From NCBI GenBank assembly GCA_950295325.1, contig OX485809.1, positions 35,841,081 to 35,905,080 of the forward strand: a DNA stretch of 64,000 nt, in the 5' to 3' direction. Positions within the stretch are counted from its first letter, which is position 1; each line of letters opens with the position of its first letter. The position numbers were made by a program, and so were the translations under genes. Source of the DNA: Polytrichum commune. Lineage: Eukaryota > Streptophyta > Polytrichopsida > Polytrichales > Polytrichaceae. Below the pieces are notes generated by a model. That model was not told the origin of the DNA. It saw only the letters and a list, made by a program, of their open reading frames with translations, and ran no database searches. This document shows positions 1-64,000 of the stretch, piece by piece.

Positions 1-165
1 AATTTTCCAAACAAGTTGAAGTCATTGGTTTCTTGTTTGTTTGAGCACGTTAGAAAAAAAATACAATTACGTGACATTTAACGATGTAATCATTGACATT
101 TAGACTTTACCATTGATGCCAACAACTCACACAGTATGCAATGAATAAAAAAGACAATCCCCACC
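1..165. repeat. dispersed repeat fragment, inverted copy of 51645-51795
   Basis: Read in reverse complement, 51645-51795 matches this stretch closely. Shared blocks include CCAAACAAGTTGAAGTCATT, TTTGAGCACGTTA and ATGCAATGAATAAAAAAGAC. The match stops near 165, just where the conserved MULE end begins. The simplest reading is that MULE copy A inserted into, or lies next to, another copy of a repeat that also sits inside element E2. The window edge cuts the left side. Confidence 0.75.
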
Positions 166-3100
166 CGGACGAAGCTATTTTGCGAGTGGTGAGCGGTAAC
201 TTCCGAGATATTTTGATTAAAATGTTATTTTAATCAGTAAGTTTACGGTATTTTTGGACTAAATATATTTTTGGTAATTTTTTTTCTAAACTTAGTGAAC
301 AGTGGGACCTATGACCGTGGACAATGAAGGGCTCTGATACAGGAAAAAATGTTATTGTATCAGTGAAAAAATATGGATTAGGGTGTTAAATTGAACATTT
401 GGAACTAATATCAGTAATAAATATGGATTTAGGTCAAGTCAAACACGTACTGTTTCAGTATAATGAGAATTAGTGGTACTCCAAAAGGGTCACGCAACTT
501 TGGAAAAGAGAAATACATGTGGTGCGTCAAATGTCTTGTAGTGGCCCTTGTAGTCTCACTACATCATGATTATAAAAAATCTTGCATACATATGTTTCTT
601 TAAAGAAACAGAAAATTCTAAGAGTCAAGGTACTTCAATAAACCGGCCTCCAAAACTCGCTTCACTTCGTTGAAGCTAAAACTTGCTGCATGAATGAACG
701 TGTCTGAATTTGAGTCCAAACCACACACTACTGTAAACAAATAGTACAAATGCTTACAGTTGGCCCATTGACCCCTTTTTCCAATTGCTTTAGTCGCCAT
801 CTCCTTGAAGTTAGGACAAGTGCATGCTGGCAGCTGCGAAATCGTCAAGTAGTATTGCTGAACCTTTGGGGGCGTGCCGGAATCCAACGAGACGATGCAT
901 CCTAAGGCAGGGGCTGGAAGCATGCACAATTTGTGCACTTTGGCTTTCAGTGATAGGGCTGAGGCACAATTATTGGCGTGTTTTGTTGACGGGGCCTTCT
1001 TGTTGCGCCTAATCAACTTCCCTGAACGCCAGGTGGGAAACTCATCGGGATATGCAGGTGTCGTGTAGCTTGCCAAGTCCAAAGGTAACGGATGGTCCTG
1101 AAAAATTCTGGAAGGTGTCATTTCCTTCCGCTGGGGCAGTCTAAAGCCTGCGTTTTCTAAAGAGAGGATCTCTTTGCAGGTTAAGTTGGTCCCCAACTTA
1201 ACCGGCCATACCTCCGGAACGTTCGGTACTGAGACCACCCATCTCCTTTTTGTCCCCTTAACGCATCTCTCAATGTCGTCATTGCAGAAAAAGAAGTCTT
1301 GAGGGTCCAATCTCTTCTTCCGAAAGTTATCCATGAGGCCTGAGTATGTAGGTGCAGAGGTGTTTTTCCCGTCTTGTACAATCCGAGCGACGCACTTCTT
1401 CTTGGTGATTGCTTGTAGAGCAAAGCAAGCCTTCGCAGATGTCTTAGGCAGCCGTGCGATGTGCCACTGGGCAGGGTTGCATAATGTCTCCTCAATCGCG
1501 GTGACGTGGTACCGATCCACCTGCTGCGGAGCATCGTGGGTTGAAAGTTGCGGTTGCTCTTCATCTGCAGTTGTGGGAGAATCTGGAGTTGTGGGAGAAT
1601 CTGGAATTGTCACAGGAGGTGGAGAAACGTCAAGTCGGGCAGATCTGGTTTGGACGCGAGGTCGGGATATACTGATTTTGTCTGGCCTGTGAGATTCACG
1701 TTCGTCACCGAAAGTAGTGTCTGGTTTACGCTTCAGAGAAACAAATACCTCTTCCCCTTCGAGGTGGGGAATCCTGGTGCACCACTCGTCACCGCCAGGC
1801 ATCTTCAAGATGGCCTCATGCAGCGGTTTCGATATTCCTGTTTTTGCGGCAGGCCTTTGAGCACGCCTCAGCTTCAATTCCTCCTTCGACGGTCCAGTTC
1901 CAGGGTTGTCTCCCTTCAAGAACTGGGAATATGCTGAGCACTGCATGAAAGCACGCATGAAATCATCGACTGTTGCCACATAAAGGTCGCTGCCTCGATC
2001 GCCGGATTGTTGTTTCCACTTGTTATGGATAGATTCAGCAAGGTTACATGATGGCATTTCCGCTAGTTCAGCTTCACTTAGATCCTGCAATGCCCATAGA
2101 GTCCAAATTAGAACAATGGCGAATCAGTGTAGTTGAACTATAAAGAATGAACTATACAGGAAAGGGTTTGGGAAATATGGACTTACCAACTCCGTAAATC
2201 CACCCCATTGGCGGTAACGGAAATGCCAGAAGGCCAGCCAGAGCTCCAGTCGAGGTAGAGCTTGTTCAGTTGCTGCACCGGATGACATCCACCATGCCCG
2301 AATTGCCAGAAACTTTGTTTCGGCCTCCGCCATCGATTTCGCATTCTTGTATTGCTGGCATAGTATTCGATGTTGATATTGCAGGTCTTGACGGATATCG
2401 GCCTTGGTATGTTTCTCCAAGGACTGCGTCCAATGGAAAAGACAAGTCCTCTCTCTGTCCACCATCTTCTCAGACGCATCTCCACTTCCGTATATGATTC
2501 GAACAGCATTCCAGTTCGCTTGGACACTGTCGGCCATGAAACCTTTAAAATTGACTTTGTCCACTCCATGTTGAGCCATGAGAGCGTTCAGGTTCTTCCA
2601 TACGACTGACTGGGCTGCAACATCTTCAGACTGCATGTCGCATACTGCGATGGTCATGACACGGCAATATGTGGAATCGTACACATGGCAAGCCATTGTC
2701 GTCCACGACCTGACCCGTTTGACATGGTCAAACATTATCCAGGAGTTCTCCAGATCACCACCGGATTGCATTCGTTTGACCAGGTCGACTCCGCTGCCCG
2801 GTCCAACTTCAGACATCTTGAAGACAAAGACCTTGTCCATGTCTGCTCCTTGCCCTGGAAACTTATTCTGCTGCACGAACCTCCAATTGCTAGCACCGCG
2901 TAACTTGGTAATACTGTCCATGACTCCAAAGCGACGCATAGTCCTGAACGTGGTGACTGCGTTACGAATGTTGGGCGAGGTGAGGTGCTTACACCGATCA
3001 AAAATAACTTGCAGCTCGTCCAGCTCCAAGATCTTCTGTGGTTCACCTTCTTTAGCAAGGAGGAGTGGGCCTAGTACTTCCTTTGCAGTTTCAAGCACAA

Positions 3101-4400
3101 TAGCAGATCGAGTGGCTGATGGGGTGCGTTGGACTTGCTCCCCAATCAAGCTGTCTGTCAAATCGATGAAATCCCAATGATCATCTGACTTGACGGGATG
3201 GTCGTGAGATCCCAAATGCACACAAGCCCTCGTCATGTGAGGTGTCGCAGTAACATAGTAAATCTTGGCAGGGCAGACAGCAACACAAGTGGGAGGGACG
3301 TTACACGATTTGCAAACAACGGTTGAACCAGTGGGAGGCTTGGACCCCACATCAAACATTTTCTCAGATAATCCTTCCCACTCTATTTCATTCACTTTGG
3401 AAGTCCTGTGGTCTCGCTGAACATACTCACAAGCATGATTGTCGCAACGGAGGTGGCCCAAACAAGAAGATGTACGAAATAAAAGCTTGAGATCATTCTG
3501 AATATTGGATGTAATCGTGTGAGACCAAGCATGGCCATCGTACCTTCTATCCATTCCATGAAGCTACTTGGCCTTGGTATTCTGGCCATGGTCACCTAAA
3601 GGTGGAAATTCGAAGATAACGTCCCCATCGTAACGAGGGGGAAGGTAATCAAACTGCTGGAGTCTAATTGCATCAAAGTTAATTCGAGACAACACACTTT
3701 TGGACCGCTTACGAGCTCCAAGGCGCATCAATGAATGAATGATACTTACAACAGGACTTGACACAACCTTGGACTGACCAGGATTACGAGACGGACTAAC
3801 AGGAGGAGTTGTTTCCTTGCGAACTACTTGTGGAGACAGCGAAGCTTGGACTTTACTCTCTGATCTTAGAACTTCAACATCGCCGTCGGAATCATCACTC
3901 AACTCATAAATTGTTTTTAGACCGGGCTCAATTTTGACCCTAGACAACACCGGTCTCTCAATGCTAACAGTGGACGACTCCTTAGGTGTTAGAAGTTCAG
4001 TGGAACACTCTAACATAGACTCTGAGACTCCATATACACGATATTTTCCAGGCTTCAGCAACCAGAACGAACCGACGTCATTCTCTCCTCTAGTCTGACG
4101 AACTGCATGTGAAACTAGACCGGTTTGATCATCAAAAACTTCTTCTTCGACAAAGATAGTGACATCACGATACTGAAACCTCAAACTTAATGTTGTACAA
4201 GTGACTATAGCATGACCGTCTTCACCTAATGGAAAGAGGACCGGAACATAATGATGTTCAGCACGAAGCAGGGCCATAGTATACCACAGAAAGTTGAACA
4301 AAACAAGTACTCTGAACATTGAAATGGCATGAATATATAACAAGTAAAAAATTACAGTGCAAACTGCCAATTTATGTCACAGTAAGCGGAATGTCAGAAG
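166..4400 (-). mobile_element. MULE-type DNA transposon, copy A
   Basis: The left (3') end carries GCTATTTTGCGAG near 172-186, which recurs at the equivalent end of copy B near 9055. I take this as part of the terminal repeat. The stretch 190-617 is AT-rich and non-coding. It includes a 3' motif at 538-562 with complementary ends GTAGTG and CACTAC, found twice in copy B. The transposase gene fills 618-4277. I could not find the matching right-hand terminal repeat or a target-site duplication, so the right boundary is approximate. Confidence 0.6.
618..4277 (-). CDS. MULE-like transposase with SWIM zinc finger (copy A)
   Basis: This is a transposase-like protein on the minus strand. The main exon runs from about 4277 to 2187 and the last exon from 2084 to 618, with a GT-AG intron of about 100 bp between, in phase 0. 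The N-terminal part is poorly conserved. The central part holds conserved Asp positions (in VYDS and FMADS) followed by CLFHWTQSLEKH, as expected of the MULE RNase-H fold. The last exon has a CxC...CxH SWIM zinc finger (CTCPNFKEMA... then CKHLYYLF). Copy B is a clear paralogue with the same intron. A TAG codon at complement(3564..3566) interrupts the main exon with no frame change. Copy B has Gln (CAA) at exactly that position, so the gene is either disabled or read through. The start is uncertain: homology with B begins near the ATG at 4277. Confidence 0.75.
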
Positions 4401-4665
4401 TTAATAGAGAGACATGGAGAGTAAGCTGAAAGACGGCTGAAAAACCAATTTTAGCTGTAGGTCCGAGATATGAAAGAAACCGATATCTATTTTAAACATA
4501 GTAGTCCAATATAAATAAAGCTATAGATGTGGTCGTATCATATACACTCAGAAGTTGTTATGTTTAACTGTTTTCAAATAGTAGAATCCAAAAACATGAA
4601 AACATTCTAAACATGATAGTAGCTATGGAATAAAGAATTCCAAACATTAGAATGCTACATTGTGA

Positions 4666-5157
4666 TTAACGACGAAGACGCTTATGGGGTCCTTTGCCAT
4701 TATTGTCACCATCATTGTTATGAAAATGGTCCAACCCTAAACTATGAACTGCAGTGCATCCTGCTAAACCAAGTTTCTGTCCTTTGGGACGTGGGGCACT
4801 CCTTAATAGAGATCTAGAGTACGTGCCCGATTTAATAACCCCTACTCTAGAATAGGCATGAGTCTGTAAAGTAGACTTGTCCTTTATCAGCGTTGCATCA
4901 TTCGCCTGCAAAGATGGAGGCCGTGTATGTGGAGTGTGAACCACGACCGCCGGCGTAACTGAGCAACCAGGTGGGTTGGCAATGTTCATGCTCTTGACGT
5001 TTGCAAAACCATCGATGGACAATGTGGTGTGAATTTGAGATGAACTAGGAGAACCTAAAGCAGCAAGGCTTGGAAGACTTGAGTCAGTACCCATTGGAGA
5101 AGAATATGATGGGATGACATGAAGGAATGGGTACAAGTAATCGGGCATTATATACAC
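4666..5157 (-). CDS. unrecognised ORF upstream of MULE copy A
   Basis: An open frame of 163 codons rich in Ser, Pro and His, with a basic C-terminus ending HKRLRR. I recognise no domain. It lies on the same strand as, and just 5' of, the copy A transposase. It could be an upstream exon, an accessory MULE ORF or chance. No paralogue is visible near copy B. The gap 4378-4665 holds only AT-rich DNA. Confidence 0.25.
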   Translation of the reverse strand: MYIMPDYLYPFLHVIPSYSSPMGTDSSLPSLAALGSPSSSQIHTTLSIDGFANVKSMNIANPPGCSVTPAVVVHTPHTRPPSLQANDATLIKDKSTLQTHAYSRVGVIKSGTYSRSLLRSAPRPKGQKLGLAGCTAVHSLGLDHFHNNDGDNNGKGPHKRLRR

Positions 5158-5517
5158 CTAGGATAGACACCAATGCGAGAATAGTTGAGACATTGTTAGA
5201 TCAATTAAAAGTCAAAATTTATTTATGTAAATTCTGGACAACCTGTTTCATATAGGATTAGAATGTACTACAATAATAGTCATTACTTTATCACCACCAA
5301 ATATCTGACATGGCAGGATACGATTATGTAGATTAGGTGTTAGTACCGCCTTTTGTAGTGTATTATTGCAGTGTGGAATAACCGAGGAATAATTTAAGAA
5401 ACTGCAGATTAATTATCTAAATGCAAGAAAATTTTAACATAATGATGGCGCATAGATGTTACTTATGACAGACTTGACAATGATATATAAGATGTGTTTG
5501 CTTCAGTATTGTTAGAG

Positions 5518-5868
5518 ATGATCACTAGGTCGAGAGCGAGAGCAGATCGAGAAGTTAGGAGGACTATAGAAAAACAGAGGCGTATTGAGAGAAGGCAAAG
5601 GTTAGAATCAAGAGAGAGCTTTTGGACACCGTACAATTTGCGGACAACAATGGGTAGACGAGGGGTTAATTTTGATAGGGGCACAAGCAGAGGTTCCAAA
5701 GGGGAAAAAACGTTTGATGTTTCAGCGGTAGCTCCAATCGTTTTATTTCCTGTATCGGAGGAAGACAACCCAGTTGACAAAGGGGGCACTGAGGTGTTGT
5801 TTATCTGCAATCCTAATGATATTCTTTTATGTGCAATCATAATGTTAATAACTATCACGCATAGTTAG
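5518..5868 (+). CDS. unrecognised basic ORF
   Basis: From the ATG at 5518 the frame reads a very basic, Arg-rich N-terminus (ITRSRARADREVRR) likely to form a charged helix, then a Ser/Gly-rich stretch. It points away from the MULE gene and has no recognisable domain. It may be an exon or a chance frame. The flanks 5158-5517 and 5869-6170 show no other coding signal. Confidence 0.2.
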   Translation: MITRSRARADREVRRTIEKQRRIERRQRLESRESFWTPYNLRTTMGRRGVNFDRGTSRGSKGEKTFDVSAVAPIVLFPVSEEDNPVDKGGTEVLFICNPNDILLCAIIMLITITHS

Positions 5869-6664
5869 AACAGTTGAGACACATTAACTTGCATCGGCTC
5901 CATTATGTTGTATTTTATCTTTGGTGTGGGATTGTGAATTGGGTTTGAGTTGGGCATCTGGAATAGGGAGTGACGCAGACACAACTCGAACGTGGGGCAG
6001 CCTCCAGTGCCTCAACATCAGATGAGAGTGAGGAGCAGGTTTGTAAAGATGGTTTCCAATTGGTAATTTTTAGGGGTTTGGGTTTAGGGTAAGGTTTCAT
6101 TCCTATGCTAGCACAGTCTTAGGCCAACTTCATAGCTAATGAGCACAGGACATATACACTTAACAGAACCTAGGAGAAATCGATCGCGGCACTGATATGG
6201 GAGATCTTCGCGAAGCCAGCATGGAAAATGAAGAGCAGCACTTCGGGGAAATAGTTGGTTGTCCAACCCATAAATAAATGAATGTGATTTATTTGATTAG
6301 TCTTCGAAGAGCCAAGGCTGTGAACTAAAATATTCTGGATTCTAGGTATCGGCCCCGAGAGAGACTTTCCAAGGCTCACTTGGCGATACCCATCGGTGTC
6401 GCGCCTCACATTTCAGGTGAGGGTGAGGGTTGAGGGTGAGGGTGATTTATGGAGGGGTGCTTGTATAAGGGTCTTAGAGATTGCGCAGCAAGGAACGGCA
6501 TTTCACAATCTGGGGATCGAGACAAAGGACCGGTATTGTCACTTCTAATGTATATTTGTCTTGTTTCAATTGAGATTTCAGGGATGTTTGATGTAGGGTT
6601 TACGGTTTAGGTTGAGTATGCATTGGATTGCATCATGCACTATATTTGTATTAAGTGGGTTTTA
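5869..6664. other. non-coding stretch with GGGTGA-type simple repeats
   Basis: No convincing gene. A telomere-like GGGTTTAGGG tract lies near 6070-6090 and a short GGTGAGGGTGAGGG tract at 6416-6447. At 6639 the sequence CACTATATTTG resembles the E1/E2 terminus (CACTATATTCG), but the match decays after about 11 bp. Confidence 0.5.
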
Positions 6665-9047
6665 CTAAGTAGTTCAGAGTGTAGTTTTTATTTGTGAATT
6701 AGACTGTCTCGGGACCGAGACAGTCTTGAGGGTTATACAAATTCTTTGAGCTTGAATTTGAACTGATATCCCACTCTGATCTGAACTGTAATACCTGGGC
6801 TCATATAACAGCTGAGGTTTATTTGATGGGTTTTGTTAAGAGGTTAATATGATATATGAGCTCTACTAGGGTAGTTTCCACTTTGCATTACAAGGTCAGA
6901 GTTTAGTTTTTATTTGTGAATTACACTGTCTCGGCACCGAGACAGTCTTCGGGGTTATACAAATACTTTGAGCATGAATTTGAAATGATATCCCACTCTG
7001 ATCTGAAATGAGAAACCTGGGCTCATATAACAGGTGAGGTTTATTTCATGGGTTTGGATAAGGGATTAATCTGATATATGAGCTATACCAGGGTAGTTTC
7101 CACTTTGCATAACTAGGTCAGAGTTTAGTTTTTATTTGTGAATTACACTGTCTCGGGACCAAGACAGTCTTCGGGGTTATACAAATTCCAAGAGGTTGAA
7201 TTTGAACTGATATCCCACTCTGATCTGAACTGAGAATACAAGGCTCATATAACAGCTGAGGTTTATTTGATGGGTTTTGTTAAGAGGTTAATATGATATA
7301 TGAGCTCTGCCAGGGTAGTTTCCACTTTGCATTACAAGGTCAGAGTTTAGTTTTTATTTGTGAATTACATTGTCTCGGGACCGAGACAGTCTTCGGGGTT
7401 ATACAAATTCCAAGAGCTTGAATTTGAACTGATATCCCACTCTGATCTAAACTGGAAAAACCTGGGCTCATATAACAGGTGAGGTTTATTTCATGGGTTT
7501 GGATAAGGGATTAATCTGATATATGAGCTCTACCTGGTTAGTTTCCACTTTGAATTACTAAGTCAAAGTTTAGTTTCTATTTGTGAATCACACTGTCTCG
7601 GGACCGAGACAGTCTTGAGGGTTATACAAATTCCAAGAGGTTGAATTTGAACTGATATCCCACTCTGATCTGAACTGAGAATACTGGGCGCATATAACAG
7701 GTGAGGTTTATTTCATGGGTTTGGTTAAGAGGTTAATCTAATATATGAGCTCTACCAGGGTAGTTTCCACTTTCAATTACTACGTCAGAGTTTAGTTTTC
7801 ATTTGTGAATTACACTGTCTCGGGACCGAGACAGTCTTCGGGGTTATACAAATTCCAAAAGCTTGAATTTGAACTGATTTCCCACTCTGATCTGAACTGA
7901 GAATATTGGGCTCATATAACAGCTGAGGTTTATTTCATGGGTTTGGATAAGGGGTTAATCTGATATATGAGCGCTGCCAGGGTAGTTTCCACTTTGAATT
8001 ACTAGGTCAGACTTTGGCTTTTATTTGTGAATTACACTGTCTCGGGACCGAGACAGTCTTGAAGGTTATACAAATTTCAAGAGCTTGAATTCAAACTGAT
8101 ATCCCACTCTGATCTGAACAGAGAATACTGGGCTCATATAACAGCTGAGGTTTATTTCATGGGTTTGGATAAGGGGTTAATCTGATATATGAGCTCTGAT
8201 AGGGTAGTTTCCACTTTGAATTACTAGGTCAGACTTTGGCTTTTATTTGTGAATTACACTGTCTCGGGACCGAGACAGTCTTCAGGGTTATACAAATACT
8301 TTGAGCATGAATTTGAAATGATATCCCACTCTGATCTGAAATGAGAAACCTGGGCTCATATAACAGGTGAGGTTTATTTCATGGGTTTGGATAAGGGATT
8401 AATCTGATATATGAGCTATACCAGGGTAGTTTCCACTTTGCATAACTAGGTCAGAGTTTAGTTTTTATTTGTGAATTACACTGTCTCGGGACCAAGACAG
8501 TCTTCGGGGTTATACAAATTCCAAGAGGTTGAATTTGAACTGATATCCCACTCTGATCTGAAATTAGAAATCTGGGCTTATATAACAGCTGAGGTTTATT
8601 TGATGGGTTTTGTTAAGAGGTTAATATGATACATGAGCTCTGCCAGGGTAGTTTCCACTTTGAATTACTACGTCAAAGTTTAGTTTCTATTTGTGAATTA
8701 GACTGTCTCGGGACCGAGACAGTCTTCGGGGTTATACAAATTCCAAGAGCTTGAATTTGAACTGATATCCCACTCTGATCTGAACTGAGAATATTGGGCT
8801 CATATAACAGCTGAGGTTTATTTCATGGGTTTGGATAAGGGGTTAATCTGATATATGAGCTCTGCCAGGGTAGTTTCCACTTTGAATTACTAGGTCAGAC
8901 TTTGGCTTTTATTTGTGAATTACACTGTCTCGGGACCGAGACAGTCTTCGGGGTTATACAAATACTTTGAGCATGAATTTGAAATGATATCCCACTCTGA
9001 TCTGAAATGAGAAACCTGGGCTTATATTACAGGTGAGGTTTATTTCA
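6665..9047. repeat. 222-bp satellite array, 11 units, each with a 22-bp palindrome
   Basis: Eleven tandem units of 222 bp. Each contains arms ACTGTCTCGG and CCGAGACAGT around a 2-bp core (GA, once CA). Palindromes start at 6703, 6925, 7147, 7369, 7592, 7814, 8036, 8258, 8480, 8702 and 8924. Units starting near 6925 and 8258 are almost identical over more than 400 bp, so there is a higher-order repeat of six units (about 1.33 kb). The array stops abruptly at about 9047, where MULE copy B begins. No protein is encoded. Confidence 0.92.
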
Positions 9048-12000
9048 GAGCGACGCTATTTTGCGAGCAGTGAGCAGTGAGCGATAAGTTTTTCTTTTTT
9101 TAGTTAAAATAATAGTTTAATGTGCAGGGTATATTAAAAAAATCAATGTTTTGCAAATATATTTCCAATTATAGTAAATTTTAGAACCTATGCCCGTGGA
9201 AAATTCCTCCACAGTGATCGTTGCAAAGTTGTTTTTGGGATGTTTTTAGGGTTTAGGGAGTCGAAATCAATATTGACAAACATTGTGGAGTATTTCTATG
9301 CAGCAAAATTAAATTACATTGGCATCTTTTGAGATCCGCGAGATTGAAGATGAATTCAAGAAAAGTGGAGATATCAGACACCTAAGGTTTCTAGACTATC
9401 AGAAAGAAAATTAAATGAAGCTTCGAGGTCAACAAAAACGTTGATACATCAAATACCTCGAAGTGGCCCTTTTAATCTCACTAGTTCATGATTAAAATAG
9501 AGGTTGCATACATACATTTCTCTGAGAAGACAATGAACTCAACATCTTTACAAAAGATTTTGTGTAATGAAGGAAACAGTAATTGATGAGTGTTAAAACT
9601 AAACCATTCAAATTCAATACTGTAGCGCTTTTAAAGAGTGACGGTATAAAAATAATGCACTTGGTAGTGGCCCTTTCCGTCTCACTACCTCAATTTCATT
9701 GTGATTGAAATGAAATTACAAGAGTACTTCATCCAAAGCCTGAGAGGTTGTCTGGGTCAACAATCCACTCTGAAGGATTTGCTTGACCTCATTAAAGCTA
9801 AAACTAGCAGCATGAATAAAAGTATCAGAATCAGGATCAAGTCCACAAATTATCGTAAACACATAGTATAGGTGCTTACAATTGGCCCACTGACCGCGCT
9901 TTCCAAGTGCCTTGGTTGCCATTTCCTTGAAATTGTGACAAGTGCACGCCGGAAGCTGAGAAATAGTCAAGTGGTACTGGTGGATATTGGGAGGAGAACC
10001 AGAATCCAAGGTAACAATACAACCAAGAGCTGGGGCAGGGACCATGCTAATGTTGCGAATGCAAGCTTTTAACGTGAGAGCAGAGGCGCAATTGTTGGCG
10101 TGACGTGTGGAAGGGGCCTTACTCATGCGACGGATATTCTTCCCGGACCTGCGCTTGGGGAACTCATCCGGAGATGCCGGAGTAATATACGAAGTCAAGT
10201 CCACGTGGGAGAGGTTGTCTTGGAACAATCGTCTTGGAGAGATTTCTTGTCGTTGAGGAAGGCGAAATCCAGCAGTCTCCAATTGGAGGATCTCCTTGCG
10301 GGAAAGGTTTGTCCCCATCTTGACAGGCCAAGTCTCAGGGACTTCAGGCCTTGATATAACCCACTTCCTGCGAGTTCCTTTAACACACCTTTCAATATCA
10401 TCGTTACAAAAGAAGAATTGCAAGAGTTCTTGCTTATTCTTTCGGTAATTGGTCATCATCCCGGTGTACGTTGGTGCAATGGTACTCTTCCCGTCTTGAA
10501 CAATACGGGCCACACACTTCTTCTTTGTCATTGCTTGTATAGCAAAGCAAGCCTTTGCAGACGTCTTAGGAAGACGTGCGATGTGCCACTTACTTTCGTC
10601 ACAAGCGGATTCTTGAACTACTGTAATATGCTGCAAAGGAGAAAGTGGGGTGACATCACTTACTCGAGTATTGCCGTTCGATTGCTGCGGCGCAATTGGA
10701 GTTGCAAACGTTTCAGGAGATTCTGAATCAGCGGTTGGTGAGGCCGTTTGAGAGTTTTTGATGGAAGACCGTGTTTGCACTCGGGGACGAGAGATGGAGA
10801 TCTTGTCAGGTCGGTGAGAGTCAAGTTCCGAACCTGGAGGAAGGTCAGCCTTCCGTTTCAAGGATAGGAAGACTTCTTCACCTTCTAAGTGTGGCGTGCG
10901 GATGCAAAACTCTTGCGCTCCGGGCATTCTAGTCATTGCTTCGTGAAGGGACTTGGTGTTGCCGGTAATCTCCGAAGAACGTTGTGCGGCACGTAACTTC
11001 AGCTCTTCCTTGGACGGGCTAGTACCAGCACGATCTCCTTTTAAGTACTGGTAGTACGAGACACATTGCATAAATGCGCGCACGTAGTCATCAACTGTTG
11101 CAATGTATAGATCCTTACCATGGTGGCCGGATTGTTGGAGCCACTTATTGTGCACGGTCTCGGCCAAATTGCACGAAGGCATTTCAACCAACTCAACTTC
11201 GTTCAAGTCCTATGGAGAAGGAGTTTAGAAATAATCGATTAGGAAACATGTAGGAGACGATTGACGATTGCTTTATCAATGGATGGGTACACGTTCAATG
11301 AGCGAAGAACTTACCAATTGCATGAAGCCACCCCATTGGCGGTAGCGGAAATGCCAAAAAGCAAGCCAGAGGTCGAGTCGGGATATGGCATCCTCAGATG
11401 CGGCACCGGACGAAAGCCACCACGCGCGAATGGCAAGGTAGCGCATTTCAGCTTCAGAAATGGTCTTGGCGTTCTTGTATTGCTTGCAAAGCAATCGGTG
11501 CTGATCTTGAAGGTCGAGTCTAATGTAGGCCTTTGTGTGCTTCTCGAGGGACTGAGTCCAGTGAAAGAGGCACGTTCTCTCCTTGTTTTCCATGGGCATA
11601 GATGCATCTCCGTTTCCGTAGACAATACGGATAGCATTCCAATTGGCTTGAGCGCTATCTGCCATAAACCCTTTGAAGTTTGGTTGAGAAACGTTGTGGC
11701 GAGCCATAACATCGTTGAGGTTTTTCCAAACCACAATTTGAGCAGCGGTATCCTCGGACTGCATGTCGCAGACGGCAATGGTCATTACTCGACAAAAGGT
11801 GGCATCATAAACATGGCACGCCATTGTAGTCCAACTTTGCACACGCTTAACATGGTCAAACATGAGCCAGGCGTTTTCGAGGTCTCCACCAGCTTGCATC
11901 CGTTTCACGAGGTCGACTCCACTACCCGGTCCTACCTCAGACATTTTGAACACAAAGACCTTGTCAGTTTCCGCTCCTTGGCCTGGAAACTTGTTCTCCT

Positions 12001-12796
12001 GGACATAAGGCCAGTTGCTTGACCCACGAAGTTTGGTGATGCTATCCATAACCCCAAATCTACGGATGTATTTGAAACCCGATACAGTATTACGGATGCT
12101 AGGCGAAGTAAGGTGCTTACAACGATCAAACAAAGGCAGGAGGTCATCTACAGAGAGGGGTTTTGGTTGTGAACCCTCAGGCGCTAGGAGCATGTCTCCA
12201 ACTAAGTCTTTGCTAGCTTCCAAAACTAAAGCAGAGTTGGTAGCTGTAGGAGTGCTTTGAATTTGTTCACTCAGGAAGCTGGTAGTATGCTCAATGGAGT
12301 CGCGATAATCACCAGTTTTGACCGGATGGGCATGGATTCCGAAGTGAATACAAGCCCGAGACATAGATTCTGATCCAACTACATAATAAATCCTAGCCGG
12401 ACACAAGGCAACACAACTCGGCGAAACCTTACAAATGGAACAGACGATGGTTGAATCCTTGGGAGGCACGGTACCACACTCAAAGGGCAAAGATGAGTTG
12501 CCCTCCCACTCCGTTTCATTAATAGGTGTGGTGCGGTGTACTCGAGTAAGGAACTCACAGTCAACATTATCGCACCGCAAATGACCTAAACAAGAAGAGG
12601 TTCGAAAAGTGAGACCAAAATCGTTAGAGATGTTGGACGTGATAGTTCGGGTCCAGGCGTGGCCATCGAAACGTTTGTCCATACCACGAAGTTGTTTCGC
12701 TACAGTCTGCCTAGCGTGACACCCGAGTGGCGTAAATTCAAAAATGATATCTCCGTCAAATGTAGGCGGGAGGTACTCAACCCTCTCTATTGTAAT

Positions 12797-14740
12797 TGTC
12801 GCGCACCTCTCCATAAGGAGTGCCCGAAACACCATGGGCACAAGGGGGACCCCGGAGTGACACCCGGGACTTGTGGCGCCATTGGTGAGAGGGCCCAAGT
12901 GATCCTAGTGTGGGTGAGGGCCCCGGGCGTTGGGAACGCCTCCCACCCACTGAGACTAGGAAGCATGAGGGTAAGGCCATGAGCTATGCGTAGCTCATAG
13001 CGTGGTGATTCTAGAATGCTCAAGAACACCTCAATCGGAGGTGTGAGCTAGGAGTTATGGCCATTTGAGTGGGGCGCTGTCCCGGGACAGCGCCCTGGTG
13101 CAGCAGTGCCTGGGAGTGACTCCCGGGACTGCCAAGGTTCAAAGAGGCATAACGTCCTCATAACTTGCCCAAATGGGGCAAATGAGGAGTCCATCAGCAT
13201 CTACGTGAAACGTAGATGAAGATGGAGTGGTTGGTTGTTATGATCAGACATCATACAAGGAAGTTATGATGGTCTGAAGCTGCTGGGGGGTTCTAGGCCC
13301 AGCAGCTAAAGGAAAATGTCCACTTGGCCCCAACTCTTGGTAGAGAGACAAGAGGTTGGTTGACGGTGGGGTAGGGGCCCCGCGTGAAGTCCTAGAGGCT
13401 TATATGGGTGAGGTGGTGTGGCCTCACCCACCCGAGGCCGAACGGCACGGCCTCCATGGGCATTGGTCCAATGTGAGGCCATAGTTGCCTAGTATGGTTC
13501 GGGTTGTTGTAGTGTTGCTCCGGCAACGCGATGATCAACATAGGATTGGACTTCCATGGATGGAAGTCCACATTGGGGAAATGGGTTACCGATTAAGGGG
13601 TGAGTCCCGAAAGCAAAGTAGGAGGGTTGGTTCCCTCCTATGAACTACCGTACGTTAAGGGCAGCTTCGGCACAAAATAATTCTAAAAATAGACGCCGAA
13701 AATTTTGGAAAATTATTGACATTTTTTGCCGAATATAAAATTAATTAATTTTCAAAATTGCCGAAAAGTAAGAAATTTTAACTTCTCACTAGAATTTTAC
13801 TTACACTGGAAGCATATATGAATTCTAAAGGAGAGAAGGTGCTCCTTTTGTAATCAAGCTCACTTACATTAGTCCACAAAGAATATGGGTTAAGAAGTAG
13901 CAAGACTCTAAGTGAGGCTTTTCAAATGTGTTGTACACAATTTTTTGGAGTCCAATTGAGCATAGAAGATGAAGTTTTATAGAATTTTGTCCAACTAACA
14001 AAAGTTGAGAAATCAAGTAATCTTCCACCTCCAACAAGTTTTGTGTCAAAATAAGTCTTTATGCGAAAGATATGGACAAAACATTGCAGCCGTGTAAAGA
14101 TCAAAAAATTAAAATGCGTTCATAACAGTTTTTCGGAGCTCATTTGTGCATAGAAGATCAACTTTTTTGGAATTTTGTTGCTCTAAGAAAAGTTTAGAAA
14201 TCAAGTAATCTTTCACCTCCAACAAATTTTATGTCATTTGAAGACTCTATGCAAAAGTTATGCGTGTTATAAAAATGAAGTCTAACTAGGTGCTTCACCT
14301 CAAACTTTACATATCCCATATGCATTGTTGAACACAACTCCACTCTACTTGTATAAAGCACAGAGCATTCTCAACTCTTCACAAAATCGTGAAAGATTTA
14401 TATCTTTTGTAAAACTCTTCACACAAATTGTGAAATCGTGAATGAACATCCTTGTTTACTGTTAGATAATAACTTCTTGGATGTATGCCGAAATTGCATT
14501 ATTAAACTATTTAAAATGCCGAAATTTTTAGTAATTTTTTTTTTGCCGCCGAACACTGTTTTTTTACTTTTAATAATTATTCGGCAAGAGAGCGCCGAAG
14601 CTGCTCTTAACGTACGGTATTGGTCCGGGGTAAGAGGAGCTATCTATTAGCATGGCGGAATGCGAAGGGTTAGCGCTCGTAACCTTTGCTAGAAACGAAA
14701 ATTGGCAAGATTATTAAGGGACCTAGCAAGGGTTGCGACA
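12797..14740. mobile_element. LTR-like insertion (probable solo LTR) inside MULE copy B
   Basis: The inserted block begins TGTCGCGCACC and ends GGTTGCGACA, so it has TG...CA ends, and it is flanked by the 5-bp direct repeat GTAAT (12792-12796 and 14741-14745). These are hallmarks of LTR retrotransposons. Without the nested MITE it would be about 0.97 kb, a normal LTR length. I see no internal coding region or second LTR, hence solo LTR. The short ORFs within it look like chance frames. Confidence 0.72.
13648..14617. mobile_element. 970-bp MITE with TA target duplication, nested in the LTR
   Basis: The terminal inverted repeats are about 24 bp, starting CCGTACGTTAAG, with one mismatch between ends, followed by GCCGAA-rich subterminal sequence on both sides. 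TA dinucleotides flank both ends (13646-13647 and 14618-14619), as in Tc1/mariner-type MITEs. The interior is AT-rich and non-coding. It must be younger than the LTR insertion. Confidence 0.75.
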
Positions 14741-15431
14741 GTAATGGTATCATAATCGATTTTGGAAAGAACGTTTTTTGACCTCTTTCTGGATGCAAGT
14801 TGTTTCAGTGAATCTATGACACTATTAGACTTGCTAGTAGAGTTGCCAGTAGAATTGCTAGTAGGTTGTGAATCGGGGGCTTTGGGTAGATATTTTGTGC
14901 TACATTTCTCAAACATGTGGCTGACATCGACATTTGGAAGAGGGCAAGAGTCTCTCAATTCATAGATAGTACGGAGTCCAGGCTCAATCTTCACTTTTCT
15001 AAGAGATGGTGTCTGAACGGATGACATGGACGACTCTCTTGAAGTAAGTAACTCGGTAGATGCATCCATGAGAGAAATAGAGATTCCGTAGGCCCGAAGT
15101 GAGGCTTCAAGAACCAAACCTTCCCGTCATCATTCCTGAAAGAGAGTTGTCCAATACTTTGACTAGCTTGAGGGGATTTGAATTCAAAAATTTCTTCCTC
15201 GATGTGGACAGACTCCTTTTTGAACAGAAATTGGAGAGCAAGACTTCGCTCACTGACGGTGGCATAACCAGCAGGACCAACTGGAAAAGTGACTGGCACA
15301 GGATGATCATCAGCACGAATGAATGCTAAAGCGGAGGGCTGCACAGGGGTACTCGTCTCAAACAAATTTGAGTCTGAAACAAGGACGTCATATGTGAACC
15401 CTTTGAGTGGTCCACCACTCTGCGGGATCAC

Positions 15432-18204
15432 TTTTAGTTAGAATGTTAGCATTAAAAGTTAGAATTGATAGGGAATTTAGGAAAAATTAGTTCATTTAGC
15501 ATTTAGCCTAGAAGAAAGAAGGTCAAAATGAAACTAAGTAGTGCTAGAAGATAGCAAAGTAGAAAAAATATGCTAGCTAGTAAAAACAACTAGCTAAGCA
15601 AATATTAGTAGATGCTAGTTATTAAGCAAATATTAGTAGATGCTAGTTATTAAGCAAATGTTAGTAGATGCTAGCTAAGCAAGTGTTAGTTTATTAGTTA
15701 GTGTGAGGCACACAAGACTATTGGAGGTGTTTTACGTAAGAAGATAAAATCGGCGTGAAGAATTTTGAAGACAAAAAAAGAAAGAGAGCAAGGGGGATAC
15801 TTGCCCACTTGCCCCCTTGCCAACTCGATGGCGGAAAAATTAGAAAGATTTCTAAAGGTTTTTTGTCGGAGCCACCTCGGCGAGAGGGTGGCAACCTCAA
15901 CCGGGAAAACCCCTGAGCCAAAATTTCGGGAAAGGGTTTGAAAAAATGGATCCGGTGGAGGAGGGGTCCAACCCTTTTGTGAGAGGGTTTAAAAACCCCT
16001 CCTTCCACCTTGTAGCTCTCTCTCTTTCTCTAGTTTTTGGGCGAAGCCCTGCTTCAATGTAGTTAGGAAAAAATCCTTTAGCATGTATTCTCAATGGTCT
16101 AAAAGAAAGGCTTGAGAACCTCCTCTACTCTCTCTCTCCTAGTTAGGTTGTGTGTTTATTAACACACCAACAAAATTATTCCTTCTTTTGTAGAGGTAGG
16201 TTGGATGGTAGAATTTTGAGTAGAGGCATTATAGACCTCATCTGCCAATGCCCTGAAGGCTTAGTTCAAAAGCTAGAACAAGATACTTATCATTTTTCTC
16301 TTAGAGAGATTTCATATAGCTATCCATAGCCGTTTCCCATTTGTGATTTGGTTGAGATGACAATTAGTTATGGATTTTCAAAGATGGAGTAGAAAAACTG
16401 GGTGGTCTTGTGGGTAGCGGCTGCTGGATCAGACCTGCGAGCCCAATAGGAATTTTAATTCCAAGAAATTATATTTTTCCCAAGTAGAACTTTTGTGTAG
16501 CTTTCCAAAATGGCTTAGAACATTTGATTTGAGCATGATTTGAATTAGATATGAATTGTGCAAGATGGGACACATAGTTTGAGAACTTTTGGTTGACTGC
16601 TGCATTACAGAGGACCTGCTGGGTTCACTTCGGCTTACCTTTCTAATCACATATTTTTATCAAATACATCTTTTTAATATCTCTCCAGGGTCATATAGAA
16701 CGTTTGATTTGACTAAGATTTGAATTAGATATGAATTGTTGAAGGCGAGATACATAGTTTAAGCCTTCTTGATTGACTGCTGTGTTACAAGGAGTCCGCT
16801 GAATTTCTATTAGCTTAACCTGCTGATGTCATAATTTTTCTAGTTAGAGCTTGTTCATAGCTTTCCAATGGTATAAGGAAAGCCTAGATCCAAGTAGTAA
16901 GGAATGTGCTATGAATTTTTGAAGTTAGAAGGTAGATAGGTGGGTTGGAAGGGTCGGTTGAATCGACCTCACACTTCCAACCCTCATAACTTTTGCATTT
17001 CTTATCCGATTAGAGTGATTTTTAGATCATTGGAAAGATAATTTGGTGCACTAAGTATAAATATTATGCTTAGGATTAAATTACAGGGCAAAATAACACT
17101 TTATATTTTAATTGTTAACTAAGGTACGCTTACTACCAAACTAGTTACAAAGAAGGAGGCAAGGTCGACGCTCGGAAAGTGGAGCAAGGAAGGAGGTAGC
17201 GGCTCGGCCTACATCAAGCCCAAATCAACCGAGGAAAATTGAGGTAAATTAACTAACCTTAAGCCTTCCATTTAGGATTGGAGGGAGCACGGCTAAGGTA
17301 CGCATCTCTAAACCCACTCACCTATCTCGTAAGGTCAAGTGGCTTGACCACTTGACCGCCAAGGGAGTACCCAATTCCATTGTTTTTGGGGCCCTTGGTA
17401 TGTTTTGTGGTAGTAGCTTCATTTATTAGCAAGTTTCGTGTGTGGTAAGTCGGATTAATCACCGACACGACCACTCTGAATGTTGTTGGTGGAAAGGTGG
17501 GGTTAATGACCCGCGAATCCACTATTATGTTGTTGGCCCCATAGATTGGGAGTAATGGCCCCAATTTATGAAGATTGCGCAACAGGTTGAACCTACAGGT
17601 CGCCCGTCACCCTGGTCCCATTGAGTTGCATTTCGTGGTCTATCCAGTGTAAACACATTTAACAATCAAAACATACAAAATAAATCGTAAATCCTTGTTG
17701 GCAAGAGACCCGAGGTAAGGGGTGATGCCTAATATGTTAATGTAGTGAGTTAGGACGTGCAAACAAAAGTAAGTAATTAAGAAGGAATTTGTGTGAAGGG
17801 TGGGACTTAGGCCAAGTTCCTCCGCTTAGAAAACTAAATAGAACTAAATAAAGAAATAGGAAGAATTGAATGGTCCATCAAATTGTCGTTATTCCGTTCG
17901 TTGAGTTGGGTGGTATGAGTCACACCCGGTTGGGTGTATCAGAACCATCCCAATTCACAAATTAGGATTGCCTTGGTTTCAAGGCTGGTGCGTCTGCGCG
18001 TAGAATAGGTTGTAGGTTAAGGTTAGAACTAGATATGAAATTGGTTAGTGAAGTTTAAAGCCACACTAGTAAAAAACTAAGGCCTAACCTCCGGAGGTAC
18101 TACAACGCATATTTAATCTCCCTTAAAAATCTAACTACTCACGTTATACACCTATCATCCGGGTTCGGCTTGGGCGCCTGCAAATGCAGGCCACCTTCAC
18201 CGAA
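15432..18204. other. non-coding, repeat-like region between MULE B and E1
   Basis: No coding homology was seen. 15590-15690 has three tandem units containing AGTAGATGCTAG. 16510-16640 and 16680-16810 form a diverged direct duplication, both containing TTTGAATTAGATATGAATTG, about 170 bp apart. The base composition and short inverted motifs are typical of retrotransposon untranslated DNA. The block 15444-16172 starts TGTTAG and ends CCAACA like a diverged LTR, but I found no target duplication. It probably replaced or truncated the left end of E1. Confidence 0.4.
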
Positions 18205-21200
18205 GGGCTTGTGTGATACTTTTAGGCTCCCTCGAAAGGGAGTGGCCCAAAAGTACCACAACGGCCGAAAATTGAAATAATGAAGGCATTGAAACATCGG
18301 TCACACCAATGGAAGGGGAGCTGGGGCCCGGCTGAGATGTAGACATGCCATGTCCGAGACTTTGGGATGCTTGGTGAGGCAACTAAGGCACAAAACTACA
18401 TTTACAAAATAAGGAGAGAAATGTTAGATATAAACATGGAGAGTCCAAGTACGGAGCCAAAAAATATCAAAGTTCTCATACCAATTTATTGAGTTCAGCA
18501 AAGCCGTACAACCTCCTAAATTCTGTATCTCTTGGGCCTAGAGGTCTATTGCCAATACGATTTGAGAGGACAAAATCCGGGACACTTCCGGAGTGATGGG
18601 CAAGCCTTCTAATGTAGGGTCCTAATTCTAACTCTAGGAAGTTGTCGTTTCTATCGCCCTCCCAAGGGTTCGGGAAAATGCAGTTGCCCGGGGGGTTGAG
18701 AACGCTCTTCACCGGGCTGTCGTCAATGAGGAGCGTGTTCTCCGGAGTGGGCCAATAACCTTGGGGGACCCCCTCCAACATTGGGACGCCCACCCAGAGG
18801 TTCTTCCTCAGCACCTTAAGGAATTGAGGTCCGCGGCCTCCTCCGACCTTGGGTACAATGTTGCCGCTACGGTCATAAAGGTCATCGCAGTGTTCTTGAC
18901 CGAGAAGCAAGCACGGCATTGCGAGTTCTCGGAAAAGGAAACTGACGACGGCCTTCGTGTTGTCCATCAGCATGGAGCTCCAGATGATGACATGGGCCAA
19001 GCCGAGGACCTCACGAAGGAAGCACCTCAAGCCGGGCCGGACGCGCACAACCTTCTTGTTAATTAGTGTATCGAAGCGCCCGCCGTAATCCATGTCTTGT
19101 GGAGTACGGTAGGGACCCTTGGACGCACTATTGGAGATATGTGTGGATTGACAAAGCACGCCATTGAGGTCAAATATTATGAAGTTTTTCCTCATAATAT
19201 GGCTTGGTCTTTCGGCGGGGTGGCGACATATCTCCGACGGACCCTGTGATGGCACATACTACCTAGGTGAATGGCACTACCCAGGAAAACCAAATGACAA
19301 GCATGCAAAAACGCAACAAAGAAATGCGAGGCAACAAGTATCCGAAGAACTATGCAATTCAAAAAATTGTATTAATGTGTTTGGTGATATACATTTCGCG
19401 AATAATTTACATTGTCACTAAAGGTCTCTCCTAAGATTAATTGAGCCTACACTAGCAAAATTGGATCCGCCGCCGCGGGCGAAGTCGAGATTCGAACTCG
19501 AAAATATGCACACGCCACGAAAGCTGGCTGACTGGGAACTTACGGACGCGCGTCCGTAAAGAGGGAGGCATGCTCAAAGGTTGATTACCTCTTCAGCGGT
19601 GAGTTCCTCGCCGGCAGTGCCTCCCTCACCAGGCCCAGTTGTGGGGCCAGGTTCCGGACGCGCGTCCGTAAATTCGCCATGCGTGTCTTCCACCACCAAC
19701 AAATCGGCTCCACCTGCTTGCGACGCTTGCGTGCCGACGAAAGGTTGATCCTCATGCGAGGAGTCTTGGCCCCCCCGCATATGTACATCTTCATCGGCGA
19801 GGGGGGCGTCGCCCATGTTGACATCTTCATCGTCTCCTATGGCGGGAGGGGAGGGCTCTGGAGCGGCAGCAACCTGGGGAGGGGGCGGGACAACCAACGC
19901 GGGGGCCGTATAGGTGTGCTCCGGTATGTACACCGTGTGGCTGCTAGAAGGAGTGCGCACCAGAACGGGGGGCACGGACATGGCGGGCTCGGGCGCTGCA
20001 TACACCACCTGGGGTCTTGCCTGCAAGCTTGCCATCATGCTCATGAATTGTTGGCTTTGAGCCAAGAATTGTTGATTTTGAGCCATGAGGTCGGCGTGCC
20101 TCCGAGCAGACTCCAACCTAGCTTGCTCCATCTCAGCTTGGATGGCGGCCATCTTCCTGGCGTGCTCTTCGTTGGCCTCCCGGAGCCGCATGTCAAGCTC
20201 TTCCTTCATCCTCTTCTCCATCTTCTCGTCCAGCTCGGAGACGGACATGGGCTCTCTCTTCACCTTGCCTGGCTCAGAAGGCAAGGCGGAGATGGAAGCG
20301 TACAGCCTCACCTCATCCTCGTCTTCATCTGAGAGTTCCAAGACGGCGCCTTCGGGGTATTCGTTGTAAGGCGTCTTGTTCCTCTGCCGCCGGCTTGCAC
20401 GGTAGGAGTCGATATCGGGCCTCGATATCAACTCTAGCATATCTCTACCTTCCATGGGCGGGAGCGCCGCCTGCTCACTGGGCTCTCCCCCACCAGAGGA
20501 CGCCGTGCATCCGGTTTCTGCAGCAAGGTCCGCATCCCTCTCCGCCATAAGCCTTGCAGCACGAGATGGCCCCGCAGTGGAAGGAAGCCCAACTCGAGAA
20601 GTGGGAGTCCCAAAGGGTGATAGACTAGGCGTATTATGAGGCACCCGAATTGGAGTGACGTTGGGCTGCGCCTCCTCTGCATCCATGTCGTCTTCACCCA
20701 GGAGATACGCCACGCGATACACTGGATGACGAGCAAGACCGCGCAAGTCTTCCTGCCTGGAGGGCTGTCCCCTTGGAGACATTGGATCATCGTCTCCATC
20801 GCTGCCCCACCCGCCTGCATGAGAAGGCTCTTCTCTAGAGGCAAGAGGAACAACAGGATGTGGGGTAATGATATCCAAGAAGTCATTGAGATCCATTTTC
20901 TCTGCAAGCTTCCTGTGATCTTTGCACTCATCCATGTCGCCAACCCCCACAAACGAGTTAACCTGCAACCCAAGCATCTGCACCAAATTAAAAAAGTTAG
21001 TGGATTGTTGGTATCAAGATTGAATTGACGAGGAAGATGGACATACAAACATGATGCAGTGTGCATTTTACGGACGTGCGTCCGTAAAATGCACACTGGG
21101 TTAGGTTTGATAACTTTACGGCCGCGCGGCCGTAAATATGCACTGCAGCGCGGCCGCAAAGTTGAAATGAACTAGGTGGTTAAACTTTACGGTCGCGCGG

Positions 21201-24037
21201 CCATAAAGTTGCATCAGGTGGAGGCATGAAAGTTTTTTTAAGTACTTACCAATGCCGCATAAACAAATTTGGTCCCCCCGAAGACGTTGTACACTGTCTC
21301 ACTCATCACAGTCACAGCCTTCAATACTCCTATGTAAAAGTCCATTCGGAGCTCGGTTGCCGAGCAGATTGTGAACATCGCCTCGTCCATTAGCTCCTTG
21401 GGGTGTGGAGGCGGCAACTGGTAAATTTTCTTGAACACGCTCTTCGCCTTTACAGGCAAACGCCCACTTGGCGAAGACTTCCGTGTCAAGAAATAGAGAC
21501 ATATAGCGCCGACCTGCTTTACCCCCCTTGCTTCTTCGATGACGGCGATGCCTTCCGTCTTCGCGGGGACGTATGTGCTGTGGAAGATATTGTATTCGAG
21601 ATCCATCGTCGAGTTGTATAGGTCGACGACCGCTGCGGATCTCTCTTGGTCCACAATCCACAGCCACACGTTTGGCTCCAGAAGTGCAGGGGACCGAAAG
21701 CTCTTGAAAGATTTCAGGAAGCTGTCGTAGAAAGGGGTCCCCGGAGGAGGTTGTTTCCAAGAATTTGGAAATGCACGGAAATCAAAGATAGCAAAAGGAC
21801 AACCCCGGGGGTCATCTCTCACAGTGGCCCGCGAAGCATGGGTGTCCCACTTGCTGAACTTGAATTGTGATGTCACAGCGCAAAACCTCGCGACACCCTC
21901 GAATTTGGCATTCTTTTTTCTATCGAGGAAGTGTTTATATAAAGTTGTCTCCCTTTCGTCGATAGAACCTTTCTTCTCGTTCTTCCTTGAGCGCTGGGCC
22001 AAGAACGGAGATGCTGCTCTTATCAATGCCTTCATTGAGACGCCATTGATGTGGTATGCTATTTTCAATCCCCTCCAGTTGTCCCACACAATGTCACCAT
22101 CTGCATCTGTAAGGTTGTAGGCGGGTACCAATTTGCCTATCTCCCTCATAGCCAATGTCTTCTTCTTCCTGTATTCGCACCATTCCTTAATATGGTACGT
22201 TGAAGGCTTCATAAACCTTGGTCGTTTGAGGAAGATTTTTGGATACGGCGCTGTCCTTCTCGGAGTCTCCTTAAGAAGGTGTTCTGCCGCCTTGTAAAGC
22301 TCGGCATCGAGCAACCCTTGGAGGGGACGGAAGAACTCTCTGAGGATTGGAGGCACCTTAATCTTCAGGTCCTCTTTGTACTTCTTCTCCGTCTCAAGGT
22401 TGATGAGTTCTCCGTTGCTGTGTGCATGGAAGACGCGCATCCAGATAGCCCAGGTCCTACCCGACGAAGTGATGAGCTTCAGTTCGCCCTTTAGATCTTG
22501 CACTGTCTTCATGCCGCTTTGCTTCATGTCAATGCTTGAGAACTTCGTCACAATCGCACTGCTGAATGCCTGCAAGTAGAGAAACAAATGAGTTGTTGAA
22601 ATGAGATCAAAAAATGGAATGAGAACCGTCTAGTTTACGGACGCGCGTCCGTAAACTTGGAGCACACAAAGAATAAAGGGAAAGTTTACAGAAAGAGTGA
22701 AGGAGAATTTACGGACGCGCGTCTGTAAATTCATTTGGGAATATTACCTGCCATTTGGGATTCTTGACGACTGCGTTGTCCCTCTCTTTTGGTGGACAGC
22801 CGTGCTCCTCCCACAAGGTCCTACCAGCCACGATGTTGGCTGCCCATGACGCCTCAAACGCTTTGATTTTGTTTGTCTGGTTGAGGAAGGCAGATATGGC
22901 GATGAGCTGATTGGAGTCCTCTGAATGCACGAGAAGTGCCTTCCAATATCGGATTGTGGGTTTCAGAGGGCTCTTCCAATTATCGTCTGCGAGGAGAGCT
23001 TTTGCCACTTCCACGCTATGCTGGCCGTCCACGATGTAGAATTCCCCTTGCTTAATAATTGGCCAATGTTCTGGTGTGACCTCCACGATTGGATCCTTTG
23101 GGGTCACACATATGGTCTGCCGGTCAGCTTTCGGGTTGTTCATGATGTTGTTCATCTGCCACCAGACCCCGCTCTCTTCTTGCACCCGAGTATTCATACT
23201 CTCGGTGCCCTGGTGGCATTTATAAACATCCACGTCAAATGTGAAATACCTGCCCATTGGCCAGCAGGCTTTCGTTTTTTCGTCGAACTCTTGTTGAATT
23301 TTTGTTGATAGATCAGAGTTCGGCCGTTCTCCTTTCTTCAGAAGTGGTGCGACAGTAAGGGTGGAGCAGACATCTGGACCTTCGGTAAGTCCAGATGACT
23401 CCATCTGTGAATGGGAGCGTTTACTGGATGGTCTGCTCCCTCTCGATGCTCCACTTTGGGACGGTTTTGGTCCTTCCGGGACTGTCTGTGGAACACGCGG
23501 TTGTCGTTCAGAAACGACTTTCTTCTTCCTTTTCCCCTTTCTGGACTCCAGGACTGCCCCATTCATTCTCGTGACATTGTTGAGGAGTCTTCCAAGCCGC
23601 TTACCCGTCCAAGGTGCATTGCATGCATAGTCTTGGAATTCAGTTGCAAGATTGAAGCAACCCGCATCCGGGCTGCCATTTTCGCATTCAGCCTTGTGGA
23701 ATGGATGTCTGTGCTCATGAAGAAGAATTGTGACTCTGTCATCTTATTTTTCAAGATCTATGACGACATAGTCACCTTGGGCCACTGCACACTCTACTGA
23801 CCAATTTTTAACTCTAACCCATTTATCTACGTCTATATCTTTGGTATTCATTTGATACCCAAATCTAAGTACGAATGTGTCATTCTCAAGTTTCTCTACG
23901 TAAACTGTCCAGTTGTCTACTGTGTCTTCGACTAGCTTGTAGTGATCGTTGTGGCTTATATCTTTGATGGCGGGTGGAAGTGGAGGCGGAAGAAACTCAA
24001 ATGCCTGGTCAATTGCAGGTCTTTTTGTAGATGCCAT
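18205..24037 (-). CDS. E1 multi-domain gene: ParB-like, coiled-coil, FCP1-like phosphatase
   Basis: I join five exons on the minus strand: 24037-22748, 22569-21250, 20977-19589, 19243-18482 and about 18382-18205. The first four contain 430, 440, 463 and 254 whole codons, every junction is phase 0, and each intron has GT and AG ends. E2 has the same first four exons with the same phases. The start codon follows a splice acceptor (TTTGCAG then ATG), implying a leader intron, as in E2. The product would be about 1.6 thousand residues: an N-terminal module, a DGQHS ParB-like domain, an unknown conserved domain, an acidic coiled-coil/Pro-rich region, then a HAD domain. A TAA at complement(23744..23746), codon 98, interrupts the frame without a shift. 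Fusion of the HAD exon is inferred: no ATG starts that frame and exon 3 has a good donor, but no transcript was available. Confidence 0.65.
18482..19243 (-). CDS. E1 exon 4: FCP1/NIF-like HAD phosphatase domain
   Basis: HAD-family phosphatase fold related to the FCP1/SCP (NIF) type. HAD motif I reads FDLNGVLC, so the first Asp is present but the second Asp of the canonical DxD is Asn. Motif II is in VIIWSSM, and the late acidic motif is LIDDSPVK. The E2 copy has the same features (LDLNGVLV, VIVWSSM, MVDDSASK) and the same ending (NKLV or NKLI). If active it would remove phosphate from Ser/Thr, classically on the RNA polymerase II tail. The Asn change could reduce activity and leave a binding role. 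The exon opens in frame after a splice acceptor with no ATG. It ends at a candidate donor (GTATGAG), after which exon 5 (L-P-H-Q-A-S-Q) may follow. Confidence 0.78.
19540..19672. repeat. P1 palindromes in intron 3 and exon 3 of the E1 gene
   Basis: Two copies: 19540-19560 in the intron before the HAD exon, and 19653-19672 within the coding part of exon 3. Both have a CG core between the arms TTACGGACG/CGTCCGTAA, the second lacking the outer bases on one side. E2 has palindromes of its own family at the same two places. Confidence 0.9.
19589..20977 (-). CDS. E1 exon 3: acidic, coiled-coil and Pro-rich region
   Basis: It starts MLGLQVNSF right after a splice acceptor, and the E2 exon starts MLGLNIYSY. 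Next come acidic and low-complexity stretches, a coiled coil of about 60 residues rich in Glu, Lys, Arg and Ala (near 20270-20060), then a Pro/Val-rich tail. It looks like a disordered linker and dimerisation region between the DNA-binding-like and phosphatase-like parts. One P1 palindrome lies inside the coding sequence at 19653-19672 and encodes FTDARP. The exon ends GAAGAG before GTAATC, and the TGA at 19574 would lie in the intron. Confidence 0.65.
21061..21210. repeat. P1 palindrome and variants in intron 2 of the E1 gene
   Basis: A 34-bp perfect palindrome lies at 21061-21094, with outer arms GTGCATTTTACGGACG and core TG. Two variants with GGCCG or GGTCG inner arms follow at 21114-21136 and 21184-21210, and a partial one near 21145. 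All are in the intron between exons 2 and 3, whose E2 counterpart carries one P2 palindrome. Confidence 0.88.
21250..22569 (-). CDS. E1 exon 2: conserved domain of unknown function
   Basis: 440 codons with no domain I can name, but clear paralogy with E2 exon 2. Shared blocks are TKFSSID near the start, REFFRPLQGL (REFFRTLQGL in E2), KEWCEYRKKKT (KEWTENRKKKT), VWLWIV (same in E2) and YNVFGGTK near the end (FNVFGGSK). The E1 sequence HFLDRKKNAKFEG aligns with the place where E2 has an in-frame TAG. It is bounded by phase-0 introns that each hold palindromes. Confidence 0.7.
22633..22731. repeat. two P1 palindromes in intron 1 of the E1 gene
   Basis: Copies at 22633-22656 (perfect, core CG) and 22707-22731 (one mismatch). 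They fill much of the 178-bp intron between the ParB-like exon and exon 2. The matching E2 intron carries five P2 palindromes. Confidence 0.9.
22748..24037 (-). CDS. E1 exon 1: N-terminal module plus ParB/DGQHR-like domain
   Basis: 430 codons. Residues 1-97 form a small module (MASTKRP... GDYVVIDLE) shared with E2. A TAA at codon 98 follows, then the same frame continues through a basic, Ser/Pro-rich linker. The domain at about residues 255-430 has IVDGQHSVEVAKAL (E2: LIDGQHSVEASKKI), resembling the DG-x-H-R signature of the ParB/sulfiredoxin-like and DGQHR families, with Ser in place of Arg. Other shared blocks are MGRYF-FDV and PPKERDNAVVKNPKW. ParB-type proteins bind palindromic sites, which fits the palindromes in this element, but that link is inference. 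The domain name rests on one motif. Confidence 0.6.
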
Positions 24038-24080
24038 CTGCAAATGCAAAAAACAATGCTTAGCATCATGATCAATGTCA

Positions 24081-24715
24081 AGTTTACGGACGCACGTCCG
24101 TAAACTTTCCACAGGTTGTTTTGAATTATAATGTCAGAATGAACTATCCGAAAAGATTTTGCATATGTCAATATGAAATTTCACATGTAGTTTATGGACG
24201 CGCATCCGTAAACTATCAACGGGTAGTTGGGGATGAGAATCTCAACTATGAACAAAGATAAGATTTAATAAGATAGTTCTAGTTTACGAACGCACGTCCT
24301 TAAACTAGTAGTTGGGTTTACGGGGTTAGCACTAATTTACGGACGTGCGTCCGGAAACTAGGAATGGGGTTTACTTGGATGTCACTAGTTTACGGACGCG
24401 CGTCCATAAACTAGGAATGGGGTTTACTCGGATGTCACTAGTTTACGGACGCGCGTCCGTAAACTACGAATTTGGTTTCCTCGGATGTCACTAGTTTACG
24501 GACGCGTGTCCGTAAACTAGGAGTGGGGTTTACTTGGATGTCACTAGTTTACGGACGCGCGCCCGTAAATTAGGAAAATATACTGTCCATTAGTAATAAT
24601 ATTGTTTTTTAAATATATCCAGAACTTACGGACGCGCATCCGTAAGTTCTGGATATATGTTGCATGCTTCACCCACCTGGTGCGTCAAAGTTTACGGACG
24701 CGCGTCCGTAAACTT
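24081..24715. repeat. cluster of eleven P1 palindromes just 5' of the E1 gene start
   Basis: Copies start at 24081, 24188, 24281, 24333, 24384, 24438, 24491, 24545, 24613 and 24688, with an extra AT-rich extension around some. From 24333 to 24575 five copies form a tandem array of 53-bp units. Cores vary (CG, CA, TG) while the arms stay intact or nearly so. 24613-24658 is an almost perfect 46-bp palindrome and 24688-24715 a perfect 28-bp one. They lie in the presumed leader intron of the minus-strand gene. I count ten discrete copies; the call allows for one degenerate copy in this stretch. Confidence 0.88.
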
Positions 24716-25745
24716 CAAGCCCTACATTGGTTAATCTGGTCCTTGTTGAGAGGGTTCCGGATTTTCAGGAAGGTGGTTTTGTATATGATGCAAAATACAA
24801 GCAAACCAGCAAAGAACAAAAAAAACCAAGCAATCAAACAATCAAACCAGCAAGTAAAAAAACAAGAAATAAACTAAAACACAATCAAACAAGCAATCTA
24901 TGTACTTATGCAAGAGGCCAGCAAGTAAACAAACAACCACGCCAGCAAGCAAAGCAAAGCCAAGCAGCAAGCACAAGCAAATCAAACAACTGTAAGCAAG
25001 CAAGCACACAAGCAAAAGAGAGAAAAAACAATCACAAGCGAGCACATAAACAAAAGATTAAAAAACAATCACAAGTAAGCACAAGCAAGCACAACCAGCT
25101 AGCAAGCACAAACAATGACACAAGCAGCAGGCAATCAAACAATTAAACAAGCAAGTCAAAGCAAGAAATTAACTAAAACACAATCAAACAAACAACCTAT
25201 GTCATTATGCAAGAGGCCAACAATCAAACAAGCAACCAAGCTAGCACAACAAAACACAAGCAAGCACAACCAGCAAGCACAAGCAATGCAAAGCAAAGCA
25301 AAGCAAATCAGCAAAGCAAAGCAAAGCAAAGTAAAGCACAAGCCAAGAAAGCACAAGCAAAGCAAAAGCAAAGCAAAGCACAAGCACAAAGCAAAGCAAA
25401 GCAAACCAGCAAGCACAAGAACAAACACAAACACAAACAACAAACAACCTTGTGAGGTGACCAGGAGCGCCAACAGCAAGAGGAGCAACGCCACCAGCAA
25501 GAGGAGCGCGGAGAGGAGAGGAACGCCAACAGCAAGAGGAGAGGAGCGCGGAGAGAAGCGCCAACAACAAGAGGAACGCGGGGAGGAGAGGGTTTAGGGT
25601 GACAACAACAAACCCTAGAGAAGCAAGAGAGGAGCGTGAGAAGAATGTGAGGAAGGAGAGCGAGAGAGGGGAGGCGGAGAAATGAGAGGGTGAAAATGGG
25701 CAAATAAAACCCTAAAACCCTTAAGTACTCAAGAGGAGCCCCCCA
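24716..25745 (-). promoter_or_regulatory. probable 5' leader and promoter region of the E1 multi-domain gene
   Basis: Read on the minus strand, 25720-25450 is a CT-rich stretch containing CTCCGCCTCCCCTCTC and GTTGTTGGCG repeats, typical of a plant 5' leader. It is followed (25440-24780) by low-complexity TTGCTTGC/TTTGC repeats. The corresponding region of E2 (52080-52480) is also CT-rich, then microsatellite-like. Long open frames here are low-complexity artefacts. No clear TATA box was identified. Confidence 0.4.
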
Positions 25746-25801
25746 TCGCCACGTGGCTGAACCCTATAGGTTCATATTGGAGAGGTATGTGGCACACCTC
25801 T

Positions 25802-27477
25802 CCCTCTTTAGTAAGACACGTTTGGAAATCACAAAAAATGTCGTATTATCGACATGTTGTCTTCTCGTTAATATGACAAACGCTGTAAAATTGTCGTACT
25901 ATTGAGCGAATAAAAAAACAAAAGAAATATGAGCTTCAAAACACACACAACGGATGTAAGAAATTATTATATATATTGTATGAAATAATAACGTATAACT
26001 TCAAACAAATACAAGCGTTCTCAATAATTATTGAAATAAGAGTCCAGTGATCTGAGTCTAGTGTTGCCTACCTAAGTGAAACAAGTTGTCTAATAAAAAA
26101 TTAGACAACAATGATGCATAACGTTGACGCTTTAATATTGTACGTGAAAAAACATCATCCAAATGAACCAAATGCAAATTAACATTAAAATCAAAGCCTT
26201 CTGCATTATTGATTCCCAAAACGGCATCCACCAACTCAACAACCATTATACACACTTCTTGCTCAATATCATATGCATATAAGTATTAGTTGACATGTCA
26301 CCATCATCCAGTCGCAACATCCAATTACACTAAATATCACTAAGCCTATGAAAGTAAGGTACTTTTAACTGTGAACTCAAACACTAAATTTCAACTATTA
26401 ATGGTAATAAGTGGAAGTGACATATAATGTGTACCATTAATTATATGATTAAAATTTAACAATGACAAAAGGAGAAGGGACATGGTAGTAACATAGCATG
26501 TAAGATACAAATTGTAAAAACATAGCACCAGTGACAATTGGGTTCTGCACCTTGTACTCGAATATAGTCTTTGTTTAAAATAATCTCTTGAAACCCTTAT
26601 TTTCATTAAATAGTGGCAGGCTCTTGGTCTGAAACCTAAATATCACCCTTATTTCATTTTTTCCATGTCGACATAAATATTTATATATTTCACATTTTCA
26701 TTCGTAGGTTTATTTGGGAATTGTTGTTCTGCCAACCGACTATGGTGCTAACCCAACTCACACCATATTACTTCATAACTCCACATGATAGATTGTTTGA
26801 TATTAGTCCTTCAATGTAGCATCATATTTATGAAAAAGCCCAACTAACATAAGGTGAAGATGCATGACCTGGAGTCATATTAGTCACCTTTCATTTATTA
26901 ATACCCTAACCAAACCCATTCTACAATACAAATCCTAATGTTTATTAAGTTCACAATGATAAGCCTAGGGAAGTTTTCGGTATTGAAACTATAGGACAAT
27001 ATGAGGTTGAGTAACTCAAGTGTAACATTTTTTTGTGGAGTTGTTACAATATGAAGGTAAGTGGACTTTAAATGACTAGTACACTAACTATCGCTTATTA
27101 TTACGAATTACGATATGCTACAACTATTTATTGTATGATAGTATATCATTGTCCACAATTAAATTACATCAATAAAAAAAATTTAAAGATTAAGCATTTT
27201 GTAAATACAAACATCGACATATGCCACTCTTTGGACTCCTCTATCAAGAGTCTTTGAAAATATTTGTATTTGTTTGGAGTTATTAGCTCTTATTTCATAT
27301 CATCTATATTGCCTATTAAACTTGTTGTATATATATCTTTGCGCTCATTTTTATTATGATAATTTCGTATTCCCTCAATAATATGACAACTTTACGCCAC
27401 TTGTCATATGAATGAGAAGACGACACCTAGATAACATGACATTTTTGTGTTTCTCACACTTGTCATACTAAAGAGGG
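25802..27477. mobile_element. 1.68-kb non-coding element with ~115-bp terminal inverted repeats
   Basis: The left end starts CCCTCTTTAGTA at 25802 and its inverse ends at 27477. The two arms stay alignable for about 115 bp, with shared ATGACAA and GTCTTCTC blocks and several mismatches. The interior (25920-27370) is AT-rich with no protein. No target duplication is evident. It is a non-autonomous DNA element inserted in the intergenic part of E1. A block near 27222-27310 recurs with about 80% similarity at 27817-27905, just outside the element. Confidence 0.7.
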
Positions 27478-29508
27478 TGAACAATAATGACATTCATGTT
27501 CGGTTTGGATGAATTTGCATGTTAATCTCTTTAATTCTTGGAGGACATAACTCTCGTCCGTCACTTGAGGTCATCCTAAGCCGGTATCAATAACACAACC
27601 TCGAAGTGCGAGGCTTGGAAGAAATTTCACCATATTTTGAGAAGAACGACATAATACTATGGGTTGAGGGTTTAGGGTTTAAGGGGTTTAGCATGAATGC
27701 AAGTCTAGAACCTAGGGTGAGCATTCAACTACCCTACTTCTTGTAATCATGAGGCCAAATTGCTTGCCTCTCATTTGAGAGTTTTAATGATAAAATGAGG
27801 TAGTGGGGATGTCAATCCAACTACACTCTTTGGAATCTTGTGTCAAGAGTTCTTGAAAATGTTTGTATTTGTTTGGAGTTATAAGCTCTTATTCATACCA
27901 TCTAATAGGGTTGAAGTCATATGCCTATGATATTATCTTGCACAATATTACGAATTAATTCAATCCCTTTGAACATAGGTCTAGTAAGCTTGTATTAAAA
28001 GTGCACGCAAGGGTATGTATTGAATTTACATCCCTCTTGTACATTAAACAACCATCGGGATTCATTGAATCCTTCCACGAGCTTGTATATCACCTACATC
28101 AAGTAGTAGCAAACTGTTTTTTATTCTAGAATTTTGTTTCCATGGTGACATGGATTGATGTGTTAAGTACTCCATTAAAGAATACCAATTAATATATAAG
28201 ATCTTCAAAACCTTTCATCAAAAGTATATGTTAAAAGCAAATGGCTAAAGCCGGCTTGGAACATAAATATTATAATGATCTTCAATGTTTTGAAGCCTTA
28301 ATTGTTTCCATATTTGTATCCCTTCATTTCATTTTAAACTTGGGGTCACATCAAAGGATAACAAGTCCCGGCTAAATCTTCTACTTGCATGTAAGGGGTA
28401 CATTTCACCCAAAAAAATAAGATTCAAAAAAATGAAAGTTAGGGTTACATAACCCAAGTTTTATGGCTCTCATTAAAGGATACCAAATGAAGATTTTGTA
28501 CATGGCAATTAGAATTGTTATTGACAGTTTCATGAATATTTGTTCAATGTCATATACTTTTTCACCACTTACTCCATCTTGCAAAATAATTGGTGTTGTT
28601 CAATAACTAAGAATGCTTGCAACCAAACCCTAAACCCTAAACCCACCAAACCCTAAATCCTACCTAGGTCCATAGATGTTCTACTTTCATGGCCTCACGG
28701 AAATCAAAGTTTCTGTATGTATTAATAATTTTTTGTGTAGGTGGGGAAATTAAAAGGGTTGGATGGTAGGGTGGTGGCCGATTGTATTACAATATTAAAT
28801 GCAAGATGAGAGGAGAGAACATGATATTCTAATATCATAAGATTGTATGCAAAACAATTAAATAGTTGCTAGATTATTTCCGAAGCACATATATTTTTAT
28901 AGTCCATGGACTACAAATGTTGTTGTGGTGGTTGATTTTTTATACGATTCTATAATTTTTTGTCCACAAATTCTACAATGAACTCTTAATATTGGGTACT
29001 CCATTAATATAAACCCCCCCTCAACAATGTTTATTGCTCATATAATATTAACCAACTTGCTTTGTTGTACACCATAAATATATAGATGCCTTTTGCTTTG
29101 TCATTATGTGGAGTCATGGTCAAATGCATGTTGGCCGCCATGAATACACATTCCATTGCAAGGCTGGCATTCTCCATGTTGGAATATTAGATTTTTGTTT
29201 TTATGAAAGAGTTGGCAGCTAGTATCCTATGCTGAAGAAAGGATCCAAGGGAAGACGACGAGTACTTAAGGGAAATCCCCCCACTAAGGGACTCTTTTTG
29301 CATCTCAGATGTGGGTTGCGCTCTTGAGACCCTTGTAGTGTGGTGGATACTTGTTTCGCGCAGGTATAGATCCTATTGCAATGAACCTATTATACCCTAA
29401 ACCCATATTCGATTTGCACTATCTGGATCTCTGAATGCGATGGATTCTATTTCTGACAGGTATTGTTCACGCTTCAAGTGTCCTATTATGACGCCGCAAA
29501 TTACGGAA
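27478..29508. other. non-coding intergenic region of E1
   Basis: AT-rich DNA with no coding signal. It contains telomere-like tracts (GGGTTTAGGGTTTAAGGGG near 27668 and CCCTAAACCCTAAACCC near 28626). The part next to 29280-29480 may hold the promoter and first leader exon of the DUF7869-like gene, but I could not define a TATA box. Confidence 0.4.
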
Positions 29509-30250
29509 CTTTACGGACGCGCGTCCGTAAACATTACATCTCTTGACTTATTTGCTTATTGAATATCTCATATCTTATTGAATCTCTCAGTGGCTCGTTG
29601 CATCATTGAGTATCTCAATCTATTTTCATTGGCTCATTGAGCATTTACAAGTAGGTTTACGGACGCGCGTCCGTAAACATGCATCCTTTTGGTGTCACAT
29701 GGTGGTATGTCATCTACAATGTGGGCTGTGAATTATTATCTGTTTTGATAGTATGCATATTTGTTCTGATGAATATTTACGGACGCGCGTCCGTAAATCT
29801 TGAACCTTTTGCATCTGTTCTAGTAATGAGATAAAGGTAGATTTTCGGACGAGCGTCCGTAAACATACAAACCTCTTGCATCTGTTCTAGTAATGAGGTA
29901 AAGGTAGGTTTACGGACGCGCGTTCGTAAACATACAAACCTCTTACATCTGTTTAGTAATGGGGTAAAGGTATGTTTACGGACGCGCGTCCGTAAACAGA
30001 CAAACCGTTGGTATACATTCAAATACATTACTGGTAAGGCCAGGAGGTAAAATTTAGTGTAAATGTAAATGGGGCTGGGACTTCTTGGTTCCTTGCAACC
30101 CTATTTGTTTTGGACACAATTATCATTTGACATAGGGATGTTTACGGACGGGCGTCCGTAAACATACATTGTTTAATTTGCCAAGACGTTTGCGCCTAAC
30201 CCTGACATCTCTTATCAGATAATGATTTGCGGACGGGCGTCCGTAAACAT
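29509..30250. repeat. cluster of eight P1 palindromes upstream of the E1 DUF7869-like gene
   Basis: Copies at 29509, 29655, 29774, 29841, 29909, 29974, 30139 and 30224. The four from 29774 to 29998 are in tandem units of about 66 bp. Cores are CG, AG or GG. The last copy ends about 50 bp before the splice acceptor and ATG of the gene. E2 has the equivalent P2 cluster upstream of its own copy. Confidence 0.92.
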
Positions 30251-30300
30251 ACACTGCTTATATTTTATCTCATTCTTCATTTGGCTCTCTTGTAGTGGCC

Positions 30301-33300
30301 ATGGATTCCGACGTCGGTGAAAGTGCGTCCGATTTCTCCTCGGAACCGTCAAGCTATGCTAGCGAGTTTGAAGATGTCGTGGAACAGGAAGCTACAAATG
30401 GTGTGGCCGATGCAGATGATGAAATCATACCACCATGTGAGGGTTATTCGCGGGAGCAGTGGGTTGATCTTGATGTTGTACTACTCAATGCATGTGCCGT
30501 TCCCGTGGCCAACGGTGTTTGTAGGAACTCGAATTCAACGGATTGTATTGATGCAAAACCCCTCGGGGAGGACGATGTTGGGGTGTGCATATTGAACTCC
30601 TTACTTCCATCGGAAGTGCCTCTTGGTTGGAGGTTCTCTCTCCGTCGATGGCCTTTGCGAAGTGTTCATCACGATGGTGTGAGCTTGTGGGATCAATCCC
30701 GCCGATTTGAGCAACTGCAACAGTCTTTGTTCGCCACAATGCGTCCCAGACAAGGTCGTCGTAAATATGATTCCGTTCGTGTGCCTCGTGAACCCACGCA
30801 GCGTCGTCGAGATCATACATTGGGAGACACATCTATTAGGTCCGTAGCCACAAAGGATTGTTGTGCGAAGAAGTGCTGCCAACTATTTCCCCGTGGCAAA
30901 ATCAAATCTTTGAGGCAAGAGATGTGGCTTGCCGACTTTCGTATGCGGTCTGCCAAGAAACTTGAAGTACATCGCAACATGCACTTGGATGCCGGAGGTT
31001 GTAAGGTTGTGACCTTGGAAAATATAGAAGTTTGTTGCCGGGCATGGTACATTATTCATGCTGTTTCAAAGGCAGATTTTTATAGGTTCCGGAACTACTC
31101 GCTGCAAGGAAGGCGTTCTCGGTTTCATGGCAACTCAGGTACAAAGAAGCCCAGGGAGGCAACACTCCAAGCGGCTGCAACTCTGTCAACCATCATTATG
31201 CCATTAGCGGATGCGATGCCACACAAGACACGCACTTTGCCGTCGGGGGAAAAGGTTGTTCAGATGGTTTTACCCACAGGGACAAAATGGAAGAACATAC
31301 TCGTGGATGTTAATGAAGTTGGTGAAAATGTTGGATGTGGGCCGATTTCGTTGTCAAAATTGAGTGTGATCAAGAATCAACAGTTCGCTGAATACATTAC
31401 GAAGAGACCCGGGGATAAGTTTGCTAGGTGTTCTACTTGTGAAAAATATAAAGGCCTTCGAGACGCACATCCAATAGGGACCGAGTCGCACACCAGACAT
31501 CAACAGAAATACATTGAGCATGTCAACAACCAGGAGGCACACCGTCAAGACTACTACAAGAATCGCGCCTTATCGATAATGAGGCCGAACGAGGTGTTGA
31601 CAATCATTCATGACAAAATGGACCATGCGAAGACCGCTTGCCCTTGTTATGCGCGGAAAATAAAGGCCACAGATGGATATTTCAAGTTGCCAATATCTGT
31701 CACAGGTTCGTTGGTTTTCATTTTTTTGGCGTGCCCACATACTCATTTTTAAGAGTTACGGATGCGCATCCGTAACTCGTCTGTGCATGGTTGTTCCTTA
31801 CTTGCGGCAATATCATATTTCCTTCATATATATGATATTGGAATGTACTTCTCATTTGTATGTCTTAATTCAGGTATGATTGCACATGGCCATGTGGACG
31901 TCAAGTATGCACATTATGGCTTGGATTTCTATCCAGGCGACGCCAATCATACCGTAGGGTCTTTTGCAAAACTTCTACGAGATTTTGAGAGTCCGCCAAC
32001 ATCATCCTCGCGTGCTCTTTTTGTTGGATGTGGAACAACTCTGATTTATGAGGCTGTGCTAGAGGGGAAGGAAGTTTGTCTATCTTCACTTCAAGAACCG
32101 CCTGAACAACCTGTTCTTGCTAAACCTTTGCCTCGAACTCTACACGTGCAACTTGATAATTGTGCCAAAGATAACAAATGTCGATACGTGTTTTGTTTCT
32201 GGTCATTGCTGGTAGCAAAGGGCATTTTCAAAGAAGTGTTTGTGTCTTTTTTAATGGTTGGCCATACGCACGATGACATCGACGCTTCATTTGGACGTTG
32301 GATTATGAAGTTGCACGAGGAGGATTTTCCGACAATTCCTCTTCTCATGAAATCATATATGGATTTGGACAATGTGCCAGTCATTCCACATTTGATTGAA
32401 GAAGTGCCCGATTTCAAACGGTTTATAAAACCATTCATTCTTAAGGGGTCTGACCGACTAGTGGGCCACACCAAGGCTCAACAATTCCGATTTTATATGC
32501 GTGACGATGGTCTGCCCGCCATGCAATTCAAAGTTTTGTGCACTTCCCCGAATTGGGGTCCGGAGGAAGGGATACTCATTTGGCGCAAAAACGAAGATGG
32601 CAAATGTGTGCTACCTGATGGTGAGCCGAAGCCTTGCACACCCAACCCCATGAGGAATGGGCCAGAAATCATCAAAGGTATATCTGGATTCATTGAGTAT
32701 TGGAAAGAATTGTGCGAGGAAGACATCACAAGACGTGTTAGGGATACCCACGAACCATTGATTGCGTATTGGGATCGCATTCGCACGGCATTGATAGCAC
32801 CCGATGTTGATACACATTCATGTTTGACACAAGGGTTTTGGCCACAAAATCGAGTGACAGTCGTGGAATCTGAGGCCATGTTGTTCAACAATGGGGACGT
32901 TCATGAAGAGTTCGATGCGGACGATCATTATGTTGGCCCTGCTCGCAATCGACCGGAGCCGTCGTTTCGTGTTGGGGTTGATTGCCACGAAGGTTATTTG
33001 CTGCTCGTACGTGCTGGGGATGAGGAGCATCCCAAGCCAATTTGGTTGGTGAAAGCATTGTCATCACCAAACTTTGTTTCAACTAGTCCAAATTTTCGCC
33101 AAATTGAGGTGGAATATTGCCGTCCAAGCACCAAAGATCAAAATGTGCTCCGGACATATTTAGGGTGGGACACCAAAAAAGGTTTCAAATGGACAATGGA
33201 CTCATCATACGAACCGGTTTGGATAAACACAGATACCATACTTTGTGCTTGGAAACCACGCAAAGATTCGAAATCAGAGACAATGACCATCCCGCAAAAA

Positions 33301-33402
33301 CATATAGATTTTGCCAAAGACAACTTGGCACGTATCGCAGCTGCGGAAAACGATCTTGAAAATGGAAATGAAGTTGAAGATGAAGATGAAGAGAGGGAAT
33401 GA
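30301..33402 (+). CDS. E1 DUF7869-like protein, candidate transposase
   Basis: Two exons: 30301-31705 and 31874-33402, split by a GT-AG intron after codon 468 plus one base, giving 977 residues and ending TGA. The start ATG sits just after a splice acceptor (TTGTAG). The N-terminus is acidic. The middle has conserved Cys and His (TKDCC..KCCQLFPRGK, FARCSTCEKYK). The C-terminal half has LDNCAKDNK, VGHTHDDIDASFGRW and related Asp/His motifs, which recall DUF7869 proteins and an RNase-H-like nuclease core. E2 carries an equally long paralogue with the same intron. No other protein shared by E1 and E2 looks like a nuclease, so this is the best transposase candidate. The family name is from memory of motifs. 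Confidence 0.7.
31752..31777. repeat. P1-type palindrome in the intron of the E1 DUF7869-like gene
   Basis: A perfect 26-bp palindrome with arms GAGTTACGGATG and CATCCGTAACTC around GC/CG. It is the only notable feature of this 168-bp intron. The E2 intron at the same position has none that I can see. Confidence 0.88.
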
Positions 33403-34020
33403 TATTGACGTACGTCGGGACCAAAGTTAGTTGAAATGTGTATTTGTTTGTCATTAATATATGACATTGGGGTTGAATATTATATTAGACACATTTTATA
33501 GATTACAACTAGTATAATATCATTGCATGACTGTATTGATTTACGGATGTGGAATCACCCTTCCCATGCGCTATCAAATATTTTCTAGTATATGTTTATA
33601 TTTACAGATGTGGAATCCAAACTATTTAATATTGCATATTATGTTAATTTGTAAATTCCAATTAACATTGTCAATTTATTTTAAGTATTGTTGCAGTTGG
33701 GATGTGCCATTCAATTCAACCACAATAGGCCAAGAGCTTTATGTTTCGGATGCGATTCCAAGAGTCAATACATATAAAATTAGATGGCTATTTATGGATT
33801 CATTACTTTTGTTCAACACAATCCCAAAAAAACAAATAATCGTGTAATTGTGTGATTTGATTCTCATCCCCATACTTACTATATTTAGTAATATATATAG
33901 TTCCATCGCATATGGATTTCTAAAACATTATGATGTAATTGTTCCCGATGTTCCCGATGTTCCCTACGTTCACAATATTCGCATCCGAAACTATGGGTCC
34001 AATTTATTTTGAGACTTTCC
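33403..34020. other. 3' flank of the E1 DUF7869-like gene up to the terminal repeat
   Basis: AT-rich sequence without a gene. Its length (about 0.6 kb) matches the 0.5 kb between the E2 copy of this gene and the E2 left terminus, which supports the placing of the E1 right end. Confidence 0.5.
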
Positions 34021-34048
34021 AAAGTCTTCAAATAACGAATATAGTGTT
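34021..34048 (-). repeat. E1 right terminal inverted repeat
   Basis: In reverse complement it begins AACACTATATTCGTTA, identical over 16 bp to the E2 termini, then diverges but ends in GACTTT like E2. The overlapping stretch from about 34013 contains AGACTTT and AAAGTCT around CC, a further short palindrome. The 4 bases outside are ATCT. No matching left end was found. Confidence 0.75.
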
Positions 34049-35770
34049 ATCTTACAGAATTCTTCTTCTATTCCTACGCCTGATGTATGATATGTTGTCT
34101 ACATGTATTGCCATATCTACGCTCTATCAATATACTACATGAACAACCAAGATAGATCTACTTCATGTTCATCGCCTTATAAACCTCAACTCTCCTTCGT
34201 CCATTTCTAGAATGTTCTTCTTCACCGAAGGTTTCAGAAGTAGCCTCACAGAAGTCGTTGGAACTGGATGAACGTACGAATACATCCATTAGGCTTCTTC
34301 GTTTAAGTTGCCCGGGCTCACGCCGAGAGCCAGATAAAATCTGCCTCTTCGGTTTATTTCATTGAATGTGACTCCCTCCCTCTAGTGCACGTGTTCCGTC
34401 GAGGGTGTTATTGGACCCGAATTTTGTGTCTGCAGTGAACTTTCTGTTGTTACAGATATCCTCGTCATTACAACCTGTTACTGCAGATATCCCCTTCATA
34501 ATGAAGGTTATTACATTTGGTAACTTGCACCCCACATAAATTTGGGGTCAAAATTACCAAATGTTGGAGGCACATCACTAGATAAGGGTCTTCGCAAGCA
34601 TGGAGACGAGGCCAAATTAAATTGTACACCACAGAGTCGCACAATCCAGGAAGAAGCACGTCACGACCACAATCTACGACGAAGTTGCCAGCACCAACCT
34701 TGACCAAGAATGCGAGAAGACCATTGGCCTCCAGCCAAAGGATAACACAATCACAACAAAGACGAAGAAGAGTAGCACATAGCCAAAGACATAAGATAGT
34801 AGCATCAACCTGCAAGACAGAAAAGAAGGTCAAATCTAAAGGCATTATGAGAGAAATAAAGGCATTAAAACTTGGCATGAAATTCTTTTTTTATATGTCA
34901 TTAAAGTCCCTTTGATATTTCATCTTCAGCGTGGTCACCTAAACATCCCAAACAACATCCAGATGCTCATATGTTATGTACAGTTCACAATCTGTATTCG
35001 AAACCTTGAAGCTTGGTTATAAGGGTATGTAAGGGCCCTCAAAATAATCCCCGTAAATCATGGACAGGTTCCAAAAAACTGGTAGTAGAGACATGCTCAT
35101 GCTTATGTCAATGCAAGCAAGCAAATAGTAATTACAAGGATGCATTCACCTGACCTCTCCTTTCACAGCAGAAACGTGACGCAATTCAACAGAGTCCTAT
35201 CAATCCTCCTCTCTTGATCTTCTTCCAGAACTTCCAAGCTGCTACGCCCAATATCGCTAGCGAATTAAGTTCAACATCGTGAAGCTCAAACATTGCTAGT
35301 CGTGATGAATTAATCTGGTCCATCGACGTAAAATGCCCAGATGAAATCATGTTGCATTGTAGACTAGTCGCAGCTGTTTAAACATGTCATCAATGCCTCT
35401 GAAGAAAAGATTTTACAGTTTCGGTGATCAATCTCAAGAGGGACTCACAACATAATCACATGCACAGAAATGTGTGCAAATTTGCAAAAAGGCCCGAATT
35501 TGGTTTACCAACATACAGTAATTGGTTAAATTCCACCAAGCACAAAAATGCACACATGGAATCATGTTTGCATTGTAAACAAGTCCCGACTCCCAGCTGT
35601 TCTTTACATGCGCTCAATGTGAGAAGAAAAGATTAATCCCCATGTCGAGTGATGAATCTCAGGAATCTCAATGACTAATTTCAAGCTCACAACATGCACA
35701 GAAATATGTACTAATTTACAAGGACGCCAGCATTAAGGAGTGATTATTTATGTCTCAATATGGAACATTG
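34049..35770. other. region between E1 and the CACTA element
   Basis: No recognised gene. A minus-strand frame of 136 codons (34878-34468) is Leu/Cys-rich and may be a chance frame or a decayed exon. The part near 35712-35730 shares GACGCCAGCATTA with the CACTA terminus at 35800, which may mark a duplicated end. Confidence 0.35.
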
Positions 35771-36249
35771 CACTACTGGAAACTAAGTAGTGACGCCAGC
35801 ATTAGCATAGTGACCAGAAATATCGTTCCTTGTCATCGTTGCCAAAAGTGTCAGATAAAAAACTGTGTATACTATGTCCGATGGGCCGGAAAAAATTGCC
35901 TGTGACATTCGACAGCACATAAATTGATAAACAAGGTACTGAAAAAACACGAACAATTCATACACGAGGTGATGAATTTTTCTGTATGTCAGCCACCACG
36001 GAAGATGGGCTCTACACACATTTATTGATATGAGTGGGTTTTACACATGCGCAACACAATGGGTTGCATCAACTCACTCATCCCTTAATTGTGCTTCAGA
36101 GCCCTAATTCATCGATCATGACATTCAGCATGACCGAAACATTCCTAATGACTTCGATCACATTCACAAGCACGACTCGCTCATGCAGTTCCTCCACGAT
36201 CGAAAGGCAGATGATCTAGCCCAGATGCTGTGCATCGATGATGAACTTA

Positions 36250-36570
36250 TCAGCGCCCGAAGCAGGAGACCTTAGCGGATTTGAGGCCCATGGGCTCGCG
36301 GAAGATCTCGTCGTAAGTGAACGTCATGCCTTGACCGGCCTCCATGGAGCGCCCATCGTTGGCGAGGCATGTGCCTGCGTTCACATCCAGCCGCCGGAAC
36401 ACATTGGGGTTCACGAAGTTGGCCGACGAAAAGCACCCGCAGTTCACCACAATGTTCGAAATGGTGCACAGATGGTCCATGCACGTATTGGTAATCTGCA
36501 CTTCGAAGCGTGGAATTTTGTCGCCGGAGATCTGGCCCTGCGCGATACTGATGTCGCTCACCCGGCAGCC
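36250..36570 (-). CDS. TPD1-like secreted protein, last exon
   Basis: This exon begins after a splice acceptor (GTTCCAG) and reads GCRVSDISIAQGQ, then a conserved Cys pattern, NCGCFSSANFVNPNVFRR, CLANDGRSM and FTYDEIFREP, ending in TGA. This is the hallmark of the TAPETUM DETERMINANT 1 family, small secreted cysteine-rich ligands of plant LRR receptor kinases. Only the C-terminal domain is present. I see no signal-peptide exon upstream on the minus strand within about 300 bases. It lies between the CACTA terminus at 35771 and the tnp2 gene, so it may be a captured fragment. It may equally be a host gene. Confidence 0.7.
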   Translation of the reverse strand, partial: GCRVSDISIAQGQISGDKIPRFEVQITNTCMDHLCTISNIVVNCGCFSSANFVNPNVFRRLDVNAGTCLANDGRSMEAGQGMTFTYDEIFREPMGLKSAKVSCFGR

Positions 36571-38149
36571 CTGGAACGCACCCAATCTGCGGTGCACTCA
36601 CTAGTACCTAGAGCCCCAGTTAGCAACGCTTTTATACTTGGACGTTTTCGGCTTGCAAACTAGTTTACAGTTTTGCAACGGTTTTGCAACACTCATATAT
36701 GATGTGTTTTGAATGTGACAAGACACTTGAATTTGGGTGTATATAAGGTTTAACAACTTCATATTCTATGATAAACCACATATGGCTCTCTATTTTGATA
36801 GAAAAAAAATTTACAATGTCCTTGAATTCCGATACTTGGCCACCCTTCACTACTTAAGACTATGTGAATCCCTTGTGGATACCACATTTTGGGGTTAGTA
36901 TAGATGCTAACTTCATCAAATTTAAAGATATTAAAATGTTTTATATTGAATGATTTAATCTCATTGTATGCCCCTGAATATTAAATATTACAACGTATTA
37001 CAGTAATGTAATGTAGACTCATGATAGATTAGACATATAGTACATGCATATTTTATTGTATAACTTGTAGTTTATAGATTGTAAACAATATTGGTGAAAA
37101 CTTAGAAAACTAAATGAGTTTAGGGTTGTCTTTATGTAATGAGGATATACTTACTTGCCTTTTACTTTTAGCACTATGTTTGTTAATTTGGGACTTTTTT
37201 GTCATTTTGAGATAGTTCTAAAATTAAATACATGGATAAACAACACAAATATTGGTGTTCATATCAGGAACCCAATTAAGAACTCTTATCAAAATGGTTT
37301 AGGTGGGACAACCCCAACATTAGGCGATGTTGTTGGGGTCCATATATTAATTTGAGACAAGACAATGTCTTAAATTATCGAATATTCGTTGTCTTTGGTT
37401 AACTATTGTTGTACTTTATCTTTAGTATAAATATTTATCTTTTTTTACTCATTTTAGAATAACTCTATCTAGTATATTATAACCAAACTAAACTAGATTG
37501 ATACCTCAAATTATAGAATGATATGTGTGCAGGAACGTATACTATTGGTTTCTATACATTGATATTTCAAATAAAACAAACAAACTTCGGGATTTGGTAA
37601 ATTATCACTTTATGTATTGTATTTTTTGATTCTTTATTTATGAGGTATCTAGTCATGTTTTAATACACTGAACATGTAATACACGTCAATCAATTCTTTG
37701 ATGGTCTTTAACAATCAATTTAATCATACCCATGTTTTAAAACCGGTATGTAGATTTATATTTACGACTTTCTCTCTTGTAAGTAGTGTTTCAACATGTA
37801 CTCGTTGTCTTGGTTTGTAATTTGGTTAAAAAGTAAGTTATCAAAAACACGATTTTTATTAATTATTAATATTCTTTTTGCTAATTGGAAATCTAATTGA
37901 ATTCCTTCCCCATAATTGTATCACACATGTGTTATCAATACCTATCCCTTCAAGAATGAAAATGTATACCTTATAGATAAATGTGCTTAAATAACAATAC
38001 AATTTTCAACTAAAGACTTTAAAATTGTTTATATTCTTATAACATAAAAAATGAATCTCATAATGGAAAATTTTAAGCATTACTTATAAAATTGTTGATA
38101 ATATTTTATTTTTTTTCCTCATTTTTTTAAAAATGCAGGTTAAACTCTT
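36571..38149. other. AT-rich non-coding stretch 5' of the tnp2 gene
   Basis: Very AT-rich, with no coding or structured signal beyond short hairpins (for example AACATTAGGCGATGTTGTTG near 37314). It probably contains the tnp2 promoter. Confidence 0.45.
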
Positions 38150-38831
38150 ATGACGCCAAATGCAATGGAAAGGGGTGAAGGATCAGGAACATGTAAAAGA
38201 CGCATGTGTTATTGTAAACGGTGCAGGGGACAACATTTTCGGCTGTGCCATGTTTGTGATAAACATGAAATGCGATACGGCCTTCATATTGAGGCATCTA
38301 GCTCCTCAGATTCGCGAGATGCTTCATCCTCATCTCCAACACATTCATCACAAGTACGAGAATTGTTCTGATATATTTGGTTTGTTAAAAATTTTAAATA
38401 AATAATAAATAATATCTAAACTATGATACTTAATAAATTAAATAGAATGTGTAATATATACTTATATATAATATAAAACATTAATATGTAAATGTATTTG
38501 TTTACATGATATTTGTTTCAGGGATTTTCACAAGGCTTTGCATATGAGCATACATTTGAAGACCATGTTGCCTTGCAATCACAAGAAGAAAATCTATCAA
38601 TGTCTTTGGAAAATGAGGTGTTGGAGACTGAGTTTGTTCGATCTACTCCAACATCTGCACCGACTACTATGGAGTCTTTGTTGCAGCGCCCTCTGTACAA
38701 AGATTGTCAATTGTCAGCATTACAGTCTAATGTATTGCTGTTGAATTTGCAAACATTGCACCAATGGTCCAACGAGAGTATGGATGATTTATTCAGGTAA
38801 TTATTGTATTTGTTTATTTATTTGTTATGAT

Positions 38832-38869
<38 letters not shown>

Positions 38870-41800
38870 TTATGATATTATTTGTGGCCATCATTTGTGA
38901 TAGGTTGTTGCATCAAAAAATTCTTCCATCTGACAACCATTGTCCCTCAACACATAGAGAGGCCATCAATGCACTGCATCATACCAAACTTCCTGTGCAT
39001 GTTATTCATGCATGTAAAAAAGATTGCATTCTTTACTGGAAAGAATTTGCAAATTTGGAAGTGTGTCCGAAATGTGGCACCTCTCGATATCGTCGCAGTC
39101 AAAGCAAAACTCGTGTACCACACAAGGTATAATTTTAATATTTTGATTGGTATTTAGACTGCATTGTGATTCTCATAAACGTTATCATTGTTAAAGCATA
39201 ATTTTTTTCTTTTTTTAAAAGTTATGAAAGGTATTTATTTTTATCAAAATAATATTTTTAATTTTAATATGTGCAATATCATATTCATAATAAACATAAA
39301 CATCGTTTTTTTAGGATACTAATTAGGTGTATAAACATTGTATATGCAGGTATTACGATATATGCCTATTGCTCCAAGAATCAAACAAATGTTCTTGGTT
39401 TCATCTAAAGCAAAACTTTTGGATGCCCACGTTCAATGCCGAAGTAATGGTGAAATCCTAAATGGAATTTTTGATGGTGAGGCAATTAAACAATTTGAGT
39501 CTCTGCCGTATCATGATTTTGCAACTGAACCTCGAAATATGAAGTTCATGCTAGCTAGTGATGGTATTCAACCATTTTCTCAAAGATCCACAAACAATAG
39601 TGTTTGGCCTGTGACTTTGATAAATTGTAATCTTCCTCCACATTTGGCCATCAAGAGTGCATTCATGATCACTTGTTTGATTATTCCTGGTAAAAAACAA
39701 GTGAAAAATTTTGATGTATATTTGAGGCCATTGTTGGATGAATTCAAATTATTATGGTCGGAAGGTATCATGGTGAATGATGCTTCTAGACCAAATGAAG
39801 GTGAATTTCGATTGCGAGCTATGCTGTTCTCCACGTTGCACGATTATCCCGGACTTTCAGTTGTTTCAAGTATATGTTTTAGATTCAAGATTATGTTTAT
39901 ATATATATTATATGTTTATAGTGAGTATGATATTGGATTTTATACATTTGGATTTTTTTAATTTCAATAAATATTTAATACATTTATTTATTTAGACTTC
40001 ATTTTAAATTTAGTTGACTCATTGACAATATAAGATATAATATTCACATACACATGTTTCAATATATGACAGGTTTAAAAACAAAAGGAAAGAGCGGATG
40101 TATCTTGTGTCGAGAGTTGGTGAAATGGAGGTACTCTAATCCTTTGAAAAAATATGTTTATGATGAATTTCGTCAGTTCTTGCCCATCGACCATCCTTTT
40201 CGTATGGAGCTTGCACATTATTTTAATGGTGTGCATGAAACGAGTCCTCCTCCACCTCGTGCAACTGCCAAAGACTGGTTGAATACTTGGAATGCTGCAA
40301 GAGGGCCCGAAATACCAACAACGTCTCGGGGCCGATCACTACCTCCAGGCATGAATCGATTGTCTGCTTTTCATGAGCTTCAATATTGGTCAGATTTACT
40401 TGTCCCTCATTGCCTTGATCCAATGCACATTTTCAAGAATGTGTCAAAATCTCTTCTTTCTCATCTTCTTGGAGAAAAAGACAATGTCGCTGCAAGATTT
40501 GATTTGCAGCTTTCCAATACAAAACAAGATTTATGGGTGCAAGATCAAGCTACTTCCATAGAGTCTTCTTTAGCGCCGTATAAGTTGGAAAATAAAGACC
40601 AAGTAAAAGAGTTTTTTCGTCGGGTCAAAAAAATTAAAACTCCCACTGGTTTTGGAGCGCATCTTGACAATGCATTCACAGAGAAAGACACCTATAAGGG
40701 ATTGAAGTCACATGATTTCTACAATATTCTCCGATTCCACATACCTGTTGCTATTCAAGGTATGTTTGATTCAAATTTCTCGGAGACTATTTGTAGACTA
40801 TCTAGACTTATTAGGTGGTTGTCCCAAAAATGCATTCACAAAGAAGAAATTGAGAGCATGAAACAAGAGTCATTCGTGGTTATGGCTTTGTTACAAATGC
40901 AAATGCCCACATCATTTTTTGATGGCCAAGTGCACCTTTTGGTTCATTTGGTTGAAGACCTATCTCTCTTGGGTCCCGTTCCATATCGGTGGATGTTTTT
41001 TGTTGAAAGATATATGAAAACTCTTAAAGGTTTTGTGCGTCAACGAGCAAAACCAGAAGGAAGTATGTCGGAGGAATATCTCTTACAAGAAGCCATGGGA
41101 ATGCTCCACGACAAAATTGCTCAATTTGACGATTTTGCACCAAGAGTTTGGAAGGAAGAAGATGACGAACGTGTCACAGGCATGTGTTTTTATTAAAATA
41201 TGATATATTTTTATTTATATATTTTATTCAAAAAAATCTGCATTTTATCATATTCAATGTATTCTTTTTTGATAAAATGTGTTTTGAAATAGGTGTAGTC
41301 CTTGAAGGGAAAGGACGCTCAAAAAAATTCTTGGGACATGAAGATATGATTCGCTGTCAATTAAATATATTTATTTTTCAAAGGTTATCATTGGTTCACG
41401 ATTATTACTTGATTTATATGCATGAAGATGATATTGCTAAGGCAGCTTTGAACTCATGGAGAAACCTACCACGAAGAACTCGTGGTGCACGTCCTCAACA
41501 AATTCAACCATTAGATTTATGGATGAGGGCTTACATCCAAGGTGCTAAAGACAATGGAGATGACATTGCAGAAGAATTGTTTGATATATCTTTTGGAGTT
41601 CAAGAGGAATATATCAGCTATCAATCCATGTATGCCTATGGACGTCATTTTCGCAGGGAGGATGTTGATATCAATTGTTTGACCAACGATTGTACGATTG
41701 GTGCACGATTTGAGGTTGGAGATGGAGTTACCAAGGATTTTATTGGCATAATTGAAGACATCATGGAAGTGCACCTTGGAAGTATGAGACAAAATGTTTT

Positions 41801-42272
41801 GAAGATTCGATGGTTTGACAATAATACCAAACAAAATCCCAATTATTTTTATTCCATAGATACTTCTAAGGTTACCGATTGTAACCTTATTACTAGCCAA
41901 CCGTTTATTTACGTGGATGATGTGGAGCAAATTTTCTTTGCTGATGTTGAATCAGACACAAATTGGAAATATGTCCTTCAAAGTCATGCTAGAAAGTATA
42001 TGATATTTGATAATATGGATGTGCCAATATTGGATGATGGACGACATATTACTGGTTTGATTGCTGGTGAAAACACACCACATGAGAGTGTTGAAGAAGA
42101 AGATATCGATGAGGACAATGATGATGCTCAAGACACCTCCGATTCTTCAGATGGTGAAGCTGATTATGCAGACACAACAATACTTGCAACGGCAAATAAT
42201 GAATTGGAATCCGAGTCTGATTCTGAACGTAGTAATCAAAGGATGAGGTACATATTATATTCATTTGCCTAA
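38150..42272 (+). CDS. CACTA tnp2-type transposase (Transposase_21, DUF4218, DUF4216-like)
   Basis: Six exons: 38150-38353, 38522-38796, 38904-39126, 39350-39869, 40073-41179 and 41293-42272, with consistent phases throughout. Exon 1 has a Cys/His cluster (CYCKRCRGQHFRLCHVC). Exons 3-4 are the Transposase_21 core: CPKCGTSRY, MKFMLASDGIQPF, NLPP, and LWSEGI...FRLRAMLFSTLHDYP. Exon 5 continues with GKSGCILC and the DUF4218 part (HLLVHLVEDL, GPVPYRWMFFVERYMKTLKG). Exon 6 has a DUF4216-like segment (YGVxxDI-type: FIGIIEDIMEV, KIRWFDN, DDVEQIFFADV) and an acidic tail. The intron 41180-41292 appears to be GC-AG. No in-frame stop or shift was seen, so the gene may be intact. It probably catalyses CACTA transposition in the nucleus. 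The end is uncertain because AGGATGAG/GTACAT at 42241-42253 could be another donor. Confidence 0.85.
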
Positions 42273-42988
42273 TGTGTGATTTTTGGTTCATAGAATATAT
42301 ACTTAAAAATAAGAATAGCTATTTCTAAGCCATGTTGCCTTCTTCCCATTAATTATGTTTCTAACAAATTTATTTTGTCACTCATAAGTTAAATGTATGT
42401 GCAGACATTTAACAACTTTTTATTAAAAAGTTGCAGTGTCGCTAATGTGACCTAGCTCAATGTATGGGGACAACCGGTGTTTAGTGTAATGGCGGCCGGT
42501 TTATTTTGTGAAAAGTTCAAATGAATTGGGAAAGTGGAGGATGTGAAGCAGTGCTTGAAAAAATAAAACGGATTTAAACCTGCAACCATTTTCAGGAGGA
42601 GACTTTTTACCCGGTTGAATTACCCCAGATGGTTGGGTTTGGGTTAGGGCCTATAGGCCTTGCTCTGGCTCTCACGGCTCCTTTTGCACTCGGCCTGACC
42701 TAATTCCCAAAGACGCTTCTTGTCTGCACGCTCAAGGTAAGCATCACGCTTGAAGAGTTGGCGTCAGGGTTTCGCGAGGGTTTTGGGTTAATGAACACTT
42801 AACATCTTGTAGGTTCCTCTGGATGAGGTCTTGGGCGATTTGTAACTCTGGAGCACAAGGATACTGGTTCTGGACCTCAGTCTGTGTTTTTTAGAGAAAT
42901 CCAGTGCGTTGGCGTTCACCCTGTGTCACATTGACTACTTTGTGTATCACTTGATTGGATTGACAATGAAGTCCCTGTGACTGGACAG
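42273..42988. other. region between the CACTA gene and the SNARE exon
   Basis: AT-rich at first, then from about 42640 GC-richer and possibly the 5' leader of the SNARE gene, with a candidate donor (CTCAAG/GTAAGC near 42736). No protein was assigned. Confidence 0.35.
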
Positions 42989-43142
42989 GGATTACAGAGC
43001 GACCCGAGGACAGTTGTTCGATTCTTTAGAAGAGGGAGGCCTCCGTTCGTCAGCTGCATACGTCTCCAGTACTGAGATTGCTGAGCAGGAGTATGAGCGA
43101 GGCTTGGATGGGCTCCACGATCGCGTCAGTGCTCTCAAAAGG
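42989..43142 (+). CDS. BET1-like SNARE gene, early exon
   Basis: Between an acceptor (GGACAG) and a donor (AAAAGG/GTATGG) lies an exon of 51 codons reading TRGQLFDSLEEGGLRSSAAY and then ERGLDGLHDRVSALKR. This matches the start of plant BET1/BS14 R/Qc-type SNAREs (FDGLEEGGIR-type box followed by the first heptads of the SNARE helix), which act in ER-Golgi vesicle fusion. The upstream exon with the start codon was not identified. The next expected part (a GDIHEEV-like stretch) is not before 44577. A degraded candidate (SSGNEQDEVES) lies at 61365-61398, beyond E2. I infer that E2 inserted into an intron of this gene or pseudogene. Confidence 0.6.
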
Positions 43143-44577
43143 GTATGGAGTTCACATATTTGATCAAATTTTAGGGTTGTGGTTTTGTCTTGTACTTGAT
43201 GATGTTGAGGAACATTACATATCATATTAGACAAAATCTACACAATTTATGACTATCAAGTTCGGTTTGGTGAATTTAAGCTCCTGTGTGTCATTTGCAG
43301 AGTGCTTGTTAATTCTTAAGAGTAGCCTGTTACCTATATACTAACCATAGCATATTGTCATACTTAGTATGAGCAGCTGCAAAATAAGAATTTTTGGGTA
43401 GGAATTGTGCTCAGAAGTGTGCTTGGATGTTAAACTGTAGTCAGAGTAAGAGTTTGTGTCATAGTTGGCTGGTTTAAGTTCTTCAAAGTAAGGTTTAAAG
43501 GTTTAAAGGTGATATGAACACCCACTGTCTCAAAATCTAGCGCTACAGACACAATTAGGTGTGTGAATTATTGTGAGGAAAATTATGGCTAGGTGGATGG
43601 ATCCTTGATGAACGCCAAAAATCCGAGGTACGTGCTTTTACAGAGAGATTTGTGAGTTTTAAGTGTAAGAAGTATGCAACAGGATTAAACGCAGGTTCAG
43701 AGAATTTCATCGAAACTAATCGCTTTGGTCATGGGATATGAATGATGGCCAAGGCTCCGAAATGCCTAGAGTTTGTGCTTTGGAAACTCAAATTTGTTGT
43801 GCTTCATTCATAACTCTGTCAAGTCGAAAAACCCTAATTCCTTATAAAGCCTTAAGGAGCACTCATGGTCAAGGAAATTGGTGATGATTTCTCATACAGG
43901 TAGCTGATGAAGTGTTCAGGGGAAGCAGTTCTCGAGTGTTGAACTTCAAACAATTTGTGGTTGGGTTCTTCATGAACGCAAAGATTTGAGGTAAGAGACG
44001 CCGTGCACACCGATGAGCAGTGATTTACAGAGATTCTTTTGGGTAGAGACAAGAATCTCGAAGCAAGAATGAAGAGTCATACAAATTTAGTTAATTTATT
44101 TTTGTTAAGTCATGATGGGACATGCCCAAGGCTCTGTTCAATTAAAGTCCTAGAGTTTGTGCTTTGGAAACTCGAATTCTGGTTTTCAGTAGATAAAAAC
44201 CCTAATCCTTGACAAGCCTAAAGGGACACTCATGCTCATGCTCAAGCAAATCGGTGATGATTTTCTCTTCTGAATGGGATTGCTGTTTGGGGCTCGAAAA
44301 GTTAAACATATTGAATTTTTTATGTATCTTTGTAATTTAGTGTTGTCATTGTTGGAAACAATTTGTTGGGATTGAGATGTTGCTGAACTCACAATCATGA
44401 CCTATTTTCACAGTGAACTGGAACCTTAGTGATGGAAGTTTCACACAGGCTCTACTTCTAGAGACTTTGTGCTTTTGGAAAGTCAAATTCTGGGCTTCAG
44501 TCAAAAACCTCAAGTCCAAAACCCCTAATTCTTGAAATGCCTGAAGGAACACCACTCATGCTCAAGCAAATTGGTAA
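43143..44577. repeat. three diverged direct repeats, the target region of E2
   Basis: A block containing AAAACCCTAAT...CTCATG..CAAG.AAATTGGTGATGATTT occurs near 43830-43890, 44205-44265 and 44518-44577. The third copy is cut at GGTAA by E2 and resumes at 60597 (GTAATAATTTTCTCTT). The segment 43524-43580 also recurs at 60998-61050. The whole region has intron-like composition. Confidence 0.7.
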
Positions 44578-44605
44578 AACACTATATTCGTTAAATTGAG
44601 ACTTT
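44578..44605 (+). repeat. E2 left terminal inverted repeat
   Basis: Starts AACACTATATTCGTTA and is identical over 28 bp to the reverse complement of 60569-60596. Just inside lies a small hairpin (GAGAC...GTCTC). A near-identical 61-bp copy of 44578-44638 occurs inside E2 at 50130-50190. Confidence 0.9.
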
Positions 44606-45109
44606 CTCTAGTCTCAAATTAATATATGGATCAAACAACATTCCGTGTTCCGAAACTATATTGAGAACGATCTCAAATATATTATATGTTCTAATATCCC
44701 AAATCTATTATGTGTGGACATAAGCACATGTGGTAGAGCACTCAACACCAACTTCATCTACAAAAACACTTTGGGTAGAGCACTCCAAACTAGTTTCACC
44801 CAAGAAACATATAAAATAATTTCTATTATTAGCATGGTCAATAAAATATAGACATTGCAACATACAAAGTGCATGCAATAAATGCATTTTTCTTCAATGG
44901 AAAATTTAGTCCCAAACTTAATAAAAAAAATGAACTTCACAACTGTATTGAAATATAGTAAATGGATATTCATCCAACCCCAAACAATATAGCATTCGCA
45001 AGTTCTACCCAAACTTTGCCCCAAGTTTGAGGAGCACATATATGAGTAATATATATTCGTCGAATTACAGTTTACACTATAATCATGCTAACACAATCCT
45101 ACCAACTTC
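44606..45109. other. left non-coding margin of E2
   Basis: AT-rich, with two direct copies of a 40-bp unit containing GGTAGAGCACTC (44731 and 44775). It separates the terminus from the stop codon of the DUF7869-like gene. No gene seen. Confidence 0.5.
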
Positions 45110-48100
45110 TCATTCAACGTGGGTTGCTTCTTCTGCGATCCGAGCAAGGTTGTCTTTTGCAAAAGTTATGTACTTTTGAGGGATGGACACTGATCCACTA
45201 TGATTTTTCCGTGGTTTCCATGCTATGAATATGGAATCTGTATCTACCCAAGATGGACCATGCTCAGAATCCACCTTCCACCGAAAGTTAGGGTTTGTAT
45301 CCCAGCCTGTATAATGCCGAACAACATCTTCATTCCGTGCTGTCGGTCGGTAGTACTCTACTTGTATTTGTCGAAAATGAGGGCTGGAAGTTACAAAATT
45401 TGGTTTGGACAAAGCTCTTGCCACCCACACTGGCTTTGCATATGTCTCATCTCCAGGGCGCAAAATGAGCATATAACCTTCATGACAATCCACTGCAATG
45501 CGGAAAGATGGTGGCGGACGACTACTAGCAGGCCCCACGTAATGGTCGTCCACATCAAACTCCTCTCGAACCTCTCCATTTCCCAAAAGACTAGCCTCCG
45601 AAGCTTGTACATTGACACGTGTTTGTGGCCAAAACCCATGCCTTAAAGTAAGGGGTGTATCTTCATGAAGGTTTGCCAAAGCGCCACGAACATGTGTCCA
45701 ATATTATATCCAACTTCCGTAACGAAGCCAACACGATCCACCAACATCCGCTACCCTCAAACTCTCCCAATATTGTATGAAGCCTGATATGCCTTTACAA
45801 ATGTCCTCCAAATTCTTCATGGGTATTGATTTGCAAGGCTTAGGCTCTCCGTCAGGCAACATCGTCCTTCCTTCTCCATCAACACGCCATACAAGGAGAC
45901 CCTCCGGCGGGCTCCAGTCTTGTGATGTGCACAACAACTTGTATTGCATGGCGGGGACACCATCGTCACGCACGTAGAACCGAAATTGTTGTGCCTTCGT
46001 ATGCCCGATCAATCGGTGAGCTCCGCTTCGAATATACGGTTCTATAAATGCCTTGAAGTCTGGAACCTCCTCGATCATATGGGGGATGACGGGAATGTTC
46101 TCCAAATCCATGTACGACTTCATCAACAATGGGATTGTTGGAAAATCCTCCTCGCGCAACTTCATGCTCCACCGCCCAAAGGACGCATCAATATCATCGT
46201 GCGTATGGCCTACCAATAGAAAGGACACAAAAACCTCCTTGAAAATGCCTTTCGCAACCAACAACGACCAATATGCAAAAACATATCTACTTTTATTGTC
46301 CTTCGCACAATTGTCCAATTGGACACGCAGAGTTGGGGGCAACTTCTTGGCAATCACATCTTCACTTGGTGGCTCCGGCAATGAGTGCACGCATACATCT
46401 CTTCCATCTAAGACCGCTTCATATAGAGGTGTTGATCCCGAGTTTTCAAATAACAATCTTGATGAATAGGACGGCGGTTTCTCCAAATCACGTAAAAGCT
46501 TTGCAAATGACCCTATCGTGTGGTTTGAATCCGCCGGATACAAATCAAGAGCATAATGAGCATATTTGACATCACCATGCCCATGTGCAATCATTCCTGC
46601 AAAGGCAACCCAATGGTTTAATATTCAACTATAACACCAAAAAATTCACATGGTGTACATGTATGGCCCCAAGTACAAACCTAAACGCACAAATTTGTGT
46701 TTAGGTAATGCAATGCAATTGTTATCAAAATCACCTGTAACCGAAACAGGAAGCTTAAAAAGGCCGTCCGTGGCTTTGATTCGATTTGCAAAACATGGTG
46801 AGGCTGTTTTGGCATGGTCCATCTTGTCATGGATGATTGTAAGGACTTCCAAAGGCCTGGAGATGGACAAAGCTCTATTTGTGTAGTAATCATTACGGTG
46901 TGCCTCTTGCATGTTCACATGCTTGAAATAGTTCATTTGATGTGCGGCATAGGACTCTGTCCCCATCGTGTGTGCATCTCGAAGGCGTTTCAACTTCTCG
47001 CATTTGGAACAACGGGCAAATTTGTCGCCTCGTCTTTTTGTGATGTATTCGCTAAAGTGAGATTTTTTTATAGCACTCAGTTTCGACAACGAAATTGGGT
47101 CCAACCCGGCCTTCTCGCCAACTGCGTTTACGTCCAACAATATGTCTTTCCATTTCGTGCCTGTAGGAAGAACCTTCTCCACAACCTTTTCACCGGTTGC
47201 GAGTGTGCGTGTTTTGTGCGGCATTGCATCGGCAAGGGGGACAATGATGGTTGCCAAAGTGGCTGTTGCTTGTCTCGTTGCTTCTCTTGGTTTCTTTAAG
47301 CCCATGTTCCCATGGTGACGGGCACGGCGGCCTTCATTGGCATACGCGGCTTGTCTATAAAATTCCGCTTTCGACACACCATGAATGGTGTACCATGCCG
47401 TACAACACACGTCTATGCTCTCAAGGGTGATGACCTTGCGACCCGCTCTGTTCACATGTATCGCCCTATGGACATCAAGTTTTTTGGTGGATCTTAGACG
47501 GAAATCTCCAAGCCACATTTCTTCACGGATGGCCTTCAATTTATCTCTTGGGAACAATTGGCAACAACGATGTACACAACAATCCTTCGTAGCAACTTCT
47601 CTAATAGACTCCTCACAGAGCAACCTTTGACGTTTACACTTATTTGCAGACGGAGTAGGACGTGTCAATGTTTCATACTTCCGAAGGCCTTTGCGTGGCC
47701 GAATGTTTGCTTGGAGCTCCTGTTGGATTTGGACGTGTCGTCGCTCATGGTCGCGCAAGCTAACCCCCTCAATTGTCACATTCCTCAACGGCCACCTTTG
47801 CAACGAGAACCTATGAGTTGGATTGACTTCCGAATGTACGAGTGATTCTAATATAACAACTCCAACGTCCTCGGTGCCAAGGGGGTGTTCATCAATGCAA
47901 TCTTGTGGATGTGTGTTACGACAAATACCCTCCGCCACAGCAACTCCACTGTCATTAACAAGTACCACATCCAAATTCACCCATGAAGCTCGTGAAAGCC
48001 CCGCACATTCCACAATGGGGCAAAAAGGGTCAGATGGCGAAGGACTCCCCAAATGACCTTCATCTGCACTGTCATCAAAACTATCCTCCCCGACAATGTC

Positions 48101-48178
48101 TAGCTCATCCCCAGACAGAGATTGGGTGCTGCCCATGTCTTCAGAGAAGGAATCCCCTCTTCCACCAACTCCCTCCAT
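45110..48178 (-). CDS. E2 DUF7869-like protein, candidate transposase
   Basis: Two exons, 48178-46735 and 46596-45110, with the same intron position and phase as E1 (after V-T-G, before M-I-A-H-G-H). I start at the ATG at 48178, just after an acceptor, as in E1. The shared landmarks are TKDCCVHRCCQLFPRDK, FARCSKCEKLK, LDNCAKDNK, VGHTHDDIDASFGRW and GFWPQTRV. A TAA at complement(45704..45706) falls within strongly conserved sequence (GSWI, stop, YWTHVRGAL against LIAYWDRIRTAL in E1) with no frame change. It would either truncate the protein by about 200 residues or be read through. The ORF ends at TGA. Confidence 0.72.
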
Positions 48179-48381
48179 TACGCCTACACACATGCACATG
48201 AAATCTCAACAAACATGGACACAACGTAAGGGTCCAAAAGAATCAAATATTGGAAAATGCAAAACATCACGATGAATGGGGACACTGAGGATCAAGACAT
48301 TTGCAACACAAATGCAATGTGAGCTCCCAATACTATGCGCCAGTCCACAAAATGTTCCACAAAATATTTTGGGTGGGAGTT

Positions 48382-49410
48382 TGGGTCAGCCGACCTAAAC
48401 CCTATGGCACCAGGGATTGAGGGCCATCCCCACCTTGCCCGTGGGATAGGGTCGGGTTCCGGTCGACCGACTCAAACCTTGTACAATGATGGGTTGAGGG
48501 CCATTTAGAATTCCATCACACTGTGGGGAAAACTTTGGGTCGACCGACCCAATCCTTGTCATGGTCAACTACAACCGCCGAAACTGGGGAAGGGGTTTGG
48601 GTCGACCGACCCAAACTTTCACAGGGTAAACCCACCCACACTCAGAAAGGGTTTGGGTCGGTCGACCCAAACTTTCACAGGGTAAGTCCACCCACACCGG
48701 GAAAGGGTTTGGGTCGGTCGACCCAAACTTTCACAGTGTAAATCCACCCACACTGGGATGAGGTTTGGGTCGCTCGACCCAAACATTACATATGATGGGA
48801 TAAGGTTCCTACTATGTCCGTCCAAACCTTCTGAGTACCTTGGGTAAGGGCCATTAACAATTCGTTCACGATGTGCGAAAAAGTTTGGGTCGACCGACCC
48901 AAACCTTCTAAAAGGTTTTACGATAAACGCCCACAGTGGGGTAGGGGTTTGGGTCGACCGACCCAAACCTCACAAGGGTCAGAGTAGACCCCCCCCCAAC
49001 ACTAGTGAAGGGGTTTGGGTCGACCGACCCAAACCTCACAAGGGTCAGAGTAGCCCCCCCCCCAACACTAGTGAAGGGGTTTGGGTCGACCGACCCAAAC
49101 CTCACAAGGGTCAGAGTAGACCCCCCCCAACACTAGTGAAGGGGTTTGGGTCGACCGACCCAAACATCACAAGGGTCAGAGTAGACCCCCCCCCAACACT
49201 AGTGAAGGGGTTTGGGTCGACCGACCCAAACCTCACAAGGGTCAGAGTAGACTCCCCCCAACACTAGTGAAGGGGTTTGGGTCGACCGACCCAAACCTCA
49301 CAAGGGTCAGAGTAGGCCCCCCCCCAACACTAGTGAAGGGGTTTGGGTCGACCGACCCAAACCTCACAAGGGTCAGACTGGAACCCGCCAACACTAGTGT
49401 CGACCGACGT
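48382..49410. repeat. P2 palindrome cluster upstream of the E2 DUF7869-like gene
   Basis: Well-kept copies start at 48533, 48596, 48651, 48707, 48762, 48882, 48946, 49012, 49079, 49144, 49210, 49275 and 49341, with degenerate ones near 48382, 48458 and 49399. From 48946 to 49400 seven copies lie in tandem units of about 66 bp separated by C-rich spacers. Arms are GTTTGGGTCG/CGACCCAAAC and cores AC, GT or CT. Open frames here (repeated FGSVDPNP) are translations of the repeat, not genes. Confidence 0.93.
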
Positions 49411-49456
49411 ATAATACAACGTATAATGCGGCGTATAATGCGGCATATAATGCAGC
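49408..49456. repeat. 12-bp tandem repeat, four units
   Basis: Four units of CGTATAATGCGG-type sequence follow directly on the P2 array. On the minus strand they lie in the leader of the DUF7869-like gene. Confidence 0.7.
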
Positions 49457-49640
49457 GGATATTGAGAGGTGTGTGGAATTTCAGCTCATTGCAAAGTTCA
49501 CTGCGGACTTGCATGCTGTGGATAGGTCTTCATGAACAGCAGCGTGAACGAACCTCGAAGTACAGCTCCGACTAAGAGTTCTCTCTACGAATTCAGGAGT
49601 GGGAGAAGAGCAAAAAGAAACCAACTTTTGGGGGGTGCGC

Positions 49641-49650
49641 CCCTTTATAC
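49641..49650 (-). promoter_or_regulatory. candidate TATA box of the E2 DUF7869-like gene
   Basis: On the minus strand the sequence reads GTATAAAGGG, followed by GC-rich DNA and a probable leader that runs through the P2 cluster to the splice acceptor before the ATG at 48178. Position and orientation fit a core promoter. This is judged by motif only. Confidence 0.35.
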
Positions 49651-49739
49651 TATCCACCTCCACTTGCCCGACTTCCTCATTGGATGCCTTTCCCGCCTTA
49701 TTATTTCAAACCTCCTGACAGAATTCCCCGTTTTCTGTT

Positions 49740-51978
49740 TATTGTAGAAAATGCGCATCTTTCAATGCCCCTCTCATACCCCAGCCGTCATATGATTTAG
49801 TCTATGATATTTAATGTTTTTTTGGTTTTGTGTGTATATGACATACGACATTGGGAGGAAGGGTGGCGGCCACATTAATTTTTTCAAGTGTCACAACGGT
49901 ATATTTTAACCAATATGTATACCCAACCACAACTCCATTCAATGCTTTCAAGTGCAAACCTATTTCGGTGGGGTTGGGGCCATTTGGAGGCTGCAATTAT
50001 GAGAGAGTTTCCAAGGCTTGAGGCCATTGTCATGATGAATAAAATTATTTATTTGTCTCCCCTAAACCCTAAACCCTAGAACATTGCTCTATTATCTCGC
50101 ATGGAAGTGTGGCAATGATAAACGTATGTAGCACTATATTCGTTAAATTCAGACTTTCTCTAGTCTCAAATTAATATATGGATCAAACAAAAACTTCTAC
50201 AATGTCACCCTAATGCATCATATACATATTAAATGATGATATTGATCTACTTTAATTCAAACATTACGGTATGGCATTAACCAATATGTAGACAAAAGAA
50301 GTCTAAACATTGTGTAACGCCTTATGGTAAGAGTCACTAAATACAATAGTTAAAGTGGTTATGAAGATCCTCGCAAGGGGAATTATTAATTTTGAAATCA
50401 AATTATGTCATGACAAAGTTCATTTATTGTTCCAAATCTGAATTTGCAACAATGCAAGTGACAAGAGCTTTTATATATAATATGTTGTCATCCCTAAACC
50501 CTAAACCCTACAATATTGTCCTCTTCTCTCGCATGCAAGTGTGGCAATGACGAATGTATGTGGACGTCGATAAGGGGATACTAACTACCAATGTCGCTTT
50601 TTAGTTCAATATTTCCATGCTAATTGAATCCATCCTCAAGTTCACTTCAAGCTTACTAATGTGTGTGAACAAAACATCCAAAGTTGAACCCTAAACCCTT
50701 ATAACATCCACAACATGAAATTATACGTATTGACTAAACCATACACCAATTAGTATATCATGTTTAGACGTTCCAAATAACATATTCACATGATCAAGAT
50801 TGTGGTCACTATAACCTTCCTATTAGACTCTTCTTAATATATAAACAACATTTCTTATATCTTTCTCCATTATCTAATATACGTGGAGGGAACAATGAAC
50901 AACAACACGATTGCTTGCATGGCTTCATTTGATGTTGTGCTTAACCGATTTACGTTTATATCACATTCCATATATTAAATACATCACGAACCATAGTTTA
51001 TTGGCGACTATGTGATTCATCAAAGGGAGCAAAACATCCAAAGTTAGACCCCTAAGTCCTAATAACATCCACAACATGAAATGCTATTTGAATAAACACA
51101 AGACCAATTAGTATATCACGTTTAAACGTCCCAAATAACAACTTAACATACTCAACATCATCTTTACTATAACCTTCCTATAAGACTCTTCTCACCAGTA
51201 AGTCAATGTTGTACGTTAATATTGGATAGATTAATATGTTATAACCATGACTCCTAAACCCTAAAGTTACCCTAAACCCCAAATCTTGTAGTTGTTCAGT
51301 GCTACCTCCATATACAAACAACATCAAGTTTGTCTTGCGCCATTATCTAATATACTTGGAGCGAACCTTCAATAACAACATGATTGCTTGAAGGGCTTCA
51401 TATGATGTTGTGGTTCTCCGATTTGCTTTTATATCACATTCCAAGTACATATATCACGATCCATGATTTATTGGCGACTATGTGATTCATCAAAGTGAAT
51501 ATCTAGGGGATACCCTATAAAACTTGAGCATGTTAGCATTTTGAAATAAAGATCATGCAATTCCAAACCCTCACAATATGCACTTGGGGAAGGTATTCAT
51601 TTAGGCTCCACATTCAAATATCCTCAATTTCCGAATTTCATGTTGGGGGGTGGGGATTGTCTTTTTTATTCATTGCATATTGTGTGAGTTGTTGGCATCA
51701 ATGGTAAAGTCTATTGTATTTGGCACGTAATTGTATTTTTTTTATAACGTGCTCAAACAAACGAGAAACCAATGACTTCAACTTGTTTGGAAAATTTAGT
51801 TAATGGTGTCATGTAAGTAGGAATTAAGTATTAGTGTTAGCATAAAGTTGCGTTGTAAAGATGTATTAGTTGTATAAATGGTTTAGTTTTTTAGAATACC
51901 TCATTTGATGTATACCTTAGGCTACTCCAAAGTCTATTCAAAATTGTACTACCCGCTAAGGGTTTACTCCTTAGAGGG
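49740..51978. other. intergenic region of E2 with repeats and telomere-like tracts
   Basis: No gene. 50130-50190 is a direct copy of the E2 left terminus (59 of 61 bases). 50671-51020 and 51028-51495 are a diverged tandem duplication; both contain CTATGTGATTCATCAAAG at their ends. CCCTAAACCCTAAACCC-type tracts occur near 50062, 50490, 50687 and 51250. 51645-51795 is the inverted counterpart of window positions 1-165. The region looks like a patchwork of older insertions. Confidence 0.55.
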
Positions 51979-52940
51979 ATGGGAGTTAGGGTTCCCCGTA
52001 ACCCTATTCCCGTTGCTGCCCTAATCACGTTGGCACCCTATTCGCGCGGTTGGGGGCCAATTCCCGAGGGTAACAAAACCCCAGCCGCCAAGCATTCTCC
52101 TCCTTTCTCTCTCTCTCTCCCGCCAACCTTTCGCTCCGCGCCTCTTGTGGAAGCGCCGCCTCTCCTGAAGCGCCGTGGCAATTCAGGGTGGCGCTTTTCT
52201 TTACATTCCTTCTCCACCCTTTTTTCTTCTCCTTCCCTCCCTTCTCTTGCTGTAGCGGGAGATTGCACTAGTGTTGCAATATATAGCATTGTTGAAGTGT
52301 TTTCCAGATTGTTGAAGGGTTTTCCAACATTCTGTGTGAGCTTTAGGCAGTGCTTGCGAGAGTTCGAAGTGCGGATGAGTGCATGTGAGTGCTTGTGAGT
52401 GCATGTGAGTGCTTGTGAGTGCATGTGAGGGCTTGTGAGTGCATATGAGTGCTTATGAGTGCATGTGAGTGCTTGTGAGTGGTTGTCAGATTAGGAAGTT
52501 CTATAAGAGATACAAAAGTGATACAAAAGTGCTTTCAGAGATTTAGTTATTGTTTTGAGAGATTCAGTTGTTGTTTTAACAGACTCAGTTGTTGTTTGAG
52601 AGTTACAATTGTTGTTTGAGTGATTCTGAAGAGACTCAGGAGTTGTGTGAGAGATTGTGGGTTTATTGAGAGATTCAAGAAAGGTTTGAAATCTTTGGTA
52701 GTTGTTTGTGAGTTTTAGCGTGTCTGCGAATAGGAATTCACTGATTCTGTCTTAGTCGAAGAAGAGCACTTGTTCAAAAGCAACCATCTGCAACGACTAC
52801 AACAGAAACCCTCAACAAAGGTATTGTTTTTCAAGGGGTTCCAATATGTGTTTCTTAATTGACAGTGTTGTAGCATACACAATGCATAAGCATTGTATAT
52901 GCTACATGCCAAGTTTAAAAAACTATATTAAAATAGAACA
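51979..52940 (+). promoter_or_regulatory. probable promoter and 5' leader of the E2 multi-domain gene
   Basis: The stretch 52080-52260 is CT-rich (TTTCTCTCTCTCTCTCCCGC), followed by a GAGTGCATGTGAGTGCTTGT microsatellite at 52373-52480 and GATTCAGTTGTTG-type repeats to 52660. E1 has the same order of CT-rich DNA, low-complexity DNA and palindromes ahead of its gene. A 139-codon frame at 51979-52398 has no homologue and probably reads leader DNA. Confidence 0.4.
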
Positions 52941-53305
52941 GTTTGGGGAGACGACCCAAACACAGCCTATAGTTTGGGTCGATCGACCCAAACAGCACGA
53001 TGTGCTTTGGGTCCCTAAACCCTAAACACAGCCTATAGTTTGGGTCGATCGACCCAAAGCACATCCTGCTGTTTGGGTCGGTCGACCCAAACGCAACCTC
53101 TACAGTATAAACTTTTCAAGAAATCCTTGATGACAATATAAAACGCAAATCCACCCAAGATAACGAAATACCATATAAACATATAAATGAAGTTCTAAAA
53201 TAACAAGACACAATCCAAAAATAAATGCGTTGATGCATTACATTTCCCTTCCATCACGTGACATCTAATCTATTGTGAAGAAGTTTGGGTCGAACGACCG
53301 AAACT
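52941..53305. repeat. P2 palindromes in the leader of the E2 multi-domain gene
   Basis: Copies at 52972, 53038 and 53071, with weaker ones at 52941 and 53282. Cores are AT, GT and AA. The last ends 26 bp before the ATG at 53331. This matches the P1 cluster just before the E1 start codon. Confidence 0.88.
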
Positions 53306-53330
53306 AACATCCTTGCTTCTTTCTTTGCAG

Positions 53331-54656
53331 ATGGCCCCAAAGAAAAGACCAGGAGAAAGGTGGTTCATGCTTGCGCCAGACGTGTTATGGCAGGAGCACG
53401 AAACACCTCAGGATGACTCATATGTCCCTAAGGACGGGCTTGTCCTCGCCTGGTCAATTCAAGTAGTAAAAACCTCCATTTACAAACTGATATTCGTTGT
53501 CAAAGTAGGGACCGTGGAAAAACATACCTGGGCGACTCTTACAGGATGGGAGGTGGCGTCGGTCCAGTCTTTTGGAGACTACGCAGACGTCATCCTTGAG
53601 AACAACGCTGTGCAGAATGCTCATATGTTTCTGTACTAGTTCGTCGAACCCTTTGACGCTACATATGCAAGGGAGTCATGTGTCGAACCTGATGTAATCA
53701 AACCCAAGACAATTTTCATCGATGCCAGTACATCGAACACAAAGGTCTCGAGCCGGTTTACGAAACTAAAGCATGCAATCAGCGTGCTCAACAAAGCCCT
53801 GCAGAGCAAAACGAAGTCTCAGCAAGCCGTCAGGCGGAAGGTACCCACTGAGGAAGGTGCAGGGTCGTCAAGGCCTCAATCAGTGAGGATGCCGCAACCA
53901 GTCCCGGCTAGCTCAAGACGAACCACTCCATCGGAGACACCGGCGGATAGCCAGACTCCTACGCCTTCTGGCAGCCGCCAAACAACTCCCTCCAAGAGGG
54001 CGAGAGAGTCATCTGTGATGACTGACGAGCCAGTCTCTCCAGAATTGCGCATGCCGAAGCCAGGGCAGGAAGTGGATGCAGGGGAGATCCAAAAAATCGT
54101 GAACAATTTCACGACCAAGTGCTCCCATTGCTTTTTCATGGGCAGGGATTTCAAATTCGACGTGAACATCAGTCAGTGTCATCTCGCGCCACCAGAAAAA
54201 TGTGTCCGAGCAAAAGAAGACGCCTACGTCGATTGGATAATCGCGCAGATCGTTAGCGAACAATTCAAAGACGACAGGCAAACCATTGTAGTGATGCCCC
54301 AGGGACTGAAGAAAATGCCTACCCCTCAAATGTGGGCGACAATTCAGAAAGGCGATTTTTGGCTCATAGACGGCCAACACAGCGTTGAGGCTTCCAAGAA
54401 AATCCAACTGATGACTGAATGGGACGATCCCAACCATCAGAATGAGAAATTGAAGGTGTGGAAGGCACTGGTGGTGTGGTCTGACGATGAGACCCGACTG
54501 AGCGACATCTCCCGTTACTTTAACATGGGGAATAAGAAAAGGGCCTACCAAGCTTCCTGGATAAGGAATATCATGGCCTCGCGGGAGGTGTGGGAGTTCT
54601 ATGGTAGGCCTCCCAAGGAGAGGGAGAATGCAAAGGACAAGAATCCCAAGTGGGAG
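53331..54656 (+). CDS. E2 exon 1: N-terminal module plus ParB/DGQHR-like domain
   Basis: MAPKKRPGERW opens a module of about 100 residues ending near GDYADVILEN. A TAG at codon 103 follows, 10 residues away from the TAA of E1. A Ser/Thr/Pro-rich linker leads to the conserved domain with FMGRDFKFDV, LIDGQHSVEASKKI near residue 348, and PPKERENAKDKNPKWE at the end. The signature DGQHS has Ser where ParB/DGQHR families usually have Arg. A role in binding the P2 palindromes is a hypothesis. Confidence 0.6.
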
Positions 54657-57600
54657 GTGAGTATTGTTTGGGTCGATCGACCCAAACTCCTTTTGCAGCT
54701 TTATTTGTGTATTTTGGGTCGCTCGACCCAAACTCTTGTTGCAGTCATGTTTTTTAGTTTGGGTCGCTCGACCCAAACTCTTGTTGCAGTCATGTTTTTT
54801 TTAGTTTGGGTCGATCGACCCAAACTCTTGTTGCAGTCATGTTTTTTTAGTTTGGGTCGATCGACCCAAACTCTTGGTGCAGACACTGGTCATGATATGT
54901 TTTGGAAATCACATGTTCATATCTAACATGCATTCAAATGATTGTTTTGATCACATGCAGGACTTCAAATACCAAATGATAAATAAATTCTCCTCCATTG
55001 ATAATGCTAGTCACAAACAGAAGAAATACAACGAGCTTAGAGGGGAGATTTATTTAATAACAGCATCCGACTCCGTTTGGATGAAGTGGAAGAGTGTATT
55101 TGAGAAGCATGAGACGGGTGAGCTCATCGACCCGGACACAGGAATTTTCTTCAACCAAACCACGCGCTTCAAACAAATGAAGCCTCTCGTGAGAGAGTTC
55201 TTTAGAACTCTTCAAGGCCTTTCCGAGACGGAGATGGAGAAGGCGGCGGCGCACATCCTGCATTTCACGCCCACGGCGAAAAGGTGCTGGGTGCACCCGA
55301 AGATTGTCTTCTTAAAGCCCAAATCCTTCGTCCCTTCATGCTACACCATGAAGGAATGGACTGAGAATAGGAAAAAAAAGACAACTATAGTGCAGGAGCT
55401 GCATAAATTGGTGCCGGAGAGGAATATTATCGTGGACGGCGAGGTTCATGAGGCTAACTGGAGAGCATTCAAAGCTGAATATAAGTTCACCAGTGCCTCC
55501 ATGGCGGCTCTAATAAGGGAAGCGGGGGATGACTTCTTGCGGGCCAAGATGGTGAAGGGTGGGAAGAACCGGGCGCTTCCGGATCACACAGCGCGTGCGT
55601 TCTCGAACTTCATCAAATAGAAGAAGATTGTCCAGTTTGAAGGGGACGCTTACTTCAACCTTGTCACCTTCGAGCCTTTGAAAATTCAGGGCTGGCCAGG
55701 TCAAGACGCCAGAATGGCGATAAGGACGAAAGCAGGGGGGCGTTTCCCATTCGGAATGATAGATTTCAGGAACATTCCTGGAAGCTCATTTGAGGGTACG
55801 ATGAGCACACTGTTTTACGACCCCTTCCTATCTAAGTTCGTCGATTATGCGAGTCCTAAGTTCAGGGAGGTTGATGTCTGGCTATGGATAGTCGAGGATA
55901 GGAGGGCGGAGCAAGTGTACGACCTTGTCCGGAAATTGCAGCCGGAGTATGCAGTCTCCAAGTCTCACTACATCGCCGCACCGGCGGAGGGGGCCTACAC
56001 GTCGTTGAAGGACAAGAAGACCAAGGTCGTCAACGTCCTGTGTTTGTACTTCGTGTACAAAGCGGAGTTGTTGAAGGTGCCGAACCACCCTATATCCCGG
56101 ATGGACAAGCTCTTCCAAGTTCCAGATGGGTTAGGTTCCAGCAAATGCCTATACGACGAGGCCAAATACGCAAACTATCCTGCAGATGAGCTGCGGATGG
56201 AATTCTACATGCGGATGCTGAGGACGCTGACTAGGAGAGGGGACTGTATCTTCAACGTGTTCGGGGGCTCGAAACCCCTCTATGCTGCCATGGTAAGTTA
56301 CATTCTTTAGCTCTTGCGCAGTTTGGGTCGGTCGACCCAAACTAAATATTGTTTTTGGTCTTGTTTTTTGTCTTGCAAATTCTAATTTCTATATAACTTG
56401 GATTGTGTAGATGTTGGGGTTGAACATCTACTCGTACATAGAGGATAGCGATCTGCAATTTTACAGGACGCAGAAATCGCTGGCAAAGAAGATGGATATC
56501 CTCGATTGGATCCCGGGAAGCTACGTGGACGAGGTTGTTGAGGGGGGTGAGAACCCTCTTGATAGGGCGAGGCGGATCAACCCGGAAGAAATTGCGATAA
56601 GGGCAACAACCCAATTACCCGAACCTCTAGTCGGGTTGCATCCGGGCAATCCGTCCCGTACAGGAGGTGGAGAGGTGGAAGAGGAGGAGGAAGAAGAAGA
56701 ACACGGAGAGGAGGAAAAGGAGGGGGATGTGGAGGAAGGGGCAACGGGATTCACGCAAGAATCTGAAGCCCCTCAGAGGAAGAAGGCTATGCGTGTGGCA
56801 ACCCCGCAGAGTAAGATGATGCCCGTCCTTACGGTGGACGATGCGAGGGACATGTACTCCAGGGACGCGACTGCCACGTTCCGGGAGAGGAGGAAGTTAA
56901 AGGGAAAGAAGCTCTATGGCGATTACGCATTGGAGGAGACCATTGCCATTAGCAGCGAGGACGACGACGACATTGAGCTCGCCAAACGGCTCAGATCGGA
57001 TCCCCCCTCCCCGACAGCGTTCGCAGGCATGGTTAGGGTGAAACCTGAAGTCCTCACTGTGGAGGAAGCCAACGAGAAGATGCGTAGAGACGAGGAGCAG
57101 CGCGTCCGCCTGCAGAGGGCTGCCGCGGAAGAACCCTCCGTGCGGAACGAGGTTGCAGAGCTGAGGGCTCTCCTCTTGGAACAAGAAAGACTAAGGGCGA
57201 TGGCCCAACCTCCATCCAGCGCCGACTTGATATCGCAAGTCATACAAGGGATGTGGGCGCAAGGATTGGTGGTGGCTCCATCCAGCTCGTTTCCGCACTT
57301 GCCCCCCGGTTTCCCAGCGCAGAGCATCCCTCAGCACCCAGTGTCGCAAGGGTCATTCAGCTTCCAGCACATGATGCGGCCGCCCCATGTTCCGTACGCG
57401 CCGGTCCAACAAGTGGACGATCCCAACATCTGGCGCGTATCTGGAGCCTCCTCCCCGTTGGGCCCTCCACCACTACGACCCCCCATAGTGATGGCGCCCC
57501 CTCACCAGCCGGACGATCCCAGGATGTTTGGGTCGACCGACCCAAACCCACCCTCGACTGTAGTGCCCCAAGGCGCCTCCCCCGATGTAGGACAGTTTGG

Positions 57601-60088
57601 GTCGCCCGACCCAAACCCCGGAGCAGCTTAGTCCTCCCTTGACGAACTTGTGTCTCAAAGAGACACAACCATGTTAGATGTTGAAGGCCTCCAAGGGCCT
57701 GGTGATACCTCTAATCCTAACCAAATCGATGAACCCATGCATGATGCATATGCGGAGATTGGTTTAGGACAAGGGCCTGATGCTCAACCTTTGCAGGACA
57801 AGGTCCCTGACGTAGGCGGAGAAGGCGGTGGCGAGAGAGGTGGGGCACCAGGGACGGTGGAGGCATCCACATCGTCGAGACATGACCAGGGCGAGGTAAC
57901 ACACTGAGCCCTCCCAGTTTGGGTCGACCGACCCAAACCTCCTTGGTCATTGTCTTGTTGGCGTGGTCTTGTCCCCCCTAGCTATGAGGAACTACACCCC
58001 CCCGACGCACCCAACAACGTGCTCCCCCCGCGATCCCCTTCGTCTCACCTCACTCGACTACGCTCAACCTTGGCGGCGCGCAACCAATTTTGTAGATGTA
58101 CAATTAGGATAGTGTGAATGCCCTCGTTCACCGCCCCCCCCCTCAAATTGTACATAGAGATTTGTAACAATAAAATTATTATTTTTGGCGCCCATATGTT
58201 AGCATCCGTGTCCCAATGTATGTTGTTCCCCTTGTATGTTTTTGTTGCCACCAATGGTCCAATTCTTCTTGTGTTTGCACAAAATTTCCGTTCTGCTTGA
58301 ATTAAACATAGCATAACATAGTCCTCGCCGCCTTCTCTCGCTCGTCGCCGCAGGGATCGGAGCATAGCGTCGTGGCTCCCCACCGGTCCTCCCCGAGGAG
58401 CGTGGAGGACAGCGCGGTGGTCCCCCCGATTTTGCCCTCCCCGTCTCCGCCGCCCAAGACACGGTTCCTGGTGCTAGACCTCAACGGGGTCCTCGTCCAG
58501 TGCGTGCACTGTCCCAAGGTCCCCACGGTGCCTTTCTGCAAGCCCGAGGACGGGAACTACGATGGTCCCCCCGCGTACATCAAAAGCAAGCTAGTGTACC
58601 TCCGCCCGTGGCTTCGGCGCTTCCTGCAGGTCGCCCTATCCAAATGGTGGGTGATCGTGTGGAGCTCCATGAAGTCCGAGAACACCCAGGCCGTCGTGGA
58701 GTTCATCTTCAAGGGACTCCAACCCCCGTGCTTGGTCCTAGGACAGGATTCTTGTAAAACATTGTACACCCCCGAGGGCAGGGTTGTGAAAAAGCCCAAC
58801 AACCCCGCCGTAAACCAATTTCTTAAGGTCTTGAAGCCAGTCGTATGGGACCAGCGTCCGACCATGGTCGGCTGTCCCTACGACGTTCGCCCCACCCGTG
58901 ACAACACGTTGATGGTGGACGACAGCGCTTCCAAGAACATTTTGAACCCGACCTCGAACTTCATAGTTTGCCCCACGTGGACGGTCGAGAAGGTCCGAGA
59001 CCGCTTTTTGTTAGACCTACTTAAGTACATTCAAACGCTCGTGGGGAGCGGACTACCCGTGCCCCGGTTCCTTAGTTGTAATCCGATAGGCGAAAGATAC
59101 ATGGATCCGAAGGACTATATGTACAGAGAGTTGTACGCTCACGCGAAATATAATAAACTCATTTGAGATACTACATGGTGTGCCATTGTGTGTGATATAG
59201 TATGCCTCAATTGTATATCGATTTTCTCATGCTCCCCCCCTGCCCCCCTCCCCTTGGGTTTTGTTTGTTTTAATTTTCCCATCAGCGTTTGGAGCCCTCG
59301 ATTGACATCGTCAGCGAATCAAACTTGGGGAGCTTCTTCTACGAGACCGTCTACGATGCCGCGTCCACCATCGACTACTCCAAGGAGCCTATTGACGCCG
59401 GCGTCGTCGATAGCCCCCCACCCAAGCAAATCTTCCGGCCATCTCCGTCCCCGTCGCCGCTCAAGGGCATAAATCGCAAATGCGTCCGGACGTCCCCGTC
59501 TCGGCCCGGCGGCAGTAGTACACCTCAACGGCGGCTGCGGATGGACGCTCGGCCTACGAAGAGTGGCACCCTTCCTATTCCTTTGCGGGACGCATTGCCC
59601 CTCCTCGCCGACTCCGACGGGAACGCCCCCGGTGACAAGGTGAACCCCCCCCCCCCCAAACATGGTTAACCGCGCATTACAATCATCCGGCACTTAAAAA
59701 ATGAACGTGTGACACGTTTGGGTCTTCCTCCCTAAACTAACACGTGTGTTCTTGCATTCACGCGTTGCAGGTTGCTCCCACCCGTAGACCTATGCGGGCT
59801 AGTGCGTCCGTCGAGTTGGAGCGTTTCTACTCCATGACCAGAAATGCAAGACAGTCCACTTCATCGTATTCGAATTCTTCGTCGTATAATTCGGGCGGCC
59901 GACGGAATCCAAAATGTGTTATTGATGGCGGTCACCCCAAGAATGGCTATAGTCGCGGGGCGGAGATTTTCAGGAATGTTGAAGCAATGCGAGCAAAAGA
60001 AGCCGCAGCAAAAGAAAAAGAGGCAAAAGAAAAAAAAGCAAAAGAAAATGAAGCAAAAGAAAAAGAGGTAGTCTCCGAGGCTAGATAG
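53331..60088 (+). CDS. E2 multi-domain gene: ParB-like, coiled-coil, FCP1-like phosphatase
   Basis: Exons 53331-54656, 54961-56292, 56411-57895 and 58354-59163 contain 442, 444, 495 and 270 whole codons. Introns 1-3 are phase 0 with GT-AG ends, as in E1. Further exon-like frames at 59286-59638 and 59771-60088 may extend it, but no GT donor follows exon 4 (the site is ATTTGAG where E1 has GTATGAG), so exon 4 may end at TGA 59164-59166. The start ATG follows a splice acceptor (TTTGCAG). In-frame TAG codons at 53637-53639, 55618-55620 and 57629-57631 interrupt exons 1, 2 and 3 with no frameshift, and homology to E1 continues on both sides of the first two. Either the gene is decaying or TAG is read through. 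Confidence 0.62.
54666..54871. repeat. five P2 palindromes filling intron 1 of the E2 gene
   Basis: Copies at 54666, 54712, 54756, 54803 and 54849, spaced 44-47 bp in tandem units containing CTTGTTGCAGTCATG. Cores are AT or CT. Together they occupy most of the first 215 bp of the 304-bp intron. Confidence 0.93.
54961..56292 (+). CDS. E2 exon 2: conserved domain of unknown function
   Basis: 444 codons, paralogous to E1 exon 2 through INKFSSID, REFFRTLQGL, KEWTENRKKKT, DVWLWIV, SHYIAAPAEG and FNVFGGSK. The TAG at 55618-55620 lies in NFIK, stop, KKIVQFEG, aligned with HFLDRKKNAKFEG in E1 (Arg at the stop position). No domain recognised. Confidence 0.68.
56321..56342. repeat. P2 palindrome in intron 2 of the E2 gene
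   Basis: One perfect copy with core GT in the 118-bp intron between exons 2 and 3, at the same relative place as the P1 palindromes of E1 intron 2. Confidence 0.92.
56411..57895 (+). CDS. E2 exon 3: acidic, coiled-coil and Pro-rich region
   Basis: It opens MLGLNIYSYIEDSDLQ (E1: MLGLQVNSF), then a run of about 20 Glu-rich residues, a coiled coil (NEKMRRDEEQRVRLQR and following, about 57065-57190) and a long Pro-rich tail. Two P2 palindromes lie in the coding tail (57526 and 57594) and encode FGSTDPNP and FGSPDPNP. After an in-frame TAG at 57629-57631 the same frame stays open for another 88 codons to a good donor (GGCGAG/GTAACA at 57895). Confidence 0.62.
57526..57616. repeat. two P2 palindromes inside coding exon 3 of E2
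   Basis: 57526-57547 (core AC) and 57594-57616 (core CC), both perfect in their arms and both in the same reading frame. E1 has one P1 palindrome in the coding tail of the same exon. Confidence 0.9.
57917..57938. repeat. P2 palindrome in intron 3 of the E2 gene
   Basis: One perfect copy (core AC) 21 bp after the exon 3 donor. E1 intron 3 likewise carries one P1 palindrome 28 bp after its donor. The rest of this 458-bp intron (57939-58353) shows nothing else. Confidence 0.92.
58354..59166 (+). CDS. E2 exon 4: FCP1/NIF-like HAD phosphatase domain
   Basis: It opens in frame after the acceptor GCCGCAG with no ATG (GSEHSVVAPHRSS; E1 opens GPSEICRH), so it must be spliced from an upstream exon. 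Motif I is LVLDLNGVLVQ, with Asn in place of the second catalytic Asp. VIVWSSM and LMVDDSASKN supply the later HAD motifs. The C-terminus reads YNKLI then TGA. The pattern of conservation with E1 (both with DLNG and the DDS motif) argues for a retained function, whether enzymatic or binding. Confidence 0.78.
   Translation, partial: GSEHSVVAPHRSSPRSVEDSAVVPPILPSPSPPPKTRFLVLDLNGVLVQCVHCPKVPTVPFCKPEDGNYDGPPAYIKSKLVYLRPWLRRFLQVALSKWWVIVWSSMKSENTQAVVEFIFKGLQPPCLVLGQDSCKTLYTPEGRVVKKPNNPAVNQFLKVLKPVVWDQRPTMVGCPYDVRPTRDNTLMVDDSASKNILNPTSNFIVCPTWTVEKVRDRFLLDLLKYIQTLVGSGLPVPRFLSCNPIGERYMDPKDYMYRELYAHAKYNKLI
59286..60088 (+). CDS. possible 3' exons of the E2 gene
   Basis: Two open blocks, 59286-59638 and 59771-60088, each follow an acceptor (CCATCAG and GTTGCAG), and the first ends at a donor (GACAAG/GTGAAC), all in phase 0. 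The first is Ser/Pro-rich. The second is basic and ends in a Lys/Glu/Ala repeat (EAAAKEKEAKEKKAKENEA) likely to form a single helix, then TAG. They could be the tail of the multi-domain protein or a separate small gene. E1 has a different candidate tail exon. Confidence 0.4.
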
Positions 60089-60568
60089 GCCATAGTAGGC
60101 GTAGGTCGCACTATCCAATGGATGTGTGGTGTTAGCATGCTATGCATTTTACATGCCATAATTTGTATGTTTTTTTTGCAATAATATAAGTGTCACATGA
60201 TTTCCCCTTCAATATGGTCTAAGGTTTGGATTGCCCTACCTAAACCATCACAAATATGAGTTTGGAATATTTTGTATGTTATATTATATTGGTTCACATA
60301 TTTCCCCTTCAATATGATCTATGGTTTGGATTGCGCTACCTAAACCATATTCATACAAGTTTTTGTGCGATAATATAAATGTTTTAAGATTTCCCCTTCA
60401 ACTTGGCCTAAGGTTTGGATTGCCCACCCTAAACAATCCCAAATATGAGTTATTAATGGGGTTCTTGTTCTAAACACCCGCTTCAAAGTGTTCGCATCTT
60501 ACAACTTTCTCCAATATGTGTTCCATTTATCCTTGTTCTTATTTATGTGATTATCTCAAAATGCCCAA
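60089..60568. other. right non-coding margin of E2
   Basis: AT-rich, with three diverged tandem units of about 110 bp containing TTTCCCCTTCAA and GGTTTGGATTGC (60199, 60301 and 60391). No gene. Confidence 0.55.
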
Positions 60569-60596
60569 AAAGTCTCAATTTAACGAATATAGTGTT
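60569..60596 (-). repeat. E2 right terminal inverted repeat
   Basis: Its reverse complement is identical over 28 bp to 44578-44605. The GTAA target duplication follows at 60597-60600, then host-like sequence homologous to 44255-44475. Confidence 0.9.
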
Positions 60597-60600
60597 GTAA

Positions 60601-62436
60601 TAATTTTCTCTTATCAGTGGGATTGTTGTTTGGAGCTCGAAATTTGAACACATCAAAGTTTATGTATCCTTGCAATTCAGTGTTGTCATGGTTGGTAACA
60701 ACTGATTGGGATTGACTTGTTGAACTCACAATCACGATCTATTGTCGTAGTGAATTGAAACCCTAGTCATGGGATTTTCACAAAGGCTCAAACTCTAGAG
60801 ACTATCTGTAAGCATATGTAGGTCGATTTTTATTGAATTGTTAGAATTGATGCTATCCTACAGCATAGAACATCAGGATGATGTGTTTTACAGAGTCCCT
60901 CATATTCTCTTTTTGGTGCTTGGAATAACATAGGGGTTGTGTTTGGAAACTTCCAAGATTTCTGTGGCATAACAATCACTACTTTAGTACATCATTACTG
61001 TCTCAAAATCTAGCGCTACAGACACAAGTAGGTGTGTGAATGTCGTTGATTAACATTTGTGTTCCCTGTCTGTTACCATTCTCCTTTGGTAAGAAACTTG
61101 GAATGAGAAAGGCTAATATCTGCTCATATTTACAAACAATCCCTGATGAAGTAGATCAAATAGCATTTCAAGTCGAATGCCCCAGAGCCATGGAATTGTA
61201 ATCTGTACTTGTTGGAAGGAGATTGAGGTCTTAAACCCCCCCCCCTTTTCAATAGTGAATGTGGAATTCTGAACAAGTTCCGTTGGTTTTATTGCAAAGT
61301 TGTTGGGGAAGGTCAAAAAAATAGCGATTGTTCCCTTCACCTTGAGGTTTTGTTAATCAGCGACAAATTCTTCAGGAAATGAGCAGGATGAGGTGGAGTC
61401 ATAACCACTTGCAAGGCAACTATTAGTTCATATGGCTTGAGTATATGTCGGTACTCTTTGTTGGATGGAAAATGAAATCTATAAATTACTCTTTCTCAAT
61501 ACTGAATGTGTAAACGGGCCAATCCTCAAATTAGACGCCCCTGCTCATGCTTGGGAAACAGTGCAGGAGGTTATTTTGGAGAGGCACAATTGAAACTGTT
61601 CGTGCTCATGTGGATGTAGCGGCTTCACAGGTTAGGTTTTCACACCGTCTATCTTTCAATGCCTTCAAGCCTCATGTGCTCAAAGTCCTGGTTTTGTCTT
61701 GAAATCTAGAGGGTGATGGTGATACTGGATGCAAATTCGAAATGTTGACTGACTTCTCTGTACACCATTGCAGGAGGAATTCGATGCTATCTTCGTTAAT
61801 GTGACCTTATCCGGTATTCAACAACATACCCTTGAGGTAAGGACGTAAGGCCCATGGTTTAGAGTGAAATAATTAATTGATACGCACTAGTTCAACAAAT
61901 TTCGATTGTTTTTACATGGATTTATTTTGATGGTAAGAATATTATAGAAGCTTTCAGTGCTCTACGTCTCACTCACTTCACTTAACCTTGACCTATGAGT
62001 GTCCTATGTGACTAGATTTGATTGTAGAAATGACTTTCAGACATTAGGGACGGATTTTAGAGTACAGAGTAGACAGCATCTAGACCATGTCTTTAATTTT
62101 GTTGCTGATAATAGGCACAACGGTGCGGCTTAGGATAAAATAGACCCTTTTGGGTTACAGTTGTTTGTGATCAAAAAAGTGGACGTGTAGTGCTGAAGTT
62201 GTTGATGATTATGATTTGCAAGATCAACCAGGTTAGGAAATGTAGGTTGTTATTGCACAGTACCATTATTGCTTTATAATTCTGTTGTTTCTGACAAAAA
62301 ATTCCAGGGTTAGTATACGATCTGAGTAGCTTGTAGATAGATGCAACCACAATTGTCATAACCTAGCTATAATATTTTGGGATGTTGTTTATTTTTATTG
62401 GATAGCATACCGTTTTCTGATTACTTCGTTTACAGT
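60601..62436. other. region downstream of E2, intron-like with exon-like blocks
   Basis: 60601-60800 matches the uninterrupted repeat at 44255-44475. Two short blocks with good splice borders are open: 61566-61630 (TIETVRAHVDVAASQ) and 61774-61837 (EEFDAIFVNVTLSGIQQHTLE). I cannot assign them. 61365-61398 could be a decayed continuation of the BET1-like SNARE. Otherwise nothing coding. Confidence 0.35.
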
Positions 62437-63600
62437 ATGGCAGGTCATAAGAGAACACGCGGAAGTCAGGATATCAGTGGCAGGGGTGTACCACTATCTA
62501 TTCCGGTAATAGGTACACCTATACGACCTCCGTTGAGTAATTTGAATCCCAACACACCAGTTCTAAGACAAACCTCAAATCATTTGCCCTCAGGGGTACC
62601 TACTCGGGTTAGCAGCGATGCTACTACCCGAGTAGATACTTCGGAACAGTCTGAAGAGGAAAATAATGATTATGTGCAGAGCGGGCCTAGCGCTCTGCCA
62701 AATACGATGTATACAGAGATGTCTCCTGAGTATTTCCGTAGTAGAGAGGACGAGACACTTAACAAAGGCATTTCACAACCAAGATCGAATTCGAAACCGT
62801 ATAGAAGAAACAAACAAAACATAGATAGTTTTGGATTTCCGGCCGGCGAAAGCAGTAAAGCGTTTTGTTCACGAGTGAAGACTTTAGTACATCATTACTT
62901 GAGAGATGTACATGTCAAATGGATTATTATAAAAAAAAGTTCAGCTTGTTCTAACATTATGGGAAAAATGAGGAAGCAATTTCCTGGACAATGGAACGAC
63001 GCTTGTGTATATGCTATGATAAGCAGCCTACTTCGTCAAAAAGTGTGCAAGTTGAGAAAGCTCGCCATCAGTGGAGGTAAGTTTTTGACATATCATTATG
63101 ATATTTGCTCTTTTTATTTTTTTATTATTGCTTAAGCAATGTTTATATTCTAATGATATGGTTTTTTATATAGGTGAAAGGCCACCTAATTGTACCGCAG
63201 GAAGTTGGACTTTTTTTGTTCGAGAGGCTAGAGAACACGTTCGAAATCCATCTTGGAATCAACAGCAACGGAAAGCCTCTCAAACTCATCTAGGTTGTCG
63301 GTCCAAATTCGGAAGCGGCGGTGCAAGATCATTTGCTCAAAAATTTGTAAGTTTATGAAATCCTACAATTATTTTTTACAGTTTTTGAAAAATATGCTAA
63401 TTATCATAACTAATTTGAATATCTTTGTTTCTTATCAGGAAGAGACGTTTGGGGTACAACCGACTACTGGGCAAATTAACAAAGCCAAATCGGTTGGCTT
63501 GAAGGAGTTTTTTAATACATTTGATATTAGTGAATTAGTGTATGAAGAAGCAGATGAAACTCTTGAAAATGTAAATTCCGATTCAGGAAGTTGGTAATGA
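62437..63600 (+). CDS. plant Transposase_24-like (En/Spm-associated) protein
   Basis: Three exons: 62437-63076, 63174-63346 and 63439-63600, with consistent phases. The N-terminal third is Ser/Pro/Thr-rich and disordered, starting MAGHKRTRGSQ. A conserved core follows: MGKMRKQFPGQWNDACVYAM, then WTFFVREAREHVRNPSW and a basic stretch ending in GGARSFAQKF. This resembles the plant Ptta/En/Spm family (Transposase_24), DNA-binding accessory proteins of CACTA elements. The stop is TAA immediately followed by TGA. No transposon end was identified around it, so it may be a domesticated or orphan copy. Confidence 0.5.
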
Positions 63601-64000
63601 GTATTTGTTTTGGGGGTTATCTTGCAAGAGTGCGATACATGGAGGATTCAGGCAGACTCAATGTTTTGAGCACTCAGTATGAATGATAATGATATCAAAA
63701 TTTGAAGGTTTTGGTTTGCTGGTGCAAGTTTGTGTACAAGTTCTGTCATGTTGAAACTGCTGCAAGTCTTGTTCGTGTGGAATGGAGGTCTCGAGATATT
63801 ATCACCCCCGAGAGAGGAAGGTATTGTGCCTGTGAGTGCTAGAATCAAGTTGCCAGCATTGAAGAACTTGCACACAGTAACTGGAAGACCATGGTATCTA
63901 AACAGCTACTACTGTCTCTCTAGATATGTTGTCTTTGATTAGCTTGGTCCGACGACAATGCATCCGGGAACACACATTCCATGGTGGTGGACCTATAAAT
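63601..64000. other. right edge of the window
   Basis: A 70-codon plus-strand frame (63730-63942) has no recognisable domain. It may be the 3' region of the preceding gene. Nothing else is seen. Confidence 0.35.

Follow-up and report, generated by a model that had tools for sequence, protein, structure and literature searches.

Gene content of the two elements

Two DNA transposons of 16–17 kb, here called E1 and E2, lie in the window, by which we mean the whole 64-kb stretch of DNA that was analysed. Each has the terminal inverted repeat (TIR) AACACTATATTCG, a 4-bp target duplication and a DUF7869 transposase (Table 1). The two are built alike: the transposase is encoded on one strand, and a three-exon gene, hereafter the regulator, lies on the other together with a gene for an NLI-interacting-factor-like (NIF-like) phosphatase. 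The left TIR of E1 was not found in the 64-kb window; on C1, L007/L008 and L009/L010 are complete copies of the E1 type, each with AACACTATATTCG ends 17.3 kb apart. Target duplications, read by eye from the flanks of the three copies with both ends seen, are CACT and ATGG in the complete E1-type copies and GTAA in E2. A 4-bp target site duplication is a feature of the Sola superfamily, and E1 and E2, with this duplication and a transposase domain match to DUF7869 alone, are called Sola-like here. Protein identity between E1 and E2 is 60% for transposase exon 1, 41% for the phosphatase, 36% for regulator exon 1 and 27% for regulator exon 3.

Table 1. Coordinates of features of E1 and E2 in the window
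Feature	Position	Strand	Remarks
E1 NIF-like phosphatase gene	18476..19258	-	
E1 regulator exon 3, ORF span	19574..21013	-	acidic, coil-like; C-terminal codons overlap a palindrome
E1 regulator exon 2, ORF span	21238..22629	-	helical part and predicted beta-class N6/N4 DNA methyltransferase fold; presumed DPPY slot changed
E1 regulator exon 1, ORF span	22709..24037	-	predicted PH/PTB-like and ParB/Srx-fold domains; one nonsense codon; last bases are intron read-through
E1 transposase	30301..33402	+	two exons, intron 31706-31873; DUF7869 match 2.2e-38
Extra E1-like palindrome	31753-31778	.	any-palindrome scan; matched changes in both arms; within the transposase intron
E1 right TIR	34033..34048	-	
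E2 left target duplication GTAA and TIR AACACTATATTCGTTAAATTGAGACTTT	44574..44605	+	TIR itself 44578-44605
E2 transposase	45110..48205	-	two exon ORFs, one stop codon in the second; homologue of the E1 transposase
E2 regulator exon 1, ParB-like	53331..54665	+	one nonsense codon
E2 regulator exon 2 region, methyltransferase-like	54805..56310	+	one nonsense codon; first part is intron read-through
E2 regulator exon 3, ORF span	56411..57631	+	
E2 NIF-like phosphatase gene	58312..59166	+	
E2 right TIR and target duplication GTAA	60569..60600	-	TIR itself 60569-60596

The regulator combines two recognizable domains. The exon 1 product has a ParB/Srx fold in its predicted model, which matches ParB, Noc and KorB and agrees with the ParB-like exon 1 protein of the original prediction. 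At the position of the GERR motif of bacterial ParB the regulator has GQHS, and a helix-turn-helix (HTH) was not identified in it. A weak ParB match was found in PHROGs (P0028, E 0.0075); PDB sequence searches gave weak rows only, mostly ephrin receptors with the ParB alignment and again weak with exon 2, and NCBIfam returned nothing notable for the regulator. The second domain, absent from the original prediction, is methyltransferase-like: its predicted model matches beta-class N6/N4 DNA methyltransferases in a degenerate form, and catalysis has presumably been lost. The exons are probably spliced into one protein. Nonsense codons interrupt the regulators of E1 and E2 in the window, and eight other copies that were compared have no stop at those positions; exon 1 is open throughout in many genome copies. 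Regulator exons 1–3 are under purifying selection, with dN/dS of 0.03–0.38 in diverged pairs (those in which dS is computable, excluding the near-identical D-W1).

Several further features of these genes and their surroundings were seen. Synonymous divergence between copy B and the window E1 is 1.41 and 1.38 in regulator exons 1 and 2, and 0.35, 0.30 and 0.39 in the transposase and phosphatase, with many transversions; the pattern is similar in the other E1 pairs compared. The high values may mean that the regulator exons evade silencing based on homology, or that they form an older cassette. Inspection by eye shows, in regulator exon 3 of both elements and in MULE-associated proteins (3564-4376, 14689-15126), a hydrophobic-acidic stretch near a VKxE sequence, which we take to be SUMO-interacting-like and sumoylation-like motifs. 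The classic NIF phosphatase motif is DLDET, and the phosphatases of E1 and E2 have DLNG at its position. An extra copy of the terminal repeat with one mismatch lies inside E2 at 50132-50157, in AT-rich surroundings with CCCTAAA repeats, and possibly belongs to a nested non-autonomous copy. Complete E1-type copy B is inserted in a MULE-like gene, pieces of which flank it (L007 205-642, L008 7948-8958), and a CACTA-type element with Transposase_21 and DUF4218 lies at 39335-42272.

Palindrome families and their placement

E1 carries the palindrome family TTTACGGACG-NN-CGTCCGTAAA, with 25 copies spanning 19539-30247, and E2 the family GTTTGGGTCG-NN-CGACCCAAAC, with 28 copies spanning 48379-57938, both counted by a window scan at up to three mismatches. 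The chance expectation is zero for each family (0 matches in 100 shuffles with each pattern), and no site of either family was found beyond its own span in the 64-kb window at the same threshold. A 22-bp layout with 10-bp arms and a 2-bp core, present in about 26 copies per element and restricted to that element within the window, is thus borne out as predicted. The core had also been described as freely varying, and this is contradicted by a biased composition in both families. Among 136 E1 sites from six stretches (up to five mismatches), the core is CG in 98, TG in 16, CA in 11, TA in 3 and another dinucleotide in 8. Among 176 E2 sites from nine stretches (up to five mismatches, including a few poor matches near element ends), AC/GT (48), AA/TT (42), AG/CT (32) and AT (23) sum to 145, or 82%, followed by CC/GG (13), GC (8), TC/GA (6), CA/TG (3), CG (1) and TA (0).

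The sites gather at the promoters and within the regulator gene. Eight of the 25 E1 sites lie upstream of the transposase (29510-30247) and ten upstream of the regulator (24083-24712); two more are in regulator intron 1, three in intron 2 and two at the end of exon 3. The 28 E2 sites are divided between the region upstream of the transposase (15 sites, 48379-49362), the region upstream of the regulator (4), intron 1 (5), intron 2 (1) and the end of exon 3 or the sequence after it (3). The regulator introns hold sites in all ten copies examined at up to five mismatches, intron 1 in nine of them and intron 2 in ten. A third family with the same 10+2+10 layout, ACTGTCTCGG-NN-CCGAGACAGT, was found by the any-palindrome scan in 11 copies at 6703-8945; these sit in a 222-bp tandem array (6670-9047) flanked by MULE-like gene sets at 618-4376 and 9716-15437.

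Divergence of sites and regulators

In diverged pairs of copies, the palindrome arms outlast their flanks about 2- to 26-fold, a gap that may be inflated by up to an estimated twofold through the choice of sites by consensus match in either copy. The comparison covers flanks within 60 nt and alignable stretches. Arm difference is 0.044–0.106 versus 0.086–0.258 in the flanks for E1 (all 13 pairs except B-C and D-W1) and 0.012–0.060 versus 0.062–0.310 for E2 (all six pairs). In the two very recent pairs the arms are not better kept (arms 0.025 versus flanks 0.017, and 0.016 versus 0.012).

Exon 1 had 93 homologues in a protein search. Many of their gene predictions continue beyond the end of exon 1 into intron 1, so that the peptide itself reveals the palindrome. 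Reading the full-length palindrome in this way matched 27 of the 93 proteins and none of the reversed proteins; looser peptide patterns, devised after viewing the tails and without a reversed-protein control, labelled 43 of 93. Five site types occur among the homologues: TTTACGGACG, TTTACGAACG, GTTTGGGTCG, GTTTCGGGCG and GTTTCGGTCG. The tree comprises 54 of the homologues together with E1 and E2 of the window; 39 of the 93 were left out, and tails were removed wherever the end of the exon could be told. The TTTACGGACG and TTTACGAACG types each fall in a clade of their own (13 and 12 rows, both with 100/99 support), and the GTTTGGGTCG type falls in a 30-row E2 clade in which a four-row GTTTCGGGCG clade (100/100) is nested. 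The GTTTCGGTCG type appears twice, in this four-row clade (P0027) and outside it next to a GTTTGGGTCG row (P0035, P0036).

Site type changes five times on this tree (the minimum being four), versus at least 12 and a mean of 17.7 in 2000 shuffles. The count uses 34 clearly labelled rows trimmed to the P0028 columns, 15 of the 54 having no readable tail and five being ambiguous. Within the 19 E2-group rows there are three changes versus a shuffle mean of 4.8, and 20 of 2000 shuffles were as low. Site type therefore tracks the regulator tree, as expected from the earlier proposal that protein and site had diverged together. The families are also kept apart physically: six E1-type stretches hold 118 E1 sites and no E2 site, four E2-type stretches hold 108 E2 sites and no E1 site, and the two did not co-occur in any of 15 stretches examined.

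Across the 407.8-Mb genome, the patterns of the window scan match 7,578 E1 sites and 13,847 E2 sites, with five matches for each reversed-pattern control. The first 100 E1 sites listed form eight clusters, and seven of these hold or adjoin a listed regulator match (97 of 1,076 candidates were scored). The first 100 E2 sites listed form nine clusters; three of the eight examined have E2 genes, and no E2 gene was found in the 10 kb fetched for each of the other five (H, I, J, K and M). Confinement to related elements, proposed as a genome-wide check, does not hold for E2 in these clusters.

Three of the five clusters (H, K and M; L019, L022 and L023) have long-stretch matches, at 31–63% identity, to the MULE-like genes of the window, and I and J (L020, L021) contain MULE-like fragments only. 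The name MULE-like was given by eye from what we take to be a SWIM-like motif, and seven such ORFs scanned with Pfam gave no match. In H, K and M the E2 sites lie where one gene piece is separated from the next, with further sites upstream in K and M. Strict confinement therefore fails, since E2 sites occur in MULE-like elements where the ParB-methyltransferase gene was not found, and one site type is common to two kinds of element. A common origin of the arrays was sought and not borne out: alignments of E2 arrays from MULE-like and Sola-like elements cover 57–135 bp at 72–84% identity, in our judgement roughly the level to be expected from the 22-mers by themselves (first 25 of 183 alignments). 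Among the same 25, H and I share 1.4-kb stretches with F at 97–99%, away from the arrays, which were taken for another inserted element. A further family, CCCTGTGCGT-NN-ACGCACAGGG, is present in four of the five clusters without E2 genes (L020–L023) and has 1,243 matches in the genome at up to two mismatches, versus none for controls. In viral contigs the patterns matched 40 stretches, none of which encodes a relative.

Candidate readers of the palindromes

Taken as a whole, the evidence favours, though not overwhelmingly, a reading of the palindromes as sites by which the regulator of an element recognises that element, with VANC-like anti-silencing as the likeliest role. The gene layout, the predicted folds, the placement of the sites, the conservation of the arms and the co-inheritance of site type and protein clade form its basis. 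That an element-encoded protein reads the palindromes is probable; that the purpose is anti-silencing is a tentative suggestion with somewhat less than an even chance. The reader would be the protein that these large Sola-like elements encode opposite their transposase, in which a ParB-fold domain is followed by a degenerate N6/N4 DNA methyltransferase. Probably acting as a dimer, it would bind both half-sites of the palindromes at the two promoters and in the introns of its own gene. In this way it may maintain transcription of the element, its likeliest mode of action being sequence-specific anti-silencing as with VANC of Arabidopsis. Because sites and protein have diversified in step, each family of elements would read mainly its own label, and such a private pair of label and reader may help each element escape silencing.

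Known systems offer partial parallels. ParB-parS, Noc-NBS and KorB-operator all pair a ParB/Srx fold with palindromic sites, as the predicted fold and the sites do here; unlike these bacterial systems, the regulator has GQHS for GERR, no identified HTH and an added methyltransferase-like domain, and it belongs to a eukaryotic transposon. The likeness to VANC and the VANDAL transposons, raised in the original prediction, agrees with the published description in site placement and regulator divergence (PMC5735166). In both cases dense short motifs lie in noncoding DNA and in regulator introns, tandem repeats turn over, motif families are element-specific and the regulator is far more divergent than the transposase (PMC5735166; PMC10398659). 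The layout is VANC-VANDAL-like, but we do not class the regulator as VANC because no Pfam match to DUF1985 or DUF287 was obtained in 54 exon 1 homologues, 36 exon 2 homologues or the E1 exon 3 ORF. The kind of transposon also differs, and a 22-bp palindrome stands in place of the nine-base asymmetric VANC motif.

A close published counterpart is Sola1-1_Ec32 of Ectocarpus, a 21.5-kb element with a gene for a 1104-aa ParB and N4/N6 methyltransferase protein opposite the transposase; the same report cites Iyer 2011 and Petroll 2025 for similar proteins of green and red algae (PMC12477816). The protein class is therefore already known. E1 and E2 resemble that giant DNA transposon in their domain combination (here by predicted fold and presumed splicing) and in its position opposite the transposase. 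They differ in their genome, where C1 measures 77.9 Mb against 4.5 to 11 Mb for the chromosomes described in PMC12477816, in the changed presumed catalytic slot and in the presence of a third exon and a phosphatase gene, and they have palindromic sites, which the passage of PMC12477816 on the Sola1-1_Ec32 accessory gene does not mention. A literature search, covering titles and the beginnings of abstracts among the matches listed and few subscription papers, named no palindromic sites for ParB-methyltransferase transposon proteins. The present analysis adds the families of sites and shows that site type tracks the protein tree, that the presumed catalytic slot is changed, that sites lie at promoters and in introns, and that MULE-like elements carry one of the site types as well. 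Fungal DNA transposons with TET/JBP dioxygenase genes likewise carry their own DNA-modification gene, possibly against silencing; unlike in E1 and E2, the enzyme is a dioxygenase, and the available text mentions no site family for them (PMC12730594).

Other readings were weighed against this one. An unlikely but serious variant takes the palindromes as parS-like entry sites, from which the protein with its ParB domain and dead methylase would spread along the element and keep it open; each family would have its own pair of site and reader, and MULE-like elements lacking a reader would have picked up the site of one family and thereby benefit from its protection. An improbable alternative is an active N4-cytosine or N6-adenine methylase that is guided by the palindromes and marks the element encoding it, a role put forward for the related proteins of algae. 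The predicted fold match to N6/N4 methyltransferases is in its favour, as is the suggestion in PMC12477816 that the accessory protein binds and epigenetically modifies its own transposon. Against it, the presumed DPPY slot, assigned by eye from strand order, reads D-F-R-x-x-P in 36 of 36 homologues (one with C for R), and motif I is mostly NVFGG(S/T)K. We also think it doubtful that a host protein reads the sites, either for silencing or as an ordinary transcription factor whose sites several transposons have captured: the E2 site is indeed common to Sola-like and MULE-like elements, in arrays without clear shared flanks in the rows read, but site type goes with the clade of the regulator in the same element, and none of the 15 stretches examined combines E1 with E2 sites.

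Accessory transposition sites are a very unlikely explanation. The palindromes do come in many arrayed copies in both halves of the element, but unlike the subterminal repeats of En/Spm, which TNPA binds, they are not concentrated near the ends. Between the left end of E2 and its first site there are 3.8 kb, and between its last site, the nearest to any end, and the right end 2.7 kb, with genes in between; the regulator introns hold sites in all ten copies examined. Subterminal transposase sites were therefore rejected on position. The least probable of all is that the palindromes are passive tandem repeats, or hairpin-forming DNA or RNA, with no dedicated reader. Several arrays are in fact tandem repeats, and E1 sites show 22 symmetric double changes versus about 1.8 expected, although some of the 22 are repeat counts of a site present in more than one copy. 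Hairpin-templated repair would produce such changes, and also the copy-specific complementary extensions of the E1 sites at 21057-21098 and 24613-24658, whose arms measure 20 and 23, the latter with a single mismatched pair. Yet E2 has no such excess (three versus 1.2 expected, each of the three in a poorly matching site close to an element end), and the arms outlast the flanks. No RNA family in the window reached the gathering score. Recombinase crossover sites, also suggested originally, were rejected on the biased core and the lack of a recombinase Pfam match in the 18 window ORFs scanned.

Read as self-recognition sites, the palindromes are a candidate for the missing half of the ParB-methyltransferase accessory proteins of algal transposons, with thousands of target sites in one genome, and would provide a second case resembling VANC-type self-recognition with a different protein. 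With five or more site types, each matched by a protein clade, a specificity code would be testable by protein and site swaps. The E2 site, common to two transposon kinds, would be testable as site piracy, and its occurrence in MULE-like elements parallels that of VANC6 motifs in the unrelated transposon AT9TSD1 (PMC5735166). The E2-type palindromes of the MULE-like elements often lie at a 32-bp spacing.
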